NCBI GenBank assembly: GCA_944363645.1
Contig: CALVUR010000006.1
Location: 33,442 to 97,441, forward strand
DNA length: 64,000 bases
Origin: an uncultured Clostridia bacterium
Lineage (GTDB): Bacteria; Bacillota; Clostridia; Christensenellales; Borkfalkiaceae
Direction of reading: 5' to 3'
Shown: positions 1 through 64,000 of the stretch, in pieces
Position numbering within the stretch: position 1 is the stretch's first letter
Layout: every line of letters begins with the position of its first letter
The notes under the pieces: generated by a model
What the model saw: the letters and a program-made list of their open reading frames with translations, nothing else
Told to the model about the DNA's origin: nothing
Database searches by the model: none
Program-made: the position numbers and the translations under genes

Positions 1-1110
1 AGAACCGCAATTTGGGCTACTTTCAACAAAAATTTCCGCACCAACAATTTCTATAACACGCTTTACAATGGATAGCCCTAAGCCGTTACCTTCTTGTGAA
101 TGCGACCTATCGCCCTGATAAAACTTTTCAAAAATCTTGTTTTTGGTTTCTTCGTCCATGCCGATTCCGTTGTCTTTAACGGTTACAAAAACATATCCAT
201 CTTTTTGGTAAGATGATAAAATTATCTCGCCACAATCTTTTGTAAACTTTATGGCGTTTGAAAGCAAATTATTCCAAATATGTTCAATCAAACTTTGGTC
301 ATAATTTATGTCGATGTCAATAACTTCAATTTTAAAGTCAATATTTTTTTCCGTCCACTTGTCCATAAAATTCAGGGCGCATTTTCTCAACTGCTCACCA
401 AGTGGATAGGGGCTGGGCGAATTAAAAATTTGTTGGTTTTCAAGTTTGTTTAAACTTAAAATGTTGGTTACCATATTGCTCAAATTTTGCGACGCTTCAA
501 TTATGGTATCATAATAAAGTTTTTCGTCTTCTTTTGAAACAAGCCCATCTTTTAATGCTTTCGTATAACTTTGTATTACGGCAAGTGGCGTTTTTATCTC
601 GTGCGAGACGTTTGTGATAAAGTCGCTTTTCAACATTTCATTGCTGTTAAGTTCTCGTGTCATGGTGTTAAAGTCTTCAATTAAAACATCAAGTTCGTTT
701 TTACCGTTTTTATTATTTTCCGGTATCTGCACGGTAAAATCACCTTCGGCAACACGCCTTGCCCCGTCAGAAAGTTTCTTTAGTGGTCTGCCGATAAAAT
801 ACCGCCAAAAAACCCCAATCAAAACCGCCAGCACCAAGCAGGTAAAACATAGATAATACACAAGCACCCCAATCAAGGTGGTAATTCTATTTTCGTTGGC
901 GTTAAATATAAGCGCTTGCCCCAGCATGAAAATGTATAGGACAAGTAGTGAAAATAGTAAAACTTTCCACGATATAAGGGAATTCGTTACTCGCTTGTCT
1001 TTTAAGTTTTTCACTCTTTCCTTTTTTACCTTTTCGCTTTTTACCTTTTCGCTTTTTACCGCTTTTTGGCTTACTTTGTTGTCGCTTGATTTTGTAAGTC
1101 TATTTTTCAT
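1..1110 (-). CDS. Sensor histidine kinase (C-terminus beyond window)
   Basis: Membrane sensor kinase that should phosphorylate the response regulator encoded just upstream. At least 370 residues are visible. In order: a Lys/Glu-rich N-terminus with repeated KSEKVK units, two membrane segments separated by only a few residues, a HAMP-like linker, a HisKA helix with the phospho-accepting His in SHEIKTP, then the ATPase domain with the N box (NNLLSNAIKF), DNGIGMD and GNGLGLSI. Only the extreme C-terminus is missing at the window edge. The very small external loop means it probably senses within the membrane, as bacitracin-type BceS kinases do; this is inference. Its ATG overlaps the regulator's stop (ATGA), so the two are co-transcribed. 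The family is clear; the signal is unknown. Confidence 0.93.
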   Translation of the reverse strand, partial: MKNRLTKSSDNKVSQKAVKSEKVKSEKVKKERVKNLKDKRVTNSLISWKVLLFSLLVLYIFMLGQALIFNANENRITTLIGVLVYYLCFTCLVLAVLIGVFWRYFIGRPLKKLSDGARRVAEGDFTVQIPENNKNGKNELDVLIEDFNTMTRELNSNEMLKSDFITNVSHEIKTPLAVIQSYTKALKDGLVSKEDEKLYYDTIIEASQNLSNMVTNILSLNKLENQQIFNSPSPYPLGEQLRKCALNFMDKWTEKNIDFKIEVIDIDINYDQSLIEHIWNNLLSNAIKFTKDCGEIILSSYQKDGYVFVTVKDNGIGMDEETKNKIFEKFYQGDRSHSQEGNGLGLSIVKRVIEIVGAEIFVESSPNCGS

Positions 1111-1778
1111 TTTATCACCGCCTTGTACCCAAAACCATGCACGGTTACAATCTCAAAGTCGTTGACGCTTGCAAAAAGTTTTCTTAATTTAGTAACGTAT
1201 ACATCCACCGTCCTAATCCCGTTGTCGCTAACGTTTCCCCAATACTCGTCAACAAGTTCACTGCGTGTAAAAATCTTTTTCGGGTGGGATAAAAGTTTAA
1301 ATAAAACATTAAATTCCCGTGGGGAAAGGTCAACTTCTTTGCCGTCAATATAGGCAGTCATCTCATCCTTTACAAGGGTAACCGCCCCAATTTTTAGGGT
1401 GTTTTCATTGCTTATTTTTGCACGGCGCAAAATAGAACCAACCCTTAAAACAAGTTCGTCCATGTCAATGGGCTTTACCATATAATCGTCAATTCCCGCC
1501 AAAAAGCCTTTCCGCTTAGAAGTCAAATCATCAAGTGCCGTAATAAACAAAATGGGTATTGTAGGGCTTACTTTTCGTATCTCACTTGCAAAGGTAAAGC
1601 CGTCAACGTTTGGCATCATTACATCGCTTATAATCATGTCAAAACTGTTTGCGTCAAGTAGACTATATGCTTCAACCGGGCTTTTTGCACTTACGGCGTT
1701 ATAACCGTTTGTCTTTAAATATGTGCAGATAATTCTATTTAATTTTTCATCGTCTTCAACAACTAAAATGCTAATCAT
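1107..1778 (-). CDS. OmpR/PhoB-family response regulator
   Basis: DNA-binding response regulator of 223 residues, normal length. The receiver domain has the acidic pair D9-D10 (VVEDDE), phosphoacceptor D52 (SDVMMP), T80 and K102 (VKP). The C-terminal winged helix (about 125-223) ends in the usual GFGYK hairpin. It is first in a two-gene operon; its stop overlaps the kinase start by four bases. A weak AAGGA lies about 12 bases before the ATG. One copy of the dispersed 35-bp element lies ~40 bases upstream and could affect its promoter (inference). Targets cannot be deduced from the sequence. Confidence 0.93.
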   Translation of the reverse strand: MISILVVEDDEKLNRIICTYLKTNGYNAVSAKSPVEAYSLLDANSFDMIISDVMMPNVDGFTFASEIRKVSPTIPILFITALDDLTSKRKGFLAGIDDYMVKPIDMDELVLRVGSILRRAKISNENTLKIGAVTLVKDEMTAYIDGKEVDLSPREFNVLFKLLSHPKKIFTRSELVDEYWGNVSDNGIRTVDVYVTKLRKLFASVNDFEIVTVHGFGYKAVIK

Positions 1779-1814
1779 ATAAAAAATATCCTTTATATAA
1801 ATTAGTGATTTTGC

Positions 1815-1846
1815 TTTAATAACGGGCTTATAGTCCCACTTTTTGC
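1815..1846 (-). repeat. Dispersed 35-bp element, copy 1 (intergenic)
   Basis: Reads TATAAGCCCGTTATTA on the minus strand with a GTGGGA left arm and poly-A flank. It lies upstream of the two-component operon. Confidence 0.75.
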
Positions 1847-2070
1847 AAAATTTACACTTGTTTTTGCGGTGAAATATAGGTTGCTTTTTTTCGCTTTTAT
1901 TGAAAAAAATAACTATCTATTATAATTTTATCATATTTAAAATGGCGGTTTGGTAATTATTTTGTGAAATTTTGCAGTTTTTTAAATTTTGCCGTAAAAA
2001 TTTTCAAAATTTAAACAAAAAATCAGGGCAAGAAAAAGGAAAAACAAAAGAAAATAAACAAAAATAAAAA

Positions 2071-2104
2071 GGGGAAAATGTGCTAAAACTCACACATGCC
2101 CCCA
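2071..2104 (-). repeat. Second repeat family (GTGTG[C/A]GTTTTA type), copy A
   Basis: On the minus strand a G-run plus CATGTGTGAGTTTTAGC, closely matching the copies near 45319 and 43792. Intergenic, function unknown. Confidence 0.45.
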
Positions 2105-2146
2105 TGATAATTAAGATTTTTAGGTAAAAAAGGTAAGCAAAAAGAA

Positions 2147-2171
2147 AAAGGAAGGCAAAAAACCTTCCTTT
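2147..2171 (-). terminator. Intrinsic terminator of the FmdB gene
   Basis: AAGGAAGG/CCTTCCTT stem followed by T-rich DNA on the minus strand. It overlaps the stop codon of the FmdB gene. The same stem sequence is used in the terminator near 9281. Confidence 0.8.
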
Positions 2172-2367
2172 AATGACATCCAGAACAATTTTTGCAATCG
2201 CCCGTGCAGTGTGGTATTTTTTTACCAAGACCGCCCACAACTTCGCCGTTAAAATTTTTTTCCATAACTTCACCGCAGTCAGGGCATAAAACTAATTCGT
2301 CATAAACCTTTACAAGTTTACTCATTTTTACCCCACACTTTGGGCATTTATAATCAAATAATGGCAT
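2170..2367 (-). CDS. FmdB-family zinc-ribbon protein
   Basis: Small protein of 65 residues. The N-terminus MPLFDYKCPKCG is the hallmark of the FmdB/CxxC_CXXC_SSSS family, with two CxxC pairs (CPKC and CPDC) expected to bind zinc. The tail is Cys/His-rich (CTGDCKNCSGCH), which may be a second metal site. The GAGGT ribosome-binding site is well placed. It follows the helicase gene by 12 bases on the same strand, so the two are probably co-transcribed. The family is called a putative regulator, but its function is not established. Confidence 0.88.
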   Translation of the reverse strand: MPLFDYKCPKCGVKMSKLVKVYDELVLCPDCGEVMEKNFNGEVVGGLGKKIPHCTGDCKNCSGCH

Positions 2368-2379
2368 AATCTACCTCGT

Positions 2380-4227
2380 TTAGTTTCTTAAAAAATCAAT
2401 GGCTTGCGCCTTTGATGGGAATTTTTTATAATAACATTTTTCGCCGTCTTTTCCGTCAAGTTCACCAATAATTTTTAACGCAACAGACCAGTCGTCCGTT
2501 ATCACAAGTCGGCTGATGTGTTTTATTGCGTAAAACTTATTGCGATATTTTGTTACAAACTGCGTTTCAATTTTCAGTTTGGCAAGTTGCTGTTTTTTCT
2601 CTTCCAACTCTAATTGTTTTTGCTTTTGTTGCTTGTGCAATTTAAGTAAGTCGTATGGCGTTGCATTTTTAATTTTCAATGCGTTTATTATTTGAGAGCA
2701 AGCCCCACGTGTAGCATAGCCGTTAGGGAAGGCTTTTTCAAATTCTTCGGCAGATATTTTACTTTTGATATAGTTAATCTGCTTTTCTGTCGCCGGCGAA
2801 CGTTCCCATAAAAAGTAGTTTGACAGATCCCAAAAATTACGTTCGTCAGCGTGGTATTTTTCAAAGTAAGCCTTCGCCATGTTTAGGGCAGTTTGAAGTG
2901 TAAGTTTTACACTTTCGTTGTAAACAAACTTACCAAGTTTTTCGTCATAGCAGTAAAACATAAGCTTAGTGTTGCCAATCTCGTCTATTGCCTTAATGCC
3001 AATGCGGTCGCCACAACTAAACTGATAAACCAAGTCGCCGTTGGGCTTTTTGGTCCAGTTTATGTTGTAAGTATCCACGCCTTGCTCTTTGGCGAAAAGT
3101 TTAACCGCACTCACGTTTACAACCCAGTTTTCGGCGCAGTCGCTTAATTCGTCCATAACTTGTTGCAAGTTTGAAAGCATGCCTTCCACCATATAATTGC
3201 GTGATTTTGGCACGCTGGACATGTCAAGCCCTAACAAGGTTGGCGCAGTGCAAATGTCAAGGTCGTCGGTAACCCCAACCAAATCTATAAGCGTAAGATA
3301 ATTTTTGTCTGGTGCTTTTCGTAGTCCACGCCCAACCATTTGTGCGTACAAACTTTGGTTTTTGGTGGGGCGGGCAATGATAATGGTTTCAATAAGGGGG
3401 ATATCTGTGCCTTCGGTAAAAATCATGCAGTTTACAATGCAAGGTATCTTTCTTTCGGTAAAGTCCTTTATAATCTGTTCACGGTTTTTGGTCTTTTGCG
3501 AAACAACAACAGCACCGGGTATTTTTTGTGCGATGTTTTCCGCATGGGATACCGAAGTCGCAAAAATAAGCGTTTGCCCACGTGCGTACTTTTGGTAAAT
3601 GTTCGCAATCTCGCTGTTTATACCGTCAGTATCTATGGCAGTCTGTAAAGACCTCACCTGAAAGTCGCCCATAGACATTTTTACCGGCTTTAAGTTCCAC
3701 GAAATTTTGGCACGCAAGCACTTTATATCGGTCAAATAATTGTTTTTTATGCCCCAAAAAAGGTTGCGCTCAAAAATTATTTCATCAAAAACATCGTCAA
3801 GCCGTACTTTATCGCCACGGTTTGGAGTTGCCGTAAAGCCCAAATGTAAGCGTGGTTCAAAATAAGAATACACCCTTTTATAACTTTTCGCCGCCGCATG
3901 GTGGGCTTCGTCAGTTATAATTATGTCAAAGTCGTCAGGCTTAAACTTGTCAAGACGGCGGATAAGCGATTGTATAGATGCCGATACAACCATCTCGCCG
4001 TTAGATGTAAGGTTTCCTTTTTCAATTCCGCACGGACAGTCATAATATTTTATGGGCTGGTTTACAAGTTCTTCACGGTGTGAAATAATAAGTACACGCC
4101 CTCTGCGCTTTATAGAAGAAAAGACTACCGTCTTACCAAGCCCCGTCGCCATGGATACTAAATAAGAACCATGATCTAAGTTATCAATTAAATTGACGCA
4201 TTCTTTTTGGTAATCACGTAGCACCAT
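2380..4227 (-). CDS. Superfamily II DEAD/DEAH-box helicase, RadD-like
   Basis: ATP-dependent nucleic acid helicase or translocase of 615 residues. Motifs: Q-like LRDYQKE (3-9), Walker A TGLGKT (28-33), DEAH (106-109), GFTATPNR (motif III region) and a C-terminal motif VI in QMVGRGLRKAPD. The architecture resembles RadD/YejH and type III restriction helicase subunits, but no methylase or restriction partner lies nearby, so a DNA repair role is more likely (inference). The last ~100 residues include a Lys/Gln/Glu coiled coil (about 530-555). No clear Shine-Dalgarno precedes the ATG. Confidence 0.85.
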   Translation of the reverse strand: MVLRDYQKECVNLIDNLDHGSYLVSMATGLGKTVVFSSIKRRGRVLIISHREELVNQPIKYYDCPCGIEKGNLTSNGEMVVSASIQSLIRRLDKFKPDDFDIIITDEAHHAAAKSYKRVYSYFEPRLHLGFTATPNRGDKVRLDDVFDEIIFERNLFWGIKNNYLTDIKCLRAKISWNLKPVKMSMGDFQVRSLQTAIDTDGINSEIANIYQKYARGQTLIFATSVSHAENIAQKIPGAVVVSQKTKNREQIIKDFTERKIPCIVNCMIFTEGTDIPLIETIIIARPTKNQSLYAQMVGRGLRKAPDKNYLTLIDLVGVTDDLDICTAPTLLGLDMSSVPKSRNYMVEGMLSNLQQVMDELSDCAENWVVNVSAVKLFAKEQGVDTYNINWTKKPNGDLVYQFSCGDRIGIKAIDEIGNTKLMFYCYDEKLGKFVYNESVKLTLQTALNMAKAYFEKYHADERNFWDLSNYFLWERSPATEKQINYIKSKISAEEFEKAFPNGYATRGACSQIINALKIKNATPYDLLKLHKQQKQKQLELEEKKQQLAKLKIETQFVTKYRNKFYAIKHISRLVITDDWSVALKIIGELDGKDGEKCYYKKFPSKAQAIDFLRN

Positions 4228-4684
4228 AAAAAACTTTTAAACCCCTAAAATAACGCTAATTTACACGCCTTTTATACGCCTTAAAGATTGCGTGTAAAAA
4301 TTATTGCAAAAAATTTTTGCTAAAAAAAACAGATAAAACATCTAATAACATCAATTATACAAGCCAAATCAAAATAAGTCAAAGAAAATCGTGTTAAAAT
4401 TTTTAACTTGCAAATTTTTGGGCTGGGCTAAAATAAAAAAGGTGGAAAATTAAAAGGGGGAAAGCCAAAAAATTTTTTAGGCTAAAAAAGGTCAAATTTG
4501 TGCAACATTTTCCGGTCAAATTTTAGCGGTAAAGATTTTTAAACGCCCAATATTTTTCTGTTTATGCGGTATTATCATAAAGCCAAAATAAAAGCAAAAT
4601 TTTTTCAAAATTTAAGGGGGAAAAAGTGGCAAAAATGGGCAAAAAAGTTTGTGTAATTTTTACAAAAAAAGTTGTCATAAACTA
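4228..4684. other. Gene-free AT-rich interval
   Basis: Divergent spacer between the helicase and the NrdD activase gene. I see no gene, RNA or strong hairpin, only A-rich runs and GGGGGAAA blocks. Confidence 0.6.
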
Positions 4685-4714
4685 TTGCAAAATGTACTTT
4701 TGGTGTGCTATTAT
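4685..4714 (+). promoter_or_regulatory. Sigma-A promoter of the nrdG-like gene
   Basis: TTGCAA, 18-base spacer, TATTAT. Transcription would start about 25 bases before the start codon, so the start must be the ATG at 4747; an upstream in-frame start at 4705 would precede the -10 box. Confidence 0.65.
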
Positions 4715-4731
4715 ATAGGTCCACAAATAAA

Positions 4732-4741
4732 GGGGGGGGGG
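4732..4741 (+). promoter_or_regulatory. Ten-G tract serving as Shine-Dalgarno
   Basis: An uninterrupted run of ten G follows AAA and ends five bases before the ATG at 4747. It is the only possible ribosome-binding site for the activase gene. Confidence 0.6.
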
Positions 4742-4746
4742 ATAAC

Positions 4747-5442
4747 ATGATAATCAAAGGTTTACAAAAACTTACGTTATTAGATTACCCTGAAAAATGT
4801 GGCGCAACAGTTTTCACTTTTGGTTGCAACCTTCGTTGCCCCTTTTGTCACAATGCTTCGCTCGTTTTAAAGCGTGAAGGCGATGATGCGGTCATTAGTG
4901 AAGATTACTTTTTTGACTTCTTAAATTCCCGTAAGGGCATTTTAGACGGCATTACAATTAGCGGTGGAGAGCCACTTTTACAGCCCGATATCGTCCCTTT
5001 TATAATAAGGATAAAGCAAATGGGCTTTTTGGTAAAACTTGATACCAACGGCACAAACCCACAACTTCTTAAAAAACTTATTGACGAAAACCTTGTCGAC
5101 TACGTGGCAATGGACATCAAAAATTGTTTGGAAAAATACCCCCAAACGGTGGGCGCTGACGGCTTTGATACCACACCTATTAAAAAGTCTATCGAAATTT
5201 TGCTTGAAAATAGGGTGGAATACGAGTTTAGAACGACAGTGTGCTGCGAACTTTTTACTTTACAAGATTTTGAAAAAATTGGTGCACTTATAAAGGGCGC
5301 AAAACGCTATTTTTTGCAGGCATATTGCGACTCTGGCGATATATTGTGTGGCACTTTTACGCCCCCTAAAAAAGAAGATTTGTATACTTATGCAAAAGCC
5401 CTTTCAAAAACCGTTGAAAAAGTGGGCATTCGTGGCATTTAA
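4747..5442 (+). CDS. nrdG: Anaerobic ribonucleotide reductase activating protein (radical SAM, NrdG2 type)
   Basis: Radical-SAM activase of 231 residues that would install the glycyl radical on NrdD, encoded next. The CxxxCxxC cluster motif is C27, C31, C34 in FGCNLRCPFCHN, and the N-terminus KLTLLDYPEKCGATVF is typical of the NrdG2 family (TIGR02495-like) rather than the shorter enterobacterial NrdG. A GGEP motif (SGGEPLL) follows. The start at 4747 is chosen because of the G-rich ribosome-binding site and promoter position. The gene has its own promoter and terminator, separate from nrdD. PflA-type activases are related, but no pyruvate formate-lyase is present here. Confidence 0.88.
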   Translation: MIIKGLQKLTLLDYPEKCGATVFTFGCNLRCPFCHNASLVLKREGDDAVISEDYFFDFLNSRKGILDGITISGGEPLLQPDIVPFIIRIKQMGFLVKLDTNGTNPQLLKKLIDENLVDYVAMDIKNCLEKYPQTVGADGFDTTPIKKSIEILLENRVEYEFRTTVCCELFTLQDFEKIGALIKGAKRYFLQAYCDSGDILCGTFTPPKKEDLYTYAKALSKTVEKVGIRGI

Positions 5443-5497
5443 CCTTGCAAAAAACCACCAAAAAACCGTATATCTGCCGTATAATGGCAAATTTACC

Positions 5498-5522
5498 AAA
5501 AGCACAACATCTTGTGCTTTTT
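5498..5522 (+). terminator. Terminator after nrdG-like gene
   Basis: AAAGCACAA/TTGTGCTTT stem with a CATC loop and a T-rich tail. Confidence 0.85.
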
Positions 5523-5576
5523 ATTTTTTCGACCACAAAATATTGTAAAAAATTAAAAAAATCACACAAAAAATAA

Positions 5577-5605
5577 TTGACAACAAATATCGCTTGTGAT
5601 ACTAT
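5577..5605 (+). promoter_or_regulatory. nrdD promoter with internal palindrome
   Basis: Consensus TTGACA, 17-base spacer, TACTAT. The spacer holds an imperfect palindrome (ACAA, seven bases, TTGT) that could be a repressor site. It resembles an NrdR box only loosely, so NrdR control is a guess. Confidence 0.7.
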
Positions 5606-5636
5606 ATAAGAGCACACGAAAACGAGATAGATTTTT

Positions 5637-5723
5637 AAGGGCAGATAACTGCCTTTTTTGTAACTTTAAGGGCTTAAAAAAAGCCTTTTTTGTAACTATT
5701 AAGGTTTTAAAGGTGTTAAAACC
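5637..5723 (+). promoter_or_regulatory. nrdD leader with three tandem hairpins
   Basis: Three successive 8-bp stems lie in the untranslated leader: 5637-5656 (loop ATAA), 5668-5688 (loop AAAAA) and 5703-5723 (loop AGGTG). The first two are each followed by six T and share a 21-base direct repeat (GCCTTTTTTGTAACT then TAAGG). They look like serial terminator/attenuator elements. No known riboswitch class was recognised. Confidence 0.6.
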
Positions 5724-5794
5724 GCAAATTTTCACAGTTTAAGTAATGGGCTATTAAAACTTTCGGTGTAATAAAAAATTTATAAGGAGAGATT

Positions 5795-8203
5795 ATGTAC
5801 AAAGTAGTTAAAAGAGACGGTCAAGAAGTAGAATTTAACATTTCCAAAATTGCATCAGCAATCACAAAGGCATTTTGTGCGGTAAATAAAGAATATCACA
5901 GCAGTGTAATTGATTTATTGGCATTAAATGTTACATCAGATTTTTCATCAAAGATTAAAGATGGCAAAATTGCCGTAGAAGATATACAAGACAGCGTAGA
6001 AAATGTACTTATCAAAGCAGGTTATAACGACGTTGCTAAAACTTACATTTTATATCGTAAGCAAAGGGAAAAAATCCGCAACATGAAGGCAACAATGCTC
6101 GACTATAAGTCCATTGTTGACAGTTATTTAAACGTTGCAGATTGGCGTGTAAAAGAAAACTCAACGGTAACATATTCAGTTGGTGGTTTAATTTTATCTA
6201 ACTCTGGCGCAATCACGGCAAACTATTGGTTAAGCGAAATTTACGATCCCGAAATTGCAAACGCACACAGAAACGCAGACATCCACATTCACGACTTATC
6301 AATGCTTACAGGTTACTGCGCAGGCTGGTCCCTTCGTCAGTTAATCGCCGAAGGTTTAGGCGGTGTAACGGGCAAAATCACATCTTCACCAGCAAGCCAC
6401 TTGGCAACACTTTGCAACCAAATGGTAAACTTTTTAGGCATAATGCAAAATGAATGGGCTGGCGCACAAGCATTTTCTTCATTTGATACATACTTAGCAC
6501 CATTTGTAAAGGTAGACAACTTATCTTATCGTGAAGTTAAAAAATGTATTGAATCTTTCATTTACGGCGTAAACACCCCAAGCCGTTGGGGCACACAAGC
6601 ACCATTTTCAAACGTAACTTTGGACTGGGTTGTTCCTAATGACTTAGCCGAACTCAACGCTATCGTTGGCGGTAAGGAAATGAACTTTAAGTACAAAGAT
6701 TGCCAAAAGGAAATGGACATGGTAAACAAGGCGTTTATCGAAGTTATGATTGAAGGCGACGCAAACGGTCGTGGCTTCCAATACCCCATTCCTACATACT
6801 CAATCACACGTGATTTTGACTGGTCAGAAACAGAAAACAACAAACTCTTGTTTGAAATGGCTGCAAAATACGGCACACCTTATTTTTCAAACTACATCAA
6901 CAGCGACATGCAACCAAGCGATGTTAGGTCAATGTGCTGTCGTTTGCGTTTAGATTTAAGGGAATTACGCAAAAAATCAGGTGGCTTCTTCGGTAGCGGT
7001 GAAAACACAGGTTCTATCGGCGTTGTAACAATCAACATGCCACGTATCGCTTACTTATCAGCAGACGAAAGCGAATTTTATAAACGTTTAGATAGGTTAA
7101 TCGACATCTCTGCAAGGTCTTTAAAGACAAAGAGAACGGTTATTACTAAACTTATGGAAGAAGGTTTGTATCCATACACAAAACGTTACCTTGGCACATT
7201 CAACAACCACTTCTCAACAATCGGTATCGTCGGTATGAACGAGGCTTGCTTAAACGCAAAATGGCTCGGTAAAGACCTTACAGATCAAGCATCACAAGAC
7301 TTTACAAAACAAGTTTTAACTCACATTAGGGAAAAACTTTCTGACTATCAAGAAAAGTATGGCGATTTATACAATTTAGAGGCAACACCAGCCGAATCAA
7401 CTTCTTATAGGCTCGCTAAACACGATAAAGAACGTTACCCAGATATCAAGACGGCTAACGAAAATGGCACACCATACTACACAAACAGTTCACACCTTCC
7501 CGTATCTTATACAGACGATGTATTCTCAGCACTCAAAATTCAAGACGAGTTGCAAACTTTATATACCTCTGGTACTGTATTCCACGCATTCTTGGGTGAA
7601 AAATTGCCCGATTGGAAGGCCGCTGCTACACTTGTAAGAAAGATTGCCGAAAACCACAGACTTCCTTACTACACATTGTCCCCAACATACTCTGTTTGCA
7701 AAAACCACGGCTACTTGGTTGGCGAACAATTCATCTGCCCACACTGCGGGGAAAAGACCGAAGTATATTCAAGGATAACCGGTTACTATCGTCCCGTTCA
7801 AAATTGGAACGACGGTAAGGCTCAGGAATATAAGGACAGAAAGGTTTACAAAATTACCGACACAATCAAAGATTGCAAGGTAGTTTTTGAAAATGATAGT
7901 TGTAAAAATTCTGATTGTAATAACCAAACAGTCAATGCCCAAAATTGCAGTACTTGTGAAGAAAGGGAAGACTGCCACTACGTACTTTGCGCAACAAAAA
8001 CTTGCCCCAAATGCACTATGATTCAAATGATTCTCGATAAAAACGGCGTAAGTTATGACAAAAAGTATGTTGAAGAAGAAGCCCAATTTTTCCGTGACAA
8101 CGGCATTACCGAAGCCCCAACTTTACTTGTTATGAGTTCACACGGCGCAGAAAAAATCGTAAATCCATCAAACATTAAAAAATACTTTGAGGAAATTAGA
8201 TAA
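5795..8203 (+). CDS. nrdD: Anaerobic ribonucleoside-triphosphate reductase with C-terminal redoxin tail
   Basis: Oxygen-sensitive class III reductase making dNTPs from NTPs, 802 residues. An ATP-cone allosteric domain occupies about 1-90 (MYKVVKRDGQEVEF). The catalytic barrel follows, then a zinc site (C635, H638, C648, C651) and the glycyl-radical loop RITGYY with candidate G663. Unlike ordinary NrdD it does not end there. A Cys-rich linker leads into a glutaredoxin-like domain (about 730-802) with active site C737-P-K-C740 and a cis-Pro segment EAPTLLV. Thioredoxin reductase is encoded next with overlapping stop and start (TAATG). Together these imply reduction by a built-in redoxin rather than by formate (inference). 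The ribosome-binding site AAGGAGAG is strong. Confidence 0.94.
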   Translation: MYKVVKRDGQEVEFNISKIASAITKAFCAVNKEYHSSVIDLLALNVTSDFSSKIKDGKIAVEDIQDSVENVLIKAGYNDVAKTYILYRKQREKIRNMKATMLDYKSIVDSYLNVADWRVKENSTVTYSVGGLILSNSGAITANYWLSEIYDPEIANAHRNADIHIHDLSMLTGYCAGWSLRQLIAEGLGGVTGKITSSPASHLATLCNQMVNFLGIMQNEWAGAQAFSSFDTYLAPFVKVDNLSYREVKKCIESFIYGVNTPSRWGTQAPFSNVTLDWVVPNDLAELNAIVGGKEMNFKYKDCQKEMDMVNKAFIEVMIEGDANGRGFQYPIPTYSITRDFDWSETENNKLLFEMAAKYGTPYFSNYINSDMQPSDVRSMCCRLRLDLRELRKKSGGFFGSGENTGSIGVVTINMPRIAYLSADESEFYKRLDRLIDISARSLKTKRTVITKLMEEGLYPYTKRYLGTFNNHFSTIGIVGMNEACLNAKWLGKDLTDQASQDFTKQVLTHIREKLSDYQEKYGDLYNLEATPAESTSYRLAKHDKERYPDIKTANENGTPYYTNSSHLPVSYTDDVFSALKIQDELQTLYTSGTVFHAFLGEKLPDWKAAATLVRKIAENHRLPYYTLSPTYSVCKNHGYLVGEQFICPHCGEKTEVYSRITGYYRPVQNWNDGKAQEYKDRKVYKITDTIKDCKVVFENDSCKNSDCNNQTVNAQNCSTCEEREDCHYVLCATKTCPKCTMIQMILDKNGVSYDKKYVEEEAQFFRDNGITEAPTLLVMSSHGAEKIVNPSNIKKYFEEIR

Positions 8204-9105
8204 TGAATGTAGATATTATTATCGTTGGTGCTGGCACAGCCGGTATGACAAGCGCAATCTACGCTTTAAGAAATAATAAGTCCGTGCTTATGTTAGAATC
8301 TACTTCGGTGGGCGGTCAAATTGCCTTCTCACCAAAGGTAGAAAACTTCCCGTCATATCAAAGCATTTCCGGTAGCGACTTTTCAAACAAACTTTTCGAA
8401 CAAGTTTTAAAACTTGGCGCAAATTTTGAACTTGAAACTGTTACCGCTATCGTGAAAAAAGGGGAAGAATTCGTTGTTGGTACTGACGTATGCGAACACA
8501 CAGCAAAGTGCGTTATTATCGCTAACGGCGTAAAGCAAAAACATCTTCCTATCGAGGCTGAAGAACGCCTTTTAGGTAACGGTGTTTATTACTGCGCAAT
8601 TTGTGATGGTGCTTTTTATAAGGGTAAAGAAGTCGCTGTTATTGGCGATGGCAATACCGCACTTCAATCAGCACTATTGCTCTCTTCAATCTGCTCAAAA
8701 GTTTATGTGCTTACCTTAACCGATAAGTACTTTGGCGATCAAGCCCTTATTGACCAACTCAAAAAGACACAAAATATCGAAACGCTTACAAACACTAACG
8801 TTGTTGACTTTTTAGGCGACGAAAACTTAACCGCCGTTAAAGCCGTTAAGGACGGTAAAGAATTTTTACTCGAAGTCCCAGCCGCTTTCGTTGCAATCGG
8901 TCAAATTCCCGATAACGAAAGGTTTGCAAACTTGGTCGATCTCGATAAAGATGGCTACATTGTTACAAACGCAAGTATGCAAACAAAAACACCGGGCGTT
9001 TTCGGTGCAGGCGATACAACGGTAAAACAAATTCGCCAGTTGACAACTGCCGTTTCTGATGGTGCTGTTGCCGCTATGAGTGCGATTGAATTTTTAAGAA
9101 AATAA
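8203..9105 (+). CDS. trxB: Thioredoxin-disulfide reductase
   Basis: FAD/NADPH-dependent reductase of 300 residues, typical length. FAD-binding GAGTAG (9-14), the redox pair C131-A-I-C134 followed by DGAF (CAxCDGA signature), NADPH-binding GDGNTALQSA (from 148) and the C-terminal FAD motif GVFGAGD. It overlaps the nrdD stop by one base, so the two are translationally coupled. Its natural substrate here is probably the redoxin domain of NrdD, since no separate thioredoxin gene lies in the operon (inference). A strong terminator follows. Confidence 0.93.
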   Translation: MNVDIIIVGAGTAGMTSAIYALRNNKSVLMLESTSVGGQIAFSPKVENFPSYQSISGSDFSNKLFEQVLKLGANFELETVTAIVKKGEEFVVGTDVCEHTAKCVIIANGVKQKHLPIEAEERLLGNGVYYCAICDGAFYKGKEVAVIGDGNTALQSALLLSSICSKVYVLTLTDKYFGDQALIDQLKKTQNIETLTNTNVVDFLGDENLTAVKAVKDGKEFLLEVPAAFVAIGQIPDNERFANLVDLDKDGYIVTNASMQTKTPGVFGAGDTTVKQIRQLTTAVSDGAVAAMSAIEFLRK

Positions 9106-9112
9106 ATTTTTT

Positions 9113-9142
9113 AAAGCCCTTGCTCATCGCAGGGGCTTTTTT
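9113..9142 (+). terminator. Terminator of nrdD-trxB
   Basis: AAAGCCC-T-TGC paired with GCA-G-GGGCTTT, loop TCATC, followed by T. Confidence 0.9.
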
Positions 9143-9240
9143 ATGGACGGCGGTAATTTCCATTTAAAACGGATAAAAAGTAATATGCATGGCAAAAATT
9201 TTGCTATAACAATATTATATATTTATCTTGTAAAAACTAA

Positions 9241-9270
9241 AAGGTGGGGCAATAAGCCCGTTATTTCGGT
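9241..9270 (+). repeat. Dispersed 35-bp element, copy 2 (intergenic)
   Basis: GTGGGGCAATAAGCCCGTTA; the right arm has diverged. It lies between trxB and the antiporter gene, 11 bases before a hairpin. Confidence 0.8.
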
Positions 9271-9280
9271 AAAATTAAAA

Positions 9281-9310
9281 AAAGGAAGGCAAAAAACGCC
9301 TTCCTTTTTT
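9281..9310. terminator. Bidirectional hairpin terminator
   Basis: AAGGAAGGC/GCCTTCCTT stem with A-runs before and T-runs after. It sits between convergent trxB and the antiporter gene. The remaining sequence to 9594 is AT-rich with no gene. Confidence 0.75.
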
Positions 9311-9495
9311 GGTTTTTTAAGTTGAATTAAAATTACAAGTTAAATATTGAATAAAACTTTCAGCCAAGTTAAAAGTGCAGATTTTAAAAAAATTTGTGCT
9401 TAAAACGGTTGTTTTTTTACAAAATCTGCCTTGTTTTTGGCTATAAATTTTTAAAAATTACATAAGTGTTTAGTTAAATTTAAAAGTTTACAGAT

Positions 9496-9510
9496 TGCTA
9501 AAACTCACTT
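9496..9510 (-). repeat. Second repeat family, partial copy E
   Basis: TGCTAAAACTCAC on the plus strand matches the GTGAGTTTTAGC core of copy A. Confidence 0.25.
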
Positions 9511-9594
9511 TTTTTTACTGTTTTCAACAATGGTGTGGGGGTAACTTGCAATATAAAAGCCAATTTACAAAGTTTAAAAAACCAATTTATAAAA

Positions 9595-10821
9595 TTATTC
9601 AGCCTTTGTTTGTTTTGGTTTTTTTGGTTGCTTTGGTGGCAAAACAATTTCGCCAGCCTTCATTAAAGAAAATTTGGTAACCAACGGACCAACAAGTTCG
9701 TAAATAAGTGTTGCTGATAAAATTACTGTGGTAACTAATTCCGCATAAATAGGCAAATCGGCAATGACTTCTTGCACCATACCAATGGCAACGCCCGCTT
9801 GTGGCAAAAGGGTAAGTCCCAAATATTTTTTTACATTAGGCTCAGATTTTGCAAGTTGAGCGCCCAAAGCAGCACCCGTGTATTTACCAACCATCCTTGC
9901 TACAAGGTAAACAATACCAACAACACCAACCGAAACTAAAATTCTTACATTAAGTTGTGCGCCAGAGATTACGAAAAACAGTATGTAAAGTGGGTGCGAC
10001 CATCTGTCGTAAGAATCCATTACCGGCTCGGTATGTGTATCAAAGTTGCAATAAATTGCACCAATCATCATGCACAAAAGTAGGTTAGACAAGTTCCAAA
10101 GTTTTGAAAGCGCAACACCCATGAAGATGCATAAGATGATAAGCGTTAAGCGGTTTGCCCTTGAATGGAAAATTTTTACACCGCCAGCAACAATAAAGCC
10201 AAGCACTGCGCCAACGCCAAGCGACAAAACGATTTCTTTTAAAGGTTCTAAAAGTACCCAAGCGGTAAATTGTGTTCCGCTTACAAGCGTTTGTGATACT
10301 GCAATAGAGATTGAGAAAATCATCAGCCCTATTGCGTCGTCGATTGCAACAACGGGTACAAGTGTATCGGTAAGGGGCCCCTGTGCCTTGTATTGATGTA
10401 TTACAAGCAAGGTTGCTGCTGGTGCTGTTGCCGTTGCAATAGCGCCAAAAACAAATACAACAGGCAATTCCACAACGCCCAAAAAGTAAAGCAAAAGCAT
10501 TGCAAGGTCAACAAGTAAAGCAGTAAATACCGCTTGTACAACGGTTATGATAAACACGCCCTTACCAAGCGTTTTTAAGTGGTTAATTTTAAAACTAAAC
10601 CCGATTGAAAAGGCAATAAAGCCTAAAGATAGTTCGGATAGTAAACTTAATGAAGATATAAGTTCTTCGTTTACAATACCGAATGTATATGGGCTTAAAA
10701 TAAGACCAGCAAGTAGGTATGCCGTTACGTTGGGAAGGTGTACAAGGTTGCAAATCCTTGTCATTATAAGCCCTAAAGCAAGTAAAGCGGCAAGCGACAA
10801 TAAAAGTGTTACAGTTTGCAT
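9595..10821 (-). CDS. Cation:proton antiporter, CPA2 (KefB/NapA-like)
   Basis: Integral membrane protein of 408 residues made almost entirely of hydrophobic helices, matching the Na+/H+ exchanger domain of CPA2 transporters. The unwound-helix motif TAPAATLL and the paired aspartates in VVAIDDAIGL mark the ion-binding site of electrogenic exchangers. There is no C-terminal RCK/TrkA domain; the tail is a short Lys/Pro/Gln-rich segment. Ribosome-binding site AAGGAGTG is well spaced. It probably exports Na+ or K+ in exchange for protons (family knowledge); the ion cannot be fixed from sequence. It stands alone. Confidence 0.88.
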   Translation of the reverse strand: MQTVTLLLSLAALLALGLIMTRICNLVHLPNVTAYLLAGLILSPYTFGIVNEELISSLSLLSELSLGFIAFSIGFSFKINHLKTLGKGVFIITVVQAVFTALLVDLAMLLLYFLGVVELPVVFVFGAIATATAPAATLLVIHQYKAQGPLTDTLVPVVAIDDAIGLMIFSISIAVSQTLVSGTQFTAWVLLEPLKEIVLSLGVGAVLGFIVAGGVKIFHSRANRLTLIILCIFMGVALSKLWNLSNLLLCMMIGAIYCNFDTHTEPVMDSYDRWSHPLYILFFVISGAQLNVRILVSVGVVGIVYLVARMVGKYTGAALGAQLAKSEPNVKKYLGLTLLPQAGVAIGMVQEVIADLPIYAELVTTVILSATLIYELVGPLVTKFSLMKAGEIVLPPKQPKKPKQTKAE

Positions 10822-11018
10822 AAAATCACTCCTTAATAAACCGCAAAAAATAGGTCTATGAGCCGATTAACTCATATTTTTTTCGTTCATTGATGAATTA
10901 TAGTCCCATTTTTTGTAAAATGCAACAAAAATACAGTTAAAAAAGTAAAAAAATGTGCGAAAAATCTACCTATAGCCCAACAAATTAAAAATTTTTTAAA
11001 TATTTTTTGCAATAACAC

Positions 11019-11047
11019 TTGATATTTTGTTTTTTTTATTATATAAT
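11019..11047 (+). promoter_or_regulatory. Promoter of the acidic repeat gene
   Basis: TTGATA, 17-base spacer, TATAAT. Confidence 0.75.
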
Positions 11048-11111
11048 ACTAAATGTGTAGGAGTTTATAAAAACTAAACCGCCATATTTTTGTGAAAAGA
11101 GGTTTAACATT

Positions 11112-11948
11112 ATGGAAGGCGAGATGAAAAGAAAATTTTTAGCGATTGTTGAAGAACTTGAAATCAATGACGAGGGTTTTGTCCTTCAACCCGAAATTCC
11201 GGAAGAACCTTCCGTAGAAGAAACCGCAGAACCTATCGTAGAAGTTCAAGAACCAGTTGAAGAGGTCGTTGAAGAAGCACCTGTTGAAGAAGTTCAAGAA
11301 GAAGCACCTGTTGAAGAAGCACCAGCTGAAGAACCAGTTGATACTCAAGAAGCGCCTCAACTTGAAGTTGCCGCAGCCGTTGATGCTGTTGGCGAAGTTT
11401 CTGCGCCCAAATATGTAAACAAAAACTTCGCTCAAAAGATGATGCTTGCTGACGAAGTTATCCAAGATAGGTATGACGAAGTTAAAAACTATGCTTTAAG
11501 ATTCAAAAAACTCAAAGCAAGGATTTCTAAAAAGTTCGAATCTATCAACCAAGGTCGTTTACAATTTGTTAAGATCTCAGTTGCCGGCAAGACTTTAAAA
11601 CTCTACCTTAACATGGACATCAACGAAGTTGATCCTAAGTTTAGATGTAAGGATATGAGCGATAAGGTTACATACGAAACAGTTCCTGTTATGTTACGTA
11701 TCAAATCTGGTCGTGCAGTAAGGTACGCAAAGATCCTTATCGACCAATGCGCAGCAAAATATGGTTTGGTTGAAAATAAGAAATTCGTTGAAGTTGATTC
11801 AATGAAGGTTATTGAAGACTTCTTGGCTGAAAGGGAAGCAAAAAAACTTAAAAAGCAAGGCGACGAAATTGACGATATCGAAGATATTGAAATAGACAAC
11901 GAAGCATTCCAAGAAGACATTGCTGCAACCGAAGGCGCAGAAGAATAA
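11112..11948 (+). CDS. Acidic Pro-Val-Glu repeat protein with a shared C-terminal domain
   Basis: Unrecognised protein of 278 residues. The N-terminal part (30-90) consists of EEP/VEE/APVEE repeats and is probably disordered. A folded segment at about 100-225 follows (DRYDEVKNYALRFKKLKARI, VKISVAGKTLKLYLNM, a Cys-Lys-Asp stretch, then LLRIKSGRAVRYAKILIDQ-like ending in YGL). This segment resembles two domains in the large protein at 40948 in length and pattern. The tail is very acidic (DDIEDIEIDNE). No signal peptide or membrane segment is seen, so it should be cytoplasmic. It has its own promoter and terminator. The function is unknown. Confidence 0.8.
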   Translation: MEGEMKRKFLAIVEELEINDEGFVLQPEIPEEPSVEETAEPIVEVQEPVEEVVEEAPVEEVQEEAPVEEAPAEEPVDTQEAPQLEVAAAVDAVGEVSAPKYVNKNFAQKMMLADEVIQDRYDEVKNYALRFKKLKARISKKFESINQGRLQFVKISVAGKTLKLYLNMDINEVDPKFRCKDMSDKVTYETVPVMLRIKSGRAVRYAKILIDQCAAKYGLVENKKFVEVDSMKVIEDFLAEREAKKLKKQGDEIDDIEDIEIDNEAFQEDIAATEGAEE

Positions 11949-11958
11949 TTTAAAAATT

Positions 11959-11985
11959 CAAAGCGGGCAAGCGTTTGTCCGCTTT
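11959..11985 (+). terminator. Terminator after acidic repeat gene
   Basis: AAAGCGGGCAA/TTTGTCCGCTTT stem with T tail. Confidence 0.85.
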
Positions 11986-12078
11986 TTAAATTTAAATTTT
12001 TACAAAAGTTGTTAAATTTTACGAATATATGAGGTTTTTTGTAGTTACTAAAAAATTACAAAAAGTCAATGAAAATAC

Positions 12079-12107
12079 TTGACAAGTATTATATAATATA
12101 GTAGAAT
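12079..12107 (+). promoter_or_regulatory. Promoter of rpmG-secE-nusG
   Basis: TTGACA, 17-base spacer, TAGAAT. An overlapping TATAAT lies too close to this -35 box to be used with it. Confidence 0.7.
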
Positions 12108-12110
12108 AGA

Positions 12111-12142
12111 TTAGCACCTCGGATGTGGGGTGTTAATTTTTT
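12111..12142 (+). terminator. Terminator-like hairpin at the 5' end of the rpmG transcript
   Basis: TTAGCACCTC/GGGGTGTTAA, a 10-bp stem with loop GGATGT followed by six T. It begins at about the predicted transcription start and precedes the rpmG ribosome-binding site, so it may be an attenuator or a 5' stabiliser. Confidence 0.55.
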
Positions 12143-12157
12143 AGGAAGGCAAAAAAA

Positions 12158-12319
12158 ATGGCAAAGGGTGTAAGAACAAGAATTACATTGGCATGCACAG
12201 AATGCAATCAAAGAAATTACGATGTGTACAAAAACAAAAAGAACACACCAGACAGAATTGAATTAAGCAAATACTGTCCATTCTGCAAAAAGCACACAAA
12301 CCACAAGGAAACAAAATAA
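12158..12319 (+). CDS. rpmG: Ribosomal protein bL33
   Basis: Large-subunit ribosomal protein of 53 residues, normal size. [21 protein letters not shown] opens it, and the two CxxC pairs (CTEC and CPFC) make it the zinc-binding form of L33. AGGAAGG lies just before the ATG. It starts the conserved rpmG-secE-nusG cluster. The presence of the Cys-type paralogue suggests zinc-dependent alternation with a Cys-free copy elsewhere is possible, but no second copy is visible here. Confidence 0.95.
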
Positions 12320-12355
12320 TCTGGTTTTTGTATCGCTAAAATTTCGAGGTGAATC

Positions 12356-12619
12356 ATGGAAGAAAAGAAAAATAAGGCTAATACCAAGCCTGTAAAAAAG
12401 AATAAAGACAAAAAGCCCAACGTCTTTGTAAGAATGGGCCGTTGGTTTAAAGCCAAATTTACAGGTATGGTTTCAGAGCTTAAAAAGGTTACATGGCCAA
12501 AGTTTTCAAGTGTTTTAAAACATACAGGCATTGTTTTGGCTGTTGTTTTATTTTTCCTTGTAATCGTTACAGCAATCGATTTTGGTTTAACAGAATTATT
12601 AAAACTCATCGGCAAGTAA
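12356..12619 (+). CDS. secE: Preprotein translocase subunit SecE
   Basis: Small essential subunit of the SecYEG channel, 87 residues. A Lys-rich cytoplasmic N-terminus (MEEKKNKANTKPVKKNKDKK) precedes the amphipathic helix with the family signature ELKKVTWPK and a single membrane helix (about 60-80). The Lys-rich extension is slightly longer than in B. subtilis SecE. The GAGGTGA ribosome-binding site is seven bases before the ATG. It sits in the usual position between rpmG and nusG. Confidence 0.95.
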   Translation: MEEKKNKANTKPVKKNKDKKPNVFVRMGRWFKAKFTGMVSELKKVTWPKFSSVLKHTGIVLAVVLFFLVIVTAIDFGLTELLKLIGK

Positions 12620-12635
12620 TTGATAGGTGTTATAA

Positions 12636-13169
12636 ATGGGCGTAGAAAATGCTAAATGGTATGTCCTTCATACCAATTCTGGATACGAGGCTATCGTTGA
12701 AGAAGGCTTAAAAAAGCTTATTGATAACAACAATCTTGGCGATACCATTTTTGAAATTAGAATTCTGGAAGAAGAAACAATCGAAGAAAAAAACGGCAAG
12801 AAAAAGTATGTTAAAAGAAAAAAGTTTCCTACCTATGTATTCATTAAGATGATTTATAGGAACGATCTTTGGTTCTTAATTACTAACACACGTGGCGTAA
12901 CCGGCTTTGTTGGTCCTAACGGCCGTCCATCAGCACTTTCCCCAGAAGAAGTAAAGCGTTTACGCTTAGATGAATGGGTTGAAAATGTCGATATCAAGAT
13001 TGGCGACAGCGTTAGGATTGTTTCAGGTGCACTTGCTGACTTAGTTGGCACTATTGTTGACCTTGAACCAGAAAATCAAAAAGCAATCGTTACTGTTCAA
13101 GTTTTCGATAGGGAAACTGATGTAGAACTCAGTTTTGTCGAACTTGAAAAAATCAACCAAGAAGCGTAA
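12636..13169 (+). CDS. nusG: Transcription termination/antitermination factor NusG
   Basis: RNA polymerase-associated elongation factor of 177 residues. The NGN domain (about 5-120: KWYVLHTNSGYEAIVEEGL, FPTYVFIKM, TRGVTGFVG) is followed by a KOW domain (about 128-177: GDSVRIVSGALADLVGTIVDL). The order secE-nusG-rplK is conserved across bacteria. It starts 16 bases after secE and should be in the same transcript. Confidence 0.97.
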   Translation: MGVENAKWYVLHTNSGYEAIVEEGLKKLIDNNNLGDTIFEIRILEEETIEEKNGKKKYVKRKKFPTYVFIKMIYRNDLWFLITNTRGVTGFVGPNGRPSALSPEEVKRLRLDEWVENVDIKIGDSVRIVSGALADLVGTIVDLEPENQKAIVTVQVFDRETDVELSFVELEKINQEA

Positions 13170-13192
13170 TTTTTCACAATTCCTTTTTCCCT

Positions 13193-13325
13193 CGCGCACG
13201 TGCGTGTGCGCAATATCATTATATAAATATTATTAAATTGACTTAATCGTTCACCCGTTGGGTGGGCGTTTTTGCGGGAGAGGCATTAAATTTTTTTCAT
13301 GGTGCCTTGTTTATACCACGTTTAT
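13193..13325 (+). promoter_or_regulatory. Leader region upstream of rplK
   Basis: Contains an alternating CG/CA run (13193-13212), a CACCC/GGGTG hairpin followed by GCGTTTTT, and an AGGCA/TGCCT inverted repeat with GGGAG close to the rplK start. Candidate site for L1 or L11 feedback; I could not match it to a known leader with certainty. Confidence 0.35.
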
Positions 13326-13336
13326 GGAGGTAAGTT

Positions 13337-13762
13337 ATGGCAAAAAAAGTTACAGCTGTAGTAAAACTTCAATTACCAGCAGGTAAGGCAACTCCAGGTC
13401 CACCAGTAGGTTCAACACTTGGTCCTTATGGTATCAACATTCCGGGCTTTACAAAGGAGTTCAATGCTAAGACACAAAATCAAGCTGGTCTTATCATTCC
13501 TGTAGTAATTACAATTTATCAAGATCGTTCATTCACCTTTATTCTTAAGACACCACCTGCTCCTGTCTTAATCAAAAAGGCTTGCGGTTTAGAATCAGCA
13601 AGTGCAACACCAAACAAGGTTAAAGTTGCAAAACTCACTAAAGCACAAGTTGAAGAAATCGCTAAGATTAAGATGGTTGACACAAATGCTGCTTCTTTAG
13701 AAGCATGTATGAGCATGATCGCCGGTACTGCACGCAGTATGGGTATCACCGTCGAAGAATAA
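13337..13762 (+). CDS. rplK: Ribosomal protein uL11
   Basis: Protein of the ribosomal stalk base that binds 23S rRNA at the GTPase centre, 141 residues, normal length. The opening [24 protein letters not shown] contains the conserved PPVGxxLG turn, and the C-terminal RNA-binding domain carries the usual [16 protein letters not shown] lies eight bases before the ATG. It is followed by rplA, as in nearly all bacteria. Confidence 0.98.
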
Positions 13763-13768
13763 TTTATT

Positions 13769-13807
13769 AACGTGGGAGGGCTTTTTTAAGTCCGCTTAAC
13801 CACGAGG
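13769..13807 (+). promoter_or_regulatory. Candidate L1-type translational operator before rplA
   Basis: CGTGG (13771-13775) pairs with CCACG (13800-13804) around a GAGGGC element, and the ribosome-binding site follows directly. This resembles the GTGGGAGG/ACCACGGAGG arrangement before Firmicute rplA. Confidence 0.45.
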
Positions 13808-13820
13808 AGGTTTTTATAAT

Positions 13821-14510
13821 ATGAAATACGGTAAAAAATACGTTGACAGCAAAAAGTCTTATGACCGCTCAAAAGCGTACGAAATCGGCGAAGCAGTTGA
13901 TATCGTTTTATCAACAGCAAAGGCTAAATTCGACGAAACTATAGAACTTCACGTTAGATTGGGTGTTGATCCAAAGCAAGCAGACCAACAAGTTAGGGGC
14001 GTATTAGTTCTTCCTAACGGTACTGGTAAATCTGTTAAGGTTTTAGTTATCGCTAAAGGCGAAAAGGCTGACCAAGCAACTGCTGCTGGTGCTGACTATG
14101 TTGGCGCAGAAGAAATGGTTGCTAAAATTCAAAAGGAAAACTGGTTCGATTTCGACGTTGTTATTACAACACCAGATATGATGGGCGTTGTTGGTAGAAT
14201 CGGTAAACTTTTAGGTCCTAAAGGCTTAATGCCAAACCCAAAATCTGGCACAGTTACTATGGACGTTCAAAAGGCTATTAGCGATGTTAAAGCTGGTAAA
14301 GTTGAATACAGATTAGATAAATCTGCTATCATTCACTGCCCAATCGGTAAAAAGTCTTTCGGCAAAGAAAAACTTGTTGAAAACTACACCGCTTTATACG
14401 AAGCAATCGTTAAGGCTAAACCAGCCGCTGCTAAAGGTCAATACATTAAGTCAGTTAACTTGGCTTCAACAATGGGCCCAGGCGTAAAAGTACTTAACAA
14501 AAGCTTATAA
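13821..14510 (+). CDS. rplA: Ribosomal protein uL1
   Basis: Protein of the mobile L1 stalk and translational repressor of its own operon in many bacteria, 229 residues. The signature [34 protein letters not shown] segment is present (about 113-148), together with the N-terminal [15 protein letters not shown] typical of Firmicutes. The AGGAGG site is well placed. No promoter separates it from rplK. Confidence 0.98.
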
Positions 14511-14525
14511 TTAGTGTAAAAATGA

Positions 14526-14554
14526 TTGACTATTTTAATAACTTCTGTTAAAAT
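14526..14554 (+). promoter_or_regulatory. Promoter of rplJ-rplL
   Basis: TTGACT, 17-base spacer, TAAAAT, just upstream of the L10 leader. Confidence 0.7.
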
Positions 14555-14572
14555 GGTCATAGTAAAAATTAA

Positions 14573-14692
14573 ATAGCCGAAGAAAGCCGGTTTTAAGTCA
14601 TTTTTTGACACCTGCCGAGGTACAACTTTTCAAGACGACTATAATAATTTTATGCGTCTTCGCTGTACTTTGGCGAAGACGCTTTTTTCGTG
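14573..14692 (+). ncRNA. Ribosomal protein L10 leader with attenuator
   Basis: The leader has the L10-leader features: TAGCCGAAGAAAGCCGG opening, the complementary CCTGCCGAGG segment, and a terminator stem GCGTCTTCG/CGAAGACGC followed by T6 (ending ~14690). L10 with L7/L12 binds such leaders and lowers its own expression (family knowledge). Confidence 0.85.
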
Positions 14693-14722
14693 CTTACCAA
14701 AATTTATAGGAGGATTACCATC

Positions 14723-15244
14723 TTGTCGGCAAACATTGAAAACAAGAAACAGATTGTTGAAGATATCAAGGCTGAAATTCAATCTGCTAAAAGTGTTGTT
14801 TTTGTAAACTACAAAGGTCTTACAGTTGCTGAAGATACTGAATTCCGTAACGAATTCCGTAAAGCAAACTGCAAATACCAAGTTTTAAAGAACACTATGG
14901 TTAGAAAGGCTTTCAACGAACTCGGTATCACTTGCTTTGACGAAGACTTAAACGGCCCAACTGCTGTTGCTTTCGGTAACGACGAAACTGCTGCCGCTAA
15001 AGTTGTTTGTGAAGCATGTAAAAAGTATAATGACAGAATTTCTGTAAAAAGTGCTTATGTTGATGGTGCATATGTTGACGTTAACGGCGTTAAAGCATTA
15101 TCTGCAATGCCTTCAAAAGACGAACTCATTGCAAAAATGCTCGGTTCTATGCAAGCACCTATTTCCAACTTTGTTGGCGCACTTTCAGGTATTACACGTA
15201 AACTTGTAATTGCTTTAAACGCAGTTGCAGAAAAAAAAGCCTAA
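14723..15244 (+). CDS. rplJ: Ribosomal protein uL10
   Basis: Stalk protein that anchors the L7/L12 dimers, 173 residues. I start it at the TTG at 14723 because AGGAGG lies nine bases upstream and the protein then begins MSANIENKKQIVEDIK, matching family N-termini. A longer GTG start at 14690 would lie in the tail of the attenuator. KSVVFVNYKGLTVAEDTEFRNEFR is a typical L10 core. It is translated from the leader-controlled rplJ-rplL transcript. Confidence 0.96.
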   Translation: MSANIENKKQIVEDIKAEIQSAKSVVFVNYKGLTVAEDTEFRNEFRKANCKYQVLKNTMVRKAFNELGITCFDEDLNGPTAVAFGNDETAAAKVVCEACKKYNDRISVKSAYVDGAYVDVNGVKALSAMPSKDELIAKMLGSMQAPISNFVGALSGITRKLVIALNAVAEKKA

Positions 15245-15292
15245 TTAAAATTTAAAAATCAAAATCATAAAAAATATCGGAGGAATATTAAA

Positions 15293-15664
15293 ATGGCTGA
15301 CGTTGCAAAATTTATTGAAGAAATTAAGAGTATGACAGTTTTAGAACTTAACGAACTCGTTAAGGCTTTAGAAGAAGAATTCGGTGTAAGCGCTGCAGCT
15401 CCTGTTGCTGTTGCTGCTCCAGCTGCTGCTGCTCCAGCTGCTGCTGTTGAAGAAAAGACAGAATTCAACGTAGTATTAAAAGACTTCGGCGCTAACAAGA
15501 TCGGCGTTATCAAAGTTGTTAGAGAATTAACAGGTTTAGGCCTTGTTGAAGCTAAGAACTTAGTTGAAAAACTCGGTACTGTTAAAGAAGCAGTTGCTAA
15601 AGACGAAGCTGAAAAGATGGTTGCTAAGTTTAAAGAAGCTGGCGCTACCGCTGTTATGGAATAA
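15293..15664 (+). CDS. rplL: Ribosomal protein bL12 (L7/L12)
   Basis: Multi-copy stalk protein recruiting translation factors, 123 residues. N-terminal dimerisation helix ([30 protein letters not shown]), an Ala/Pro/Val hinge (about 37-53) and the globular domain [37 protein letters not shown] terminator follows, so rpoB-rpoC are not in the same operon, which is unusual. Confidence 0.98.
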
Positions 15665-15689
15665 TTTTAAATATTCTTAACTATCATAA

Positions 15690-15720
15690 AAATAAGACAA
15701 TCTTTCGGGATTGTCTTATT
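15690..15720 (+). terminator. Terminator of rplJ-rplL
   Basis: AATAAGACAATC/GATTGTCTTATT stem, loop TTTCGG, T tail. Confidence 0.92.
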
Positions 15721-15909
15721 TTTATATCAAAACAAAGGTTTTTTATTTAATTTTTAAGTAATTTTGCCTAAAACTTGCTAAAATTTAAAGTCAAAAAAAG
15801 GGGATAGCCCATTTAAAAAGCGGTTTATAGCAAAAAAAGTTAAATTTTAGTTTAAGTTTGTAATAATTTATGTTACAATTAAAATATAAAATTTAAGCGA
15901 GGTCAATTT

Positions 15910-16404
15910 ATGCCAATTTTTAAACGAGTAAGCGTAAGGGAATTTACCAACCAAAAAGTTGATAAAAAGGATATCGAACTTATCTTGCGTGCCGGCATGC
16001 AGTCGCCATCTGCCGTAAACCAGCAACCGTGGGAATTTTTGGTTTGCGACGACGTCGATGTTATAAGGGACTTTTCAAATCAGGGCGGTTTTGCACGTAG
16101 TTTAAAAACCGCACCACTTGTTATCGTTTTATATTACCGCACAAACACAAGCCATCAAAACTTTGTTATGCAAGATATGGGCGCATGTGCAGAAAACTGT
16201 CTACTTCAAGTTGCCGCATTAAATCTCGGTGCGTGCTGGATGGGCGTTGCCCCTAAAGAAGATAGGATGCAAGAAGTCGAAAAGGTTTTTGGTACTATCG
16301 ACAACGCAAGACCGTTTTGTTTGATTGCAGTTGGGCATCCAAAAAATCAACAAGCGCAAATTAGTAGATACGACGAAAGCCGTGTTCATTACTATAAAAA
16401 ATGA
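15910..16404 (+). CDS. Nitroreductase-family FMN oxidoreductase
   Basis: Flavin enzyme of 164 residues, near the short end of the family. RVSVREFTNQKVDKKDIELILRAGMQSPSAVNQQPWEF is the FMN-binding N-terminus, and MGACAENCLLQVAALNLGACWMG is the conserved helix. Family members reduce nitro compounds, quinones or flavins with NAD(P)H; the substrate is unknown. Its stop overlaps the start of the next gene (ATGA), so the two are coupled. The weak GCGAGG ribosome-binding site lies ten bases upstream. Confidence 0.9.
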   Translation: MPIFKRVSVREFTNQKVDKKDIELILRAGMQSPSAVNQQPWEFLVCDDVDVIRDFSNQGGFARSLKTAPLVIVLYYRTNTSHQNFVMQDMGACAENCLLQVAALNLGACWMGVAPKEDRMQEVEKVFGTIDNARPFCLIAVGHPKNQQAQISRYDESRVHYYKK

Positions 16405-16853
16405 TTTACATTTATAAATCAATTATCGGTGATTTGCTTGTCGAAAGTTGTGAAAATGTGCTTAACAAAATTTGTTTGGCAACAGAAGAAGATGTCAAAA
16501 AGTGGGGCTATAAGCCCGTTATCGACACTTTTTCTAAATTTTTAGATGATTATTTTGACGGCAAAAACCCAAAAATAGATTTTGAAATCAACCCTTACGG
16601 CACACCCTTTCAAAAAAAAGTTTGGCAACAAACTTACAAAATACCTTACGGCGAAACCACAAGTTATAAAAAAATTGGCGATACTCTTCACACAAGTTAT
16701 AGGGCAGTGGGTGGTGCGCTTAATAAAAACCCCATCTTAATCGTTATACCGTGCCACCGTGTAATCGGCGAAAACGGCAACCTTGTGGGCTTTGCAGGCG
16801 GTCTTGATATCAAGAAAAAACTGCTTAATTTAGAAGGTATAAACGTAGATTAA
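16401..16853 (+). CDS. ogt: Methylated-DNA-protein cysteine methyltransferase
   Basis: DNA repair protein removing O6-methylguanine by suicide transfer to Cys, 150 residues. The active-site PCHRV (IPCHRVIG) and the DNA-binding segment GTPFQKKVWQQTYKIPYGETTSY are present, as is YRAVGGALNKNP. A copy of the dispersed element (16497-16534) lies inside the variable N-terminal domain and encodes KWGYKPVIDTF just before FLDDYFDGK. The frame is intact, so the protein should be functional. It overlaps the nitroreductase gene by four bases. Confidence 0.93.
   Translation: MIYIYKSIIGDLLVESCENVLNKICLATEEDVKKWGYKPVIDTFSKFLDDYFDGKNPKIDFEINPYGTPFQKKVWQQTYKIPYGETTSYKKIGDTLHTSYRAVGGALNKNPILIVIPCHRVIGENGNLVGFAGGLDIKKKLLNLEGINVD
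16497..16534 (+). repeat. Dispersed 35-bp element, copy 3 (inside ogt)
   Basis: Near-perfect copy with both arms (AAAAAGTGGGG, CTATAAGCCCGTTATCG, ACACTTTTT). Read in frame as KWGYKPVIDTF. Confidence 0.9.
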
Positions 16854-16953
16854 ACTATTAAAAAAAAAGGTCAACCATTTTCACAATATTTTGTTTATTG
16901 TCTTATAATACATTCTATTTACTAAAATAGTAAACCATATATTTTCACTTTTT

Positions 16954-16982
16954 TTGATTTTTTCTATGCTGAATGTTATAAT
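16954..16982 (+). promoter_or_regulatory. Promoter of the 17012 lipoprotein gene
   Basis: TTGATT, 17-base spacer, TATAAT. Confidence 0.7.
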
Positions 16983-17011
16983 ACAGTTAATTATTGAAGG
17001 AAAATTTGCGC

Positions 17012-17797
17012 ATGATTAAACAAGGTAAAGTCAAAAAATACAAATTTGCCAAAAAAGCATTTTCCATTTTTGCGTCAATCGTTATGATTGCATCAATTAC
17101 CATAATCACGTCCGCATGTTCATTTTTCCCTAAATATAGTAATCCGGAAAGTATTGACATTGACGGCGAAATATATATGAGCGGATTTTATGAAAATTTA
17201 TGGGTGGAAGGCATTGTCTTTGGCGAGAACGATATCCCAGATTTTGAAACGAAATATCATTTTTGGTGGAAAGTAGAAAATGCGCCGTTCGATATGTACT
17301 GCGTTCAAAATAAGGAAGCACTGTGGTGGAATCCTGCTATTTATTGTAAAAAAAGTCAATTTAACACGGTAAAAAACTATTATGAGAACGCAGATAATTT
17401 TAATTATTATGTTGGATTGTACGGCGACAGCAATAAAGACAGTCGCATTCTCCTTGATGGGAATCTAAATTATTCCTTTTTGGAAGAGGCGATTGTTTTG
17501 AATATGCAGATCAAGGCGTATTTAGAGAAAGGTTCTTTGACAGGTAAAAAAGATTTTTCTGATATAGAAGTTCATGTTCCTTCCGCCGAAATTTTGCCTG
17601 TTCAACCTGTCTTATATAGGATAAGCAAGGATGGCTTTTTTACAACCATTCAAAACAGTTGGATTGTAACGAAAAAAGAAATATATATAGAGGGTGTGTA
17701 CGACGGAGAAGCGGAACAAAGTTATACCGCCTATAAAATCAGTAGTGAATCAAATGAATACATCTTGAAATTGCTTTCTGAAAAGGGCATAATATAA
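17012..17797 (+). CDS. Predicted lipoprotein, function unknown
   Basis: 261-residue protein starting at the ATG at 17012, after GAAGGAAA. A Lys-rich n-region and hydrophobic stretch (about 14-35) end in the lipobox TSAC, so it should be anchored by a diacylglyceryl Cys at about residue 36. The mature part is rich in Trp, Tyr and Asn and matches no family I recognise. It has its own promoter and a strong terminator, so it is a monocistronic cassette. Its codon use is somewhat different from neighbours, hinting at acquisition (weak). Confidence 0.75.
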   Translation: MIKQGKVKKYKFAKKAFSIFASIVMIASITIITSACSFFPKYSNPESIDIDGEIYMSGFYENLWVEGIVFGENDIPDFETKYHFWWKVENAPFDMYCVQNKEALWWNPAIYCKKSQFNTVKNYYENADNFNYYVGLYGDSNKDSRILLDGNLNYSFLEEAIVLNMQIKAYLEKGSLTGKKDFSDIEVHVPSAEILPVQPVLYRISKDGFFTTIQNSWIVTKKEIYIEGVYDGEAEQSYTAYKISSESNEYILKLLSEKGII

Positions 17798-17894
17798 AGA
17801 TATCATATACCTACAGTGATTTGACTGCCGGCAAGAGTGGTGTATTTGTGCTTTTTTTATGAGCGGTTACTTCACGATAGATATTTGATAACAG

Positions 17895-17936
17895 AAAAGA
17901 GAGTGAACTATCATTTCCGATAGTTCGCTCTCTTTT
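17895..17936. terminator. Strong terminator between convergent lipoprotein and mgtE genes
   Basis: AAAGAGAGTGAACTATC paired with GATAGTTCGCTCTCTTT, loop ATTTCC, T-rich end. Confidence 0.9.
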
Positions 17937-18039
17937 ATCGTTTAAAAGTGCAATTCCTATTAAAATTTAATTTTAATCTTTAAGAAAATTGCGCTTTTGG
18001 TTGACTTTTTTTGTGTGTAGTGATCGTTTAAAATTTTTT

Positions 18040-18077
18040 AAAAAGTGGGGCTATAAGCCCGTTATCGCCACTTTTTT
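18040..18077 (+). repeat. Dispersed 35-bp element, copy 4 (intergenic)
   Basis: Best-preserved full copy: AAAAAGTGGGG, CTATAAGCCCGTTATCG, CCACTTTTTT. It ends six bases before the mgtE stop codon and could also act as a terminator hairpin. Confidence 0.92.
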
Positions 18078-18082
18078 ACAAA

Positions 18083-19519
18083 TTATATGGCATAAAGTCC
18101 AAAAATTTGAATGATAAAAATGTAAGCAAAGCCGTAAAAGATTATTGCTGACACTAAGTCGTTTATCGTGGTGATCATGGGTCCTGATGCAACGGCAGGG
18201 TCTACTTTCAACTTTTTAAACATCATAGGCAAAAGGGTACCGCCAAGCGAAGCAAACATCATTGCAAGCATAATTGAAATGCCAACACAACCACCGATGG
18301 CAAGCCCGTTTTGGTATGGTGTTTGTTTTATAAAGATAAGGTAAATTATGGTAATCAAAAATGCGACAATGCACAAAAGTAAACCGTTCAATAAACTTAC
18401 ACGCACTTCCTTTAAAACAAATTTTAGTTTTTCTTTAAAGGTAAGTTCTTCGGCGGTGATAACCCTAATTGTTACAGCCAAACTTTGCGTACCGCAGTTA
18501 CCCGACATATCAAATATCATGGTCTGGAAGGAGAATAAAAGGGGAATCGCCGTGATAATGGGGTCAAAAAGCCCGATAACGGTCGAAACCAAAAGCCCCA
18601 AGCCCATCAACACAAGAAGCCACGGTATGCGCTTTTTAACCGATTTAAAAAGCGGTTCTTTCAAATCTTCTTCTGCGGTAAGACCAGCAAGTTTTGCGTA
18701 GTCGTCTGCAAGTTCTTGGTCAACAACGTCAACAAGTTCTGCGCCCGTGATAACGCCCAAAATCTTGTTGTCTTTTGACAAAATCGGTATAGAGTCTTCC
18801 GATAAATCTTTAAGGTCTTTAATACAGTCGGCGATAAGTTCGTCGGCGTAAAAATAAGGGTAGGCAGTTGCGGTTATATCTAAAAGGTTTGCGTTAGACC
18901 TTGCAACCACCAAATCACGCAAAGTTATTGCCCCAAAATATGTTTCGTCGCTACTTTTTACAACATAAACGGTAGAAATATTGTCGTTTTCGGCAGCCTG
19001 TTCAATTACGCTTTTTGTCGCTTGCTTTATGGTATCTGTATCCTTTACAACGACAAAATTGGTGCTCATTTGCGAACCAATCATGTCCTCGTCGTAAGCG
19101 TCAATAAGTTTAATATCGTTTGCCGCCTCAACGTCCATAAGCCCGATAATCTCATCACGCTTGTCTTGGTCTAACTCGTCCAAAATGTCAAGCGCATCGC
19201 TTGCGTCCATCTCTTCAATGATGTCCGCCGCCGCCGAAGAAGAAAGTTCTTCAACAAAGTCAGCCGGGTCGTCTAAATAGGCGAAAATTTCAGAAACCGC
19301 TTCGTTACCTAAAATGTTGTAAAGTTTAAGCCTTTGCTCTTTTGAAAGTGAAGGTATAACTTCGGCAATGTCCGATTCGTGGTAATTTGATAGTTGGTCT
19401 TTTAAATCATATGGCTTCAAATTGCTGTTTAAAAGGCTACTGATTTCGCTTTCAAAATCACGTTTTAAAAACTCTTTGTTTGTAACAACCATGTTGTTTA
19501 AGTCCTTGTTTTCACTCAT
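18083..19519 (-). CDS. mgtE: Magnesium transporter MgtE
   Basis: Gated Mg2+ channel of 478 residues. Acidic N domain of superhelical repeats (about 20-140), a CBS-domain pair (about 145-270; MIGSQMSTNFVVV, ITLRDLV, GVITGAELVDVVD) and a five-helix pore domain (about 300-478) with the conserved FDMSGNCGTQSLAV segment. The CBS and N domains close the pore when Mg2+ is high. I found no M-box riboswitch in the short space upstream. GGAGGTATAATT precedes the ATG. Confidence 0.95.
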   Translation of the reverse strand: MSENKDLNNMVVTNKEFLKRDFESEISSLLNSNLKPYDLKDQLSNYHESDIAEVIPSLSKEQRLKLYNILGNEAVSEIFAYLDDPADFVEELSSSAAADIIEEMDASDALDILDELDQDKRDEIIGLMDVEAANDIKLIDAYDEDMIGSQMSTNFVVVKDTDTIKQATKSVIEQAAENDNISTVYVVKSSDETYFGAITLRDLVVARSNANLLDITATAYPYFYADELIADCIKDLKDLSEDSIPILSKDNKILGVITGAELVDVVDQELADDYAKLAGLTAEEDLKEPLFKSVKKRIPWLLVLMGLGLLVSTVIGLFDPIITAIPLLFSFQTMIFDMSGNCGTQSLAVTIRVITAEELTFKEKLKFVLKEVRVSLLNGLLLCIVAFLITIIYLIFIKQTPYQNGLAIGGCVGISIMLAMMFASLGGTLLPMMFKKLKVDPAVASGPMITTINDLVSAIIFYGFAYIFIIQIFGLYAI

Positions 19520-19560
19520 AATTATACCTCCTTTCGGTCAATTTTTTAAAATCTGTAACG

Positions 19561-19597
19561 TGCAAAAATGCGGTAAAACTCACTACGTGTGTGGGGT
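19561..19597 (-). repeat. Second repeat family, copy D
   Basis: Minus-strand GTGAGTTTTACCGCATTTTT; lies upstream of mgtE. Confidence 0.4.
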
Positions 19598-19624
19598 AAA
19601 TGTAAAAAATCGCTAATTTTTAAT

Positions 19625-19670
19625 AAAAAAACCCCCGAAACCTATCGCAAAAAAGGTTCGGGGGAAAAAA
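19625..19670 (-). terminator. Terminator of the 19676 lipoprotein gene
   Basis: CCCCCGAA-CC stem (one bulged A) with a 12-base loop and T-runs on the minus strand. Confidence 0.9.
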
Positions 19671-19675
19671 TTAAA

Positions 19676-20728
19676 TTAGCCTGTAACCGTAGTTTTTACG
19701 ATAGTAGTTGTAAATGTACCTAAAGAATAAGGCGCAGAAGATTGTGTTTTAATAAGCCTTGCCCTTGCATTTTCCAAACTTGTGTTTGCGTACCAGCATT
19801 TGATTGGTGCGCCAGAGAAGGTGCCTGAAATAGCAAAGTTTACAACTTGGCATGGGATAACTTGACTATCGTCTTCAATAAAGTCTTTGTGGTTGTTGAT
19901 AAAATAATCGTGATTTATCACGCCTTCAGCCGTGTTGGTTGTTGAAAAAATCAATTTTTCGTTTGGCGTTTGTTGATCGCTCGACATGGTAAGTGTACGG
20001 TTTATACCTGAAATAGCATCAATTACCGTAAAGGTTAAGTTTGCCGAATCGTTAAGGTTGATTGTACGTGGCACAAAAAGCAAGGTTGCGTTGTCAAAAT
20101 AATAGTTTGACTTGTTAAGTTTTGTGTAAGTACGTTCACCGTCGGGGATACCAAAATCGCCTTGAGTGTGGCTAAAGTTTACAACAGCACTGTCGTTATC
20201 GTAAGTTGTTGTTACGCTGTATTCTAATGTAGAAAGTGAAAACTTACCATCTTCACTTCTTATCGGCGAAGTCGCCAAAACTGACTGTTCGCTGTAAATT
20301 GGTCTTAACTTGTTTGAAACACTTCTAAAATAAACCTTTTCGGTTGTGGTGTTAATAAATTCGCCCTTGCTTTCGCCGTAAAGCGCATAATGTACTTTAT
20401 ATACAAGGGATGTTTCAAGTAAATAACAATCTTCGTCGTTATACTTAGAATTTGTCAAATGTGTGGTGTACTTATTAAAACTTACGCCATCAACTTCTTC
20501 TTTTGTCAAGTCAATTTGTACATCTTTTGCAAAAGTATTGGTTGATTTTGTAAAAGTAACAACATATTCGTTAAGTTCGTCAATGTTACCAATAATGCTT
20601 ATATTGCCTTCATTTTCCAAAAAGTAAGCACCGTTTGGTGCGGTAGGCAAGGCTTGTTGGCACGCCGTCATCAAAATTACGCTTGCCAAAATACAAAGCG
20701 AAAGTACAGTTTTAAAAATCTTATTCAT
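19676..20728 (-). CDS. Predicted lipoprotein, function unknown
   Basis: 350-residue secreted protein. The signal peptide (1-23, KTVLSLCILASVILMTAC) ends in a lipobox with Cys at about 23. The mature part has many short beta-like segments (YVVTFTKSTNTF, VNFSHTQGDF) and no recognised domain. Upstream ATTCCTTTAAAG is a weak ribosome-binding region. It is monocistronic with its own terminator. It may be a substrate-binding or structural cell-surface protein, but nothing in the sequence decides this. Confidence 0.75.
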   Translation of the reverse strand: MNKIFKTVLSLCILASVILMTACQQALPTAPNGAYFLENEGNISIIGNIDELNEYVVTFTKSTNTFAKDVQIDLTKEEVDGVSFNKYTTHLTNSKYNDEDCYLLETSLVYKVHYALYGESKGEFINTTTEKVYFRSVSNKLRPIYSEQSVLATSPIRSEDGKFSLSTLEYSVTTTYDNDSAVVNFSHTQGDFGIPDGERTYTKLNKSNYYFDNATLLFVPRTINLNDSANLTFTVIDAISGINRTLTMSSDQQTPNEKLIFSTTNTAEGVINHDYFINNHKDFIEDDSQVIPCQVVNFAISGTFSGAPIKCWYANTSLENARARLIKTQSSAPYSLGTFTTTIVKTTVTG

Positions 20729-20925
20729 ATAAAATTCCTTTAAAGAAAATATTAGTTAAATATATATAACTTAATTACTAACAAGATTGTAACACATTTT
20801 TGACTTTAAAACAACCATATATGTGAAAAAATTGTTATAAGTAAAATAAAAATATGAAAAATAGCAGTTTTTAAAAACTAAATGAAAAAATTTACTGAAA
20901 ATAGTAGAAAACAAAACGTTAAATG

Positions 20926-20934
20926 TGTTATACT
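20926..20934 (+). promoter_or_regulatory. Extended -10 promoter of addB, leaderless
   Basis: TGTTATACT (TGn extended -10) ends six bases before the addB ATG, with no Shine-Dalgarno between. Transcription should begin at or next to the ATG. Confidence 0.5.
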
Positions 20935-20940
20935 ACTTGC

Positions 20941-23900
20941 ATGAAAATTTTTACAACGCCCAGCATGGCGCAAGCAATCAATTACACAGCAAAATTAGTC
21001 TGCGACTGCCCCCGTGATATAGATAGCAAAATTTACGTTTTTTGTGAAAGCAAGGCAAGTTTAAGTTACGAAAAGCAAATTGCCAAATCACTCGGTGGCT
21101 CTTTTAATGTTGAAGTTTTAAACTTCTCACGCTATGTGTCAAAGCGTAAACGGGTGGAAAATTATATATCAAGTGCACAATCGGCACTGCTTGTAAGAAA
21201 ACTTATGAAGCAAAATATGGGATTACTTAAAAAATTTAATCCCAATTCTTTCAGCGTGCCTAAAGATGTTTACAACATTATCTCGCAGTTTAAGTCCGCT
21301 ATGATAGAGCCCGAAGACCTTAAAAAAATCATCGATAAGGTAAACACCTTTTTTGCTTCAAAACTTGAAGATATCGTAACCGTGTATGAGTTATATGAAG
21401 ATTACCTTCAAAAAAATAACCTAACGGACGAAAGCAAATACCTTCTTTTAATGCCCGAACTTATTAAAACTGATCCCCAAATTAAGGGCGCAAAGGTTAT
21501 AATAAGCGGTATCCAATCATTTACCAAACAGCACATGAAAATCATATCCACATTAAGCCAATATTGCGATGTAGATTTTGTGCTTGTGTGCGCCAATTAC
21601 GAAGCCTTTACCAACGAAACGATAAACAAGGTAAGCGCTATGTTTTTAAACGCCCCAATTATTGAATTAGAGCGTGAATTTAGCCCAAGTCAGCAACTTT
21701 TGTCTGGGCTTTTCAACCCGGAAAGTTATGTTAAAAATGGTAAGTATAGTGATAAAGTCGGCGTTATAGAATCTTTATCTTTTAGGGAAGAATGCGAAAA
21801 AATCGCTTCAAGGATAAGGTACGAAGTTATTAAAAATGGGTATAGGTATAAGGACTTTTCCGTAATTTTACAAAATGTCGAATCTTACGCCCCAACCATT
21901 AAAGAAGTTTTCGATTTATACGAAATTCCTTTATACATTGACTTAAACAAAAATTTAGACAAACATGCCGTTATCGGGCTTATAGGCGCACTTATTGATG
22001 TAAAAAGGTATAATTTTTTACCTAAAAAAGTGCTTACGCTTGTTAAAAATGGCTTGTTCTGCACCTTTGACGAAAGTCAGGAATTTTCTTCATATATGGG
22101 CAAAAACGCCATCTCTCGAAAACAGATGAAAGAGCCGTTTTTTGATTTAGTTTGCGAAGGTGTAAGAAGTAAGGTTATTGAAAGCGTTAAAAATTTAAAG
22201 TCAACAGATACAGTTAAAAATTACGTTGAAGAGATAAAAAATTCTTTAAACATAATCGACGTTTTTACTCGTGGCGAAACCCTTTCAAAATTTTTAAAAG
22301 AAAATGGCGAGGGCGTTTTGGCGGAATTTAACGATAGTTCGCTTAATGCAATTATAAGTTATTTGAACGAAATCGCCCAAGTTTTAGACGATACATCGGT
22401 AAGTTTAATAGAGTTTAAAAATATAGTCATCTCTGGCGCATCGGCGGTAAAAATCTCTACCATACCAGAATATAACGACACCGTTTATTTAGGCGATTAT
22501 AAGGCAGGCAGGCTAAAACAAAGCAAAATTTTGTTCTGCCCGGCACTCACATTTGATGTACCGCAGTATAAGCGTGATTCTTCAATACTTAACGACAACG
22601 ACCTTATCAAAATGGACGAGTATAAATTGACGGTAGAGCCAATTTTGGAAATTTTAAACCAGCGTGAAAGGGAAAATTTAGCCATCTCGCTTTCCAACTT
22701 TACCGACAAATTGTACTTGTCATATTCAACAAGCGACAGCATGGGCAAGCCCGTTTTAAGAAGCGAAATTATCGACCAAGTCATCCAAATTTTCTCTGAC
22801 GACGAAAACAAGTTGACGGTAAAGCGTGATATAAAAACCCCAACCGCACTAAACTACATGTCCAAAAAAGCAGGGTATTTATACGGCGCAAAATTAAGCA
22901 ACTTGTTTAGGGAACGCCAAAATGACGATTTAACAGGCTTATCAAGTTTTATGTCGGTCGTTAATGACAGCGACTATAACGATATTTTGCTCGGCAGTCA
23001 AAATGTTAAAATTTTCAATGAAGATTTAAAATATAACGGCAACTTGTCGCCAACCTTTATTGAAAACTTTTTTGCATGCCCATATAAGGCTTTTGCAAAC
23101 AACGTTTTAAAACTTACCGAAACAGAAACAGGCGAAGCAAAGGCTTACGAAATAGGCAACATTTTACACAGCGTTTTAGAAAATTTTGTCAAAAATTTAG
23201 ACGGCGTTAACGATGTAGGCGACGCCACTAATTTAGCGACAAAACTGTATAATGAAACCATAAACAGCGACCTATATGCCCGTTATCTTAATAATAACGC
23301 CTATCAGCACATTTTTAAACTCATGCAAGAAGAAGCAGTTAAACAGTGCGTTAGGATGTATATTGACATCAAAAACAGCGACTTTAAAATTTTGGGTACA
23401 GAACTTGAATTTAACGAATCTAAAAAGGACGGTTTTGGACCTATCTACATTGACACAAAGGAAAAAACTGTTGCCCTTCGTGGTAAAATCGACCGTGCAG
23501 ATTATTTAGATTACGACGGTGAAAAGTATGTAAGAATTATCGATTATAAGTCAGGCAACGCTGAAAACGATGATTCAAAATTTTACTCTGGGCAAAAAAT
23601 TCAACTTTTCTTGTATATGAACGTCTTTACCCAAAACGGGTATTTGCCAGCGGCAACGCACTACTTCAAACTTACCGATGATTTTAGCAGTAGTCCATTA
23701 AATGGTGGCGAATATTTAGGTATGACGCTTGCCGATTCCCAAATTGTTGGTTGTTTAGATAAAACATTTGTCGACAACGGTAAAAGTAAAAACTATAAAG
23801 TTACAACGGACAAAAACGGTTTTGTCAAGGTGGGCAAAAGTTCACTTTCTAAAGACCAATTTAACAAATACATTAGTTACGCCAAAGACGTTGCGAAAAA

Positions 23901-24093
23901 CGGCATAACTGAAATTATGGACGGTCTTTTCATTCCGTCGCCAACCGAAACCGCTTGCGATCTTTGCAAGTACAAAGGCATATGCGGTTACGACAACGAA
24001 AAGGATGATTTTAACAGGGATGTCAAAGACGGCACAAGGGCTTCAATTTTAAACGAAGACACTTACGATATTACTGATAGTGAGGAAGAATAA
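20941..24093 (+). CDS. addB: ATP-dependent helicase/nuclease subunit AddB
   Basis: Subunit of the AddAB double-strand-break processing complex, 1050 residues. The C-terminal RecB-type nuclease is intact: GKIDRAD and RIIDYKSG (about 855-880), with the iron-sulfur cysteines in FFACPYKAF and ETACDLCKYKGIC. The N-terminus lacks the Walker A motif (GRAGSGKT) normally found at the start of AddB. The segment FCESKASLSYEKQIAK aligns with the position that follows it. A dispersed-element match (21968-21995) underlies AVIGLIGALID. The gene has no ribosome-binding site and overlaps addA by one base (TAATG). Confidence 0.92.
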   Translation: MKIFTTPSMAQAINYTAKLVCDCPRDIDSKIYVFCESKASLSYEKQIAKSLGGSFNVEVLNFSRYVSKRKRVENYISSAQSALLVRKLMKQNMGLLKKFNPNSFSVPKDVYNIISQFKSAMIEPEDLKKIIDKVNTFFASKLEDIVTVYELYEDYLQKNNLTDESKYLLLMPELIKTDPQIKGAKVIISGIQSFTKQHMKIISTLSQYCDVDFVLVCANYEAFTNETINKVSAMFLNAPIIELEREFSPSQQLLSGLFNPESYVKNGKYSDKVGVIESLSFREECEKIASRIRYEVIKNGYRYKDFSVILQNVESYAPTIKEVFDLYEIPLYIDLNKNLDKHAVIGLIGALIDVKRYNFLPKKVLTLVKNGLFCTFDESQEFSSYMGKNAISRKQMKEPFFDLVCEGVRSKVIESVKNLKSTDTVKNYVEEIKNSLNIIDVFTRGETLSKFLKENGEGVLAEFNDSSLNAIISYLNEIAQVLDDTSVSLIEFKNIVISGASAVKISTIPEYNDTVYLGDYKAGRLKQSKILFCPALTFDVPQYKRDSSILNDNDLIKMDEYKLTVEPILEILNQRERENLAISLSNFTDKLYLSYSTSDSMGKPVLRSEIIDQVIQIFSDDENKLTVKRDIKTPTALNYMSKKAGYLYGAKLSNLFRERQNDDLTGLSSFMSVVNDSDYNDILLGSQNVKIFNEDLKYNGNLSPTFIENFFACPYKAFANNVLKLTETETGEAKAYEIGNILHSVLENFVKNLDGVNDVGDATNLATKLYNETINSDLYARYLNNNAYQHIFKLMQEEAVKQCVRMYIDIKNSDFKILGTELEFNESKKDGFGPIYIDTKEKTVALRGKIDRADYLDYDGEKYVRIIDYKSGNAENDDSKFYSGQKIQLFLYMNVFTQNGYLPAATHYFKLTDDFSSSPLNGGEYLGMTLADSQIVGCLDKTFVDNGKSKNYKVTTDKNGFVKVGKSSLSKDQFNKYISYAKDVAKNGITEIMDGLFIPSPTETACDLCKYKGICGYDNEKDDFNRDVKDGTRASILNEDTYDITDSEEE
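21968..21995 (-). repeat. Dispersed element, copy 5 (inside addB)
   Basis: Minus-strand GCCTATAAGCCCGATAACGG, GTGCGCC-type left arm; right arm not conserved. Encodes VIGLIGAL on the coding strand. Confidence 0.6.
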
Positions 24094-27000
24094 TGAGTTT
24101 TACAGATAAACAACTTGAAGTTATCAACCATGACGATGGTAATATCGTAGTTTCCGCCTCGGCTGGTAGTGGCAAAACAAGAGTTATGATAGAGCGTATT
24201 ATTCGCCTTATCATAAACAATAAAGTGGACGTAAGAAACATTTTGGCGGTAACCTTTACACGTATGGCAGCCCAAGAAATGCGTGATAGGCTTGCAAAGG
24301 CATTTACCGACCGCATTAGGGAAGGCAAAGATTGTGAAAGGCTTAAAAGACAGTTAAAAGATTTACCACTTGCAAGCATCTCAACAATCGACTCCTTTTT
24401 AAATACTTTAATCAAAAAGTATTTTACCATTGCCCAAATCGATCCCAACTTTACCGTCATTGACGAAGCGCAAAAACAAAGTTTAAAAAACGCATCGATA
24501 GACGAAGTTTTCGATACCTTGTATGAAACAAATGATGCCGATTTAAATTTGCTTTTAAAAGTCTTTATTTACTCTCGCAAAGATAAAAATTTAAAGGGCA
24601 TTATTTTAAATATTTACGACTTTTTAGAAAGCGAAACAGACAGCCAAAAGTTTTGGGAAAAGACAAAAAATCTTTACACTAAAGAAGGCTTAAAAATTGC
24701 CGTTAATCGGCTTATAGCCCAATATATTGAAAAATTTAGGACCTTTTTAGAAGAAGATTTACCCCCATTTACAGTAGGCTTAAATATAATAGATAAAAAG
24801 TTTTTGAACTATATCGCTTCAATAAAAGCACTCTATGATAATTTAAACGAAAATAAGACTTTAGAAAGTTTATTTGAAATCTCAAGTGCCACGCTAACAA
24901 AACCTTCTACCAAAAAATTAGAACCAATTTATGCTGATGCATTAGATAAGTTGGCAAAAGATTTTAACGAGTTAAAAAATAAGATAAAAACCAAATTCGC
25001 CGATATGGACGACCTATCTGACATTCAAGAATCGCAAAAAATCATTTGCGCACTTGAAAAGGTTGTTGGGCTTTTCACCCAAAAGTACAGCGAGCAAAAA
25101 AGGGAACTTAACTGTTTAGATTTTGGAGATATCAGCCACATTGCTTACAAGGTCTTACAAAATCAGTCGGTAATTGAAGATTTACGTGCGACATATAAGT
25201 ATATTTTTGTCGACGAATACCAAGATACAAACGGCATTCAAGAAAGCATTTTCACTTGCCTTGAAAACAACAACTTGTTTATCGTGGGCGACATAAAGCA
25301 AAGTATTTATGGTTTTCGTGGTTGCTTTAGTGAAAATTTTGCTAAGCGTATGCACAATCAAAACCAAAAATGTGTGGAATTAGATTACAATTTTAGAAGT
25401 TCACCTGAAGTAATCAAAACGGTAAACCGCATTTTCTCATACGCAATCACAAAGCGCACAATGGGCTTAAATTACAGCGACAACCCAATGCAGTACGGTG
25501 GGCTTTACGGCAATTTTACAGGCGAAACAAAATTATTTTATTTTGACCGCCCCGAAAAAAAGCAATTAAAACTTGGCACTTACAGCGTAAGCAAGCATTT
25601 GTTAAGCGAGCGTAACAAGCGTTTAGGGCTTGAAGACTTAGTTACTTACACCGTCAAAAAAGCCTTAAACAGCAAGGTTTACGATTTAAAAACGGGGGAA
25701 GAACGCACCGCAACTTACAGCGACATTGCAATTTTAATGCGTGCCACAAAAAACGGTGTGGATAAAATCGTTAAGGAATTAGAACGTTCTTCAATCCCGG
25801 TCGTTATGGAAAATAAGCGTAGCATTAAAAGTTACCCCGAAATCCAGCAGATGATCGACATTTTAGATTGCATTTTGTCGCAAACAAACGACATACCCCT
25901 TGCTTCCACCTTAAAGTCGCCCGTTGGCGGACTAAAAGATAGCGATTTAAAGGCGATTAAAGATAGTGCGTCATCGCAAACACCGTTTTATAAGGCGGTT
26001 TACGAGTACCAGCAAAAGGACGACAAACTTGCCCAAAAAATAAGGGACTTTTACGCTTATATAAAAAGGCTTCGCTTGTTTGCCACGTTTGAAGGCGTTC
26101 CCACTTTAATAAGAAGGATCATGGAAGAAAAATCTATCCGTGCCAAACTTTTGACAACAAGCGGTGGTGAACACAAACTTAGCCGTATCGAAGTCTTAAT
26201 TGCAAGCGCATATAAAGACACGCAAGAATATTTTATTCAAGAGTTCATGGAAAATTTAGATGAACTTTTAGATGATATGAAAAACCCCTTAAGTTCTGGT
26301 GGCAACGCAGTTACCATTACCAGCATGCACTCATCAAAGGGGCTTGAATATCCTATCGTCATTGTCGCCGGCATTGACAAAAATTGGAACAAAACAGAAG
26401 CCTCGAAAGAAATTTATTTTTCACGCACGGCAGGCATCGGCATAAGAAGTTACGATTTTAATAAAAAGCAGTATAAAAGCAATTACATTCGTGAATACAT
26501 AAAAAGCATTAACGAAGAAAAAAATCTGCAAGAAGAACTTAGATTATTCTATGTTGCGCTTACAAGGGCAAAATGTAATTTGTATCTTCTTACCATGCAA
26601 GGTCAAAAAAATATTAAGTCGCTAATTGACGCAAACAAGCAAATTGACTTTTTGTTTGACGGCGCAATCGATGTTGAACAGATTTACGAAGAAGATTTGA
26701 TTGAAGAACTTCATACAAAAGACCGTCGTGAACTTATTTTGCCAGAGCCCGATCCCGACTTGATTAGGGAAATTGAAGGGTATGTAAATTATACTTACCC
26801 TTACCAAAAAGACACCCTTTTAAGTTTAAAGCGGTCGGTAACAAAAATCACTCAGACAAAAAAAGATATCAACGATGACGAAGTAAATTTTGTGCCAATT
26901 TTTGCACAGTCCGATATCGAGCGTGGTAACGCTTATCACAAGTTTTTGGAACTTTTAGATTTTTCAAAAATAGGCGATAACGGGCTTATAGGCGCACTTT

Positions 27001-27389
27001 TACACGATAATTTTACCGAAGAAGAGCAAAAAATTATCGACATACAGCGTGTTAAAAAGATTTTAGATCTTCCTATTTTTAGCGATATCAAAGACTATAA
27101 ACTTTATAAAGAACAGCCTTTTATCGTGCTAATTCCGCCACAAATGGCAGATGAAGAAGGCACTGAAGATATACTTTTGCAGGGCGTTATTGACCTTATT
27201 TGTATAAAGGGCGACGAGGCAATTATCGTTGACTATAAGCACTCTAATAAGGATAAAGATAGGCTTTTAAACACCTATAAAAAGCAACTTGATTTGTATG
27301 CTTACGCCACAGAAAAGGCAATCGGCAAAAAGGTTGTTCGCAAAGTTTTGGTAAATTTACTTAAAATAGAGCAAATTGAAGTAAACTAA
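24093..27389 (+). CDS. addA: ATP-dependent helicase/nuclease subunit AddA
   Basis: UvrD-type helicase fused to a RecB-type nuclease, 1098 residues. Walker A ASAGSGKTRVM (about 19-29), DEYQDTN (motif II), GDIKQSIYGFRG (motif III), RLFYVALTRAK (motif VI), then the nuclease residues GVIDLICIKGDEAIIVDYKHSN near the C-terminus. With AddB it resects breaks up to a Chi-like site for RecA loading. Coupled to addB by a TAATG overlap. A dispersed-element copy (26969-27002) encodes IGDNGLIGALL in the variable segment before the nuclease domain. Confidence 0.96.
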   Translation: MSFTDKQLEVINHDDGNIVVSASAGSGKTRVMIERIIRLIINNKVDVRNILAVTFTRMAAQEMRDRLAKAFTDRIREGKDCERLKRQLKDLPLASISTIDSFLNTLIKKYFTIAQIDPNFTVIDEAQKQSLKNASIDEVFDTLYETNDADLNLLLKVFIYSRKDKNLKGIILNIYDFLESETDSQKFWEKTKNLYTKEGLKIAVNRLIAQYIEKFRTFLEEDLPPFTVGLNIIDKKFLNYIASIKALYDNLNENKTLESLFEISSATLTKPSTKKLEPIYADALDKLAKDFNELKNKIKTKFADMDDLSDIQESQKIICALEKVVGLFTQKYSEQKRELNCLDFGDISHIAYKVLQNQSVIEDLRATYKYIFVDEYQDTNGIQESIFTCLENNNLFIVGDIKQSIYGFRGCFSENFAKRMHNQNQKCVELDYNFRSSPEVIKTVNRIFSYAITKRTMGLNYSDNPMQYGGLYGNFTGETKLFYFDRPEKKQLKLGTYSVSKHLLSERNKRLGLEDLVTYTVKKALNSKVYDLKTGEERTATYSDIAILMRATKNGVDKIVKELERSSIPVVMENKRSIKSYPEIQQMIDILDCILSQTNDIPLASTLKSPVGGLKDSDLKAIKDSASSQTPFYKAVYEYQQKDDKLAQKIRDFYAYIKRLRLFATFEGVPTLIRRIMEEKSIRAKLLTTSGGEHKLSRIEVLIASAYKDTQEYFIQEFMENLDELLDDMKNPLSSGGNAVTITSMHSSKGLEYPIVIVAGIDKNWNKTEASKEIYFSRTAGIGIRSYDFNKKQYKSNYIREYIKSINEEKNLQEELRLFYVALTRAKCNLYLLTMQGQKNIKSLIDANKQIDFLFDGAIDVEQIYEEDLIEELHTKDRRELILPEPDPDLIREIEGYVNYTYPYQKDTLLSLKRSVTKITQTKKDINDDEVNFVPIFAQSDIERGNAYHKFLELLDFSKIGDNGLIGALLHDNFTEEEQKIIDIQRVKKILDLPIFSDIKDYKLYKEQPFIVLIPPQMADEEGTEDILLQGVIDLICIKGDEAIIVDYKHSNKDKDRLLNTYKKQLDLYAYATEKAIGKKVVRKVLVNLLKIEQIEVN
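26969..27002 (-). repeat. Dispersed element, copy 6 (inside addA)
   Basis: Minus-strand GTGCGCC, TATAAGCCCGTTATCGCC; coding strand reads GDNGLIGALL. Confidence 0.75.
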
Positions 27390-27414
27390 AAATTACGGTA
27401 TAAAAAATAAAAAA

Positions 27415-27462
27415 TGCGGGAATAATTGCAATGTAAAAATTGTAATTGTTTCCGCTTTTTTA
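27415..27462 (+). terminator. Terminator of addBA
   Basis: 17-bp stem starting GCGGGAATAATT and ending AATTGTTTCCGC, followed by T6. The next gene's ribosome-binding site begins directly after the T-run. Confidence 0.9.
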
Positions 27463-27473
27463 TAAGGAGTATT

Positions 27474-28154
27474 ATGGAATTTTTTAGTGATTTATTTTAT
27501 TTTTTATTAGAACTTTCTAAAAGTCTTAACTTTTTAAACTTAGGTCTTATTGTCTTTTGTTTTTCCCTTTTATTTTCAGCCTTTTCTATAAGTTTAAAAA
27601 CGGCAATTTTCGGCTATCCAAAATTAAGTGTAGCCCTTCTTATTCTGCACATTATTTTGCCACTTATTTTATATGGTTTAAGCGTTATTGACTGTCTTTA
27701 CGGCACAAACAAAATGGGCAGTTTGTCAAATTGTTTTTTATATCTATTTATACTAATAAGTGCGATAACGGGCTTATACGCCACTTTTTTCGCTTTGGCA
27801 GAACGCAATTTAAAAAAAATTTCCGCAAACGATATAACTGTTACACTTGATAAACTTGTCGCCAAAATTGAAGAAGTAAATGGCGATAATTTAATCAAAT
27901 TAAAAACGGAAAAACTCGGCGCAAAAAAGCCACGTGTTGACGATAATATAAATTATTACCGCTTGCAAGAATACATTTATAAGATAAAGTCTAAGGATCT
28001 ATCCCCAATCGAAAGGTCCACCCTTAAAACGTGTGAAAACACAATTTTGCACTACAAAAACACCTTCATGACCGAAAAAATGCGCCGTGATTTATGTGAT
28101 TGTTTTCTATCAATTATTAAACTTCACGCCAAATATTGTTGCGTTAAAAAATAG
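27474..28154 (+). CDS. Membrane protein of unknown function
   Basis: 226 residues from the ATG at 27474 (AAGGAG five bases upstream). Three hydrophobic segments (about 15-40, 45-70, 85-112) are followed by a soluble, charged C-terminal half rich in Lys (about 115-226) with Cys at the end (CCVKK). I recognise no family. A dispersed-element copy (27757-27790) codes for SAITGLYATFF in the third membrane segment. Here the frame would carry TAG in the consensus, but the copy has TAC, so it is open. Confidence 0.7.
   Translation: MEFFSDLFYFLLELSKSLNFLNLGLIVFCFSLLFSAFSISLKTAIFGYPKLSVALLILHIILPLILYGLSVIDCLYGTNKMGSLSNCFLYLFILISAITGLYATFFALAERNLKKISANDITVTLDKLVAKIEEVNGDNLIKLKTEKLGAKKPRVDDNINYYRLQEYIYKIKSKDLSPIERSTLKTCENTILHYKNTFMTEKMRRDLCDCFLSIIKLHAKYCCVKK
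27757..27790 (-). repeat. Dispersed element, copy 7 (inside membrane protein gene)
   Basis: Full-length copy. Its coding-strand frame reads ITGLYA; the consensus TAG has become TAC, which keeps the gene open. Confidence 0.85.
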
Positions 28155-28182
28155 GTCAAGCAAAAAATAAATAGGAAAAAGA

Positions 28183-28217
28183 AAAAAGCCAACCGCAAAA
28201 AAGTTGGCTTTTTATTA
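28183..28217. terminator. Bidirectional terminator between membrane protein and hup
   Basis: AAAAAGCCAAC/GTTGGCTTTTT stem with A-rich loop and T-runs on both strands. Confidence 0.9.
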
Positions 28218-28234
28218 TTAAGATTTAAGCTGAA

Positions 28235-28510
28235 TTATTTGTTAAATTGTTCTTTATATGCCTTGCTGAATTTAACAGTTGGTGACTGACAGCCGGGGAT
28301 AATAATTTTGTCCTTTGTTTTTGGGTTTACGCCTTCACGTGCGGTTTTGCCTTTTATTGAGAAAGTTGCAAAGCCAGAAATATGAACATATTCACCAGAT
28401 TTTAAACAATCGGTAAGTGTTTCAACAAAAGCAACAAAATTTTCTTCTGCCTCTTTAATGGTTACACCTTGCTTATCAGCTAAACTTCTAATAAATTCAC
28501 TTTTATTCAT
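28235..28510 (-). CDS. hup: HU-family DNA-binding protein
   Basis: Histone-like DNA-bending protein of 91 residues, normal HU length. Start at MNKSEFIRS, nine bases after AGGAGG. The core ISGFATFSIKGKTAREGVNPKT contains the beta-arm with FxxxxRxGxNP, and the C-terminal helix is VKFSKAYKEQFN. The arm differs from classical HU in having KTKDKIIIPGCQSP instead of TGEEIxIPA. It probably compacts the nucleoid. It has a good promoter (28554-28581). Confidence 0.95.
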   Translation of the reverse strand: MNKSEFIRSLADKQGVTIKEAEENFVAFVETLTDCLKSGEYVHISGFATFSIKGKTAREGVNPKTKDKIIIPGCQSPTVKFSKAYKEQFNK

Positions 28511-28553
28511 TAAGTTCCTCCTATGCACGTTTCCGTGTGGTTTTCTACATTTG

Positions 28554-28581
28554 ATTATAACAGATAATTTTGGAAAATCAA
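28554..28581 (-). promoter_or_regulatory. Promoter of hup
   Basis: TTGATT, 16-base spacer, TATAAT on the minus strand. Confidence 0.7.
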
Positions 28582-28754
28582 GGGCTTTTTTTAAATTTTT
28601 TACTTTTTTTAAAAACTTTTTTTAAATAAAGCAAAATTTTCAAAATTCCTTTTAAAATCTAAATAAATGTTTGCTAAAATTTGCTTATTATTGACAATAA
28701 TTTTTATTTGATTTATAATATATATAAATTTTTGATTTTACGGAATTTTGTTAA

Positions 28755-29930
28755 ATGGATGCATTAAATTATCTAATAAATACACCACCACTTAAAGATA
28801 AACTTGTGGTCGGCGATTATAAAAGTTGCACGGTAAATTGGGCAACGCAAATTGTGGGCGGTGCTAAAAAAGTCCTTATTGTCGCGCGTGAAAAAGATTA
28901 TCTTTTTTTGGGCAAGACCTTGCGTGATACATTTATCGAAAATGATTTTGACACCCAAGCCCTTGTTTTAGAAGAATTGTCCATTCAAAATTCCAAGGTT
29001 TACGAACTTTTTTCGGGCTACGATTTAATTGTCGGCGTAAGCGAATCAGATTATCTAAAAAATTTGTGCGCCCTTTGTAATATTTTGGGCTTTCCGCTTA
29101 TTTTAATACCCACATCGATAATCTTTGCAGACCTATTTTTTGACGGCTTTAAAACTCAATTTTGTTTAAATAAAGGGGACTATTTTAAGGTGGTTTTGGA
29201 TATTGATGTGCTTAAAAAACTTACAAAAAACCAACTTGCCGATGGTTTCAGTTTTTGTGCCTTTTTAATTGGTGCCTATCACGAAGCGCAAATTTATAAC
29301 TTAATAAAAGGTAAAAAAGTACAAAAAAGTCAGTATTTTTTGGACGCATATAAAACGCTAAATTACATTACAAAAGAAAATATTATAGGCTGTTTACTTG
29401 TCGCCCAGCTTAATTTAGCCATCGCATTTTTAGGTGAAGTAAACCCTTATGTTTTAGGGCTTATGTGCGCTGGTGAAACACTTTCAAAAATGTGTAACTC
29501 CCCCGTCTATGAGTGCGTTTTCGGGCTTATAGCCCCACTTTTTACGCTTTTTAAGTGTTATTTGGGCATGGATAAATGCCTTGTTTTGTTACAAAATACA
29601 AACAAAGACGTAACGCATTTGTCTGAAATTTTTAATGTTAGCGAACTTAAAATTTACCAAAATTTAAACCTTTTAAATGTGGAAGAAATTACCGCCCAAA
29701 AAAGCGATATATGTAATAACCAAAATGCGATTGAACTTATTGATAAAGCGATTATAAAAAACAAAAAATTAAAAGGGCTTTATGATGTTGTTTATAAAGG
29801 TCGGCACGTAAGGGCAAGTTTTACAAAGTCGCAACAAATGACCGCTTTAAAACTCGGCTTTATGATGTCAAAAGGGCTGTCAAAACTTATTTATGACGAC
29901 GGCGTTTTTGAAATTTTACAACAAATTTAA
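28755..29930 (+). CDS. Degenerate AraM/iron-alcohol-dehydrogenase-like protein
   Basis: 391 residues. The N-terminal half (KVLIVAREKDYLFLGKTLRDTF, then FPLILIPTSIIFADLFFDGFKTQF, and VVLDIDVLKKLTKNQLADGFSF) has the layout of sn-glycerol-1-phosphate dehydrogenase and related Fe-ADH/dehydroquinate synthase-fold enzymes. The metal-binding Asp usually found in AGxGD is replaced (ADGFSF), and the glycine-rich NAD loop is weak. It may have lost catalysis or changed function. A dispersed-element copy lies in frame (GLIAPLF). No clear ribosome-binding site is seen. The fold assignment is moderate. Confidence 0.5.
   Translation: MDALNYLINTPPLKDKLVVGDYKSCTVNWATQIVGGAKKVLIVAREKDYLFLGKTLRDTFIENDFDTQALVLEELSIQNSKVYELFSGYDLIVGVSESDYLKNLCALCNILGFPLILIPTSIIFADLFFDGFKTQFCLNKGDYFKVVLDIDVLKKLTKNQLADGFSFCAFLIGAYHEAQIYNLIKGKKVQKSQYFLDAYKTLNYITKENIIGCLLVAQLNLAIAFLGEVNPYVLGLMCAGETLSKMCNSPVYECVFGLIAPLFTLFKCYLGMDKCLVLLQNTNKDVTHLSEIFNVSELKIYQNLNLLNVEEITAQKSDICNNQNAIELIDKAIIKNKKLKGLYDVVYKGRHVRASFTKSQQMTALKLGFMMSKGLSKLIYDDGVFEILQQI
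29519..29546 (-). repeat. Dispersed element, copy 8 (inside degenerate dehydrogenase gene)
   Basis: Minus-strand AAAAAGTGGGGCTATAAGCC, then CGAAAA; only the left arm and core are kept. In frame: FGLIAPLF. Confidence 0.75.
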
Positions 29931-29960
29931 AATTAAGGTTATAAAAAAATAATTTGGTGG

Positions 29961-29998
29961 CAATAATCCTTACCGTAAATGGTAGGGGTTATTTTTTA
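29961..29998 (+). terminator. Terminator after degenerate dehydrogenase gene
   Basis: About 12 bp: AATAATCCTTACC with GGTAGGGGTTATT, loop GTAAAT, T6. Confidence 0.85.
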
Positions 29999-30014
29999 TA
30001 AGGAAGGCTTTTAT

Positions 30015-30431
30015 ATGTTAAAAAGGTTGGCGGTCATACTTTTACTTTTATATGTTGTTTATATGTACGCATATATGGATAGTCCAATTTTTGTGGGCGG
30101 TGAAGGCATTTATACTGTTACCACAAACGGCGCAAGCGACGGCAAAATTTACACTTTTGACACTTCAAAAATGTATAAGTTTTATACCTTTAAGGGCATA
30201 ACAGGTCAAAGTTTAACCACAAAAAACTTTGATTTTATTGATGACTTCTTGACAAAAAATAATTGTGAACTAATGTTTACCGAAATAGTCGATGGTATTG
30301 AAATAAATTATTACTATTCACCCAAAATATGGGGCTATAAGCCCGTTAACGGCAAAAAAGTCAATATTGAAGTTGCAAAAAACAAGGGTAATTTTACCAT
30401 CGGCACACCGCTTATATATGGCTCGTTTTAG
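30015..30431 (+). CDS. Small secreted or membrane-anchored protein
   Basis: 138 residues from the ATG at 30015 (AAGGAAGG ten bases upstream). A hydrophobic N-terminus (LAVILLLLYVVYMYAYM) acts as signal or anchor; the remainder is a small beta-rich domain. I recognise no family. It precedes the M23 peptidase gene by 34 bases and may act with it at the envelope. The C-terminal part holds a dispersed-element copy in frame (WGYKPVNGK). Confidence 0.65.
   Translation: MLKRLAVILLLLYVVYMYAYMDSPIFVGGEGIYTVTTNGASDGKIYTFDTSKMYKFYTFKGITGQSLTTKNFDFIDDFLTKNNCELMFTEIVDGIEINYYYSPKIWGYKPVNGKKVNIEVAKNKGNFTIGTPLIYGSF
30326..30357 (+). repeat. Dispersed element, copy 9 (inside 30015 gene)
   Basis: ATGGGGCTATAAGCCCGTTA then ACGGC; reads WGYKPVNG. 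The outer arms are eroded. Confidence 0.8.
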
Positions 30432-30465
30432 ATTTATTACATAATCTCGGAGGTTTATAATTAAC

Positions 30466-31122
30466 ATGAACGAAAAAACAACAACAAAAAAACAAAGGGT
30501 AATTTATTACTCAATTTTGGCGGTTTTGCTTGTTGCAATTGGCGTTGTTACGGCAATAGCGATAAGTCAAAGCAATAAGCCAGGCATCTCAATCGATTCA
30601 AGTACAAGCGACAGTAACGATGATAGCACCGGAAACGTTACGCCACCGGTAAATGACGACAGCAGTTCGACCGATAATGAAGATAAGCCCGTTGTGCAAG
30701 TTATCTCATTTATCACACCCGTTCAAAACGGCGTTTTGTTTAAGGAATTTACCGATAACACTGTGGTGTTTAACAGCACTTTAGGCGTTTATACAGGGCA
30801 TATGGGCATGGACTTTAAAGGTCCGGAAAACGCAAAGGTCGTTGCCGTATATAAGGGCACGGTTAAAGAAATCACTACAAGTTATTTAGAAGGCACTACT
30901 GTAAAAATCGACCACGGCAACGGTCTTATCACCGTGTATAATTCAATCGAGCCTATCGAAACTTTAAAAATCGGGCTCAGCGTAGAGCAAGGCGAAGTGC
31001 TTGGCACAATCTCTACAAACAATAAGCAAGAATATAAAGATGGTCCACACCTTCACTTTGAAGTAATCGAAAACGGCGTAAAAATTTCCCCCTTAAAATA
31101 TCTTACTATCGAAGAAAAATAA
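30466..31122 (+). CDS. M23 peptidase, SpoIIQ/LytM-like membrane-anchored
   Basis: 218 residues. One N-terminal membrane helix (about 12-34) is followed by a Ser/Asp/Thr-rich linker and an LytM domain (about 85-215). The zinc ligands are present: GHMGMDF (H and D) and HLHFEV. B. subtilis SpoIIQ lacks one ligand, while clostridial SpoIIQ keeps them, so an active endopeptidase is likely. The small size and single helix match SpoIIQ, the forespore partner of SpoIIIAH, but a general cell-wall hydrolase cannot be excluded. CGGAGGT lies before the ATG. Confidence 0.85.
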   Translation: MNEKTTTKKQRVIYYSILAVLLVAIGVVTAIAISQSNKPGISIDSSTSDSNDDSTGNVTPPVNDDSSSTDNEDKPVVQVISFITPVQNGVLFKEFTDNTVVFNSTLGVYTGHMGMDFKGPENAKVVAVYKGTVKEITTSYLEGTTVKIDHGNGLITVYNSIEPIETLKIGLSVEQGEVLGTISTNNKQEYKDGPHLHFEVIENGVKISPLKYLTIEEK

Positions 31123-31140
31123 TAATTGGTATAAAAAACA

Positions 31141-31177
31141 CCCCTTCCAAAATATACTCTTTGGTGGGGGCTTTTTT
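31141..31177 (+). terminator. Terminator after M23 peptidase gene
   Basis: CCCC-TT-CCAAA pairs with TTTGG-TG-GGGG (one mismatch), followed by CT6. It ends only a few bases before the next start codon. Confidence 0.75.
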
Positions 31178-31179
31178 AT

Positions 31180-32475
31180 ATGAAAAAGTTTGTAAGTTGT
31201 GCGCTTGTTGCAATATTTTTTTGTCTTATTTTTGTCGGTTGCAATAAAAAAACGCAGGCGATAGATTGTTACGATATAAAGGTGAATTATTACGATAACG
31301 GGCTTATAGCCGTAGATTTGACAGTTACTTACCACAAAAAAATGGGCGAAGATATGGCGCACTTTAACCTTTTTCCAAAGGGTGAATGCGCTTTAAAACT
31401 TAATAAAAGCACGGCAAATTTTAAACTTATAAAGGTCATGGTAAATGGTGCGGATGCAAACTATAGTTACGATACCCCTTACTGCTTGCTGGTAGATGCC
31501 CCAAATATTGATACCTTTGATGTAACTTTAAAATATACCATTTTGCTGGGGGAAGGCGAAGGCAGGCTTTGCAAGACAAAAAGTGGTATAAACATGGGCA
31601 ACTTTTTAATTTTGGCTTGCCCTGTGATTGATGGCAAGTTTATAAAGTATGCGCCGTCAAACTTTGGCGATCCTTTTGTAAGTCAAGTTGCTAACTTTAA
31701 TGTTAGTTTAATTGTGCCGTCAACATATGTGGTTTCAGCATCGGCAAATGCAAAAACCTGCGACATATACGGGGATAAAACCCTTTATTCTTATACTCAA
31801 AATTATATAAGAGATTTTTGTTTTTCGCTTTCAAAAAATTACAATATAAATTACCAAAAGTGGGGCAATAAGCCCGTTATCTACTATTTTTATAATGATA
31901 CAAACAGTAATCTTACCTCACAACTTATAATGGATGCACTTTGCTTTTATCAAAATATATTCAACACATACCCCTACGGCGCATTATCCATTTGTCAAAC
32001 GACTTTTTCACATGGCGGTATGGAATATCCGCTTATGGCGTTTGTCGCTGACAACCTTTCTCGTGAAGAATTTTATTTTGCTATTGCGCACGAAATTGCC
32101 CATCAGTGGTGGTACTCGCTTGTTGGTGTAAACCAAGTTTACGACTACTATATTGACGAAGGCTTTGCCCAATATTCGGCATACCTTTTCTTCAAAAATT
32201 ATCCGCAGTATGGCGTCGATACTAAAAATTTTGTGCAAGAAAATAATTTGCTTGTTGAAGGGTATAAAAATAACCCTTTTAAGCGTATAGCCGTTACAAA
32301 TTTTTCGGGCGATGAAGATTATTACATAAACGCTTACGCTTATCCTTTTTATCTAATTTACAAAAAGGCGCAAAAGGCGGGTGAAAGCACAGTGATTAAA
32401 TACATGCAAAGCATTTTAAATGACTACAAAAACAAATTTGTACCGCCAAGCGCCTTTGATTTTTTCATTGACTAA
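31180..32475 (+). CDS. M1-family metallopeptidase-like lipoprotein
   Basis: Gluzincin peptidase of 431 residues. Signal peptide with lipobox (LIFVGC, Cys at ~21). The catalytic motif HEIAHQWW plus 18 residues to E in DEGFAQYS gives the HExxHx18E zinc site. GGMEYPL takes the place of the GxMEN substrate motif. A short N-terminal beta domain precedes it and the C-terminal helical domain of aminopeptidase N is missing. It is probably anchored outside the cell, processing peptides. Two dispersed-element copies lie in frame. No good ribosome-binding site is visible. Confidence 0.87.
   Translation: MKKFVSCALVAIFFCLIFVGCNKKTQAIDCYDIKVNYYDNGLIAVDLTVTYHKKMGEDMAHFNLFPKGECALKLNKSTANFKLIKVMVNGADANYSYDTPYCLLVDAPNIDTFDVTLKYTILLGEGEGRLCKTKSGINMGNFLILACPVIDGKFIKYAPSNFGDPFVSQVANFNVSLIVPSTYVVSASANAKTCDIYGDKTLYSYTQNYIRDFCFSLSKNYNINYQKWGNKPVIYYFYNDTNSNLTSQLIMDALCFYQNIFNTYPYGALSICQTTFSHGGMEYPLMAFVADNLSREEFYFAIAHEIAHQWWYSLVGVNQVYDYYIDEGFAQYSAYLFFKNYPQYGVDTKNFVQENNLLVEGYKNNPFKRIAVTNFSGDEDYYINAYAYPFYLIYKKAQKAGESTVIKYMQSILNDYKNKFVPPSAFDFFID
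31290..31314 (-). repeat. Dispersed element, copy 10 (inside M1 gene, 5' part)
   Basis: Minus-strand GGCTATAAGCCCGTTATCG; coding strand reads YDNGLIAV. Confidence 0.75.
31855..31891 (+). repeat. Dispersed element, copy 11 (inside M1 gene, middle)
   Basis: AAAAGTGGGGCAATAAGCCC then GTTATC; reads KWGNKPVIYYF, just before the catalytic region. Confidence 0.85.
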
Positions 32476-32745
32476 AAGGGGGTAGTTAATTAAAAATTGC
32501 CACAAAAAATGCCGTCCAAAATTATGCAAAATTTCAAAAAAATCTGTTAAAAAGTATTTTTACAGCGCAATAAAGGGCAAAAAACAGCAGTTTTACAGCA
32601 AAAATTATATTAAAGCGATAAAAAATTGTATTGACAGGGCAAAAAATTTACACAAAAGTAATAAAAAAGCGGTCAAAAAAAGTGTATACAAGTTAAAAAG
32701 TGTGGTGTGAAAGCAAAGATTTTTTTAGTAGTTTACTAAAAAATG
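32476..32745. other. Gene-free AT-rich interval
   Basis: Between the M1 gene and the next promoter. No hairpin terminator and no gene seen. Confidence 0.55.
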
Positions 32746-32774
32746 TTGAAAAAATTTTGCTATTATGTTATACT
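32746..32774 (+). promoter_or_regulatory. Promoter of the scaffold-GGGtGRT operon
   Basis: TTGAAA, 17-base spacer, TATACT. Confidence 0.7.
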
Positions 32775-32808
32775 TTAGGCGTATATAAATAGGAGGATTA
32801 TTTTTCAT

Positions 32809-33501
32809 ATGCAATATTCAAACGACGTTGAAAAAATGGTTTGCGTTGCAAAAGGTCCTAAACATGAACCTGCGCCTATTCCTGAAGAAGGCAAATGGGT
32901 ATTTGCAAAGGAAATCAAAGATATCTCCGGCTTTACTCATGGTATTGGCTGGTGTGCACCACAACAAGGCGCTTGTAAACTTACCTTAAACGTAAAAGAA
33001 GGTATTATTGAAGAAGCGTTAGTTGAAACACTTGGTTGCTCTGGTATGACTCACTCTGCAGCAATGGCTTCAGAAATCTTACCCGGCAAAACCATTTTAG
33101 AAGCCTTAAACACCGACCTTGTATGCGATGCAATCAACACCGCTATGAGAGAGTTATTTTTACAAATCGTATACGGCAGAAGCCAATCTGCATTTTCCGA
33201 TAACGGTTTAGTAATCGGCGCTGGCTTAGAAGACTTAGGCAAGGGCTTACGCTCACAAGTTGGTACTATGTACGGTACAAAGGCAAAAGGCGCACGCTAT
33301 CTTGAAATGGCTGAAGGCTATGTTACACGCCTTGCTCTTGACGAAGATATGCAAATTATCGGTTACGAATTTGTTTCATTAGGCAAAATGACCGACTTTA
33401 TCAAAAAAGGTATGGAACCAAACGAAGCTTATAAAAAAGCAATGGGCCACTACGGTAGATTTGATAACGCCGCTAAATACATCGATCCACGTAAGGAATA
33501 A
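32809..33501 (+). CDS. Iron-sulfur scaffold (NifU-N/IscU)-like protein
   Basis: 230 residues. A NifU-like core is seen in GWCAPQQGACKLTLNVKEGIIEEALVETLGCSGMTHSAAMASEILPGKTILEALNTDLV: Cys-containing segment, then GCSG with the usual SxxS/E pattern after it. The rest extends beyond ordinary IscU by about 90 residues (GLVIGAGLEDLGKG, YGTKAKGARYLEMAEGYV). It is followed by the GGGtGRT gene after 11 bases, and this pair recurs in anaerobes (family knowledge). A role in Fe-S or metal handling is inferred. AGGAGG precedes the ATG. Confidence 0.75.
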   Translation: MQYSNDVEKMVCVAKGPKHEPAPIPEEGKWVFAKEIKDISGFTHGIGWCAPQQGACKLTLNVKEGIIEEALVETLGCSGMTHSAAMASEILPGKTILEALNTDLVCDAINTAMRELFLQIVYGRSQSAFSDNGLVIGAGLEDLGKGLRSQVGTMYGTKAKGARYLEMAEGYVTRLALDEDMQIIGYEFVSLGKMTDFIKKGMEPNEAYKKAMGHYGRFDNAAKYIDPRKE

Positions 33502-33512
33502 GGAGGCAAATT

Positions 33513-34514
33513 ATGGCTTTATTTGAAGGTTATGAAAGAAGAATAGATAAAATTAATGGCGTCCTTAAAGAATACGGAATTAGTTCTATTGAAGAATGTA
33601 AGGAAATTTGTTTGGCTAAAGGCGTTGACTGCGATAAAATCGTAAGGGGCACACAACCTATCTGCTTTGAAAACGCTGTTTGGGCTTACTATGTTGGCGC
33701 AGCAATCGCTATCAAAAAAGGTGCTAAAAAGGCATCAGACGCTGCTGCTGCAATCGGTATCGGCTTACAATCATTCTGCATCCCCGGTTCAGTTGCTGAA
33801 AACAGAAAAGTTGGTCTTGGCCACGGCAACTTGGGCGCAATGCTTTTAAACGACAACACAGATTGCTTCTGTTTCTTGGCCGGTCACGAATCTTTCGCCG
33901 CTGCTGAAGGCGCAATCTCTATCGCTATGAACGCTAACAAAGTTCGTGGCAAAGAACTTCGTGTTATCTTAAACGGTCTTGGCAAAGACGCTGCTATGAT
34001 TATTTCTCGTATCAACGGCTTTACTTATGTTGAAACAGAATTCGATCCTTACACCGAAACGGTAAAAGTTGTTTACGAAAAACCATATTCAGACGGCCCA
34101 AGGGCAAAAGTTAAATGCTACGGCGCAGACAACGTTCCTGAAGGCGTTGCTATCATGAAGATGGAAAACGTTGGCGTTTCTATTACAGGTAACTCAACAA
34201 ACCCAACAAGATTCCAACACCCCGTTGCAGGTACTTACAAAAAATGGTGTACTGAAAATGGCGTAAAATACTTCTCAGTTGCATCTGGCGGCGGTACAGG
34301 CAGAACGCTCCACCCAGACAACATGGCTGCTGGTCCATCAAGTTATGGTATGACCGACACTATGGGCAGGATGCACTCTGACGCACAATTTGCCGGCAGT
34401 TCATCAGTTCCTGCTCACGTTGAAATGATGGGCTTAATCGGTATGGGTAACAACCCAATGGTTGGCGCAACCGTTGCTGTTGCTGTTGCTGTTGAAGAAG
34501 CATTTAAAGCATAA
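33513..34514 (+). CDS. GGGtGRT-family protein
   Basis: Conserved protein of 333 residues carrying the motif that names the family (SGGGTGRTLHPDN, about residues 256-266). Other conserved stretches are FCIPGSVAENRKVGLGHGNLGAM, FLAGHESFAAAEGAISIAMNAN and VPAHVEMMGLIGMGNNPMVGATVAVAVAVEEA. No catalytic mechanism is known to me. It is in an operon with the scaffold-like gene, starting 11 bases after it with AAGGAGGC. It is probably cytoplasmic. The Gly-rich, His-containing motifs suggest a nucleotide- or cofactor-binding enzyme (guess). Confidence 0.9.
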   Translation: MALFEGYERRIDKINGVLKEYGISSIEECKEICLAKGVDCDKIVRGTQPICFENAVWAYYVGAAIAIKKGAKKASDAAAAIGIGLQSFCIPGSVAENRKVGLGHGNLGAMLLNDNTDCFCFLAGHESFAAAEGAISIAMNANKVRGKELRVILNGLGKDAAMIISRINGFTYVETEFDPYTETVKVVYEKPYSDGPRAKVKCYGADNVPEGVAIMKMENVGVSITGNSTNPTRFQHPVAGTYKKWCTENGVKYFSVASGGGTGRTLHPDNMAAGPSSYGMTDTMGRMHSDAQFAGSSSVPAHVEMMGLIGMGNNPMVGATVAVAVAVEEAFKA

Positions 34515-34528
34515 TTATTTTAAAAAGA

Positions 34529-34564
34529 CAAAAGGCTTTGCGAAATTTCGCAAAGCCTTTTTTA
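34529..34564 (+). terminator. Terminator of the GGGtGRT operon
   Basis: Perfect 30-bp palindrome AAAGGCTTTGCGAAA/TTTCGCAAAGCCTTT followed by T. Confidence 0.93.
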
Positions 34565-34692
34565 ACGCATTTTTTTGAATTTTTATGGTAACTAAAATAA
34601 AATTATATAAAATAGATTAAATGTTTTTGTTGTTAGGGTGGTTAAGTCTTTTGTTTTTTTAAAGGGTTTTCTAACTTAACTACCAAAGTTTT

Positions 34693-35049
34693 TTAATTGT
34701 TGCTTTTTGCGTAACTTATAAAGTTACAATTTTGATTATTAGAATAATTTGGTACAAGGTCTTTAAAGCGATCAAACATAGTGCTTTTTTCGTCTAAAGA
34801 TGTTACAAGCATGTTTGATGATTGTTCTTGGACAGTTTCGTTGCCGTTTGCTTTCTTTACGTTTGTATCTTTTAAGCAGTAATAAATTATGCCAATCAAG
34901 ATAAGTGAAACATAAACAAAGTTGGCGTTTGCAATAAGCATTATTGATGCAAGAACACAAAGTGCAACAACAAATAATGTGCAAAAAACTTTACCAAGTG
35001 TGCTAAAACGGTTACCATTACGCAACAATAATTCAAAATTTGAACTCAT
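34693..35049 (-). CDS. Small membrane protein of unknown function
   Basis: 118 residues from the ATG at 35049, which has AAAGGAGG eight bases upstream; a longer reading from 35097 would span that site. Two hydrophobic helices (about 21-40 and 43-60) sit after MSSNFELLLRNGNRFSTLGK, and the C-terminal half is Asn/Ser/Lys-rich and polar. No family recognised. Confidence 0.65.
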   Translation of the reverse strand: MSSNFELLLRNGNRFSTLGKVFCTLFVVALCVLASIMLIANANFVYVSLILIGIIYYCLKDTNVKKANGNETVQEQSSNMLVTSLDEKSTMFDRFKDLVPNYSNNQNCNFISYAKSNN

Positions 35050-35512
35050 AAAACCTCCTTGAATGCCATTTAAATTTTTTTTGTCTGGCAAGTTCATTAA
35101 ATTTGTGCGTTTTATTTTTTATCTATTTTCCGTTTCCCTTATTTTTTCATCAGTATCTAAATTTAAATATAAAAAAGGGTTAACTTGTCTTTCCAAGTTA
35201 ACCTTGCATATAATTTACACGCATTTATAATAAATGTCAAACATTTTTTTGCACTTTTTTTAAAATTTTTAAAATATTTTTTAAATTTTTTTAAAATTTT
35301 CAAAAAATTTCTTAAACTTTGTAAAAAAATCAAATTTTGTGAAGTTTTAAAATAACAAAATTCCGCTTATAATCGGCGATTTTTGATATTATGCCTAAAA
35401 AGTATTAAATTTAGCAAAAAATTGCCCAAATTTCGCAAAATTTTAATAATTTTTTTAAATTTTTCTAAAAAATAGGGGCTAAGGGCGAAAATACCCCTTA
35501 AAAACAAAAAAA
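35050..35512. other. Long AT-rich interval with one inverted repeat
   Basis: About 500 bases between the small membrane gene and rubrerythrin. The only structure is AAGG-GTTAACTTG/CAAGTTAACC-TT (35177-35207), followed by T on the minus strand. It could be a terminator for readthrough from rubrerythrin or an attenuator for the small gene. Extreme A/T runs fill 35220-35480. Confidence 0.6.
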
Positions 35513-35538
35513 TGACTGCTTAAAAATAAGCAGTCAAA
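35513..35538 (-). terminator. Terminator of rubrerythrin gene
   Basis: TGACTGCTT/AAGCAGTCA stem with T-run on the minus strand. Confidence 0.88.
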
Positions 35539-35549
35539 TATTTCAAAAA

Positions 35550-36083
35550 TTAGTAATTTTCAGCCTTTACTTGGAAGTATTCTTGTTTGTGTAAGCAAAC
35601 AGGGCAAACAAGTGGTGCTTTCTTGCCGATAACAATATGACCGCAATTTGCGCATTGCCAAATGGTATCGCCTTCTTTAGAGAATACTAAACCTTCTTTA
35701 ACATTTTTTAAAAGTTTAAGATATCTTGCTTCGTGTTCTTTTTCGATTGCGCCAACCATTCTAAACTTAGCAGCGATTTCTTTAAAGCCTTCTTCTTCAG
35801 CTTCTTTTGCCATACGATCATACATATCGGTCCATTCAAAGTTTTCGCCGTTAGCCGCTGCTTGTAAGTTTTCAGCGGTTGTGCCGATACCGTTCAAATA
35901 TTTAAACCAAAGTTTAGCGTGTTCTTTTTCGTTGTTAGCGGTTTCTTCAAAGATACCAGCAATTTGCATATAACCTTCTTTCCTGGCTTGTGAAGCAAAG
36001 TAAGTATATTTGTTTCTTGCTTGTGATTCACCAGCAAAAGCTTCCATTAAATTCTTTTCGGTTTTTGAGCCTTTTAATTCCAT
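35550..36083 (-). CDS. rbr: Rubrerythrin
   Basis: Peroxide-reducing di-iron protein of 177 residues. The N-terminal ferritin-like bundle carries the paired Glu motifs ([36 protein letters not shown]). The C-terminal rubredoxin-like domain has CxxC pairs in WQCANCGH and [12 protein letters not shown]. It protects anaerobes from peroxide, reduced by rubredoxin or ferredoxin systems. It is monocistronic with a consensus promoter and terminator. GAGGTGA lies ahead of the ATG. Confidence 0.96.
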
Positions 36084-36129
36084 AATAAATCACCTCATAT
36101 ATAGCGAAAAAATCGCTTAATTTGGTTTA

Positions 36130-36158
36130 ATTGTAACAAAAAAACGGCATTCTGTCAA
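36130..36158 (-). promoter_or_regulatory. Promoter of rubrerythrin gene
   Basis: TTGACA, 17-base spacer, TACAAT on the minus strand. I see no clear PerR palindrome. Confidence 0.75.
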
Positions 36159-36332
36159 CAATAAAATAAAAAATTCAAGGCAAATTAACTATATTGTAAC
36201 CATTATTTCATAAAAGCCAACTTTTTCCACTTATTTTGCTAAAATTTTTAAATTTTGAAAACGATTTTTATCCCACAAAAAAACCACATTTTTCTCTTTA
36301 AGGTTAAATAAAAAGGGGATGAATTTAGATTA

Positions 36333-36366
36333 AAAAAAGTGAGCAAACTTTTGCCCACTTATTTTT
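36333..36366 (-). terminator. Terminator of the methyltransferase operon
   Basis: AAGTG-GCAA paired with TTGC-CACTT (one mismatch), T-run on the minus strand. Confidence 0.75.
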
Positions 36367-36386
36367 TATGTAATTTTAAAAGGGGA

Positions 36387-37250
36387 TTAAAGGTAATATT
36401 TTATGGTATCTTCAATCCAATATCCATATTTTGCCTTTTTGTCATGACACTCTAACTTCTTAAACTGCAAATAAAGTGGCGTGCCGTCGCCAGCATCGTG
36501 CCAAATGTCGGCGTAAATATAATCAAAACTGCCGTCCTTTAGGCTTTTTTGATAGGCAAACGCATCGGCGTTTACAAGTTTAATTTTGTCCTGAATGTAT
36601 TTTGGGAATTTAGGCAAAATGTTCTTTTCAAAAAGTTCAATTACATTTTTACTTAAATCTACTACGGTAACGCTTTCAACTTCGGGCTTTTTTGCCACGT
36701 GGAAAACGTAGTACCCAAGTCCCAAGCCGTAAGTTAATACTTTGCCAAAGGCTTCATCTATATATCTTTTTTGCGAATTTATCTCGTTTGGCAAAAGCGT
36801 CATCCATTCAACACCGTTTTGAAGCACCGCCGGATATCGATAGGTGGTTGGAAAAAACCCAATAAGTGGCAAAACTTTGCCGTTAAAAAAGTATTGATAG
36901 TCATCACGCACAAAGCCTTGATATGGCTCATAAGTTTTATAAGTCAATTCAAAATCGCCAAGTTTTTCGCCGTTAAAGTTTACAATTTTAAAATACTCAT
37001 CGCAATAATAATCGTTTACATCAAGCATCTTTATTGACGGCACAAAATAATCGTTAAAAAACTTGCGGTCCTTTTGGTGGGGGTCAAGCCCCATGTATGC
37101 GCATAGTAAATAGCAAAAGGCGAGTTCTTTTGATACGCCAGCCGACTGCACGCTTATTATATCTTCTTCTTTTATCGCCCTATCAAAATCGTTAAGATAG
37201 TAAGATAAAAGTCGTAAAAATCTGTCGTTATTTTTTAAAATCTCATCCAT
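36387..37250 (-). CDS. Class I SAM-dependent methyltransferase-like protein
   Basis: 287 residues starting at MDEILKN; ATG at 37250 is preceded by GGAAAAGG. A helical N-terminal part (about 1-130) leads to a Rossmann domain with motif I VLTYGLGLGYYVFHVAKK, acidic VTVVDLSKNVIELFEKNI and DGSFDYIYADIW. The layout is like spermidine-synthase-type methyltransferases. Substrate unknown. It follows the zinc-ribbon membrane protein gene on the same strand, and may be co-transcribed with it. Confidence 0.75.
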   Translation of the reverse strand: MDEILKNNDRFLRLLSYYLNDFDRAIKEEDIISVQSAGVSKELAFCYLLCAYMGLDPHQKDRKFFNDYFVPSIKMLDVNDYYCDEYFKIVNFNGEKLGDFELTYKTYEPYQGFVRDDYQYFFNGKVLPLIGFFPTTYRYPAVLQNGVEWMTLLPNEINSQKRYIDEAFGKVLTYGLGLGYYVFHVAKKPEVESVTVVDLSKNVIELFEKNILPKFPKYIQDKIKLVNADAFAYQKSLKDGSFDYIYADIWHDAGDGTPLYLQFKKLECHDKKAKYGYWIEDTIKYYL

Positions 37251-37295
37251 TTTAAACCTTTTCCGCCGGGTATGTGGCAATTTTGGCTTTATAAA

Positions 37296-37721
37296 CTAAT
37301 CGTCGTCTTTAATTTTTGCGCCACAACTGTTGCAAAATTTAAAGTGTTCATTTACGCTTTTACCGCAGTAAGGGCAAAACCTTGTGGGCGCATGTTTGTC
37401 GGGGTTTTGATCTTTAAAATCTTGCATGTCCTTTTCATAATCGTCAATGTGCCCAAACTGCGCATTTGATAGGGAATCATAATTTGAAATGGTTTCAACA
37501 TTAGTTTGATTATCGGTTAGTTTTGTTAAAACGATAATTCTTTTTACGACGGTAGATATGTATACAATGCCACCAACTATCAAACCTAATGGTAATAGAA
37601 ACTGTACTTGAAATTTACCTAAGGATGACATGGCGGCAAAATAAATGCCCAAAAACAACAATACAATTCCGCTAATAATAGTTCCAATGCTTTTTTTATA
37701 CGCTTTATTTTTTAATCTCAT
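37296..37721 (-). CDS. Zinc-ribbon membrane protein (paralogue 1)
   Basis: 141 residues. Two hydrophobic helices (about 12-30 and 38-60) are followed by a polar linker and a C-terminal zinc ribbon FCPYCGKSVNEHFKFCNSCGAK with two CxxC pairs. The paralogue at 37916 has the same order and almost the same ribbon. Function unknown; such proteins are often membrane-linked sensors or assembly factors. Confidence 0.8.
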   Translation of the reverse strand: MRLKNKAYKKSIGTIISGIVLLFLGIYFAAMSSLGKFQVQFLLPLGLIVGGIVYISTVVKRIIVLTKLTDNQTNVETISNYDSLSNAQFGHIDDYEKDMQDFKDQNPDKHAPTRFCPYCGKSVNEHFKFCNSCGAKIKDDD

Positions 37722-37750
37722 AATAAACCTGTAAAAAATTTATTTTTTTC

Positions 37751-37788
37751 AAAAAGTAAGTCTATAAGCCCGTTATCGCCACTTTTTT
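37751..37788 (+). repeat. Dispersed element, copy 12 (intergenic)
   Basis: AAAAAGTAAGTCTATAAGCC, then CGTTATCGCCACTTTTTT. It lies between the two zinc-ribbon paralogues. Confidence 0.88.
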
Positions 37789-37869
37789 AATGGTAAAAAG
37801 GGGTAAAGTTAAAACTTTTTATATATTATATTATAGTTTGCTTTAAAAAAACTGTCAAGTAAAAAAATA

Positions 37870-37897
37870 AAAAGGCAAGGGGGCTTGCCTTTTTATT
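37870..37897 (-). terminator. Terminator of zinc-ribbon paralogue 2
   Basis: AAAAGGCAAG/CTTGCCTTTTT stem with GGGG loop, T-runs on both sides. Confidence 0.85.
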
Positions 37898-37915
37898 TAT
37901 TTTTTATTTATGTAA

Positions 37916-38365
37916 TTAAAAGTTGTCTTTTTTCTCGGGAAGTTTTGCACCGCAACTATTACAAAATTTAAATTTGCTGTCAACGGTGTTTCCGCAATAA
38001 GGGCAAAAATTATTTTCGTGCTCATCAAAGTCTTCAACAAATTCATCCCTTTCCATTGCTTCACGTTTGTGCTTTTCCAAATCTTCAAAAGTGCCAAAAT
38101 CGGCGTCTTGCAATGGGTTACCGCCCATTTGCTCATCCATTTCAGCACTTTGCTTGTTGGTCTTTACAACTTTAACAATTTTGACAATGCTCGATATTAT
38201 AATGCTTAAGCCAATAATTAAAAAAGGAAGTCCAAATAGCCCCATCGCTGTCTTGGCAAGGGAAAATACCATTATCATCCAAAAAAGAGCAAATCCGCCA
38301 AAACACAAACCAAATATTAAAGTGGATATGTGTGGTTTTATTCCGTTAAAAAGTCCTTTCTTCAT
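37916..38365 (-). CDS. Zinc-ribbon membrane protein (paralogue 2)
   Basis: 149 residues with the same plan as paralogue 1. Hydrophobic helices at about 14-34 and 40-62, a charged linker with Gln/Glu/Asp, and the C-terminal ribbon NFCPYCGNTVDSKFKFCNSCGAKLPEKK. The pair looks like a local duplication, since the ribbons are about two-thirds identical. GAAAGGAC precedes the start. Function unknown. Confidence 0.8.
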   Translation of the reverse strand: MKKGLFNGIKPHISTLIFGLCFGGFALFWMIMVFSLAKTAMGLFGLPFLIIGLSIIISSIVKIVKVVKTNKQSAEMDEQMGGNPLQDADFGTFEDLEKHKREAMERDEFVEDFDEHENNFCPYCGNTVDSKFKFCNSCGAKLPEKKDNF

Positions 38366-38401
38366 ATAATCACCAAGTACAAATAATTAAGTAAAATTTT
38401 A

Positions 38402-38428
38402 AAAAAGTGGGGCTATAAGCCCAAAAAC
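38402..38428 (+). repeat. Dispersed element, copy 13 (intergenic, right half lost)
   Basis: AAAAAGTGGGGCTATAAGCC then C and A-run. It overlaps the 3' flank of the phosphoesterase gene. Confidence 0.8.
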
Positions 38429-38437
38429 GAGCAAAAA

Positions 38438-39136
38438 TTATAAAACAATTTCCACAAGTTGGTTCTTTACAAGGTCGCAAGAAGTCAAATAATAGGTTAT
38501 GCCGTCTTTAAAAACCTTTTTGTCCGCCTTGCAGTCTTTCCCGTGCAAATGTCCGTACACAACGGCATCAACACCATATTCTTTAAATAGGTCGGTGTAA
38601 AGGGAGTCATCACGCCTTACATTAAATGGGGGGAAGTGTATCATTGCAATAACCTTATCTTCTGGGGTGCGCATCTTTTGCATGCAGTTAAGCGCAAGCC
38701 TTAGCCTTTCACGCTCACGAAGATAAAGTTTTTTGTCCTCTTCGGTAAAGTCCGGTGTGCCTTCAACAGTCCACCCACGTGAACCTAATATAAGCAAGTT
38801 AGAAAGCCTTAAACAGTCGTTTTGCAAAACGTAAAAGTCAGGCGGTAAACTTTGCCTTATTTTAGAAAGACTTTTCCACCAATAATCGTGGTTGCCACGG
38901 ATAAACACCTTTTTGCCGGGCAAGTCCTTTAATAAATTCAAATCTATAAGCGCATCTTCAAGTTGCATTGCCCAACTTATGTCGCCGGCAATAAGCACCA
39001 CATCGTCAGCGGTAACTTTCTCTTTCCAATCGGCGATAATTTTTTCCATGTAATCGGTCCAACCCGTCCCGAAAATATCCATGGGCTTTGGCGCAGTGGT
39101 CGAAAGGTGCAAATCACTTATCGCAAAAATTCTCAT
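38438..39136 (-). CDS. Calcineurin-like metallophosphoesterase
   Basis: 232 residues. Metal-binding motifs in order: FAISDLHLS (DxH), LIAGDISWA (GDxxW variant), FIRGNHDYWW (GNHD), MIHFPPF and YGHLHGKD (GHxH). This matches predicted phosphohydrolases of the YfcE/ykuE type; the substrate is unknown. The start has no Shine-Dalgarno. It lies 52 bases after the phosphatase gene on the same strand, so co-transcription is likely. Confidence 0.9.
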   Translation of the reverse strand: MRIFAISDLHLSTTAPKPMDIFGTGWTDYMEKIIADWKEKVTADDVVLIAGDISWAMQLEDALIDLNLLKDLPGKKVFIRGNHDYWWKSLSKIRQSLPPDFYVLQNDCLRLSNLLILGSRGWTVEGTPDFTEEDKKLYLRERERLRLALNCMQKMRTPEDKVIAMIHFPPFNVRRDDSLYTDLFKEYGVDAVVYGHLHGKDCKADKKVFKDGITYYLTSCDLVKNQLVEIVL

Positions 39137-39188
39137 AACAGTATATTTTTTAAAATTAAAGTTTAGTCAAAATCGCTAATTTTTTTGG

Positions 39189-39650
39189 TTAGTTTAAATA
39201 ACCGCCCTTTACTAAATAGTCGATAAAGTGTTCAACGCCACGCTCAATTTGTAAAAAGCAAGTTTCAAAATCACGTGTGTACCACGGATCGTCAATGTCT
39301 GCCGGGGTGGTGGTAAAATCTAAAAGCCTAAACACTTTGCCATAATTTTTTTGGTCAATAATGTTTTTAACCGCCACTTTGTTGCGTGTTTCCATTACAA
39401 CAATAAAGTCAAAGTCGTCGCCATCCTTTTTACACATGCGCTCTGCACGCTTGTTTTTGTAATCAGCGTTTATCTTGTCTAAATAGGGGGTAATCGCATA
39501 ATAAACGGGGTTGCCTTGCTCTTCATAAGATGTGGCTTTAGATTTAACTAAAGCGTTAAGCCCCAACTTATTCAGTTTATCTTTCATTATAAATTCCGCC
39601 ATTGGCGAACGACAAATGTTGCCAAGGCATACAAATAAAATATTTACCAT
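39189..39650 (-). CDS. Low-molecular-weight protein-tyrosine phosphatase
   Basis: 153 residues, normal length. The P-loop VCLGNICRSPMAEF begins at residue 7 and contains the catalytic Cys8 and Arg14; the general-acid segment is DIDDPWYTRDFE. Bacterial members often control tyrosine kinases of capsule or stress pathways, but no such kinase lies here. No good ribosome-binding site is visible before the ATG. Confidence 0.92.
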   Translation of the reverse strand: MVNILFVCLGNICRSPMAEFIMKDKLNKLGLNALVKSKATSYEEQGNPVYYAITPYLDKINADYKNKRAERMCKKDGDDFDFIVVMETRNKVAVKNIIDQKNYGKVFRLLDFTTTPADIDDPWYTRDFETCFLQIERGVEHFIDYLVKGGYLN

Positions 39651-40087
39651 ATAGCGTCAAAAAATATATAGGAGTGTGTTTTACTCAATCTGTACGCAAA
39701 CCAAATTTACTTAGATAGAAGATGCTTGCGTCTTATATATTCGTTACACCCAAAAAGATACAAGTAATTTTGGTTATAAAAATGCTTCCGTCAAATTGCA
39801 ATTTTTTGCCGATTCAATCAGCCCTGCATTTTCGCTTCAAGCCGTTTATAACTGTTACTTGTAAATCTTTTTATATATTTTACCACAGTATCATCCATAA
39901 AGCAAGCAATCTAAATTCCTCAAAACCATTTTTATATTACGCACGCACGCACACGCACGTGCGAGAAGTCAAACACCTTTAACTAAAAGTTTAAAAGGAA
40001 GCGGAAAGTTTAAACGGCAAAAATAAGTTTAAAGCGGAAAGGGAATGACTTTAAAATGAAAGTGTAAATTAAAGGAAAGGGCAGGGC
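39651..40087. other. Gene-free interval with an alternating CG/CA run
   Basis: At 39941-39964 an alternating purine-pyrimidine tract (CGCACGCACGCACACGCACG then TGCG) stands out from AT-rich surroundings. No gene or terminator recognised. Confidence 0.55.
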
Positions 40088-40561
40088 TTAAAGATATTTT
40101 TTAAGCGTTCTATAAATTACCTTGTTGTCAATGCCGTCCTTTGTCCAAAAGGTTACAAGTGGCAATTTTGCCTTTTTGCAAATTTCGTTTACGTGCTTAT
40201 CACGTTCAATGCGGTCCTTTTTAAAATGAGTGTTGTCGTTTATTTCAATCAAAAGTATGGGGTGATAGTTATAATCAAAAACGCCAAAATCTACATTTCT
40301 AAAAAGTTCACTGCGATAACCTTTTCCCACTTTGTCTATTACAGACGCCAAATTTATCTGTGGCAAAATTATGTAATCTTGCCCAAAGTAGGACAAAAAT
40401 ATGTTGTAATATTCCCGCTCCGGCTTTGTCATAAGCGGTGCTTTTACCACATAGTCTGGTCCACGTTTTCTTGTTAAAAAGTAAATTACTAAAATTATTA
40501 AAATTAAAAATGCCGTAACTAAAACGGGCAGTAAAATGTTGGTTGCTAATAAATTTTTCAT
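40088..40561 (-). CDS. DUF2726-domain membrane protein
   Basis: 157 residues. An N-terminal membrane helix (about 9-30) leads to a DUF2726 domain: PLMTKPEREYYNIFLSYFGQDYIILPQINLASVID, then LFRNVDFGVFDYNYHPILLIEINDNTHFKKDRIERDKHVNEICKKAKLPLVTF. This has the E/D-(x)-E-N pattern of restriction-endonuclease-fold nucleases (D in VDFGVFD, E in IEIND), so a nuclease role is possible but untested. It has a promoter with a six-base gap to the ATG and no ribosome-binding site. Confidence 0.8.
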   Translation of the reverse strand: MKNLLATNILLPVLVTAFLILIILVIYFLTRKRGPDYVVKAPLMTKPEREYYNIFLSYFGQDYIILPQINLASVIDKVGKGYRSELFRNVDFGVFDYNYHPILLIEINDNTHFKKDRIERDKHVNEICKKAKLPLVTFWTKDGIDNKVIYRTLKKYL

Positions 40562-40567
40562 AAATAT

Positions 40568-40596
40568 ATTTTATCAAATTGGTAAATTTATTTCAA
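40568..40596 (-). promoter_or_regulatory. Promoter giving a leaderless DUF2726 transcript
   Basis: TTGAAA, 17-base spacer, TAAAAT on the minus strand; the -10 box ends six bases before the ATG at 40561, with no Shine-Dalgarno. Confidence 0.6.
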
Positions 40597-40722
40597 GCAT
40601 TTTATTAAAAATTTACCCCCATATTTTGCCTTAAATTAAGCCCCGTTTTCACCCCCAAATTTTCCATATTTTTACCCCTTTATCTATTAAAATTTTGCCC
40701 CTAAAAAATTAAAGCCAAAAAT

Positions 40723-40745
40723 AATAAGTGGGGATATAAGCGTTT
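40723..40745 (+). repeat. Possible eroded copy of dispersed element
   Basis: AAGTGGGGATATAAGCG then T-run; only the left half matches. The surrounding interval 40597-40853 has no gene. Confidence 0.35.
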
Positions 40746-40853
40746 TTTAGCCATTTTTATATAGATATTTTCGACATTTTATAGACATTTACGACCTTTT
40801 TGAAAAAATTGAAAAAATTACAAATTTGAAGGCAATTTTTTATCAAAAAACTA

Positions 40854-40882
40854 TTGTAAAATTTTACGCTTTATGATATTAT
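40854..40882 (+). promoter_or_regulatory. Promoter of the large surface protein gene
   Basis: TTGTAA, 17-base spacer, TATTAT. Confidence 0.65.
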
Positions 40883-40947
40883 ATAGATAACTATTTTATT
40901 CATACGGCAAAACAGCGATAATTTATCCGTGTGAAAAAGGAGAGTCT

Positions 40948-43695
40948 ATGGCGAATATAAAATTTAAGCGCATTTTAGTACCACTTTTTGTGCTAATTGC
41001 GATGATGTTTACGACTATGGGGCTTACAGGTCTTACGGCTAAAGCGGCCACAGCAGAAGAAGACTTATTACTTTGCTACAGCAACAACAGAAACGTTGTT
41101 AAAGTAATAGACGAAGTTGAGGCTAACGAACCTAAGTACTTTAAAGCACTTAAAGACAGCACACGTTATCTACCTGAAGAGTTGTTGGTTGTAATGAACA
41201 GAATCGTTGCTGTTGCAAACACCTATTCGGCAGTTGTTGACCTTAAAGATGACGTATTATCTGTGGGTGCTGCTGGTTTGGCAATAGATGCTGATTTGGC
41301 AAATCAACTTGACAGCATTTGGCTTGAAATTGAAACAAAGTACACATCAACTTACAAACTTACTGAAGCAAACTACTTAACATACGATGCTGACGGCGCA
41401 ATTTTGGCTCAGTTAGAAAGTTATCTTGATGTTTACAAAATCGCACTTGAACAAGTTAAAGTTGCAAACGAACTTGCTAAACTTCTTGCCACAAACGAAG
41501 AAAATCCTGGCGCAAAGGCAAACCAAGTTTACGGCTTATATGATGATGATCCTACAGCATTAGAGTATGGTTTGATTGGTTTAGCAACCGCTTACTATGA
41601 AGGTTTAGACGCAATCTTAAACGCAACAGACCGTCAAGCAGCAAGGGATGAAGCAATCAAACAATTAAACGCTGTTCCAAGAAACGTTTTCGAATACATT
41701 TACGCTGATTACGAAGAAGCCGTTGCTGTTGAACGTGGCGCGCTTAGCGAAAGCGAAGCAGACCTTGCAAACAACGCAATCGTTCAAAAAATGGGCTCAT
41801 GCCAATTAAGCACTGAAGAATTCATGCAAGGCGCAAGCGAAGATGTTAAGAAAGCATATTCTTCACAAAATGGTTATTTAGAAAATTACTACGCAACCCA
41901 CCAAGAATACGATGGTACTGCAGACAGCAAAAACACGTCATCAATTTCTTACACGGTTGACGGCGTAAAGATTGTGACCATTACTGCTTATATAAACGAC
42001 ACAACCACAAGGGCAAGGGAAGAAGCAAGGGTATTCTCACCAAACGCAACAATCGTTTTACATACCGCTACTTTAAGTGGTGAAGAAAAGAACGTTGGCA
42101 AACTTTTGGCAGAAAAAAATAGCAAACTTGGCGTTGGCTATCTTGTTCGCTTCAACGTATATGGCGGTATCAGCCAATCACACGTTTTCGATACCGACCG
42201 TGTAAACGAAGCAACCCCGGGCGGTGTTATTTATGTTATCGAGTTTAACGTAAACAAATACTACGAACAATTTATCGCTAAAAACCAAGGCGTACTCGCA
42301 AACTTACTTGACCAAATTTCTTTGGGCGGTGTTTGGGGCGCAAAAAATAGATTGAGCAACATCAGCGATGCTTACTCAATGTTAAGCGGTACAGACGTTG
42401 ACCTTTGTTATTTATATACTGACGGTGCTTTAAGCACTTTTGAAAATATAAGTTATGAACCTAACGGAGGTAATTTGATGTTAGAAACCACAAAATTCGG
42501 CAACTTTGCTATTGCCGCAACCGGCACATCAAGTATGTTATCAAATCCAGCATTCTGGATCTTATTAGTTGTTGCCATTATCTTAGTAATCATTCTTCTT
42601 GTACTTGTATTCAAGTTCGTCAAATATGCCGTTAAGTTCCATTCAAACGGTGGCACACCAAGCAAACAAAAGGTTAAAGCAAGACGTGGCGAATACTTCA
42701 CAATGCCAGAAAACCCAACAAGGAAAGGCTATGTATTCACTGGTTGGTATGAAGATGAAAACTTAACACGTCGTTTCCTTGCTACACGCATCATCAAACG
42801 TCGTGCATTACACGCTTACGCTAAATGGAGTTTAGAATTAACACCAGACCGTGTAAACAGATACTACGCAACATTAAGAAACACTTTGGCTTCACACGCT
42901 ATCTTAACCGGTGAAACCGAAATGGCTGAAGACAAGACTTACGCTATCATTGAAAAGCACGAAAAAGATATCGCTTTATATCTTGCACTCAATACACAAA
43001 TGCTCGCTAAAGAACTCTTCAATGTTACCGCTTGCCCAGATAAGCCAGAAACCCCAACACTTTTGACAATCGCCACAAGAGAAGACTTCATTGACGCTCA
43101 AAAACTCGTTGAAAAACTCGTTGAATTCTACGGCTTAGGCCAATCTGACTTTGAACCTGCAACAAAAGAAGAAACAACTTACGCTTTAGTTATCGGTCCA
43201 GCACCTGTTGAAGAAGCTCAAGAAGAAGTTGTTGAAGAACCTGTTGAAGAAGTTCAAGAAGAACCCGTTGAAGAAACAGTTGAAGAAGTTCAAGAAGAAC
43301 CCGTTGAAGAAGCAGTTGAAGAACCTGTTACTGAAGAACAACTTATCGAATACTTCACAAAGATTCGTAACCAAGTTTGCGGTTATGCTTTATACGAACA
43401 AAACGAAAAAGCAGAAGACGGCAAGATGCTCGTTAAACTTTACAAAAAGGACGAAGCAGTTTACTGCTACATGGCACTTGATGCAGAATCTTACGGTTTA
43501 GAAACTGTTGGCTTAGGCTTTAGCGATACACCGGCACTTTTGAAAGTTGCAAGCGACGAAGATCTCGAAAAAGCACTTTCACTCGTTGAAATCGTTATGA
43601 CCGAACACGGCCTTGAAAAATCTGACGAACCTGTTGAAGAAAAAGGTTACGAAGGCAAAGGCTTCGGCTACAGAATTCACTATGTAGAAGAATAA
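40948..43695 (+). CDS. Large membrane protein with InlB-type repeat and two copies of an unknown domain
   Basis: 915 residues. Signal peptide (1-34), an extracytoplasmic helical/beta region (about 35-530, no family recognised), one membrane helix (about 536-556), then an InlB B-repeat-like segment (about 563-627, VKFHSNGGTPSKQKVKARRG with NPTRKGYVFTGWYEDENL). Next come two related ~105-residue domains (about 631-735 and 796-895) separated by a VEE/VQEEP repeat (752-795). The same domain occurs in the 11112 protein. Topology predicts the repeat and domains lie in the cytoplasm, which is unusual for an InlB repeat. The start has GGAGAG ten bases upstream. Role unknown; cell division or envelope organisation is possible. 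Confidence 0.85.
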   Translation: MANIKFKRILVPLFVLIAMMFTTMGLTGLTAKAATAEEDLLLCYSNNRNVVKVIDEVEANEPKYFKALKDSTRYLPEELLVVMNRIVAVANTYSAVVDLKDDVLSVGAAGLAIDADLANQLDSIWLEIETKYTSTYKLTEANYLTYDADGAILAQLESYLDVYKIALEQVKVANELAKLLATNEENPGAKANQVYGLYDDDPTALEYGLIGLATAYYEGLDAILNATDRQAARDEAIKQLNAVPRNVFEYIYADYEEAVAVERGALSESEADLANNAIVQKMGSCQLSTEEFMQGASEDVKKAYSSQNGYLENYYATHQEYDGTADSKNTSSISYTVDGVKIVTITAYINDTTTRAREEARVFSPNATIVLHTATLSGEEKNVGKLLAEKNSKLGVGYLVRFNVYGGISQSHVFDTDRVNEATPGGVIYVIEFNVNKYYEQFIAKNQGVLANLLDQISLGGVWGAKNRLSNISDAYSMLSGTDVDLCYLYTDGALSTFENISYEPNGGNLMLETTKFGNFAIAATGTSSMLSNPAFWILLVVAIILVIILLVLVFKFVKYAVKFHSNGGTPSKQKVKARRGEYFTMPENPTRKGYVFTGWYEDENLTRRFLATRIIKRRALHAYAKWSLELTPDRVNRYYATLRNTLASHAILTGETEMAEDKTYAIIEKHEKDIALYLALNTQMLAKELFNVTACPDKPETPTLLTIATREDFIDAQKLVEKLVEFYGLGQSDFEPATKEETTYALVIGPAPVEEAQEEVVEEPVEEVQEEPVEETVEEVQEEPVEEAVEEPVTEEQLIEYFTKIRNQVCGYALYEQNEKAEDGKMLVKLYKKDEAVYCYMALDAESYGLETVGLGFSDTPALLKVASDEDLEKALSLVEIVMTEHGLEKSDEPVEEKGYEGKGFGYRIHYVEE

Positions 43696-43708
43696 TCTAA
43701 ATAGTACT

Positions 43709-43740
43709 TAAAAGGCTACCACACTGTGGTGGCCTTTTTA
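43709..43740 (+). terminator. Terminator of the large surface protein gene
   Basis: AAAGGCTACCAC/GTGGTGGCCTTT stem followed by T. Confidence 0.9.
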
Positions 43741-43791
43741 ATTTTTCTTTTTTTTGTTTTACTTTTTTTACAAGGCAAAAAAGCATTTTTA

Positions 43792-43827
43792 AAGGGGCAT
43801 CTGTGCGTTTTAGACGGCTTTTTGCAC
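43792..43827 (+). repeat. Second repeat family, copy B
   Basis: GGGGCATCTGTGCGTTTTAG then ACGGCTTTTTG; intergenic. Confidence 0.5.
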
Positions 43828-43942
43828 AAATTTTAACAAAGGTTTAGGCAAAACAAATTGCAAAATTAGTGTAATAACTTGCTTGCTAAAGGGGTAAAAT
43901 TATGTTATAATTAAGTTAGATATAAAAAAAAGGGGTATTTAT

Positions 43943-44140
43943 ATGAAGATTAGATTTAACGAAGACGCAAGTGTTGTTGCGCAAGTTCAAGAAGGCTTAC
44001 GCCAAAAGGACGGCTATTGTCCATGTAAGGTTGGCAAACTTCCCGAAAACAAATGTATGTGTGAAGAATTTAAAAACCAAATCAAAGACGAAAATTTTGA
44101 AGGCTATTGCCATTGCAAACTTTATTATAAGGAAAAATAA
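43943..44140 (+). CDS. Ferredoxin:thioredoxin reductase catalytic-chain-like protein
   Basis: 65 residues. It keeps the Cys arrangement of the FTR catalytic subunit: CPC, nine residues, CMC, fifteen residues, CHC (C26/C28, C38/C40, C56/C58 approximately). The subunit binds a 4Fe-4S cluster next to a redox disulfide. The spacing differs from plant FTR (CPCx16CPCx8CHC). It stands alone without a variable chain, so it may pair with ferredoxin directly, or act as a small Fe-S redox protein (inference). It has its own terminator. AAGGGG precedes the ATG. Confidence 0.85.
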   Translation: MKIRFNEDASVVAQVQEGLRQKDGYCPCKVGKLPENKCMCEEFKNQIKDENFEGYCHCKLYYKEK

Positions 44141-44142
44141 TT

Positions 44143-44171
44143 TAAAGCGGTAAGTTTTACCGCTTTTTTTT
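44143..44171 (+). terminator. Terminator of the FTR-like gene
   Basis: AAAGCGGTAA/TTACCGCTTT stem with T8. Confidence 0.9.
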
Positions 44172-44297
44172 ATTGCCAAAATGGGCAAAGTTAAAAAATA
44201 AAATCGTTCAAAAAGTAAAATTTACATCAAAATAAGCAAAAATTCCCCACAAAAAAGGTGTTAATATATGGGCTACAAAGTCTAATAAAGGTGGCTT

Positions 44298-45074
44298 ATG
44301 GCAAGAAAAATTTTAATCACATCCGGAAAAGGTGGTGTGGGCAAATCGTCAATTACGGCGCATCTTGGCTACCAACTTTCCAAACTCGGTCAGCGTGTTT
44401 GCTGTATGGATATGGATGTGGGGCTAAACAATTTAGATGTCATTATGGGCGTTGAAAACAAAGTTACATACGACCTTCACGATGTGTTAGAAGGCAGATG
44501 CCGTGTAAAGCAGTCCCTTATCGACATTTCGCCCACGTTATCGCTTATTGCATCTAAACATAACTTGGATGTAGACTTTACAGGCAAAAATGTTCGGGAC
44601 TTAACTGACGGCTTAAAAACACGGTTTGATTTTGTTTTAATCGATTGCCCAGCAGGTATAGACAGCGGTTTTAGGCGTGCAATCAATGCTTGCGAAGAAG
44701 TCTTAGTGGTTGTAACTCCAACTTTAACAAGTCTGCGTGATAGCGATAAAGTTTTGGGTATTTTGGCAAATTACAAGGTAAAAATTTTGGGTGCCGTCAT
44801 AAACCGTGTGCGTGGCGACTTGGTTATTCGTGGCGGTCTTATGGGGTGTGAAGACATTTCTTCCACCTTAAAAATTCCCGTTGTTGGCTGTATTCCAGAT
44901 GACGACAGTATATATTTATCTACTTCGCTAAATCTTTACAATTCTCGGGCGCAAAAGGCGTTTAAACTGCTTGCAAAACACCTTTTGAACGGCAAAGGCA
45001 AGGTGTACGATGCAACAACCTACTACCGTGGTTTTCAGGGCGCATTAAGGCGTTTTATAAGGCAAAATGTTTAA
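44298..45074 (+). CDS. minD: Septum site-determining ATPase MinD
   Basis: ParA-type ATPase of 258 residues. Deviant Walker A GKGGVGKSS (9-17), DMDVGLNNLDVIMG (switch I), DCPAGID (Walker B) and a C-terminal basic amphipathic segment (FQGALRRFIRQNV) for membrane binding. MinD places MinC, which blocks FtsZ, and is displaced by MinE. minE follows 10 bases later. No minC lies in this window. Confidence 0.93.
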   Translation: MARKILITSGKGGVGKSSITAHLGYQLSKLGQRVCCMDMDVGLNNLDVIMGVENKVTYDLHDVLEGRCRVKQSLIDISPTLSLIASKHNLDVDFTGKNVRDLTDGLKTRFDFVLIDCPAGIDSGFRRAINACEEVLVVVTPTLTSLRDSDKVLGILANYKVKILGAVINRVRGDLVIRGGLMGCEDISSTLKIPVVGCIPDDDSIYLSTSLNLYNSRAQKAFKLLAKHLLNGKGKVYDATTYYRGFQGALRRFIRQNV

Positions 45075-45084
45075 GGGGGGCAAT

Positions 45085-45312
45085 ATGACAAATAAGCAAA
45101 TCGCAAGGGCTAAAAAGATTATCGAAAACGATAGGCTCGGGCTTGTTTTTGGCACAGAAGATTTGATAAAACACGACATTGAAAGTTTGCTTTTAGAATA
45201 TTTCAATCTTACAATGCCCGTAAAAATTACCTTAAACAAAAAGGGCGATAAAATTCAAATTACAATCACCACCGAATGCCAAAGCGTAAAAAGGTTTATG
45301 GTGGGCAGTTAG
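45085..45312 (+). CDS. minE: Cell division topological specificity factor MinE-like
   Basis: 75 residues, slightly short. The MinD-binding helix region is replaced by TNKQIARAKKIIENDRLG, then LIKHDIESLLLEYFNL and a dimerisation sheet VKITLNKKGDKIQITI resemble the MinE C-terminal domain. The start at 45085 is preceded by AAGGGGGG. Its position directly after minD supports the call; sequence similarity alone is modest. The conserved N-terminal membrane-targeting sequence is weak. Confidence 0.75.
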   Translation: MTNKQIARAKKIIENDRLGLVFGTEDLIKHDIESLLLEYFNLTMPVKITLNKKGDKIQITITTECQSVKRFMVGS

Positions 45313-45318
45313 TTTTTT

Positions 45319-45352
45319 AAGGGGGCATGTGTGCGTTTTACCGCTTTTTTGT
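45319..45352 (+). repeat. Second repeat family, copy C
   Basis: GGGGGCATGTGTGCGTTTTA then CCGCTTTTTT, right after minE; could also act as a terminator-like tract. Confidence 0.5.
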
Positions 45353-45492
45353 GGTTTTTTGTGGTGTAAAAATTAAAAAATCAAATCGCTTTTTTTGGGG
45401 AAATAATGTGGGAAGATTTTTAAAAAAGTTAGTTTAAAGTAATTTTAATGGGCAAAAGCCTATATAATATTTAGTAACTTTAAAGGTGAAAA

Positions 45493-46485
45493 ATGTTTTG
45501 GGACTTTTGCGAACTTTTAGGCGGAATAACTGTCTTTTTGGTGGGGCTAAAACTCATTGCCACAAACTTTGGGCTTGCACTCAACGGCAAAATAAAAAAT
45601 GGGCTTAAAAGCCTTACAAAATCAAGATGCTCGGCATCGCTTTTGGGGGCTGGGGCAACGGCTCTTATGCAAAGTTCGGTTGCGGTAAACATGCTCACCG
45701 TTTCCCTTGTAGAAAATAAGGTGATTACCTTAGTTGGTGCGTGTGCGGTCATAATCGGCACAAACATTGGCACAACAATCACCGCCCAACTTGTTTCCAT
45801 ATCAATGTCAAGCATAAACTTTACGGCAATCGGCAGTTTAATTGCATTTTTGGGCTTTATTTTGTCCCAAATAAACAAAAAAAATTTGCCACTTGTTGGC
45901 AAAATGCTTGTGGGCTTTGGTTTTGTGTTTATCGGCATAAAGGTGATGACGTTGTCCGTTCAAAACTTTTACAAATACAGTTGGTTTTTAAACTTCTTTT
46001 TAATCAAAAGTCCGCCTATAATACTGTTAAACGGCTTTTTTATCACCGCAATTTGTCAAAGTTCATCAGTCGTTACAAGTATGCTTGTCATTTTGGCAAC
46101 CGCCAACATTATAAGTTTAGAAAGCGCAATTTATATGATACTTGGCGCAAACATAGGCTCTTGTATATCGGTTATCTTCATTGCTAACAAACTAAGCACA
46201 GCATCAAAACAAACCGCCGTTTTCAACTTGGTTTTTAACATAATCGGCGCACTTATTTTTTATATAATCACCGCAATCTTTGGCGATAAAATGTGTGCTC
46301 TTTTGGTAAAAACTTCGGCAAATTTAGGCGGAGCGGTAGCAAACTTTCACACCGTTTTTAATGTGATTATGGGCGTTAGTACTCTACCTGTTTTAGAATA
46401 TCTTATCGCATTTATCAAAAAGATTTTGCCAGAAGGCGATAAACAAGTTAGTTACAAAAAAATACAAAAAGCAAAAAGTGGCTAA
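45493..46485 (+). CDS. Na/Pi-cotransporter family protein
   Basis: 330 residues, about eight membrane helices in two inverted repeats. Each has the QSS motif (ATALMQSSVAVNML; AICQSSSVVTSM) and GTNIGTT or GANIGSC, the signature of the NptA/PhoU-associated Na/phosphate symporter family. The C-terminal PhoU domain found in some members is absent. Substrate may be phosphate or another anion. A terminator overlaps the end. Start is preceded by AAAGGTG. Confidence 0.88.
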   Translation: MFWDFCELLGGITVFLVGLKLIATNFGLALNGKIKNGLKSLTKSRCSASLLGAGATALMQSSVAVNMLTVSLVENKVITLVGACAVIIGTNIGTTITAQLVSISMSSINFTAIGSLIAFLGFILSQINKKNLPLVGKMLVGFGFVFIGIKVMTLSVQNFYKYSWFLNFFLIKSPPIILLNGFFITAICQSSSVVTSMLVILATANIISLESAIYMILGANIGSCISVIFIANKLSTASKQTAVFNLVFNIIGALIFYIITAIFGDKMCALLVKTSANLGGAVANFHTVFNVIMGVSTLPVLEYLIAFIKKILPEGDKQVSYKKIQKAKSG

Positions 46486-46505
46486 AAGTTTAGCCACTTA
46501 TTTTA
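46476..46505 (+). terminator. Terminator of Na/Pi-family gene
   Basis: AAGTGGCTAAA/TTTAGCCACTT stem overlapping the stop codon, T-rich tail. Confidence 0.88.
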
Positions 46506-46541
46506 TTGTCAATAATTAGTGAAGGGGAATTCTAAATAATT

Positions 46542-46579
46542 AAAAAAGTGGCGATAACGGGCTTATAGGCGGACTTTTT
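46542..46579 (-). repeat. Dispersed element, copy 14 (intergenic)
   Basis: Full copy of the second subtype: left arm AAAAGTCCGCC instead of GTGGGGC, core TATAAGCCCGTTATCG, right arm CCACTTTTTT (minus strand). Confidence 0.92.
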
Positions 46580-46650
46580 TTGCGGTTTTTACTAAAAAGT
46601 TGTAAGTTTTAAAATTATAATATGCGTTGACAAAGGGGCGGATATGTGTT

Positions 46651-47178
46651 ATGATTATAAAGACTATTTATATAAGTTGGTTACTAAAATTCATGGATAA
46701 GTTTAAAGATTTTATAAATCAAAAATCGCTTTTTGGCGAAATCATGCGCTTTTTGCTTGTTGGTGGGCTATCAACAGTTATTGATTTTTTGATAATGGGC
46801 GTTGTGCTTTATCTCAGCGCACCGGATAGTTACGACAATTTTATAAACGTCTTTTTTGGCACAAATCAAGATCCAACTTACTTTGGCGCACTTTTTGGCA
46901 CGGGGCTTGGTTTTGTCATTGGCGTAATCGTAAATTATTTATTGTCCGTTTACTTTGTGTTTAACGAAAATGAAAATGTAAAAAATGTCAAAGGCTTTGT
47001 GCTGTTTGTCGTGCTTTCCGCCGGCGGACTTGCCTTACACGAATTAGGCATGTGGGGCTTACACTTAAAGTTTGGCGTAAACGAATGGATAGTAAAAATT
47101 ATCATGACCATCTTGGTTATGGCTTACAACTTTGTTACAAGAAGAGTTTTACTTTTTAAAAAGAAGGGTGAAGTATGA
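46651..47178 (+). CDS. GtrA-family membrane protein
   Basis: 175 residues with four hydrophobic segments, EIMRFLLVGGLSTVIDFLIMG being the typical GtrA first helix and YNFVTRRVLLFKKK the end. GtrA proteins are thought to act with GtrB to flip polyprenyl-linked sugars. The next gene is the GtrB-type glycosyltransferase, coupled by a four-base overlap. The start is uncertain: ATG at 46651 is taken, a later ATG at 46693 is possible. Confidence 0.87.
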   Translation: MIIKTIYISWLLKFMDKFKDFINQKSLFGEIMRFLLVGGLSTVIDFLIMGVVLYLSAPDSYDNFINVFFGTNQDPTYFGALFGTGLGFVIGVIVNYLLSVYFVFNENENVKNVKGFVLFVVLSAGGLALHELGMWGLHLKFGVNEWIVKIIMTILVMAYNFVTRRVLLFKKKGEV

Positions 47179-48242
47179 AATTAAGTATTGTTGTACCTTG
47201 TTATAACGAGCAGGAATCAGCCCCCAAATTTTACTCGGCAATCATTCCTGTTCTTGCTGGTCTATCTTGCGATTACGAAATTATTTTCGTAAACGACGGC
47301 TCTAAAGACGACACGTTAACCGTTTTAAAGGGCTTGGCACTTGCCGATAAAAATGTAAAGGTCGCAAGTTTTTCACGCAATTTTGGTCAGCAATCTGCAA
47401 TCTTGTGCGGTCTTAAACTTTGCACGGGCGACTGCTGTATCCCGATAGATTGCGACTTGCAAGACCCTGTAGAAGTAATTCCTAAAATGGTTGAAAAGTG
47501 GAATGAAGGTTTTATGGTCGTTCACGGCAGACGCATCTCACGTGCGGGCGAAACGGGCTTTAAAAAGACCACCGCAAAGGTTTTTTACCGCATGCTAAAC
47601 AAGATGTCGCAAGTTGAAATCCCAACCGACACAGGCGACTTTAAACTTTTAGATAGAAGGGTCATTGATATTATTGTCAGCATGCCAGAACACAACAAAT
47701 ACCTTCGTGGGCTTGAAAGTTGGGTGGGCTTTAAACAGACCTTTGTCGACTTTGAGCGTCAAGAACGTGTTGCCGGTAAAACCAATTACACCCTTAAAAA
47801 AATGTTGAAGTTAAGTGGCGACGGAATTTTTTCCAATTCAGACTTTCCGCTTAAATTTTTCATGGGCGTTGGGCTTACACTTACAATGGTATCTTGCATG
47901 CTACTATTTGCCTTTATCTTCCTCGAAATCTTCTTACCTCGCTTTAATCCGCTTTGGTGGATAGTGGGCGTTATCGGGCTTATAGGCGGACTTTTGCTTG
48001 TTTCTCAAGGCTTTTCTAACATTTATTTGTACCGTGTTTATGACGAAGTCAAGTGCCGTCCAGAATATCTTATAGAGCAAAAATTTAACTTTGACGGCAA
48101 CCTTTATTTGGGCGAAGATTTAAAAACCTCAGACACAAAATTTGAAACAACAAACGCCGATGTTACAGACGAAATAAAAGACGAAACCGCAACCGAAACT
48201 GCAACCGAAACAACCGACGAAACGGCAAGTGAAAACGGTTAA
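47175..48242 (+). CDS. GtrB/DPM-like glycosyltransferase (family 2)
   Basis: 355 residues. The GT-A domain (1-230) has VVPCYNEQESAP, FVNDGSKDDT, the metal motif DCDLQDP and the acceptor loop GDFKLLDRRV. Two membrane helices (about 235-290) match polyprenyl-phosphate glycosyltransferases. The last ~40 residues are Thr/Glu/Ala repeats (ETATETATETTDET). The product is probably undecaprenyl-phosphate-linked sugar for wall glycosylation. A dispersed-element copy underlies VIGLIGGLLL in the second membrane helix. It overlaps gtrA (ATGA). Confidence 0.9.
   Translation: MKLSIVVPCYNEQESAPKFYSAIIPVLAGLSCDYEIIFVNDGSKDDTLTVLKGLALADKNVKVASFSRNFGQQSAILCGLKLCTGDCCIPIDCDLQDPVEVIPKMVEKWNEGFMVVHGRRISRAGETGFKKTTAKVFYRMLNKMSQVEIPTDTGDFKLLDRRVIDIIVSMPEHNKYLRGLESWVGFKQTFVDFERQERVAGKTNYTLKKMLKLSGDGIFSNSDFPLKFFMGVGLTLTMVSCMLLFAFIFLEIFLPRFNPLWWIVGVIGLIGGLLLVSQGFSNIYLYRVYDEVKCRPEYLIEQKFNFDGNLYLGEDLKTSDTKFETTNADVTDEIKDETATETATETTDETASENG
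47962..47996 (-). repeat. Dispersed element, copy 15 (inside glycosyltransferase gene)
   Basis: Minus-strand AAAAGTCCGCCTATAAGCCC then GATAACGCCCAC. Encodes VIGLIGGL within a conserved membrane helix, so no extra residues are evident here. Confidence 0.75.
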
Positions 48243-48313
48243 AAAGCGAAAAAAGGTTTAACAATTTTGGCTTTTACGTGCAAAGGTTAATTTTTTATAT
48301 CGCTAAATAATAA

Positions 48314-48342
48314 TTGACAAAACTTTTAATTAGGTTTATTAT
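48314..48342 (+). promoter_or_regulatory. Promoter of pgk-tpiA
   Basis: TTGACA, 17-base spacer, TATTAT. Confidence 0.75.
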
Positions 48343-48371
48343 ATATTGTAGACAATATTGGGAGGTAATTT

Positions 48372-49688
48372 ATGAACAAATTATCAGTAAAAGATGTAGT
48401 TGTAAAAGGCAAAAAATGTCTTACAAGGGTAGACTTTAACGTACCTATGAAAGACGGCGTTATCACCGACGAAAACCGTATCAACGGTGCACTTCCAACC
48501 ATTAAATATTTGGTTGAAAACGGTGCAAAGGTTATACTTTGTTCTCACCTTGGTAAGCCACACAACGTTTTAGACGAAAAGATTAAATTAAACAAAAAAG
48601 AAAAAGCGGCTGTTGAAGCTTTAGGTGAAGCTGAACGTGAACAAGCCACTTTAGAATATATCGAAAAAGCAAAGAAAGATTTGAAAAAGTACACATTGGC
48701 ACCTGTTGCTAAACGTTTACAAGAACTTTTACCAGACGTAAAAGTTACATTCGCAACCGACACTGTTGGTGAAGATGCTACGCTTAAAGTAAACGCTATG
48801 AAAGATGGCGAAATCGTTGTTTTAGAAAACACACGTTTCAACGCTGGTGAAGAAAAGCGTGACGAAGAATTCTGCCGTAAACTTGCTAACTTTGCTGACG
48901 TTTTCGTAAACGATGCTTTCGGTACAGCACATCGTTCACACGCATCAACCGCTGCTATTGTTGAATACGGCTTTGTAAAAACTGCTGTTTGCGGTTTCTT
49001 AATCGAAAAAGAACTTTCAGTTATGGCTGACGCTTTAGATAACCCAGTACGTCCTTTCGTTGCAGTACTTGGCGGCGCAAAGGTTGCTGATAAACTTAAC
49101 GTTATCTCTAACTTACTCGAAAAATGCGATTCTTTAATCATCGGTGGCGGTATGGCTTACACCTTCTTGAAGGCACAAGGCAAAGAAGTTGGTACTTCAC
49201 TTGTTGACGAAACAAAGATTGATTACTGCAACCAAATGATGGCAAAGGCTAAAGAATTAGGTAAAAATTTATACCTTCCTATCGATACAGTTATCACAAA
49301 AGATTTCCCAAACCCAATCGATGCACCTGTAACCATTCAAACAGTATCTGTTGATGCTATCCCAAGCAACATGCAAGGTTTAGATATCGGCGAAGAAACA
49401 AGAAAACTTTTCGCTTCAATCATCGCTAACGCTAAAACCGTTGTTTGGAACGGTCCTATGGGCGTATTTGAAAACCCAACGCTCGCTGCTGGTACAAACG
49501 CTATTGCTGAGGCTATGGCTCAATGCGAAGGCACAACAATCATCGGTGGTGGCGACTCTGCTGCCGCTGTTGCACAAGCAGGTCTTGCTGATAAGATGAG
49601 CCACATCTCTACAGGTGGCGGTGCTTCACTTGAACTTTTTGAAGGCAAAGTTTTACCAGGTATTGCTTGCTTAAACGAAAAGGCTTAA
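48372..49688 (+). CDS. pgk: Phosphoglycerate kinase
   Basis: Glycolytic enzyme making ATP from 1,3-bisphosphoglycerate, 438 residues. Hallmarks: [58 protein letters not shown] and GGGDSAAAV. It is about 40 residues longer than usual because of a charged helix-like insertion (about 75-105, [32 protein letters not shown]) between SHLGKP and APVAKRL. GGAGG precedes the ATG. tpiA follows 40 bases later. Confidence 0.96.
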
Positions 49689-49728
49689 TTCTTAAAGCAA
49701 ATTAAATAGGCGAATAAAGGTGATTTAT

Positions 49729-50475
49729 ATGAGAAAACCAATTATTGCTGGCAACTGGAAAATGAACAAAACCCCAACACAAGCGGTTGAACTTTGTAAC
49801 GAACTTATTCCGCTTGTTAAAGATGCCGACTGCGACGTTGTTGTTTGCGTTCCCGCAACAGATATTTATGCTGTTACAAATTGCTTAAAGGGCACAAACA
49901 TCAAAGTTGGTGCGCAAAACGTTCACTTTGCTGAAAGTGGTGCATATACAGGCGAAATCTCCGCCGACATGCTTTTAGATCTTGGCGTAGAATATGTTAT
50001 CATCGGCCACAGCGAACGTCGTCAATACTTTGCTGAAACTGACGAAACAGTTAATAAACGTACATTAAAGGCTTTAGAAAAAGGTTTGACACCTATCGTT
50101 TGCGTTGGCGAATCTTTAGAAGAAAGAGAAACAGGCAAGACTGAAGAAGTTTTGTATCGCCAAATTACAGAAGGTTTAAAGGGCGTTGAAGACTTAACTA
50201 AACTTGTTATCGCTTACGAACCCGTTTGGGCTATCGGTACAGGCAAAACCGCCACAAGCGAACAAGCAAACGAAACTATCGCTTTTATTAGACAAACTTT
50301 GGCAAAAACATTCTGCCCAAAATGTGCTGAACAAGTTCGCATCCAATATGGTGGCAGTATGAAACCATCAAACGCTAAAGAACTTATGGCTATGCCAGAA
50401 ATCGATGGTGGTTTAATCGGTGGTGCATCATTAAAGGCTGTTGATTTTTCACAAATCGTTAATTACAATAAGTAA
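49729..50475 (+). CDS. tpiA: Triosephosphate isomerase
   Basis: Glycolytic TIM-barrel enzyme, 248 residues from the ATG at 49729. Active-site residues: NWKMNK (Asn/Lys), GHSERR (His), [15 protein letters not shown] (Glu and flexible loop) and [17 protein letters not shown] lies eight bases before the ATG. It follows pgk in one transcript; a terminator closes the operon. The usual next gene gpmI lies 7.6 kb away. Confidence 0.97.
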
Positions 50476-50488
50476 TTTAAATAAAATT

Positions 50489-50517
50489 AAGCCGTGCTTT
50501 TTGCACGGCTTTTTTGT
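50489..50517 (+). terminator. Terminator of pgk-tpiA
   Basis: AAGCCGTGC/GCACGGCTT stem, T tail. Confidence 0.92.
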
Positions 50518-50540
50518 TTTCTTAAAATTTGTGTTTTTGT

Positions 50541-50571
50541 TAGATAACGGGCTTATAGGCGGACTTTTTGC
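50541..50571 (-). repeat. Dispersed element, copy 16 (intergenic)
   Basis: Minus-strand AAAAAGTCCGCCTATAAGCC then CGTTATC; right arm lost. Lies between tpiA and gerAC. Confidence 0.85.
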
Positions 50572-50585
50572 CTTTTTTGTGGCAG

Positions 50586-51881
50586 TTATTTAGGCGAATC
50601 AAGCGTTAAAACTTGCACGTTTAAGTTTATTAAATACTGATCAAGCGGAATGTTTTTATAATCTTCATATTTAAAATAATGGTACTTATAAAGTCTGTCT
50701 TTAATGCCAAAAAGGTCAACACCTTTTTCAAGCATCCTTGTCGCTAAACTCTTTATTACGGTTGTTGCATCATTTTCAAGGGATAATAAATACTCATCCG
50801 GTACTTTAGACCGTCTACCTAAAAAATTATTATTTGCGCTTTCCGTTGTGCTGTCAGCAACTCTTACAGTAAGTTTTAAATCAAGGTTTAATGTGGGCTT
50901 TACGCCAAAATCAAGGCTTAAATTGTGCTTGTTTTTATAAACTTCAAGCGCACAACTTTTATCGTCAATTTTAGTCGTAAGCACAAGCCTTTGCGCCTTT
51001 TTATTTAAAAGATTAAGATAAACCGTTTCATCTTCACTTAAAATATCTACAATTTTTCCGTCCTTAAATACGGCGGTTTTTGTCGCATCAAATATGGCTG
51101 ATGGCGAACTTTCTCCGCCCGATTGACCTTCCGTCGAAGATAAAAATCTATCTCTTGAAAAAGTATCACAATTTTCAAAAAGTGGGGCTATAAGCCCGTT
51201 ATCGCCACTTTTTTCACTAAAATCAGCACAGTTTTTACCGCTATTTACCTCTTTTCCCGTTTGACCTTCTTCTTTTGCTTCACCGCTAATTATGGTTATA
51301 AACGGCATATATCCGCAATTTTTTTTGCCGTGCATATCTTGACAAAAACTTTTTACATTGCTATCACCAACTCTTGAAGTTGCCGCACCATTTTCCACAA
51401 TTACCTTTCTTATCGCAAAGGATGAAATGTTGTCAAGTGGGGTGGGCGTAGACAAAAAATCACGTGCCGTACCGTCGCAAACGGCAAGCAGGGCAGAACT
51501 TTGAAAGTGTTCGCTCGCAAGCAGATGGTCACACACAATCTGCACATTGTCATTTGCCAAATCTTTGCCCAAAATTATCACGTTGCAAAATGATAGTTTA
51601 GGGAACCACCCCGACCGCTTTGATATATTTTCCACCGCTTCCATCACCGTTTCGCCCTTTGCCGAAATAAGCGTATCTTCGTTATTAAAGGTCTGTTGGC
51701 TCGCTTGCGGTACGCCTATTTGTGCGGTAAGTTCAATGCCACTATCCACCTTGTCAATGCCAAGCGCAACAATTATCGCAGTCTTTTCAATGTCGATAAG
51801 CGCAAAGTCATTTGTAAAGTAAAAAATGGTTAAAATAAGGGCAATAACTATTACAATTTTGTTTTTAAGCCTTGACTTCAT
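50586..51881 (-). CDS. gerAC: Spore germination protein, Ger(x)C family
   Basis: C subunit of a nutrient germination receptor, 431 residues. An N-terminal hydrophobic helix (about 8-26) leads to the GerC domains (IIVALGIDKVDSGIELTAQIGVPQ). The lipobox Cys and following WD..E signature found in typical GerC lipoproteins are missing (FYFTNDFALIDIEKT), so it is probably a helix-anchored membrane protein. A dispersed-element copy makes an in-frame insert (KSGDNGLIAPLF) in a polar linker. It overlaps the end of gerAB by 17 bases. Confidence 0.87.
   Translation of the reverse strand: MKSRLKNKIVIVIALILTIFYFTNDFALIDIEKTAIIVALGIDKVDSGIELTAQIGVPQASQQTFNNEDTLISAKGETVMEAVENISKRSGWFPKLSFCNVIILGKDLANDNVQIVCDHLLASEHFQSSALLAVCDGTARDFLSTPTPLDNISSFAIRKVIVENGAATSRVGDSNVKSFCQDMHGKKNCGYMPFITIISGEAKEEGQTGKEVNSGKNCADFSEKSGDNGLIAPLFENCDTFSRDRFLSSTEGQSGGESSPSAIFDATKTAVFKDGKIVDILSEDETVYLNLLNKKAQRLVLTTKIDDKSCALEVYKNKHNLSLDFGVKPTLNLDLKLTVRVADSTTESANNNFLGRRSKVPDEYLLSLENDATTVIKSLATRMLEKGVDLFGIKDRLYKYHYFKYEDYKNIPLDQYLINLNVQVLTLDSPK
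51177..51214 (+). repeat. Dispersed element, copy 17 (inside gerAC)
   Basis: Perfect-length copy with both arms; minus-strand coding frame reads KSGDNGLIAPLF within a Ser/Gly/Asp-rich linker. Confidence 0.92.
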
Positions 51882-52959
51882 TTTTCCCCCTTTTGGGTAT
51901 TAAAAGTAGTAGAAGTGGCACCACGTACCCGAAAAATATGAATACATACCCGAAGTAATTTGAAATTACGCCCAGCACTTTAAACAGTTTGCCCGAAAAA
52001 ATTATGGAAAAAATGCAAAGCCCAGCGTTTATGATTATTGCCGGCACAAGTGATTTTTTAAGGGCAAAAGCACGCTCAAAACACTTGGTGGATAGATAAA
52101 TTGGTAAAATTATTGCAAACACTTGTGAAAACATTAGCAAAAATATGGCTACATAATCAAACCTTACCGAGTCCACAAGTGTATAAATGGTCAGTTCAGG
52201 CGTAGCGAAAAAGCGTGAATTCGCTATAGAAGAAAAGACCGCATAAAAGGTAATCATAAATAAAATTACCACAACCGATGCCCCTAAATAACTTAATGTA
52301 AGTTTTAAAGTTTGCCGTTTTTCGCCCTCAAAATGCCCCAAAAAAAGTAGCAAATACACGCTGTCCGAAAACCACATTATGCTTTTAAAAAGTGCGTTAA
52401 CGGGCTTATAGGTGGGTTTTTGTATTATGGGCAGTAGATTTGTAAAGTCTGCTTCAGGGATGGATAAAAAGAAAATCAATAAAAACCCAAGTGCCGTTAG
52501 ATAAATGCACGCATCGGCAGATCTACCTAAAACTTTAAGCCCCTTTAAGGACTGATAAAAACTTACAATAAATAGGGGTATAAACACAAGTTTAGACGGC
52601 GTAATTTCATAAAGGGTGTTATGCACATAATCTTGTTGCTCTAAAAGGGGAACGATTGCTTTTAAGATAAAATACACACCATAGCCAAAGTAAACAATTT
52701 TTGCAAAGGTTTTTGAAAAGTTAGTTTCTAAAACGTTAAAAAGTGTGCTGTTTTGGTGCTTGTAAAAAAGTCGCATACAGCAAAGAAGTACGCCTATGTC
52801 AAGCAAAAATCCCAAAATGGTGGCAACAAAAAGCCGTTCTTCGCAAAAGCCTGCAAGTACCGACGGCAAAAGCGCAATTTTCGTTACGGGCATAAAGGCT
52901 AAAAATATAAAACAAATTTGTCTAAGTTTAAGTTTGTTTTTCTCGTTAGGACTCATCAT
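51865..52959 (-). CDS. gerAB: Spore germination permease, GerAB family
   Basis: APC-superfamily-like B subunit of the germination receptor, 364 residues with about ten membrane helices (RQICFIFLAFMPVTKIALLPSVLAG at the start). Binds germinants with the A and C subunits in the spore inner membrane. It overlaps both neighbours (gerAA by 14 bases, gerAC by 17), a tight operon. A dispersed-element copy encodes PTYKPVNALF in the loop before the sixth helix. Confidence 0.9.
   Translation of the reverse strand: MMSPNEKNKLKLRQICFIFLAFMPVTKIALLPSVLAGFCEERLFVATILGFLLDIGVLLCCMRLFYKHQNSTLFNVLETNFSKTFAKIVYFGYGVYFILKAIVPLLEQQDYVHNTLYEITPSKLVFIPLFIVSFYQSLKGLKVLGRSADACIYLTALGFLLIFFLSIPEADFTNLLPIIQKPTYKPVNALFKSIMWFSDSVYLLLFLGHFEGEKRQTLKLTLSYLGASVVVILFMITFYAVFSSIANSRFFATPELTIYTLVDSVRFDYVAIFLLMFSQVFAIILPIYLSTKCFERAFALKKSLVPAIIINAGLCIFSIIFSGKLFKVLGVISNYFGYVFIFFGYVVPLLLLLIPKRGKNEVKA
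52386..52421 (-). repeat. Dispersed element, copy 18 (inside gerAB)
   Basis: Minus-strand AAAACCCACCTATAAGCCCG then TTAACGCACTTTTT. In frame as TYKPVNALF. Confidence 0.8.
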
Positions 52960-54385
52960 TTTTAATTCTCACTTTGTTTTTGGGCTTTAAAGAAAGCGGT
53001 CTTAATTTGGTTGTTGATAGGTTTGCCATTAAAAGTGTATCCTTTAAATCGCTCTTTTTCATGGGCGCAAAAGGTGCCAAAATAGGCACATCAAAGTTTT
53101 CAAGCGAAACAAGGTAAATAAGCAAAAAGCAGGTCAAAAGCACCAAACCATACCCACCAACAGCCCCAGCAACCACAAGGTATAAAAGCCGTAAAAAGGA
53201 CATGGTGTCAACAAGTTCGGGCGTTACGTATAAGCAAATGCCAGATAGTGCCATAATCATAATGGTCGGCGTTGACACAATGCCGGCCCTTACCGCAGTA
53301 TCGCCAAGCACAAGGGCGCCAACCACCGATAACGCCATACCAACGTATTTTGGCATTCTTACGCTTGCTTCGTTCAAAATCTCAAAAATCAAAAGGGTAA
53401 AAAGCATTTCAAAACTGGGTGATAAAGGTATCCCTTTAATACTGTTTACAATGGTAAGTAAAAAGTTTATGGGTATAATCTGCAAGTGAAAAAGTTGCGC
53501 CGCCACAAAAATTGACGGAAGCGAAAGTGCAAGTATTATGGAAATCAGCCTTAACACCCTTTGCATGTTGGCACGGTAATGGTTTTGAAAATAATCTTCG
53601 CTTGACTGAAAATCTTCAACAAGTAAATAGGGCACCGTTACCGCTATTGGCGAGCCATCTACAATAATCCCCACACGCCCCTCTAAAAGTTTTGCCATTA
53701 AAATGTCGGGCTTTTCAGTGTTGCCAACCTGCTTTACAAGGGAAACTTTATGCTCAACTATGCATTTAGAAATGTAAGAACTATCGCACACGCCGTCAAT
53801 ATCGATTTTAGAAATTCTTTCAACCACCTTTTTTACAATGGTGTCATCGGCAACATCGCTTAAATAAAGCACCGCAACATCGGTTTTAGAATACTTTCCC
53901 ACCGTAATTTTTTTGATCACAAAACTCTCGCTTTTTATCCTTCGGCGCATAAGCCCAAGGTTGGTTTTAAAGCATTCGGTAAACCCTTCACGCGGGCCTT
54001 TTACTACGGCAGATGTGGGCGGTTCACTTATCGCACGTGTGGTGTATTTTAATAAGTCAATCTTGACAGCGGTCGTTTCGCCGTCAATAATTAAAATGCT
54101 TGCGCCAAGTTCAATATCGTTAATTACGCTATCGACGTCGGGGGACGTGGTGGCTTGTGGGCTAAATACACGCTTACAAATGGTATCTGCGTCTGTCTTT
54201 CCTTTATAGTTTGAAAGGGGTTCAACAACAAGCCTACCTAAAACTTCCTTGTCGGTTACAGGGTCAATATAAATAAGTAAGGCATCCTTTTTTCCCATCT
54301 TAAATTCAAAAAAGACTACGTCTTGTGATGTAAGTCTTTTTTTAATAACTTCAAGGTTTTTTGTTAAACTTTTATAAAGCGTCAT
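52946..54385 (-). CDS. gerAA: Spore germination protein, GerAA family
   Basis: A subunit of the germination receptor, 479 residues. Two cytosolic N-terminal domains (about 1-270, including LLEGRVGIIVDGSPIAVTVPYLLVEDFQSSEDYF) are followed by about five membrane helices (FEMLFTLLIFEILNEASVRMPKYVGMALSVVGALVLGDTAVRAG). First gene of gerAA-AB-AC. A sporulation-type promoter is suggested just upstream. The start at 54385 has no ribosome-binding site, so the exact N-terminus is uncertain. Confidence 0.93.
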   Translation of the reverse strand: MTLYKSLTKNLEVIKKRLTSQDVVFFEFKMGKKDALLIYIDPVTDKEVLGRLVVEPLSNYKGKTDADTICKRVFSPQATTSPDVDSVINDIELGASILIIDGETTAVKIDLLKYTTRAISEPPTSAVVKGPREGFTECFKTNLGLMRRRIKSESFVIKKITVGKYSKTDVAVLYLSDVADDTIVKKVVERISKIDIDGVCDSSYISKCIVEHKVSLVKQVGNTEKPDILMAKLLEGRVGIIVDGSPIAVTVPYLLVEDFQSSEDYFQNHYRANMQRVLRLISIILALSLPSIFVAAQLFHLQIIPINFLLTIVNSIKGIPLSPSFEMLFTLLIFEILNEASVRMPKYVGMALSVVGALVLGDTAVRAGIVSTPTIMIMALSGICLYVTPELVDTMSFLRLLYLVVAGAVGGYGLVLLTCFLLIYLVSLENFDVPILAPFAPMKKSDLKDTLLMANLSTTKLRPLSLKPKNKVRIKNDES

Positions 54386-54390
54386 ACACT

Positions 54391-54419
54391 TATTTTGGTT
54401 GTTGAAAATTTTTTTATGC
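54391..54419 (-). promoter_or_regulatory. Candidate sigma-G-type promoter of gerA operon
   Basis: GCATA, 17-base spacer, CAAAATA on the minus strand, similar to forespore sigma-G promoters. Only five bases separate it from the annotated ATG. Confidence 0.4.
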
Positions 54420-54438
54420 GCTTTGTGTCATAATGCCC

Positions 54439-54466
54439 TTGACAAATGAAAATTTGCCCCTATAAT
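54439..54466 (+). promoter_or_regulatory. Strong sigma-A promoter
   Basis: TTGACA, 16-base spacer, TATAAT, reading towards the gene at 54604 with a leader of about 130 bases. Confidence 0.75.
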
Positions 54467-54603
54467 TATCGTAACGCTTGGAAAATTTAATTTTTGGGGG
54501 GTGAATTAGGGTGAAATGTTTCTTGTATAAGTTTAAAAACAAGTTTAGACAAAGACTTGAAAATTTACGTTGCCCTAAATAGCCTTCCTAAAGGTGGTTA
54601 TAA

Positions 54604-55122
54604 GTGCAAGAAGTAAATATTTTAAACCTTATTAAAAATTCCAATCCGGAAATAGTTGTAGCGGCCGCTATATCGTGTGTACTAACGCTTACAATAAGCG
54701 CTTCTCATAAGTTTTCGTCTAAGACATTTTTTATTATTTCCTTTGTAATCGGTACTTGTGGCTGTTTCATACTATCTTTGTGTTTAAATGCTTTTTCCGT
54801 CAGCGTAATAATGATTAAAAACGCCGTAGCAAGTGGTACGCTGTCCGTTACCATTACCGCTTTTATAAAAAGATTCGCCTTTTTAGAAAGTGATGACATT
54901 AAAACTTCGCTTCAAAAACTTTTGTCAAGCATAATTTTGTCCGATAAACTTGATGAAGTCGTTGACGAAATAATTTTAAAGTTGGGCGATGCCGAAACCA
55001 CTCTCACCGGACAAGAGCTCAAAGTCATTTTAAAGGAAAATACAACCTTAAATGACGATGAAAAACTCGATGCCGTCGTAAATATCATTATCGAGGCACT
55101 TAATAAGCACACTAAAACTTAA
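54604..55122 (+). CDS. Membrane protein of unknown function
   Basis: 172 residues starting with GTG at 54604, which has AAAGGTGG eight bases upstream. Two hydrophobic helices (about 17-32 and 42-68) and a possible third (72-92) precede an amphipathic, charged C-terminal part (93-172) of alternating Leu/Asp/Glu helices. The layout is holin-like, but no family could be named. It is divergent from gerAA. A terminator follows. Confidence 0.7.
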   Translation: MQEVNILNLIKNSNPEIVVAAAISCVLTLTISASHKFSSKTFFIISFVIGTCGCFILSLCLNAFSVSVIMIKNAVASGTLSVTITAFIKRFAFLESDDIKTSLQKLLSSIILSDKLDEVVDEIILKLGDAETTLTGQELKVILKENTTLNDDEKLDAVVNIIIEALNKHTKT

Positions 55123-55129
55123 TATTAAA

Positions 55130-55178
55130 GCGTGTTAATTTGTTGGCTTTTTCCTTCAAATCAACACGCCTTTTTATT
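55130..55178 (+). terminator. Terminator of the 54604 gene
   Basis: GCGTGTT-A-ATTTG paired with CAAAT-C-AACACGC (one mismatch), T tail. Confidence 0.85.
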
Positions 55179-55290
55179 TGCTTGTTTTATTTTGTTTTTT
55201 GTGGTAAAATATTGAAAAAGTTAATGGTATCTTCTTTTTTTATTTAAAGGTGTAATTTTGATAAAAAAGGGGATAAAAGGAAATTTAAAA

Positions 55291-56001
55291 ATGAAATATC
55301 AATATATTTTGTTTGATTTATACGGTACACTTTGTGATATCATGACCGACGAAAACATGCCCTTTGTTTGGCGTGTTACGGCAGACAATTACGCAAAATT
55401 TGGCGCAGTCTATACCCCTGAAGAACTCAAAAAGTCCTTCTATAGGTCGGTTAACGAGCAAATTGAGGGTAAAGATAGCGATTTTGAACCAGATTTAGCA
55501 CTCACTTTTAAAAAGTTGTTTTTAGATAAAAATGTGCAAGTTAGTGATGACGTAATTTTACAAATCGGTCAAGAATTTAGAAAATCTTCCACTTTGTTTT
55601 TAAATTTGTATGACGGCGTAATCGACGGCTTAAAAGCCCTTAAGGCGGAAGGCAAAAAACTTATTTTGATGTCAAACGCCCAACGCATTTTTACTTATCC
55701 AGAACTTGAAATTTTAAACCTTGTTGACCTATTTGACGACATCTTTATATCTTCAGATTACGGCGTTAAAAAACCAAGTTTAAAGTTTTACGACCTTCCT
55801 TTTAAAAAGTACGGTATCAATAAAGAAAATGCAATCATGGTCGGCAACGACGGCACTTGCGATATTTTGGGCGCAAAAACTTACGGCATTGATACAATGT
55901 ATGTCAGGACAAACACTTCCCCTAAAGAAGAATATCCGCCCGCAACTTACATTTTTTCAAGCCACAACTTTAAAGTTATGACAAAAATTTTAATGGTTTA
56001 A
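55291..56001 (+). CDS. HAD-superfamily hydrolase (YjjG-like)
   Basis: 236 residues from the ATG at 55291. Motif I FDLYGTL (catalytic Asp; second Asp replaced by Tyr as in haloacid-dehalogenase types), motif II LILMSNAQ, motif III K in VKKPSLKFYD, motif IV MVGNDGTCDILGAK. Cap domain of helices at about 20-110. Probably a small-molecule phosphatase such as a nucleotidase. A TTG start at 55258, with a good ribosome-binding site, is an alternative. Confidence 0.88.
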   Translation: MKYQYILFDLYGTLCDIMTDENMPFVWRVTADNYAKFGAVYTPEELKKSFYRSVNEQIEGKDSDFEPDLALTFKKLFLDKNVQVSDDVILQIGQEFRKSSTLFLNLYDGVIDGLKALKAEGKKLILMSNAQRIFTYPELEILNLVDLFDDIFISSDYGVKKPSLKFYDLPFKKYGINKENAIMVGNDGTCDILGAKTYGIDTMYVRTNTSPKEEYPPATYIFSSHNFKVMTKILMV

Positions 56002-56007
56002 ATAAAA

Positions 56008-56043
56008 AAAAGACAAGCCGAATTTTTGGCTTGTCTTTTTTTT
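56008..56043 (+). terminator. Terminator of the HAD gene
   Basis: AAAAGACAAGCC/GGCTTGTCTTTT stem, T-run. Confidence 0.92.
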
Positions 56044-56142
56044 GTGTTGGTGGGGGTATGTAAGCGGTTTTTAATAAATTTAAAGGTGATTTTTAGTAAA
56101 AAAACGCTAAAAAAGTAGTTTATTTATAGGTAAAGAAAAATC

Positions 56143-56180
56143 AAAAAAGTGGTGATAATCGGCTTATAGGCGGACTTTTT
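56143..56180 (-). repeat. Dispersed element, copy 19 (intergenic)
   Basis: Full copy, second subtype: AAAAAGTCCGCCTATAAGCC then GATTATCACCACTTTTTT. Confidence 0.85.
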
Positions 56181-56194
56181 ATATAAAAAACAAT

Positions 56195-56219
56195 AAAAAA
56201 GGTGGCAAAAAGCCACCAA
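56195..56219 (-). terminator. Terminator of dut
   Basis: GGTGGC/GCCACC stem, T6 on the minus strand. Confidence 0.85.
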
Positions 56220-56228
56220 AAATACATA

Positions 56229-56672
56229 TTATTTGCCAGAAGAGCCAAAACCGCTTTCCCCACGCACCGTTGTTGTTAAATTTTCGGTTAAATCAAACTG
56301 CGCTTTAAAATAAGGGGTAAAAATTATTTGCGCAATGCGGTCGCCACACTCTATAACTTGTACATTATTCCCGTGGTTGTGTATGGGTACCATAATTTCC
56401 CCACGATAATCACTGTCAATTACGCCAACCTTATTTGCGGGGGCTAAATCACGCTTTGTGGCAAGTCCACTTCTTGCATAAACAAGCCCAACAATACCTT
56501 GTGGCATTTCAAATGAAAGCCCCGTTTTTATCACTACCGTTTGATGTGGTAAAATTTCCACACGTTCTATTGCAGAATATAAATCTGCCCCGGCAGATTC
56601 CGTCGATGCATAAGTTGGCATGGTCGCCAAATTAGATAATATTTTTACTTTAACATTGATTTCATTTATCAT
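56229..56672 (-). CDS. dut: Deoxyuridine 5'-triphosphate nucleotidohydrolase
   Basis: Trimeric dUTPase hydrolysing dUTP to dUMP, 147 residues. All five motifs are present: ESAGADLYS (I), YARSGLA (II), GVIDSDYRGEI (III), GDRIAQIIF (IV) and RGESGFGSSG (V). It keeps uracil out of DNA and feeds thymidylate synthesis. Normal length. AAGGAAT precedes the ATG. It is monocistronic. Confidence 0.97.
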   Translation of the reverse strand: MINEINVKVKILSNLATMPTYASTESAGADLYSAIERVEILPHQTVVIKTGLSFEMPQGIVGLVYARSGLATKRDLAPANKVGVIDSDYRGEIMVPIHNHGNNVQVIECGDRIAQIIFTPYFKAQFDLTENLTTTVRGESGFGSSGK

Positions 56673-56894
56673 AACTAAATTCCTTATAATTTAATTATAA
56701 GTGTAAAACAAATTTATGTCAATAAGATGGGCATGGTTGCGTATTAAAAATTAAGTAAAACAATTTTAATTACCTATTGAAAAACAAGCGGTGTTGTGTT
56801 ATAATTTTATTGTATATGGCAAAAAAATTTTAAAATTTTTGTAAAAATTATTTTTCAAATTTAAGATAAAAAATCAATTTAATGGGGGGCATGT

Positions 56895-57926
56895 ATGCAA
56901 AACGTACTAAAAAGTGGCAAATTGTTGGATGAAAAAGGCAATTTATGTGAATCAGGTTACAGTTTAGATTATGTTAAAGAATATAACCGTAGCGATATAA
57001 AAGCAGGCAAGTTAAGGATAAAGGAATGGGATTATTATTTAATTTCAAACGAAGACTATGCTGTGGCACTTACCATTGACGACAACAGTTATATGTCGCT
57101 TGCCTCGGTAAGTTTTTTAGATTTTAAAAAGCCAAGTTACATTACAAAAAGTCAAATTAAACTTTTGTCGCTCGGTAAAATAGGCTTGCCGTCAAGTTTT
57201 AAAGAAGGCAATGTTTACTACAAAAGCAAAAAAGTGCGTGGCAGTTTTTTAAAGGACAGCAAACGCCGTATTTTAAGTTTCAAGTACGCTAAATTTGATG
57301 GCAAAAACGACTTTGAATGTTATTTTACCTTAACTGACGAACCACGTGATAAAATGGTAATCGCCACCCCGTTTGACAAGGAAAAATATTTTTATTACAA
57401 CGCAAAAATCAACCTTATGCGTGCCGAAGGCTGGGCAAAAATCGGCGACACCGTTTACAATTTTTCAAAGACAAATACCCTTGCAACGCTCGATTGGGGC
57501 AGGGGTGTGTGGACTTATAACAATGAATGGTATTGGGGTAGCCTTCAATGCTATCTAAACGACGGCACACGTTTTGGCTTTAATATGGGCTATGGTTTTG
57601 GCAATACCGAAAAGGCTTCCGAAAACATGATTTTCGTTGAAAACACCGCTCACAAACTTGATAGGCTCACCTTCAATATCCCTAAAAACGAAAAAGGCAA
57701 GTATGATTATATGAAAGATTGGACGTTTACCGACAACGAAAACCGCTTCAATCTCACCTTTAAACCCATCATCGACCGTGAAGACAATACAAATTTGGGC
57801 GTTTTGGCAAGTTTACAGCACCAAGTTTTCGGCGTTTTTAATGGTGAAGTCGTTTTAGATGACGGCTCAATTATCAAGGTGGAAAACAAATTAGGCTTTG
57901 CCGAACATGTAAGAAATAAGTGGTAA
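56895..57926 (+). CDS. DUF2804-family protein
   Basis: 343 residues. The family signature is seen in LATLDWGRGVWTYNNEWYWGSLQ (about 195-217), with long beta-strand-rich sequence before and after it. The N-terminus lacks a signal peptide. Family function is unknown; the lipocalin/AttH-like fold suggests binding of a hydrophobic ligand (inference from fold). GGGGGG and an ATG-rich start (ATGTATG) precede the gene. It is monocistronic. Confidence 0.85.
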   Translation: MQNVLKSGKLLDEKGNLCESGYSLDYVKEYNRSDIKAGKLRIKEWDYYLISNEDYAVALTIDDNSYMSLASVSFLDFKKPSYITKSQIKLLSLGKIGLPSSFKEGNVYYKSKKVRGSFLKDSKRRILSFKYAKFDGKNDFECYFTLTDEPRDKMVIATPFDKEKYFYYNAKINLMRAEGWAKIGDTVYNFSKTNTLATLDWGRGVWTYNNEWYWGSLQCYLNDGTRFGFNMGYGFGNTEKASENMIFVENTAHKLDRLTFNIPKNEKGKYDYMKDWTFTDNENRFNLTFKPIIDREDNTNLGVLASLQHQVFGVFNGEVVLDDGSIIKVENKLGFAEHVRNKW

Positions 57927-57971
57927 AATTTTTAGGTTAGATAAAATTTTTTAAACAAAGTTTAAACTTTT

Positions 57972-58006
57972 AAAGACGGGTAAAATTGCTCGTCTTTAAT
58001 TTTTTG
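57972..58006 (+). terminator. Terminator of the DUF2804 gene
   Basis: TAAAGACG/CGTCTTTA stem with T6. Confidence 0.8.
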
Positions 58007-58017
58007 CTTAATTTGGT

Positions 58018-58046
58018 TTGCCATATACCAAAAAAAGGTATATAAT
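58018..58046 (+). promoter_or_regulatory. Promoter of gpmI
   Basis: TTGCCA, 17-base spacer, TATAAT. Confidence 0.75.
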
Positions 58047-58113
58047 ATAGTTAGCGGTTAATAATTTAACGGCTATAAAAATAGTAAAAATATAAAATCA
58101 AGGTGATATAAAA

Positions 58114-59655
58114 ATGAAAAACAGACCAGTATGTTTAGTTATTATGGATGGCTATGGTATCAGGGAAAGTAGCGACGGCAACGCTATAAAAATTGCCAAT
58201 AACGGTACTATAGACCAACTTTTTGCAAAATACCCATCAACTCAACTCGGCGCAAGCGGTTTATCTGTTGGGCTTCCTGACGGTCAAATGGGCAACAGTG
58301 AAGTAGGGCATTTAAACATCGGCGCAGGCAGAATCGTTTATCAAGAACTTACAAGAATCACCAAGTCAATTGACGACGGCGACTTTTTTGAAAATGAAGA
58401 ACTTTTAGGCGCAATCGAAAGCGCAAACAAAAACGGCAAGGCACTTCACTTATACGGCTTGTTGTCAGACGGCGGTGTCCACAGCCACAACACACACCTT
58501 TATGCGCTCGTTCGCTTAGCAAAATTAAAGGGCGTAAAAGAACTTTATGTTCACTGCTTCTTAGACGGCCGTGATGTATCCCCAACAAGTGGTGCATCCT
58601 TTATCGAAGACTTACAAAAGGTTTTAGACAGCGTTGGTCTTGGCAAGGTTGCAACCGTTGCCGGCAGATATTACGCAATGGACCGTGACAACCGTTGGGA
58701 AAGGGTAGAAAAGGCTTACGACAGTTTGACAATCGGTAACGGCGTTAAGGTTAGCGATGCTGTAAAGGCTGTAAAAGATAGTTACGCAAACGGCGTTACT
58801 GACGAATTCGTTTTACCAACAAACGTTTACGAAAACGATCAACCTGTTGGCTTAATTAAAGAAGGCGATTCAATCATCTTCTACAACTTCCGCCCCGACC
58901 GTGCAAGGGAAATCACCCGTGCCTTTACCGAAAAAGAATTTTCCGGCTTTGAAAGAAAGACTGGCTTTTTAAACCCATACTATGTATGCTTTACCCGTTA
59001 TGACGCAACCTTTACAAACGTTCACATTGCGTTTAAGCCCGTTACATTAACAAACACTTTGGGCGAATATTTGGCAAACAAGGGCTACACCCAATTACGT
59101 ATTGCCGAAACAGAAAAGTACGCCCACGTAACATTCTTCTTCAACGGCGGTGTTGAAGCACCAAACAAAAACGAATTTAGAGATTTAATTCCTTCACCAA
59201 AGGTCGCAACTTACGACTTAAAACCTGACATGAGCGCAAACGAAGTTACCGCTAAGGTGCTTGAAGAAATCAATAGCGACAAGTTTGACGTAATCATTTT
59301 AAACTTTGCAAACTGCGACATGGTCGGTCACACAGGCGTATTAAACGCTGCGGTCGAAGCCGTTACCACCGTTGAAAATTGCGTTATGCAGGTTGTAAAT
59401 GCAGTTAAATCTAAGGGCGGTGTAACTTTAATTACCGCTGACCACGGCAATGCCGACATGATGATCGCTGAAGACGGCGAACCATTCACCGCACACACCA
59501 CAAACCCCGTTCCATTCATCTTGGTTGGCGACGGATATTTAGGCAAGACTTTGCGCTCTGGCGGTATCTTGGCTGACATTGCACCAACCCTTCTTGAAGT
59601 TATGGGCGAAGAAATCCCAGCCGAAATGACAGGCAAGTCCTTAATCAATAAATAA
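58114..59655 (+). CDS. gpmI: 2,3-bisphosphoglycerate-independent phosphoglycerate mutase
   Basis: Mn-dependent glycolytic enzyme of 513 residues. N-terminal LVIMDGYGI (metal Asp), GQMGNSEVGHLNIGAGR with the catalytic Ser, HCFLDGRDVSP, AGRYYAMDRDNRWER, YNFRPDRARE, and the C-terminal metal ligands LITADHGNADMM and FTAHTTNPVP. AAGGTGAT precedes the ATG. It is transcribed alone, followed by the secG-rnr-smpB group. Confidence 0.97.
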   Translation: MKNRPVCLVIMDGYGIRESSDGNAIKIANNGTIDQLFAKYPSTQLGASGLSVGLPDGQMGNSEVGHLNIGAGRIVYQELTRITKSIDDGDFFENEELLGAIESANKNGKALHLYGLLSDGGVHSHNTHLYALVRLAKLKGVKELYVHCFLDGRDVSPTSGASFIEDLQKVLDSVGLGKVATVAGRYYAMDRDNRWERVEKAYDSLTIGNGVKVSDAVKAVKDSYANGVTDEFVLPTNVYENDQPVGLIKEGDSIIFYNFRPDRAREITRAFTEKEFSGFERKTGFLNPYYVCFTRYDATFTNVHIAFKPVTLTNTLGEYLANKGYTQLRIAETEKYAHVTFFFNGGVEAPNKNEFRDLIPSPKVATYDLKPDMSANEVTAKVLEEINSDKFDVIILNFANCDMVGHTGVLNAAVEAVTTVENCVMQVVNAVKSKGGVTLITADHGNADMMIAEDGEPFTAHTTNPVPFILVGDGYLGKTLRSGGILADIAPTLLEVMGEEIPAEMTGKSLINK

Positions 59656-59683
59656 TTTTTGTAAAATAGTTTTACTTTTTCCC

Positions 59684-59715
59684 GCTAAAAGGCTATTTGA
59701 CGGGAAAAAGTAACT
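59684..59715 (+). terminator. Inverted repeat after gpmI, probable terminator
   Basis: ACTTTTTCCCG/CGGGAAAAAGT stem with a 16-base loop, followed by AACTTTTTA. Confidence 0.6.
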
Positions 59716-59732
59716 TTTTATTGCAAAAATGC

Positions 59733-59761
59733 TTGTAAAAACTTGCATTGTGTGTTATAAT
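59733..59761 (+). promoter_or_regulatory. Promoter of secG
   Basis: TTGTAA, 17-base spacer, TATAAT. Confidence 0.7.
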
Positions 59762-59801
59762 TGATAAGCATTTTGAAAATACTTAGGTACGGAGATATAT
59801 T

Positions 59802-60089
59802 ATGTTAGCAAATTTATTGGCAAGTTATGGTTTATACCAAGGTCTTTCTATCGGCTTTATAGTAGGCGCAGTTATTTGTGCTATTTTCGTTATCATCGTT
59901 GTTTTAATTCAACCAGGTAACTCAAATGGTATTAGCGCACTCGGTTCAAACGCTGAAACATTCTACAATAAGGATAAGGGCAAAACTCTCGAATCCAAAT
60001 TGAAAAAATTAACCTATGTAAGTCTTGCTATCATGGCATTATTTATGATCGGTTTCTTTGTTATTCAGCTTCCAGGTGTTCTCCTTTAA
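59802..60089 (+). CDS. secG: Preprotein translocase subunit SecG
   Basis: Auxiliary subunit of the SecYEG channel, 95 residues. Two membrane helices (about 16-36 and 70-90) flank a loop with LIQPGNSNGISALGSNAETFY, matching the conserved GxGxxxG region of SecG. It is upstream of rnr-smpB-ssrA as in other Firmicutes. GGAGA lies before the ATG; a terminator follows. Confidence 0.9.
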   Translation: MLANLLASYGLYQGLSIGFIVGAVICAIFVIIVVLIQPGNSNGISALGSNAETFYNKDKGKTLESKLKKLTYVSLAIMALFMIGFFVIQLPGVLL

Positions 60090-60102
60090 TTTATTGCTTA
60101 CT

Positions 60103-60133
60103 AACGGCCACTTTTTTAGTGGTCGTTTTTTAT
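60103..60133 (+). terminator. Terminator of secG
   Basis: AACGGCCACT/AGTGGTCGTT stem, T6. Confidence 0.9.
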
Positions 60134-60366
60134 AACTTGTTTTTAAATTTTTTAAAAAATAATCACAATTTTATGGTAAATTTATAGTGTAAATTTTTTA
60201 AAGTGTGCTATTTTTTATCTCAAAAAATTACTGCTTTAAAATAGGTTTATTGCCACTTTTTTTTGCCGATGTGCCATAATGTATACGGTTTTTCGGCAAA
60301 ATTTTCTAAAAAATATAAAATAGACCACTCAAAAATATTTAAAAATAGATATAAAGGATAGTTTTA

Positions 60367-62529
60367 ATGTCTTTACAATCACGCATTGCGAAAAAATTTA
60401 AAGAAGGCTCTTTTAAAGATATGACCTTTACCCAAATTTGCAAAGAAGTAGGCGCCGTTACCGAAAGCGACTACAAACTTTTGCGTAGCGTTTTGCGTAA
60501 TTTACGGCAGGAAAATATCATTTATGTGGATAGGGGAATTTACAAACTTTCTTTGAAAGAAAAAATTAAAGACCCCACTGTGCGCCAAAAAACCAACATT
60601 GTTGAAGGCGTTGTCCGTGCTAATGAGTGTGGCTTTGGATTTTTGGTTACCGATAATGGCGATTATTACATCTCGCAAGAAAACATGGGCTACGCTTTAC
60701 ACGGCGACCGTTGTGAATGCGCTGTGCTTTCTGGCAAAAACGGCAAAAACGATGCTTGCATGGTGCTAAATATTAAAGAACACACAATAACTCGTCTTGC
60801 CGGCACTTTCTTTAACGAAGGCGCATTTTCCTACCTTCGCCCGGACGATACCCATTATTTAAGCGATATTTTAATTACCGATACCAACGGTTACGATGTT
60901 AATGTCGGCGATAAGGTTTTTGTCGAAATCACAAACTTTCCAAAAAAGGCTTGTCCGCAAGGCAAAATTCAAGCCGTTTTAGGTCGGCAGTTTGAACTTT
61001 CCGCCGAAGAAAATGCATTACTTTTAACTTATGGTTTTTATGACGGCTTTAATGAAAGTGTTAAGCGTGAAGCAACGGCGACAGAGCAAAAAGTTGCCGA
61101 TAATCGACTTATAGGCAGACTTAACCTTACCGACAAACTAATTTTTACTATCGACGGCGACACCGCAAAAGACTTTGACGACGCCGTTTCGCTTGAAATT
61201 ACAGAAGACGGCAATTATAAACTTGGCGTCCATATTGCTGACGTTTCAGAATATGTTACTTTAGGCAGTGAACTCGATAAAGAAGCATATAAGCGTGGCA
61301 CAAGCGCATATTTTCCCGATAGGGTTATCCCCATGCTTCCTTTTGAACTTTCAAACGGCATTTGTTCCCTTTCTGAAAACAATCTTCGCTTAACCGTTTC
61401 GGTGTTTGCAACCATCGATAAATCGGGTAATATTTTAGACAGAGAATTCCACGAAAGTTACATTAAATCGACCTATAGGCTCACTTATGACAAAGTTCAG
61501 CGCATTTTAGACGGCGATAAAACGCTTATCGATAAGTATCAAGACGTGGTCGAAACGCTCAATAATATGCTTGCGCTTAAAAACATTTTGGAAGATAAGC
61601 GTAGCCAAGATGGATATATCGATTTATCTATAAAAGAAGGCGATGTTTATTATGACGGTAAGCAAATTTCGGTAAGTTTACACAAGTCGACCGATGCCAC
61701 AAAAATTATCGAGCAGTTTATGATTACCGCAAACGAACTTGTCGCCGAATACTTGTTTTATCTGTCCCTTCCGTGCGTTTATCGTGTACATGGTGCGCCC
61801 GATAGGGAAAAAACGCTTGCGTTTAAAAACTTTTTGCGTGTTTTGGGTATCAATGTTTTGTGGCGCAAAGACCAACTTTTCCCCAGCGACTATCAAAAAC
61901 TTTTGGAAAGTTTATCGGGTAGCGATTTATATGCCGTTGTAAATAGGGCAATGCTTCGCTCAATGAAAAAGGCTGTTTACAGCACTGAAAATATAGGGCA
62001 TTTTGGTTTGGCGTCAAAGTGTTATTGTCATTTTACTTCGCCCATCCGTCGCTATCCAGACCTACTTGTCCACAGGGTTTTAAAAGCCTCTTTAAATGGT
62101 GATATTGGTGCGATAACCGACCTATACGCCGACTTTTTGTACGGCGCAGCCCAAAATTGCACCCAAAAAGAGCGCATGGCTGACGAAGCAGAACGTGCCG
62201 TAAACGACTTATATAAGGTCAAGTATTTAGAAGATTATATCGATTGTATGTTTACGGGCATTATAAGCGGTGTTACACCAAAAGGGCTTTTTGTCGAACT
62301 TGAAAACACTTGTGAAGGTTTTATTCCTATCGAACTTTTGCCCGGCAGATACGATTATGACGAAAGCGGTTTAAAACTTACAAGCAAAAAGCGTACTTAC
62401 AAACTTGGTGACAAAATGGATATTGTGGTCGTTGGCGTAGATATTGGCGAAAGAAAAGCACAATTTATACCGGCTTTTTACGTAACCACTTGCAAAAATA
62501 ATAAAAATATGGTAAAATTTAAAAGATGA
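60367..62529 (+). CDS. rnr: Ribonuclease R
   Basis: 3'-5' exoribonuclease of 720 residues that degrades structured RNA, including tmRNA-tagged messages. N-terminal helix-turn-helix-like and cold-shock domains, then the RNB catalytic domain with TIDGDTAKDFDDAV (metal-binding Asp residues), YFPDRVIPMLP, and a C-terminal S1 domain (about 625-705). The Lys-rich tail of E. coli RNase R is absent. It overlaps smpB (ATGA), giving coupled expression of the rescue machinery. A weak resemblance to the dispersed element exists near 61097 but is not counted. Confidence 0.95.
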   Translation: MSLQSRIAKKFKEGSFKDMTFTQICKEVGAVTESDYKLLRSVLRNLRQENIIYVDRGIYKLSLKEKIKDPTVRQKTNIVEGVVRANECGFGFLVTDNGDYYISQENMGYALHGDRCECAVLSGKNGKNDACMVLNIKEHTITRLAGTFFNEGAFSYLRPDDTHYLSDILITDTNGYDVNVGDKVFVEITNFPKKACPQGKIQAVLGRQFELSAEENALLLTYGFYDGFNESVKREATATEQKVADNRLIGRLNLTDKLIFTIDGDTAKDFDDAVSLEITEDGNYKLGVHIADVSEYVTLGSELDKEAYKRGTSAYFPDRVIPMLPFELSNGICSLSENNLRLTVSVFATIDKSGNILDREFHESYIKSTYRLTYDKVQRILDGDKTLIDKYQDVVETLNNMLALKNILEDKRSQDGYIDLSIKEGDVYYDGKQISVSLHKSTDATKIIEQFMITANELVAEYLFYLSLPCVYRVHGAPDREKTLAFKNFLRVLGINVLWRKDQLFPSDYQKLLESLSGSDLYAVVNRAMLRSMKKAVYSTENIGHFGLASKCYCHFTSPIRRYPDLLVHRVLKASLNGDIGAITDLYADFLYGAAQNCTQKERMADEAERAVNDLYKVKYLEDYIDCMFTGIISGVTPKGLFVELENTCEGFIPIELLPGRYDYDESGLKLTSKKRTYKLGDKMDIVVVGVDIGERKAQFIPAFYVTTCKNNKNMVKFKR

Positions 62530-62975
62530 AAGTTATAACGGAAAATAGACAAGCCCGTTTCGAGTATTTTATTGAAGATGTTTACGAAGCCGGCATTTCC
62601 TTAGACGGTGGCGAAGTCAAATCGATTAGGGAAGGCAACGTTTCTTTAAAAGAAAGTTACTGTTCGTTTTATAAGGGCAACATTTTTGTTAAAAATATGC
62701 ACATTGCCGTTTACAAAATGGCTGGTGCGTATAATATAAAGGAAGCAAAGCGTGACAGGCGTTTACTCCTTCATAAGCGTGAAATTCGTAAACTTGCTAA
62801 CAAGGTTAGCGAAAAGGGTTACACGGTTGTTCCGCTTAAAATTTATCTAAAAGGCTCGCTTATAAAAGTTGAACTTGGGCTTTGTCGTGGTAAACACACT
62901 TACGACAAAAAAGAAAGCCTTAAATCACGTGATATAAATCGTGATTTAAAGCGTCAAATAAAAAACTATAACTAA
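62526..62975 (+). CDS. smpB: SsrA-binding protein SmpB
   Basis: tmRNA partner of 149 residues, normal length. Typical blocks: ENRQARFEYFIEDVYEAGISLDGGEVKSIREGNVSLKESY, then IAVYKMA and the Lys-rich C-terminal tail (KKESLKSRDINRDLKRQIKNYN) that occupies the mRNA channel. Its gene overlaps rnr by four bases and lies ~470 bases before ssrA, so all three parts of the trans-translation system are together. Confidence 0.97.
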   Translation: MKVITENRQARFEYFIEDVYEAGISLDGGEVKSIREGNVSLKESYCSFYKGNIFVKNMHIAVYKMAGAYNIKEAKRDRRLLLHKREIRKLANKVSEKGYTVVPLKIYLKGSLIKVELGLCRGKHTYDKKESLKSRDINRDLKRQIKNYN

Positions 62976-63000
62976 AGATTTTTTAAAGGACGGTTTTATT

Positions 63001-63327
63001 ATGGCAATTAAAAAAGATGTTCCACAAAAGGAAAAAGCACCTGCTAAAAAAGAAGAAGTTAAAAAGGTAGAAACTAAAAAGGCTGAACCTAAAAAAGCCG
63101 AAGTTAAAAAACCTGAAGCAAAAAAAGCACCCGCTAAAAAATACCACATCGCTCAAAGAAAAGAAGACGATAAATGGCAAGTAAAGGCTGAAGGCGCAGA
63201 AAAGGCTTTAAAGTTATTTAACACTCAACAAGAAGCAATCGACTACGCTAAAAAGGTTGCCGACAATCAAGAAGGCTATATCATTATCCACAAAAAGGAC
63301 GGCAGTTTTAGAAAGTTAACTTACTAA
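63001..63327 (+). CDS. DUF2188-domain protein with Lys/Ala/Glu-rich N-terminus
   Basis: 108 residues. The N-terminal 47 are KKxE/AxxK repeats (KVETKKAEPKKAEVKKPEAKK), histone-H1-like and disordered. The C-terminal part YHIAQRKEDDKWQVKAEGAEKALKLFNTQQEAIDYAKKVADNQEGYIIIHKKDGSFRK fits DUF2188. The basic tail suggests nucleic-acid binding (inference). It lies 25 bases after smpB, with AAAGGACGG before the ATG, and may be in the same transcript. Confidence 0.85.
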   Translation: MAIKKDVPQKEKAPAKKEEVKKVETKKAEPKKAEVKKPEAKKAPAKKYHIAQRKEDDKWQVKAEGAEKALKLFNTQQEAIDYAKKVADNQEGYIIIHKKDGSFRKLTY

Positions 63328-63375
63328 TTTTTGCTTAATTTTTTGTGGCAATTACCATATTAAAATTTTACAAAA

Positions 63376-63409
63376 AATGCTGTTAACGGGCTTATAGCCC
63401 TACTTTTAT
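63376..63409 (-). repeat. Dispersed element, copy 20 (intergenic)
   Basis: Minus-strand AAAAGTAGGGCTATAAGCCC then GTTAACAGC. It lies 38 bases before the tmRNA gene. Confidence 0.85.
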
Positions 63410-63446
63410 CATGTTTTTAGCACGCAAAAATGCCAAAAACTTTTAT

Positions 63447-63803
63447 GGGGCTGCACCGGATTCGACTGTAGGAAAAAGGGATAGCATAAGCATATCGAAG
63501 GCTCGGCTTCGTTAAAACGGAAAAACTTTAAAATTAAATGCTGATAATAATCAATTAGCAATGGCTGCTTAATAAAAGCAACCTGTCTTGTTTTCGCTTG
63601 CCACGGGCTTAAATAAAGGCATCATTTTACATGGCGTACTGCTAAGCCATTTTAGTTGCGGTGGTTTAGTGGATTTTTAGCAAAATACGTTTAATAGGGG
63701 GTGTTCTACCGCCCTTTTAAAAAGAGATTAAGTAGGACTAAGTATGTAGAAAGTTATTCGGTTTTTTTGCAACACGAGGGTTCGACTCCCTCCAGTTCCA
63801 CCA
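63447..63803 (+). ncRNA. ssrA: tmRNA (ssrA)
   Basis: 357-nt one-piece tmRNA. The tRNA-like ends pair: GGGGCTG at the 5' end with CAGTTCC at 63793-63799, then A and encoded CCA. The T-arm contains GGTTCGACTCC. The tag-coding frame is 63519-63572 (resume codon GGA), encoding GKTLKLNADNNQLAMAA and stop TAA. With the tRNA-borne Ala the tag begins AGKT as in Bacillus and ends in AMAA, a good Clp degron. Pseudoknot pairs are visible around the tag. smpB and rnr lie upstream. Confidence 0.95.
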
Positions 63804-63844
63804 AACGCGACGTATACGCACACCCTGCGTTTATGTCAGAATTA

Positions 63845-63869
63845 GAAACCGCTTTGTCGGTTTCTTTTT
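63845..63869 (+). terminator. Terminator of ssrA
   Basis: GAAACCG/CGGTTTC stem, loop CTTTGT, T5. Confidence 0.88.
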
Positions 63870-63900
63870 CATTTAACTGCGTGGCGTTCGCAATCTGCGA

Positions 63901-64000
63901 TTACTCGGCTGCGGGCATTTTTCGGGCGTTCTCGCCGTCGTCGCCGTGTCCGTCGGGATAATCGGGGAAAATCAGATTTAAGAGCAATTCGCCCTGTTGC
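63901..64000 (-). CDS. C-terminal end of an unknown gene in GC-rich DNA (partial)
   Basis: The last 32 codons of a minus-strand reading frame (tail PDYPDGHGDDGENARKMPAAE, stop TAA at 63903-63901), with its 5' part beyond the window. The codons use G/C in third position (GGC, GAC, CCC, GAG), unlike every other gene here. No family recognised. It may belong to an element integrated at ssrA. Confidence 0.45.
   Translation of the reverse strand, partial: QQGELLLNLIFPDYPDGHGDDGENARKMPAAE

Follow-up and report, generated by a model that had tools for sequence, protein, structure and literature searches.

A dispersed 35-bp near-dyad element with phased A/T flanks, a candidate binding site for a chromosome protein in an uncultured Clostridia bacterium

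The genome of an uncultured Clostridia bacterium carries more than 300 copies of a 35-bp near-dyad element that sits within phased A/T tracts, is conserved as DNA between species, prefers gene ends and is scarce in one set of genes in four species. At a confidence just short of even, the element is best explained as the probable binding site of a putative dimeric chromosome protein that would mark or fold the nucleoid, in the manner of the Noc and SlmA sites. That a protein binds there, and what this protein would do, is what we infer from the features of the DNA. Among the functions suggested in the first-pass annotation, chromosome organisation is the best supported, termination could at most be a side role, and the mobile and Chi-like readings have fallen away.

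The 17-base core, CTATAAGCCCGTTATCG, was scanned on both strands, with up to three mismatches in the window (the whole stretch of 64,000 nucleotides analysed) and up to two genome-wide. The window contains 22 matches, seven of them exact (Table 1), whereas 100 dinucleotide shuffles averaged 0.10 and never exceeded 1. Genome-wide there are 147 forward and 163 reverse matches, 310 altogether, against 0 + 0 for the core pattern read backwards, which gives the element the dispersed, sequence-specific character of a nucleoid-occlusion type of site; in a 1.255 Mb sample, scanned with up to three mismatches, 342 copies were found versus 2 for the reversed pattern. The dispersed repeat first noticed in the window is real and larger than was claimed, its genome-wide count lies far above what base composition would give, and chance or codon usage as the source of the copies is ruled out by the reversed controls together with the codon comparison described below. 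Both left-arm subtypes of the original description are present alongside the arms themselves, bases -4 to -1 reading GGGG in 136 and CCGC in 69 of the 342 copies. Intergenic copies possess A-tract and T-tract arms and can be folded into one hairpin; a CCGC-subtype example, when folded, had no outer stem. The proposed size of 35 bp fits the core and arms, but the signal as a whole is longer, with phased A/T tracts over about 140 bp per side. The division into nine intergenic and eleven genic copies among twenty had to be revised, as a recount using ORFs of at least 80 aa placed 14 of the 22 window copies in genes and 8 between them; of the 342 copies sampled over 1.255 Mb, 241 are intergenic and 101 genic, which makes genic copies proportionally more frequent in the window than genome-wide. 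An Rfam search of seven fetched 20-kb loci (140 kb) returned just a lysine riboswitch and tRNA. A phage origin was rejected, the exact core being found on three viral contigs and the arms on none of them.

Table 1. Copies of the element in the window, from the core scan (positions in the window)
Location	Extent	Core	Strand	Core mismatches	Remarks
Intergenic	1808..1844	1817-1833	-	2	
Intergenic	9239..9275	9250-9266	+	3	
Ogt-like gene 16401-16853	16497..16533	16508-16524	+	exact	G006 ortholog core exact too
Intergenic	18040..18076	18051-18067	+	exact	both arms
addB 20923-24093	21960..21996	21969-21985	-	2	
addB	23261..23297	23272-23288	+	2	degenerate, without left arm
addA 24093-27389	24692..24728	24701-24717	-	3	
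addA	26966..27002	26975-26991	-	exact	G006 ortholog exact too
ORF 27426-28154	27754..27790	27763-27779	-	1	
ORF 28755-29930	29507..29543	29516-29532	-	3	
ORF 29979-30431	30324..30360	30335-30351	+	1	
M1-peptidase-like gene 31180-32475	31284..31320	31293-31309	-	exact	exact in 35%-identical G001 ortholog
M1-peptidase-like gene 31180-32475	31855..31891	31866-31882	+	2	
Intergenic	37751..37787	37762-37778	+	exact	
Intergenic	46543..46579	46552-46568	-	exact	CCGC subtype
ORF 47175-48242	47960..47996	47969-47985	-	2	CCGC subtype
Intergenic	50533..50569	50542-50558	-	1	CCGC subtype
ORF 50586-51881	51177..51213	51188-51204	+	exact	both arms
ORF 51865-52959	52386..52422	52395-52411	-	1	
Intergenic	56144..56180	56153-56169	-	3	central GCCGA variant
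ORF 60367-62529	61089..61125	61098-61114	-	3	central GTCGA variant
Intergenic	63372..63408	63381-63397	-	2	

Genic copies are conserved beyond the proteins that they encode. In orthologs from relative G006, identical residues within the core are specified by identical codons in 176 of 191 cases, versus 6501 of 13101 far away from it; the corresponding figures are 44/56 versus 1354/2870 for G001 and 11/13 versus 949/2213 for G004. Synonymous codons are thus kept inside the core, which points to constraint on the DNA itself, and protein conservation alone, which the first-pass annotation named as a refuting alternative, is ruled out by this comparison. The suggestion that the core is maintained independently of the hairpin is borne out by the same codons and by the CCGC example that folds without the outer stem. 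Retention extends to intergenic copies: of 53 conserved gaps that carry a copy in G000, 35 carry one in G006 as well, compared with 11 of 108 conserved gaps that have none in G000. Gaps at orthologous in-gene sites were assessed by counting residues missing in the ortholog, 53 of the 101 genic copies being dropped for having no ortholog in the fetched stretches. No residues were missing in 62 of the 67 site-ortholog pairs, four lacked one to three, and the single long gap fell in an alignment at 31% identity; at control positions in the same genes, 262 of 283 had no missing residues. At two sites among the first 60 of the 67 pairs, the G001 ortholog carries extra residues beside the site.

Around genic and intergenic copies alike, A/T tracts recur every ~11.3 bp, symmetrically about the core centre, for ~140 bp on each side, and this phasing exceeds several-fold what is seen round 17,367 ordinary 5-bp A/T runs. 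A/T autocorrelation has an 11.3-bp period genome-wide too; the flanks thus strengthen a periodicity common to the whole genome and introduce none of their own. In G006 (96 copies) the flank period is 11.8 on the left and 11.3 on the right, with a smaller amplitude, and at 19 of the 31 sites of G019, a member of a second genus, it is 11.4 on the right and 9.9 on the left. G019 shares the architecture but has other central bases, and G002, from the same genus as the genome studied, yields 7 matches only; the central bases are lineage-specific, forming species dialects among the relatives. One G019 site, L254, is without arms.

Copies are nearly absent from ~216 kb of core genes, comprising C1:0-100k (0 copies), C5:0-70k (2) and all of contig C10 (0), a set that includes the housekeeping genes smc, dnaK, lon, mutS and rpsA. 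The C1 and C5 parts have 71 gaps of 40 bp or more, of which just one contains a copy, where gap size and orientation would lead one to expect 24.1; genic copies number one against 16.6 expected, with the proviso that these regions are tightly packed (median gap ~43 bp versus 91-160 elsewhere), which the gap-size control may correct incompletely. In a dialect scan, the orthologous contigs were also copy-poor, with 5 copies in 160 kb of G006 C2, 3 in 162 kb of G001 C18 and 0 in 127 kb of G004 C19. The gene-strand and GC-skew signals meet at ~C1:20 kb, inside the set, and on these grounds the set is likely to be the replication terminus region, a placement that stays putative in an assembly of unordered contigs. 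Against it stand the housekeeping genes in the set and a search for dif, in which three typed consensus sequences matched no site with fewer than 6/28 mismatches. In G001 the counterpart of C1:47-72k sits between copy-bearing segments and is still copy-free, and in G004 the counterpart of C1:0-22k is inverted, so that gene content, not position, could define the copy gap. Two further local copy gaps lie at C1:160-180k and C1:258-282k.

A ParB_N search found one protein alone, beside ParA and parS, and therefore no separate Noc paralogue; the best NCBIfam match of this protein is the Noc model, below that model's cut-off. The parS/parAB cluster is located at C2:194-202 kb, with parS sites at C2:194-197.5 kb, and exact copies of the element occur there at 190,983, 197,470 and 208,772; dnaA is ~120 kb from parS, which likewise speaks against the terminus placement. 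Noc itself is disfavoured as the binder on account of the single ParB_N protein; canonical parS sites are present as well. The element is not parS either, as it differs in sequence from TGTTTCACGTGAAACA (parS, near the origin) and the real parS was found separately.

The main rival, which we rate as improbable though not negligible, is that the copies are strong DNA-gyrase sites, where the 35-bp element would be gated and the flanks would wrap the GyrA C-terminal domains. The gyrase motif of E. coli has a symmetric layout over 130 bp, 36 bp at its centre and flanks of 10.75-bp periodic GC content, and the GCSs follow an ori-ter gradient (PMC6379681, in part); the ~35-bp centre and symmetric ~11.3-bp A/T phasing seen here resemble that layout. 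Copies also prefer the 3' ends of genes and gaps between convergent genes (62 of 239 copies versus 95 of 605), where gyrase would relieve transcription-driven positive supercoils. However, the specificity of the E. coli enzyme is described as degenerate and the core here is nearly fixed throughout; phasing decays smoothly past ±66 bp with no break; density changes stepwise, not gradually, at the border of the copy-poor region; and lineage-specific central bases are unexpected for a conserved enzyme.

The reading that was favoured initially, because of the A/T tracts, was a DNA uptake sequence, preferred by a surface receptor, spread by transformation and arising within genes by substitution. 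In agreement with it, copies occur on either strand, within genes and at their ends, and arise by substitution rather than insertion; the same holds for the copy number, the species dialects, the presence of ComEC in six of seven genus genomes and the A/T tracts beside the core, which recall the Haemophilus USS (PMC7811141, in part). It was downgraded to a slim chance because the pilus machine is where it fails: no T2SSE-family ATPase was found in G000, and among the genus genomes there was one weak match past the cut-off (G002, 25.8 bits), against 14 positives in 14 control genomes. A copy-poor block of core genes is likewise unexpected, and flanks phased over ±140 bp far exceed the USS tracts. 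Literature searches on uptake sequences in Clostridia or Firmicutes gave no such system among the papers listed.

Marginally slimmer is the case for a family of bidirectional intrinsic terminators whose genic copies are chance matches or leftovers. A GC stem-loop with a T-run at a gene end describes some intergenic copies, with their A-tract and T-tract arms and single-hairpin folding, and the placement fits, since copies avoid the gaps between divergent genes (10 of 239 copies versus 108 of 605) and 120 of 167 tandem copies are closer to the 3' end of the upstream gene. It does not describe the genic copies, with their conserved synonymous codons, or the CCGC example; moreover, termination calls for neither an invariant 17-bp core nor far-reaching phased flanks nor exclusion from a block of core genes. 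A side role at intergenic copies is possible, but not a main one. The Chi-like function suggested earlier is unsupported because orientation is even, both in the genome-wide scan and relative to the local majority gene strand (163 along, 179 against), and known Chi sites are far shorter than the conserved stretch of the element. The ATAA-N5-TTAT pattern in the element resembles dif arms; Xer/dif-like recombination sites were set aside, as there are hundreds of conserved in-gene copies in both orientations, at which recombination would scramble the genome. A mobile repeat of the palindromic kind, such as REP/BIME, MITE or the Rickettsia-type elements, for which high copy number, two left-arm subtypes, an imperfect palindrome and intergenic preference might speak, is extremely improbable and, on the alignments, is refuted for the genic copies, which are conserved as DNA between species and whose orthologous sites seldom lack residues.

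If the element is indeed bound by a chromosome protein, the predicted protein would recognise AAAAAGTNNGNCTATAA and the complement of TTATCGNCANTTTTT as inverted half-sites, together with the short lineage-specific centre between them, and the ~11.3-bp A/T tracts of the flanks would ease bending or wrapping of DNA round the complex. With sites spread over most of the chromosome and passing over the putative terminus, such complexes could signal bulk-chromosome location to the division or segregation machinery or, alternatively, could pin supercoiled loops. A bolder form of this proposal, which we regard as doubtful, holds that the genome encodes a nucleoid scaffold with species dialects: the sequence would specify more than 300 docking places for a nucleoprotein particle dedicated to wrapping DNA, each a near-dyad 35-bp core with ~140 bp of pre-curved, helically phased DNA per side. 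These places would be kept through coding sequence, extend over ~85% of the chromosome and be absent from the terminus. Families of sites by which a bacterium locates its chromosome are known from few model species; if the proposal is true, uncultured gut Clostridia would supply a new one, with many more sites and a much longer recognition signal, from which DNA wrapping or curvature could be read directly in the genome. Owing to the DNA-level conservation within genes, element positions are testable from sequence alone, and the missing binder is a concrete target.

Among known systems, the closest parallels include two families of sequence-specific nucleoid-occlusion sites. The Noc binding sites (NBS) of Bacillus subtilis are scattered round the chromosome of a low-GC Gram-positive and leave the terminus bare (PMC4331003, in part), but they are ~70 palindromic sites of a different sequence that do not have the long phased flanks seen here. 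The SlmA sites (SBS) of E. coli are absent from Ter, lie mainly within coding regions and have a distribution conserved between species (PMC3116907, in part); they are 12-bp palindromes in ~50 copies, whereas the 35-bp element has an asymmetric centre and 70% of sampled copies are intergenic. With at least 350 sites, it outnumbers either family several times over. The matS/MatP system shares a short specific motif and a macrodomain-limited distribution, but matS is confined to Ter, the opposite distribution (PMC3116907, in part). The Haemophilus USS and Neisseria DUS also number hundreds of copies, with genic substitution, dialects and A/T tracts by the core; the element differs in its longer core, its copy-poor core-gene block and the lack of a detected pilus ATPase. 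Intrinsically curved stretches of ~73 bp pin supercoils as plectoneme tips (PMC6301789, in part), and the phased A/T tracts here predict curvature, although such tips lie upstream of promoters and the element avoids divergent (promoter) gaps. The E. coli gyrase motif and the intergenic BIME-2 are again symmetric, with a ~35-bp centre and helically phased A/T flanks (PMC6379681, in part), but that motif is degenerate, with a 10.75-bp period over 130 bp, whereas here a nearly invariant core is accompanied by an ~11.3-bp period that reaches over ~290 bp.

The 17-base core of the 35-bp element is matched 22 times in the window, on both strands, at up to three mismatches (seven matches are exact), compared with a mean of 0.10 and a maximum of one in 100 shuffles of the window. 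Across the draft genome G000 as a whole (13 contigs, 1.496 Mb), 310 matches lie within two mismatches, 147 on the forward and 163 on the reverse strand, and the reversed pattern has none; 1.255 Mb of fetched stretches held 342 copies at up to three mismatches versus two for the reversed pattern. Among the matches listed, the motif-bearing relatives are uncultured Clostridia of gut origin, from ruminants among other sources. Seven genomes of the genus carry 310, 220, 89, 75, 36, 21 and 7 core matches (up to two mismatches). The last of these, G002, has only 7 compared with 21 to 310 in its relatives, and has either lost the system or uses another dialect. When the centre was left open (CTATAA-N5-TTATCG, no mismatches), three genera were enriched among 201 sampled genomes of the family: g1 (counts of 12–178), g14 (24–39, three genomes) and g2 (1–42, 15 genomes). 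The remaining 15 genera had 0–7 per genome, with reversed controls of 0–4 in single genomes, and an order-wide sample of 396 genomes gave no additional enriched genus standing clear of its control. The 16-base string TATAAGCCCGTTATCG had no occurrence in a text search of 5.39 million papers from outside subscription journals and preprints, and no title among those listed by searches on uptake sequences and chromosome motifs (judged by titles, and by part of the text for PMC7811141) describes the element.

The intergenic consensus across the 342 copies is AAAAAGTgGGgCTATAAGCCCGTTATCGCCAcTTTTT, whilst the genic consensus retains AAAAGT, the core and the T-rich right arm. The core is a near-dyad, with a five-base asymmetric centre between ATAA and TTAT. 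Two left-arm subtypes are frequent, GGGG (136 copies) and CCGC (69), and 137 copies have other bases. The centre varies by species: GCCCG dominates in G000 (261/342), GTCGA, GCCGA and GTCGG are common, with others, in the relatives G001 and G006, and GTCGA or GCTCG in G019, from a second genus. Although 86% of the sampled DNA is ORF, 241 of the 342 copies are intergenic. Of those with a gene on both sides (n = 239), 62 lie in convergent, 167 in tandem and 10 in divergent gaps, compared with 95, 402 and 108 of 605 background gaps of at least 60 bp (p 8e-4 and 3e-8); in tandem gaps, 120/167 are closer to the 3′ end of the upstream gene. Copy orientation is even.

Insertion of the element as a unit is ruled out for the in-gene copies, since most orthologs have residues at the site. 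Within the window, alignments of eight ORFs to relatives have the element's residues present. More broadly, the fetched stretches supplied orthologs for 48 of 101 genic copies and so 67 site–ortholog pairs, in which no residue was missing from the ortholog in 62, one to three in four, and more in one (an alignment of 31% identity); the same classes held 262, 15 and 6 of 283 control positions. At two sites in the printed pair list, the G001 ortholog has additional residues beside the site. The core is kept at up to two mismatches in 24/46 orthologous G006 sites, and identical residues are encoded by identical codons more often in the core than at far positions in G006 (176/191 versus 6501/13101; Fisher p 2e-36), G001 (44/56 versus 1354/2870; p 2e-6) and G004 (11/13 versus 949/2213; p 0.003). 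Genic copies are thus constrained DNA and not insertions. Intergenic positions are conserved too: a copy is present in G006 in 35/53 conserved gaps with a G000 copy versus 11/108 without.

The flanks were analysed around 273 copies (up to two mismatches) aligned by the core alone, so that flank bases played no part in copy choice. Their A/T fraction rises and falls periodically: the best-fitting periods are 11.6 and 11.3 bp for the inner flanks and 11.3 and 11.2 bp for the outer flanks. The phasing can be followed for ~140 bp either side of the core, its maxima lie symmetrically about the core centre, and it surrounds genic and intergenic copies alike (compared over ±60 bp). Weak A/T periodicity of 11.3 bp exists genome-wide in G000, and the oscillation around 17,367 ordinary five-base A/T runs is several-fold smaller than that around the element. 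The genome-wide autocorrelation at 11.3 bp is still visible beyond 140 bp. In G006 (96 copies), the same phasing is seen at smaller amplitude (11.8 bp left, 11.3 bp right), and in G019 (19/31 sites) most copies again have the arms, and the period is 11.4 bp in the right flank but 9.9 in the left.

Copies are depleted from a gene set of ~216 kb, comprising one end of contigs C1 and C5 and the whole of C10 (table). Genes are tightly packed in these regions, and the comparison in C1 and C5 was therefore made between gaps matched for size and orientation: a copy was found in 1/71, where 24.1 were expected (p 1e-11 in the unstratified gap table), and genic copies there numbered 1 versus 16.6 expected. 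The set includes smc, recG, dnaK, a Clp ATPase, lon, RNase J, mutS, mutL, an S1-type ribosomal protein, priA, ligA, pcrA, recN and sporulation genes, a content that rules out a mobile island. The dialect scan, tolerant of species-specific centres, found five copies in 160 kb of the G006 counterpart (its contig C2), three in 162 kb in G001 (C18) and none in 127 kb in G004 (C19), against six in 20 kb of a piece of another G004 contig. At each edge of the copy-poor stretch in G006, copies start again close to the genes where they do so in G000. The ORFs of C10 include spoIIAB, spoIIIAE, recN, priA, ligA, pcrA and a mutS2-like gene, and are mostly collinear in G006, G001 and G004; GC skew is strong (−0.11 to −0.15).

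Location of features in the G000 draft and in fetched locus L192
Feature	Location	Observation
Copy-poor part of C1	C1:0-100 kb	0 copies at ≤3 mismatches, 31 expected from outside density; dialect-tolerant 35-base pattern at ≤5 mismatches, 3
Copy-poor part of C5	C5:0-70 kb	2 copies at ≤3 mismatches, 22 expected from outside density; dialect-tolerant pattern, 1
Copy-poor contig	C10, whole (46.4 kb; L228-L230)	0 copies; dialect-tolerant pattern, 0; 47 ORFs on one strand
Gene-strand switch, + to -	~C1:20 kb	- up to 400 kb; GC skew + to - at same point
Exact parS	C2:194,945	One, in parAB/parS cluster
Exact DnaA-box cluster	C1:361052-361122	Four boxes
Exact DnaA-box cluster	C1:219144-219257	Three boxes
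Same 28-base string	C3:163005 and C3:163134	129 bp apart; met during dif search; possible tandem repeat
Run of very large ORFs	C1:263513-282000	2495, 1656, 968 and 980 aa; no element copies
Lysine riboswitch (Rfam RF00168)	L192:1171-1343	tRNA adjoining

The copy-poor set is a putative terminus region. C10, reversed, carries on the + side of the strand switch on C1, and in G006 and G001 its counterpart, reversed, comes before that of C1. Element copies surround the parAB/parS cluster, which likely marks the origin side. The reading is kept at putative because a search of G000 found no dif, the draft contigs are unordered, dnaA lies 120 kb from parS, exact DnaA-box clusters occur elsewhere, and the copy-poor region is rearranged in G001 and G004, all of which counts against a terminus. 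The DnaA-box clusters on C1, far from dnaA, are possibly oriC or DnaA-titration sites.

The symmetric core, symmetric phased flanks and lack of orientation bias point to a dimeric protein, which would sit on the two-fold symmetric core with the DNA bent or wrapped. We put the chance that a specific protein with some chromosome-organising role acts at the predicted sites at just short of even. Gyrase sites are less favoured: their motif has phasing like that of the element flanks (PMC6379681), but the element has a nearly fixed core, lineage dialects in its centre and a copy density that shifts in a step, and a dedicated chromosome-marking protein is preferred for these reasons. Curved DNA favours supercoil pinning (PMC6301789), and the phased flanks, if curved, would do likewise. 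For a dedicated protein, nucleoid occlusion is the first candidate for a specific role, though less likely than not, and is proposed by analogy: the distribution of the element is like that of Noc sites (PMC4331003) and of SlmA sites (PMC3116907).
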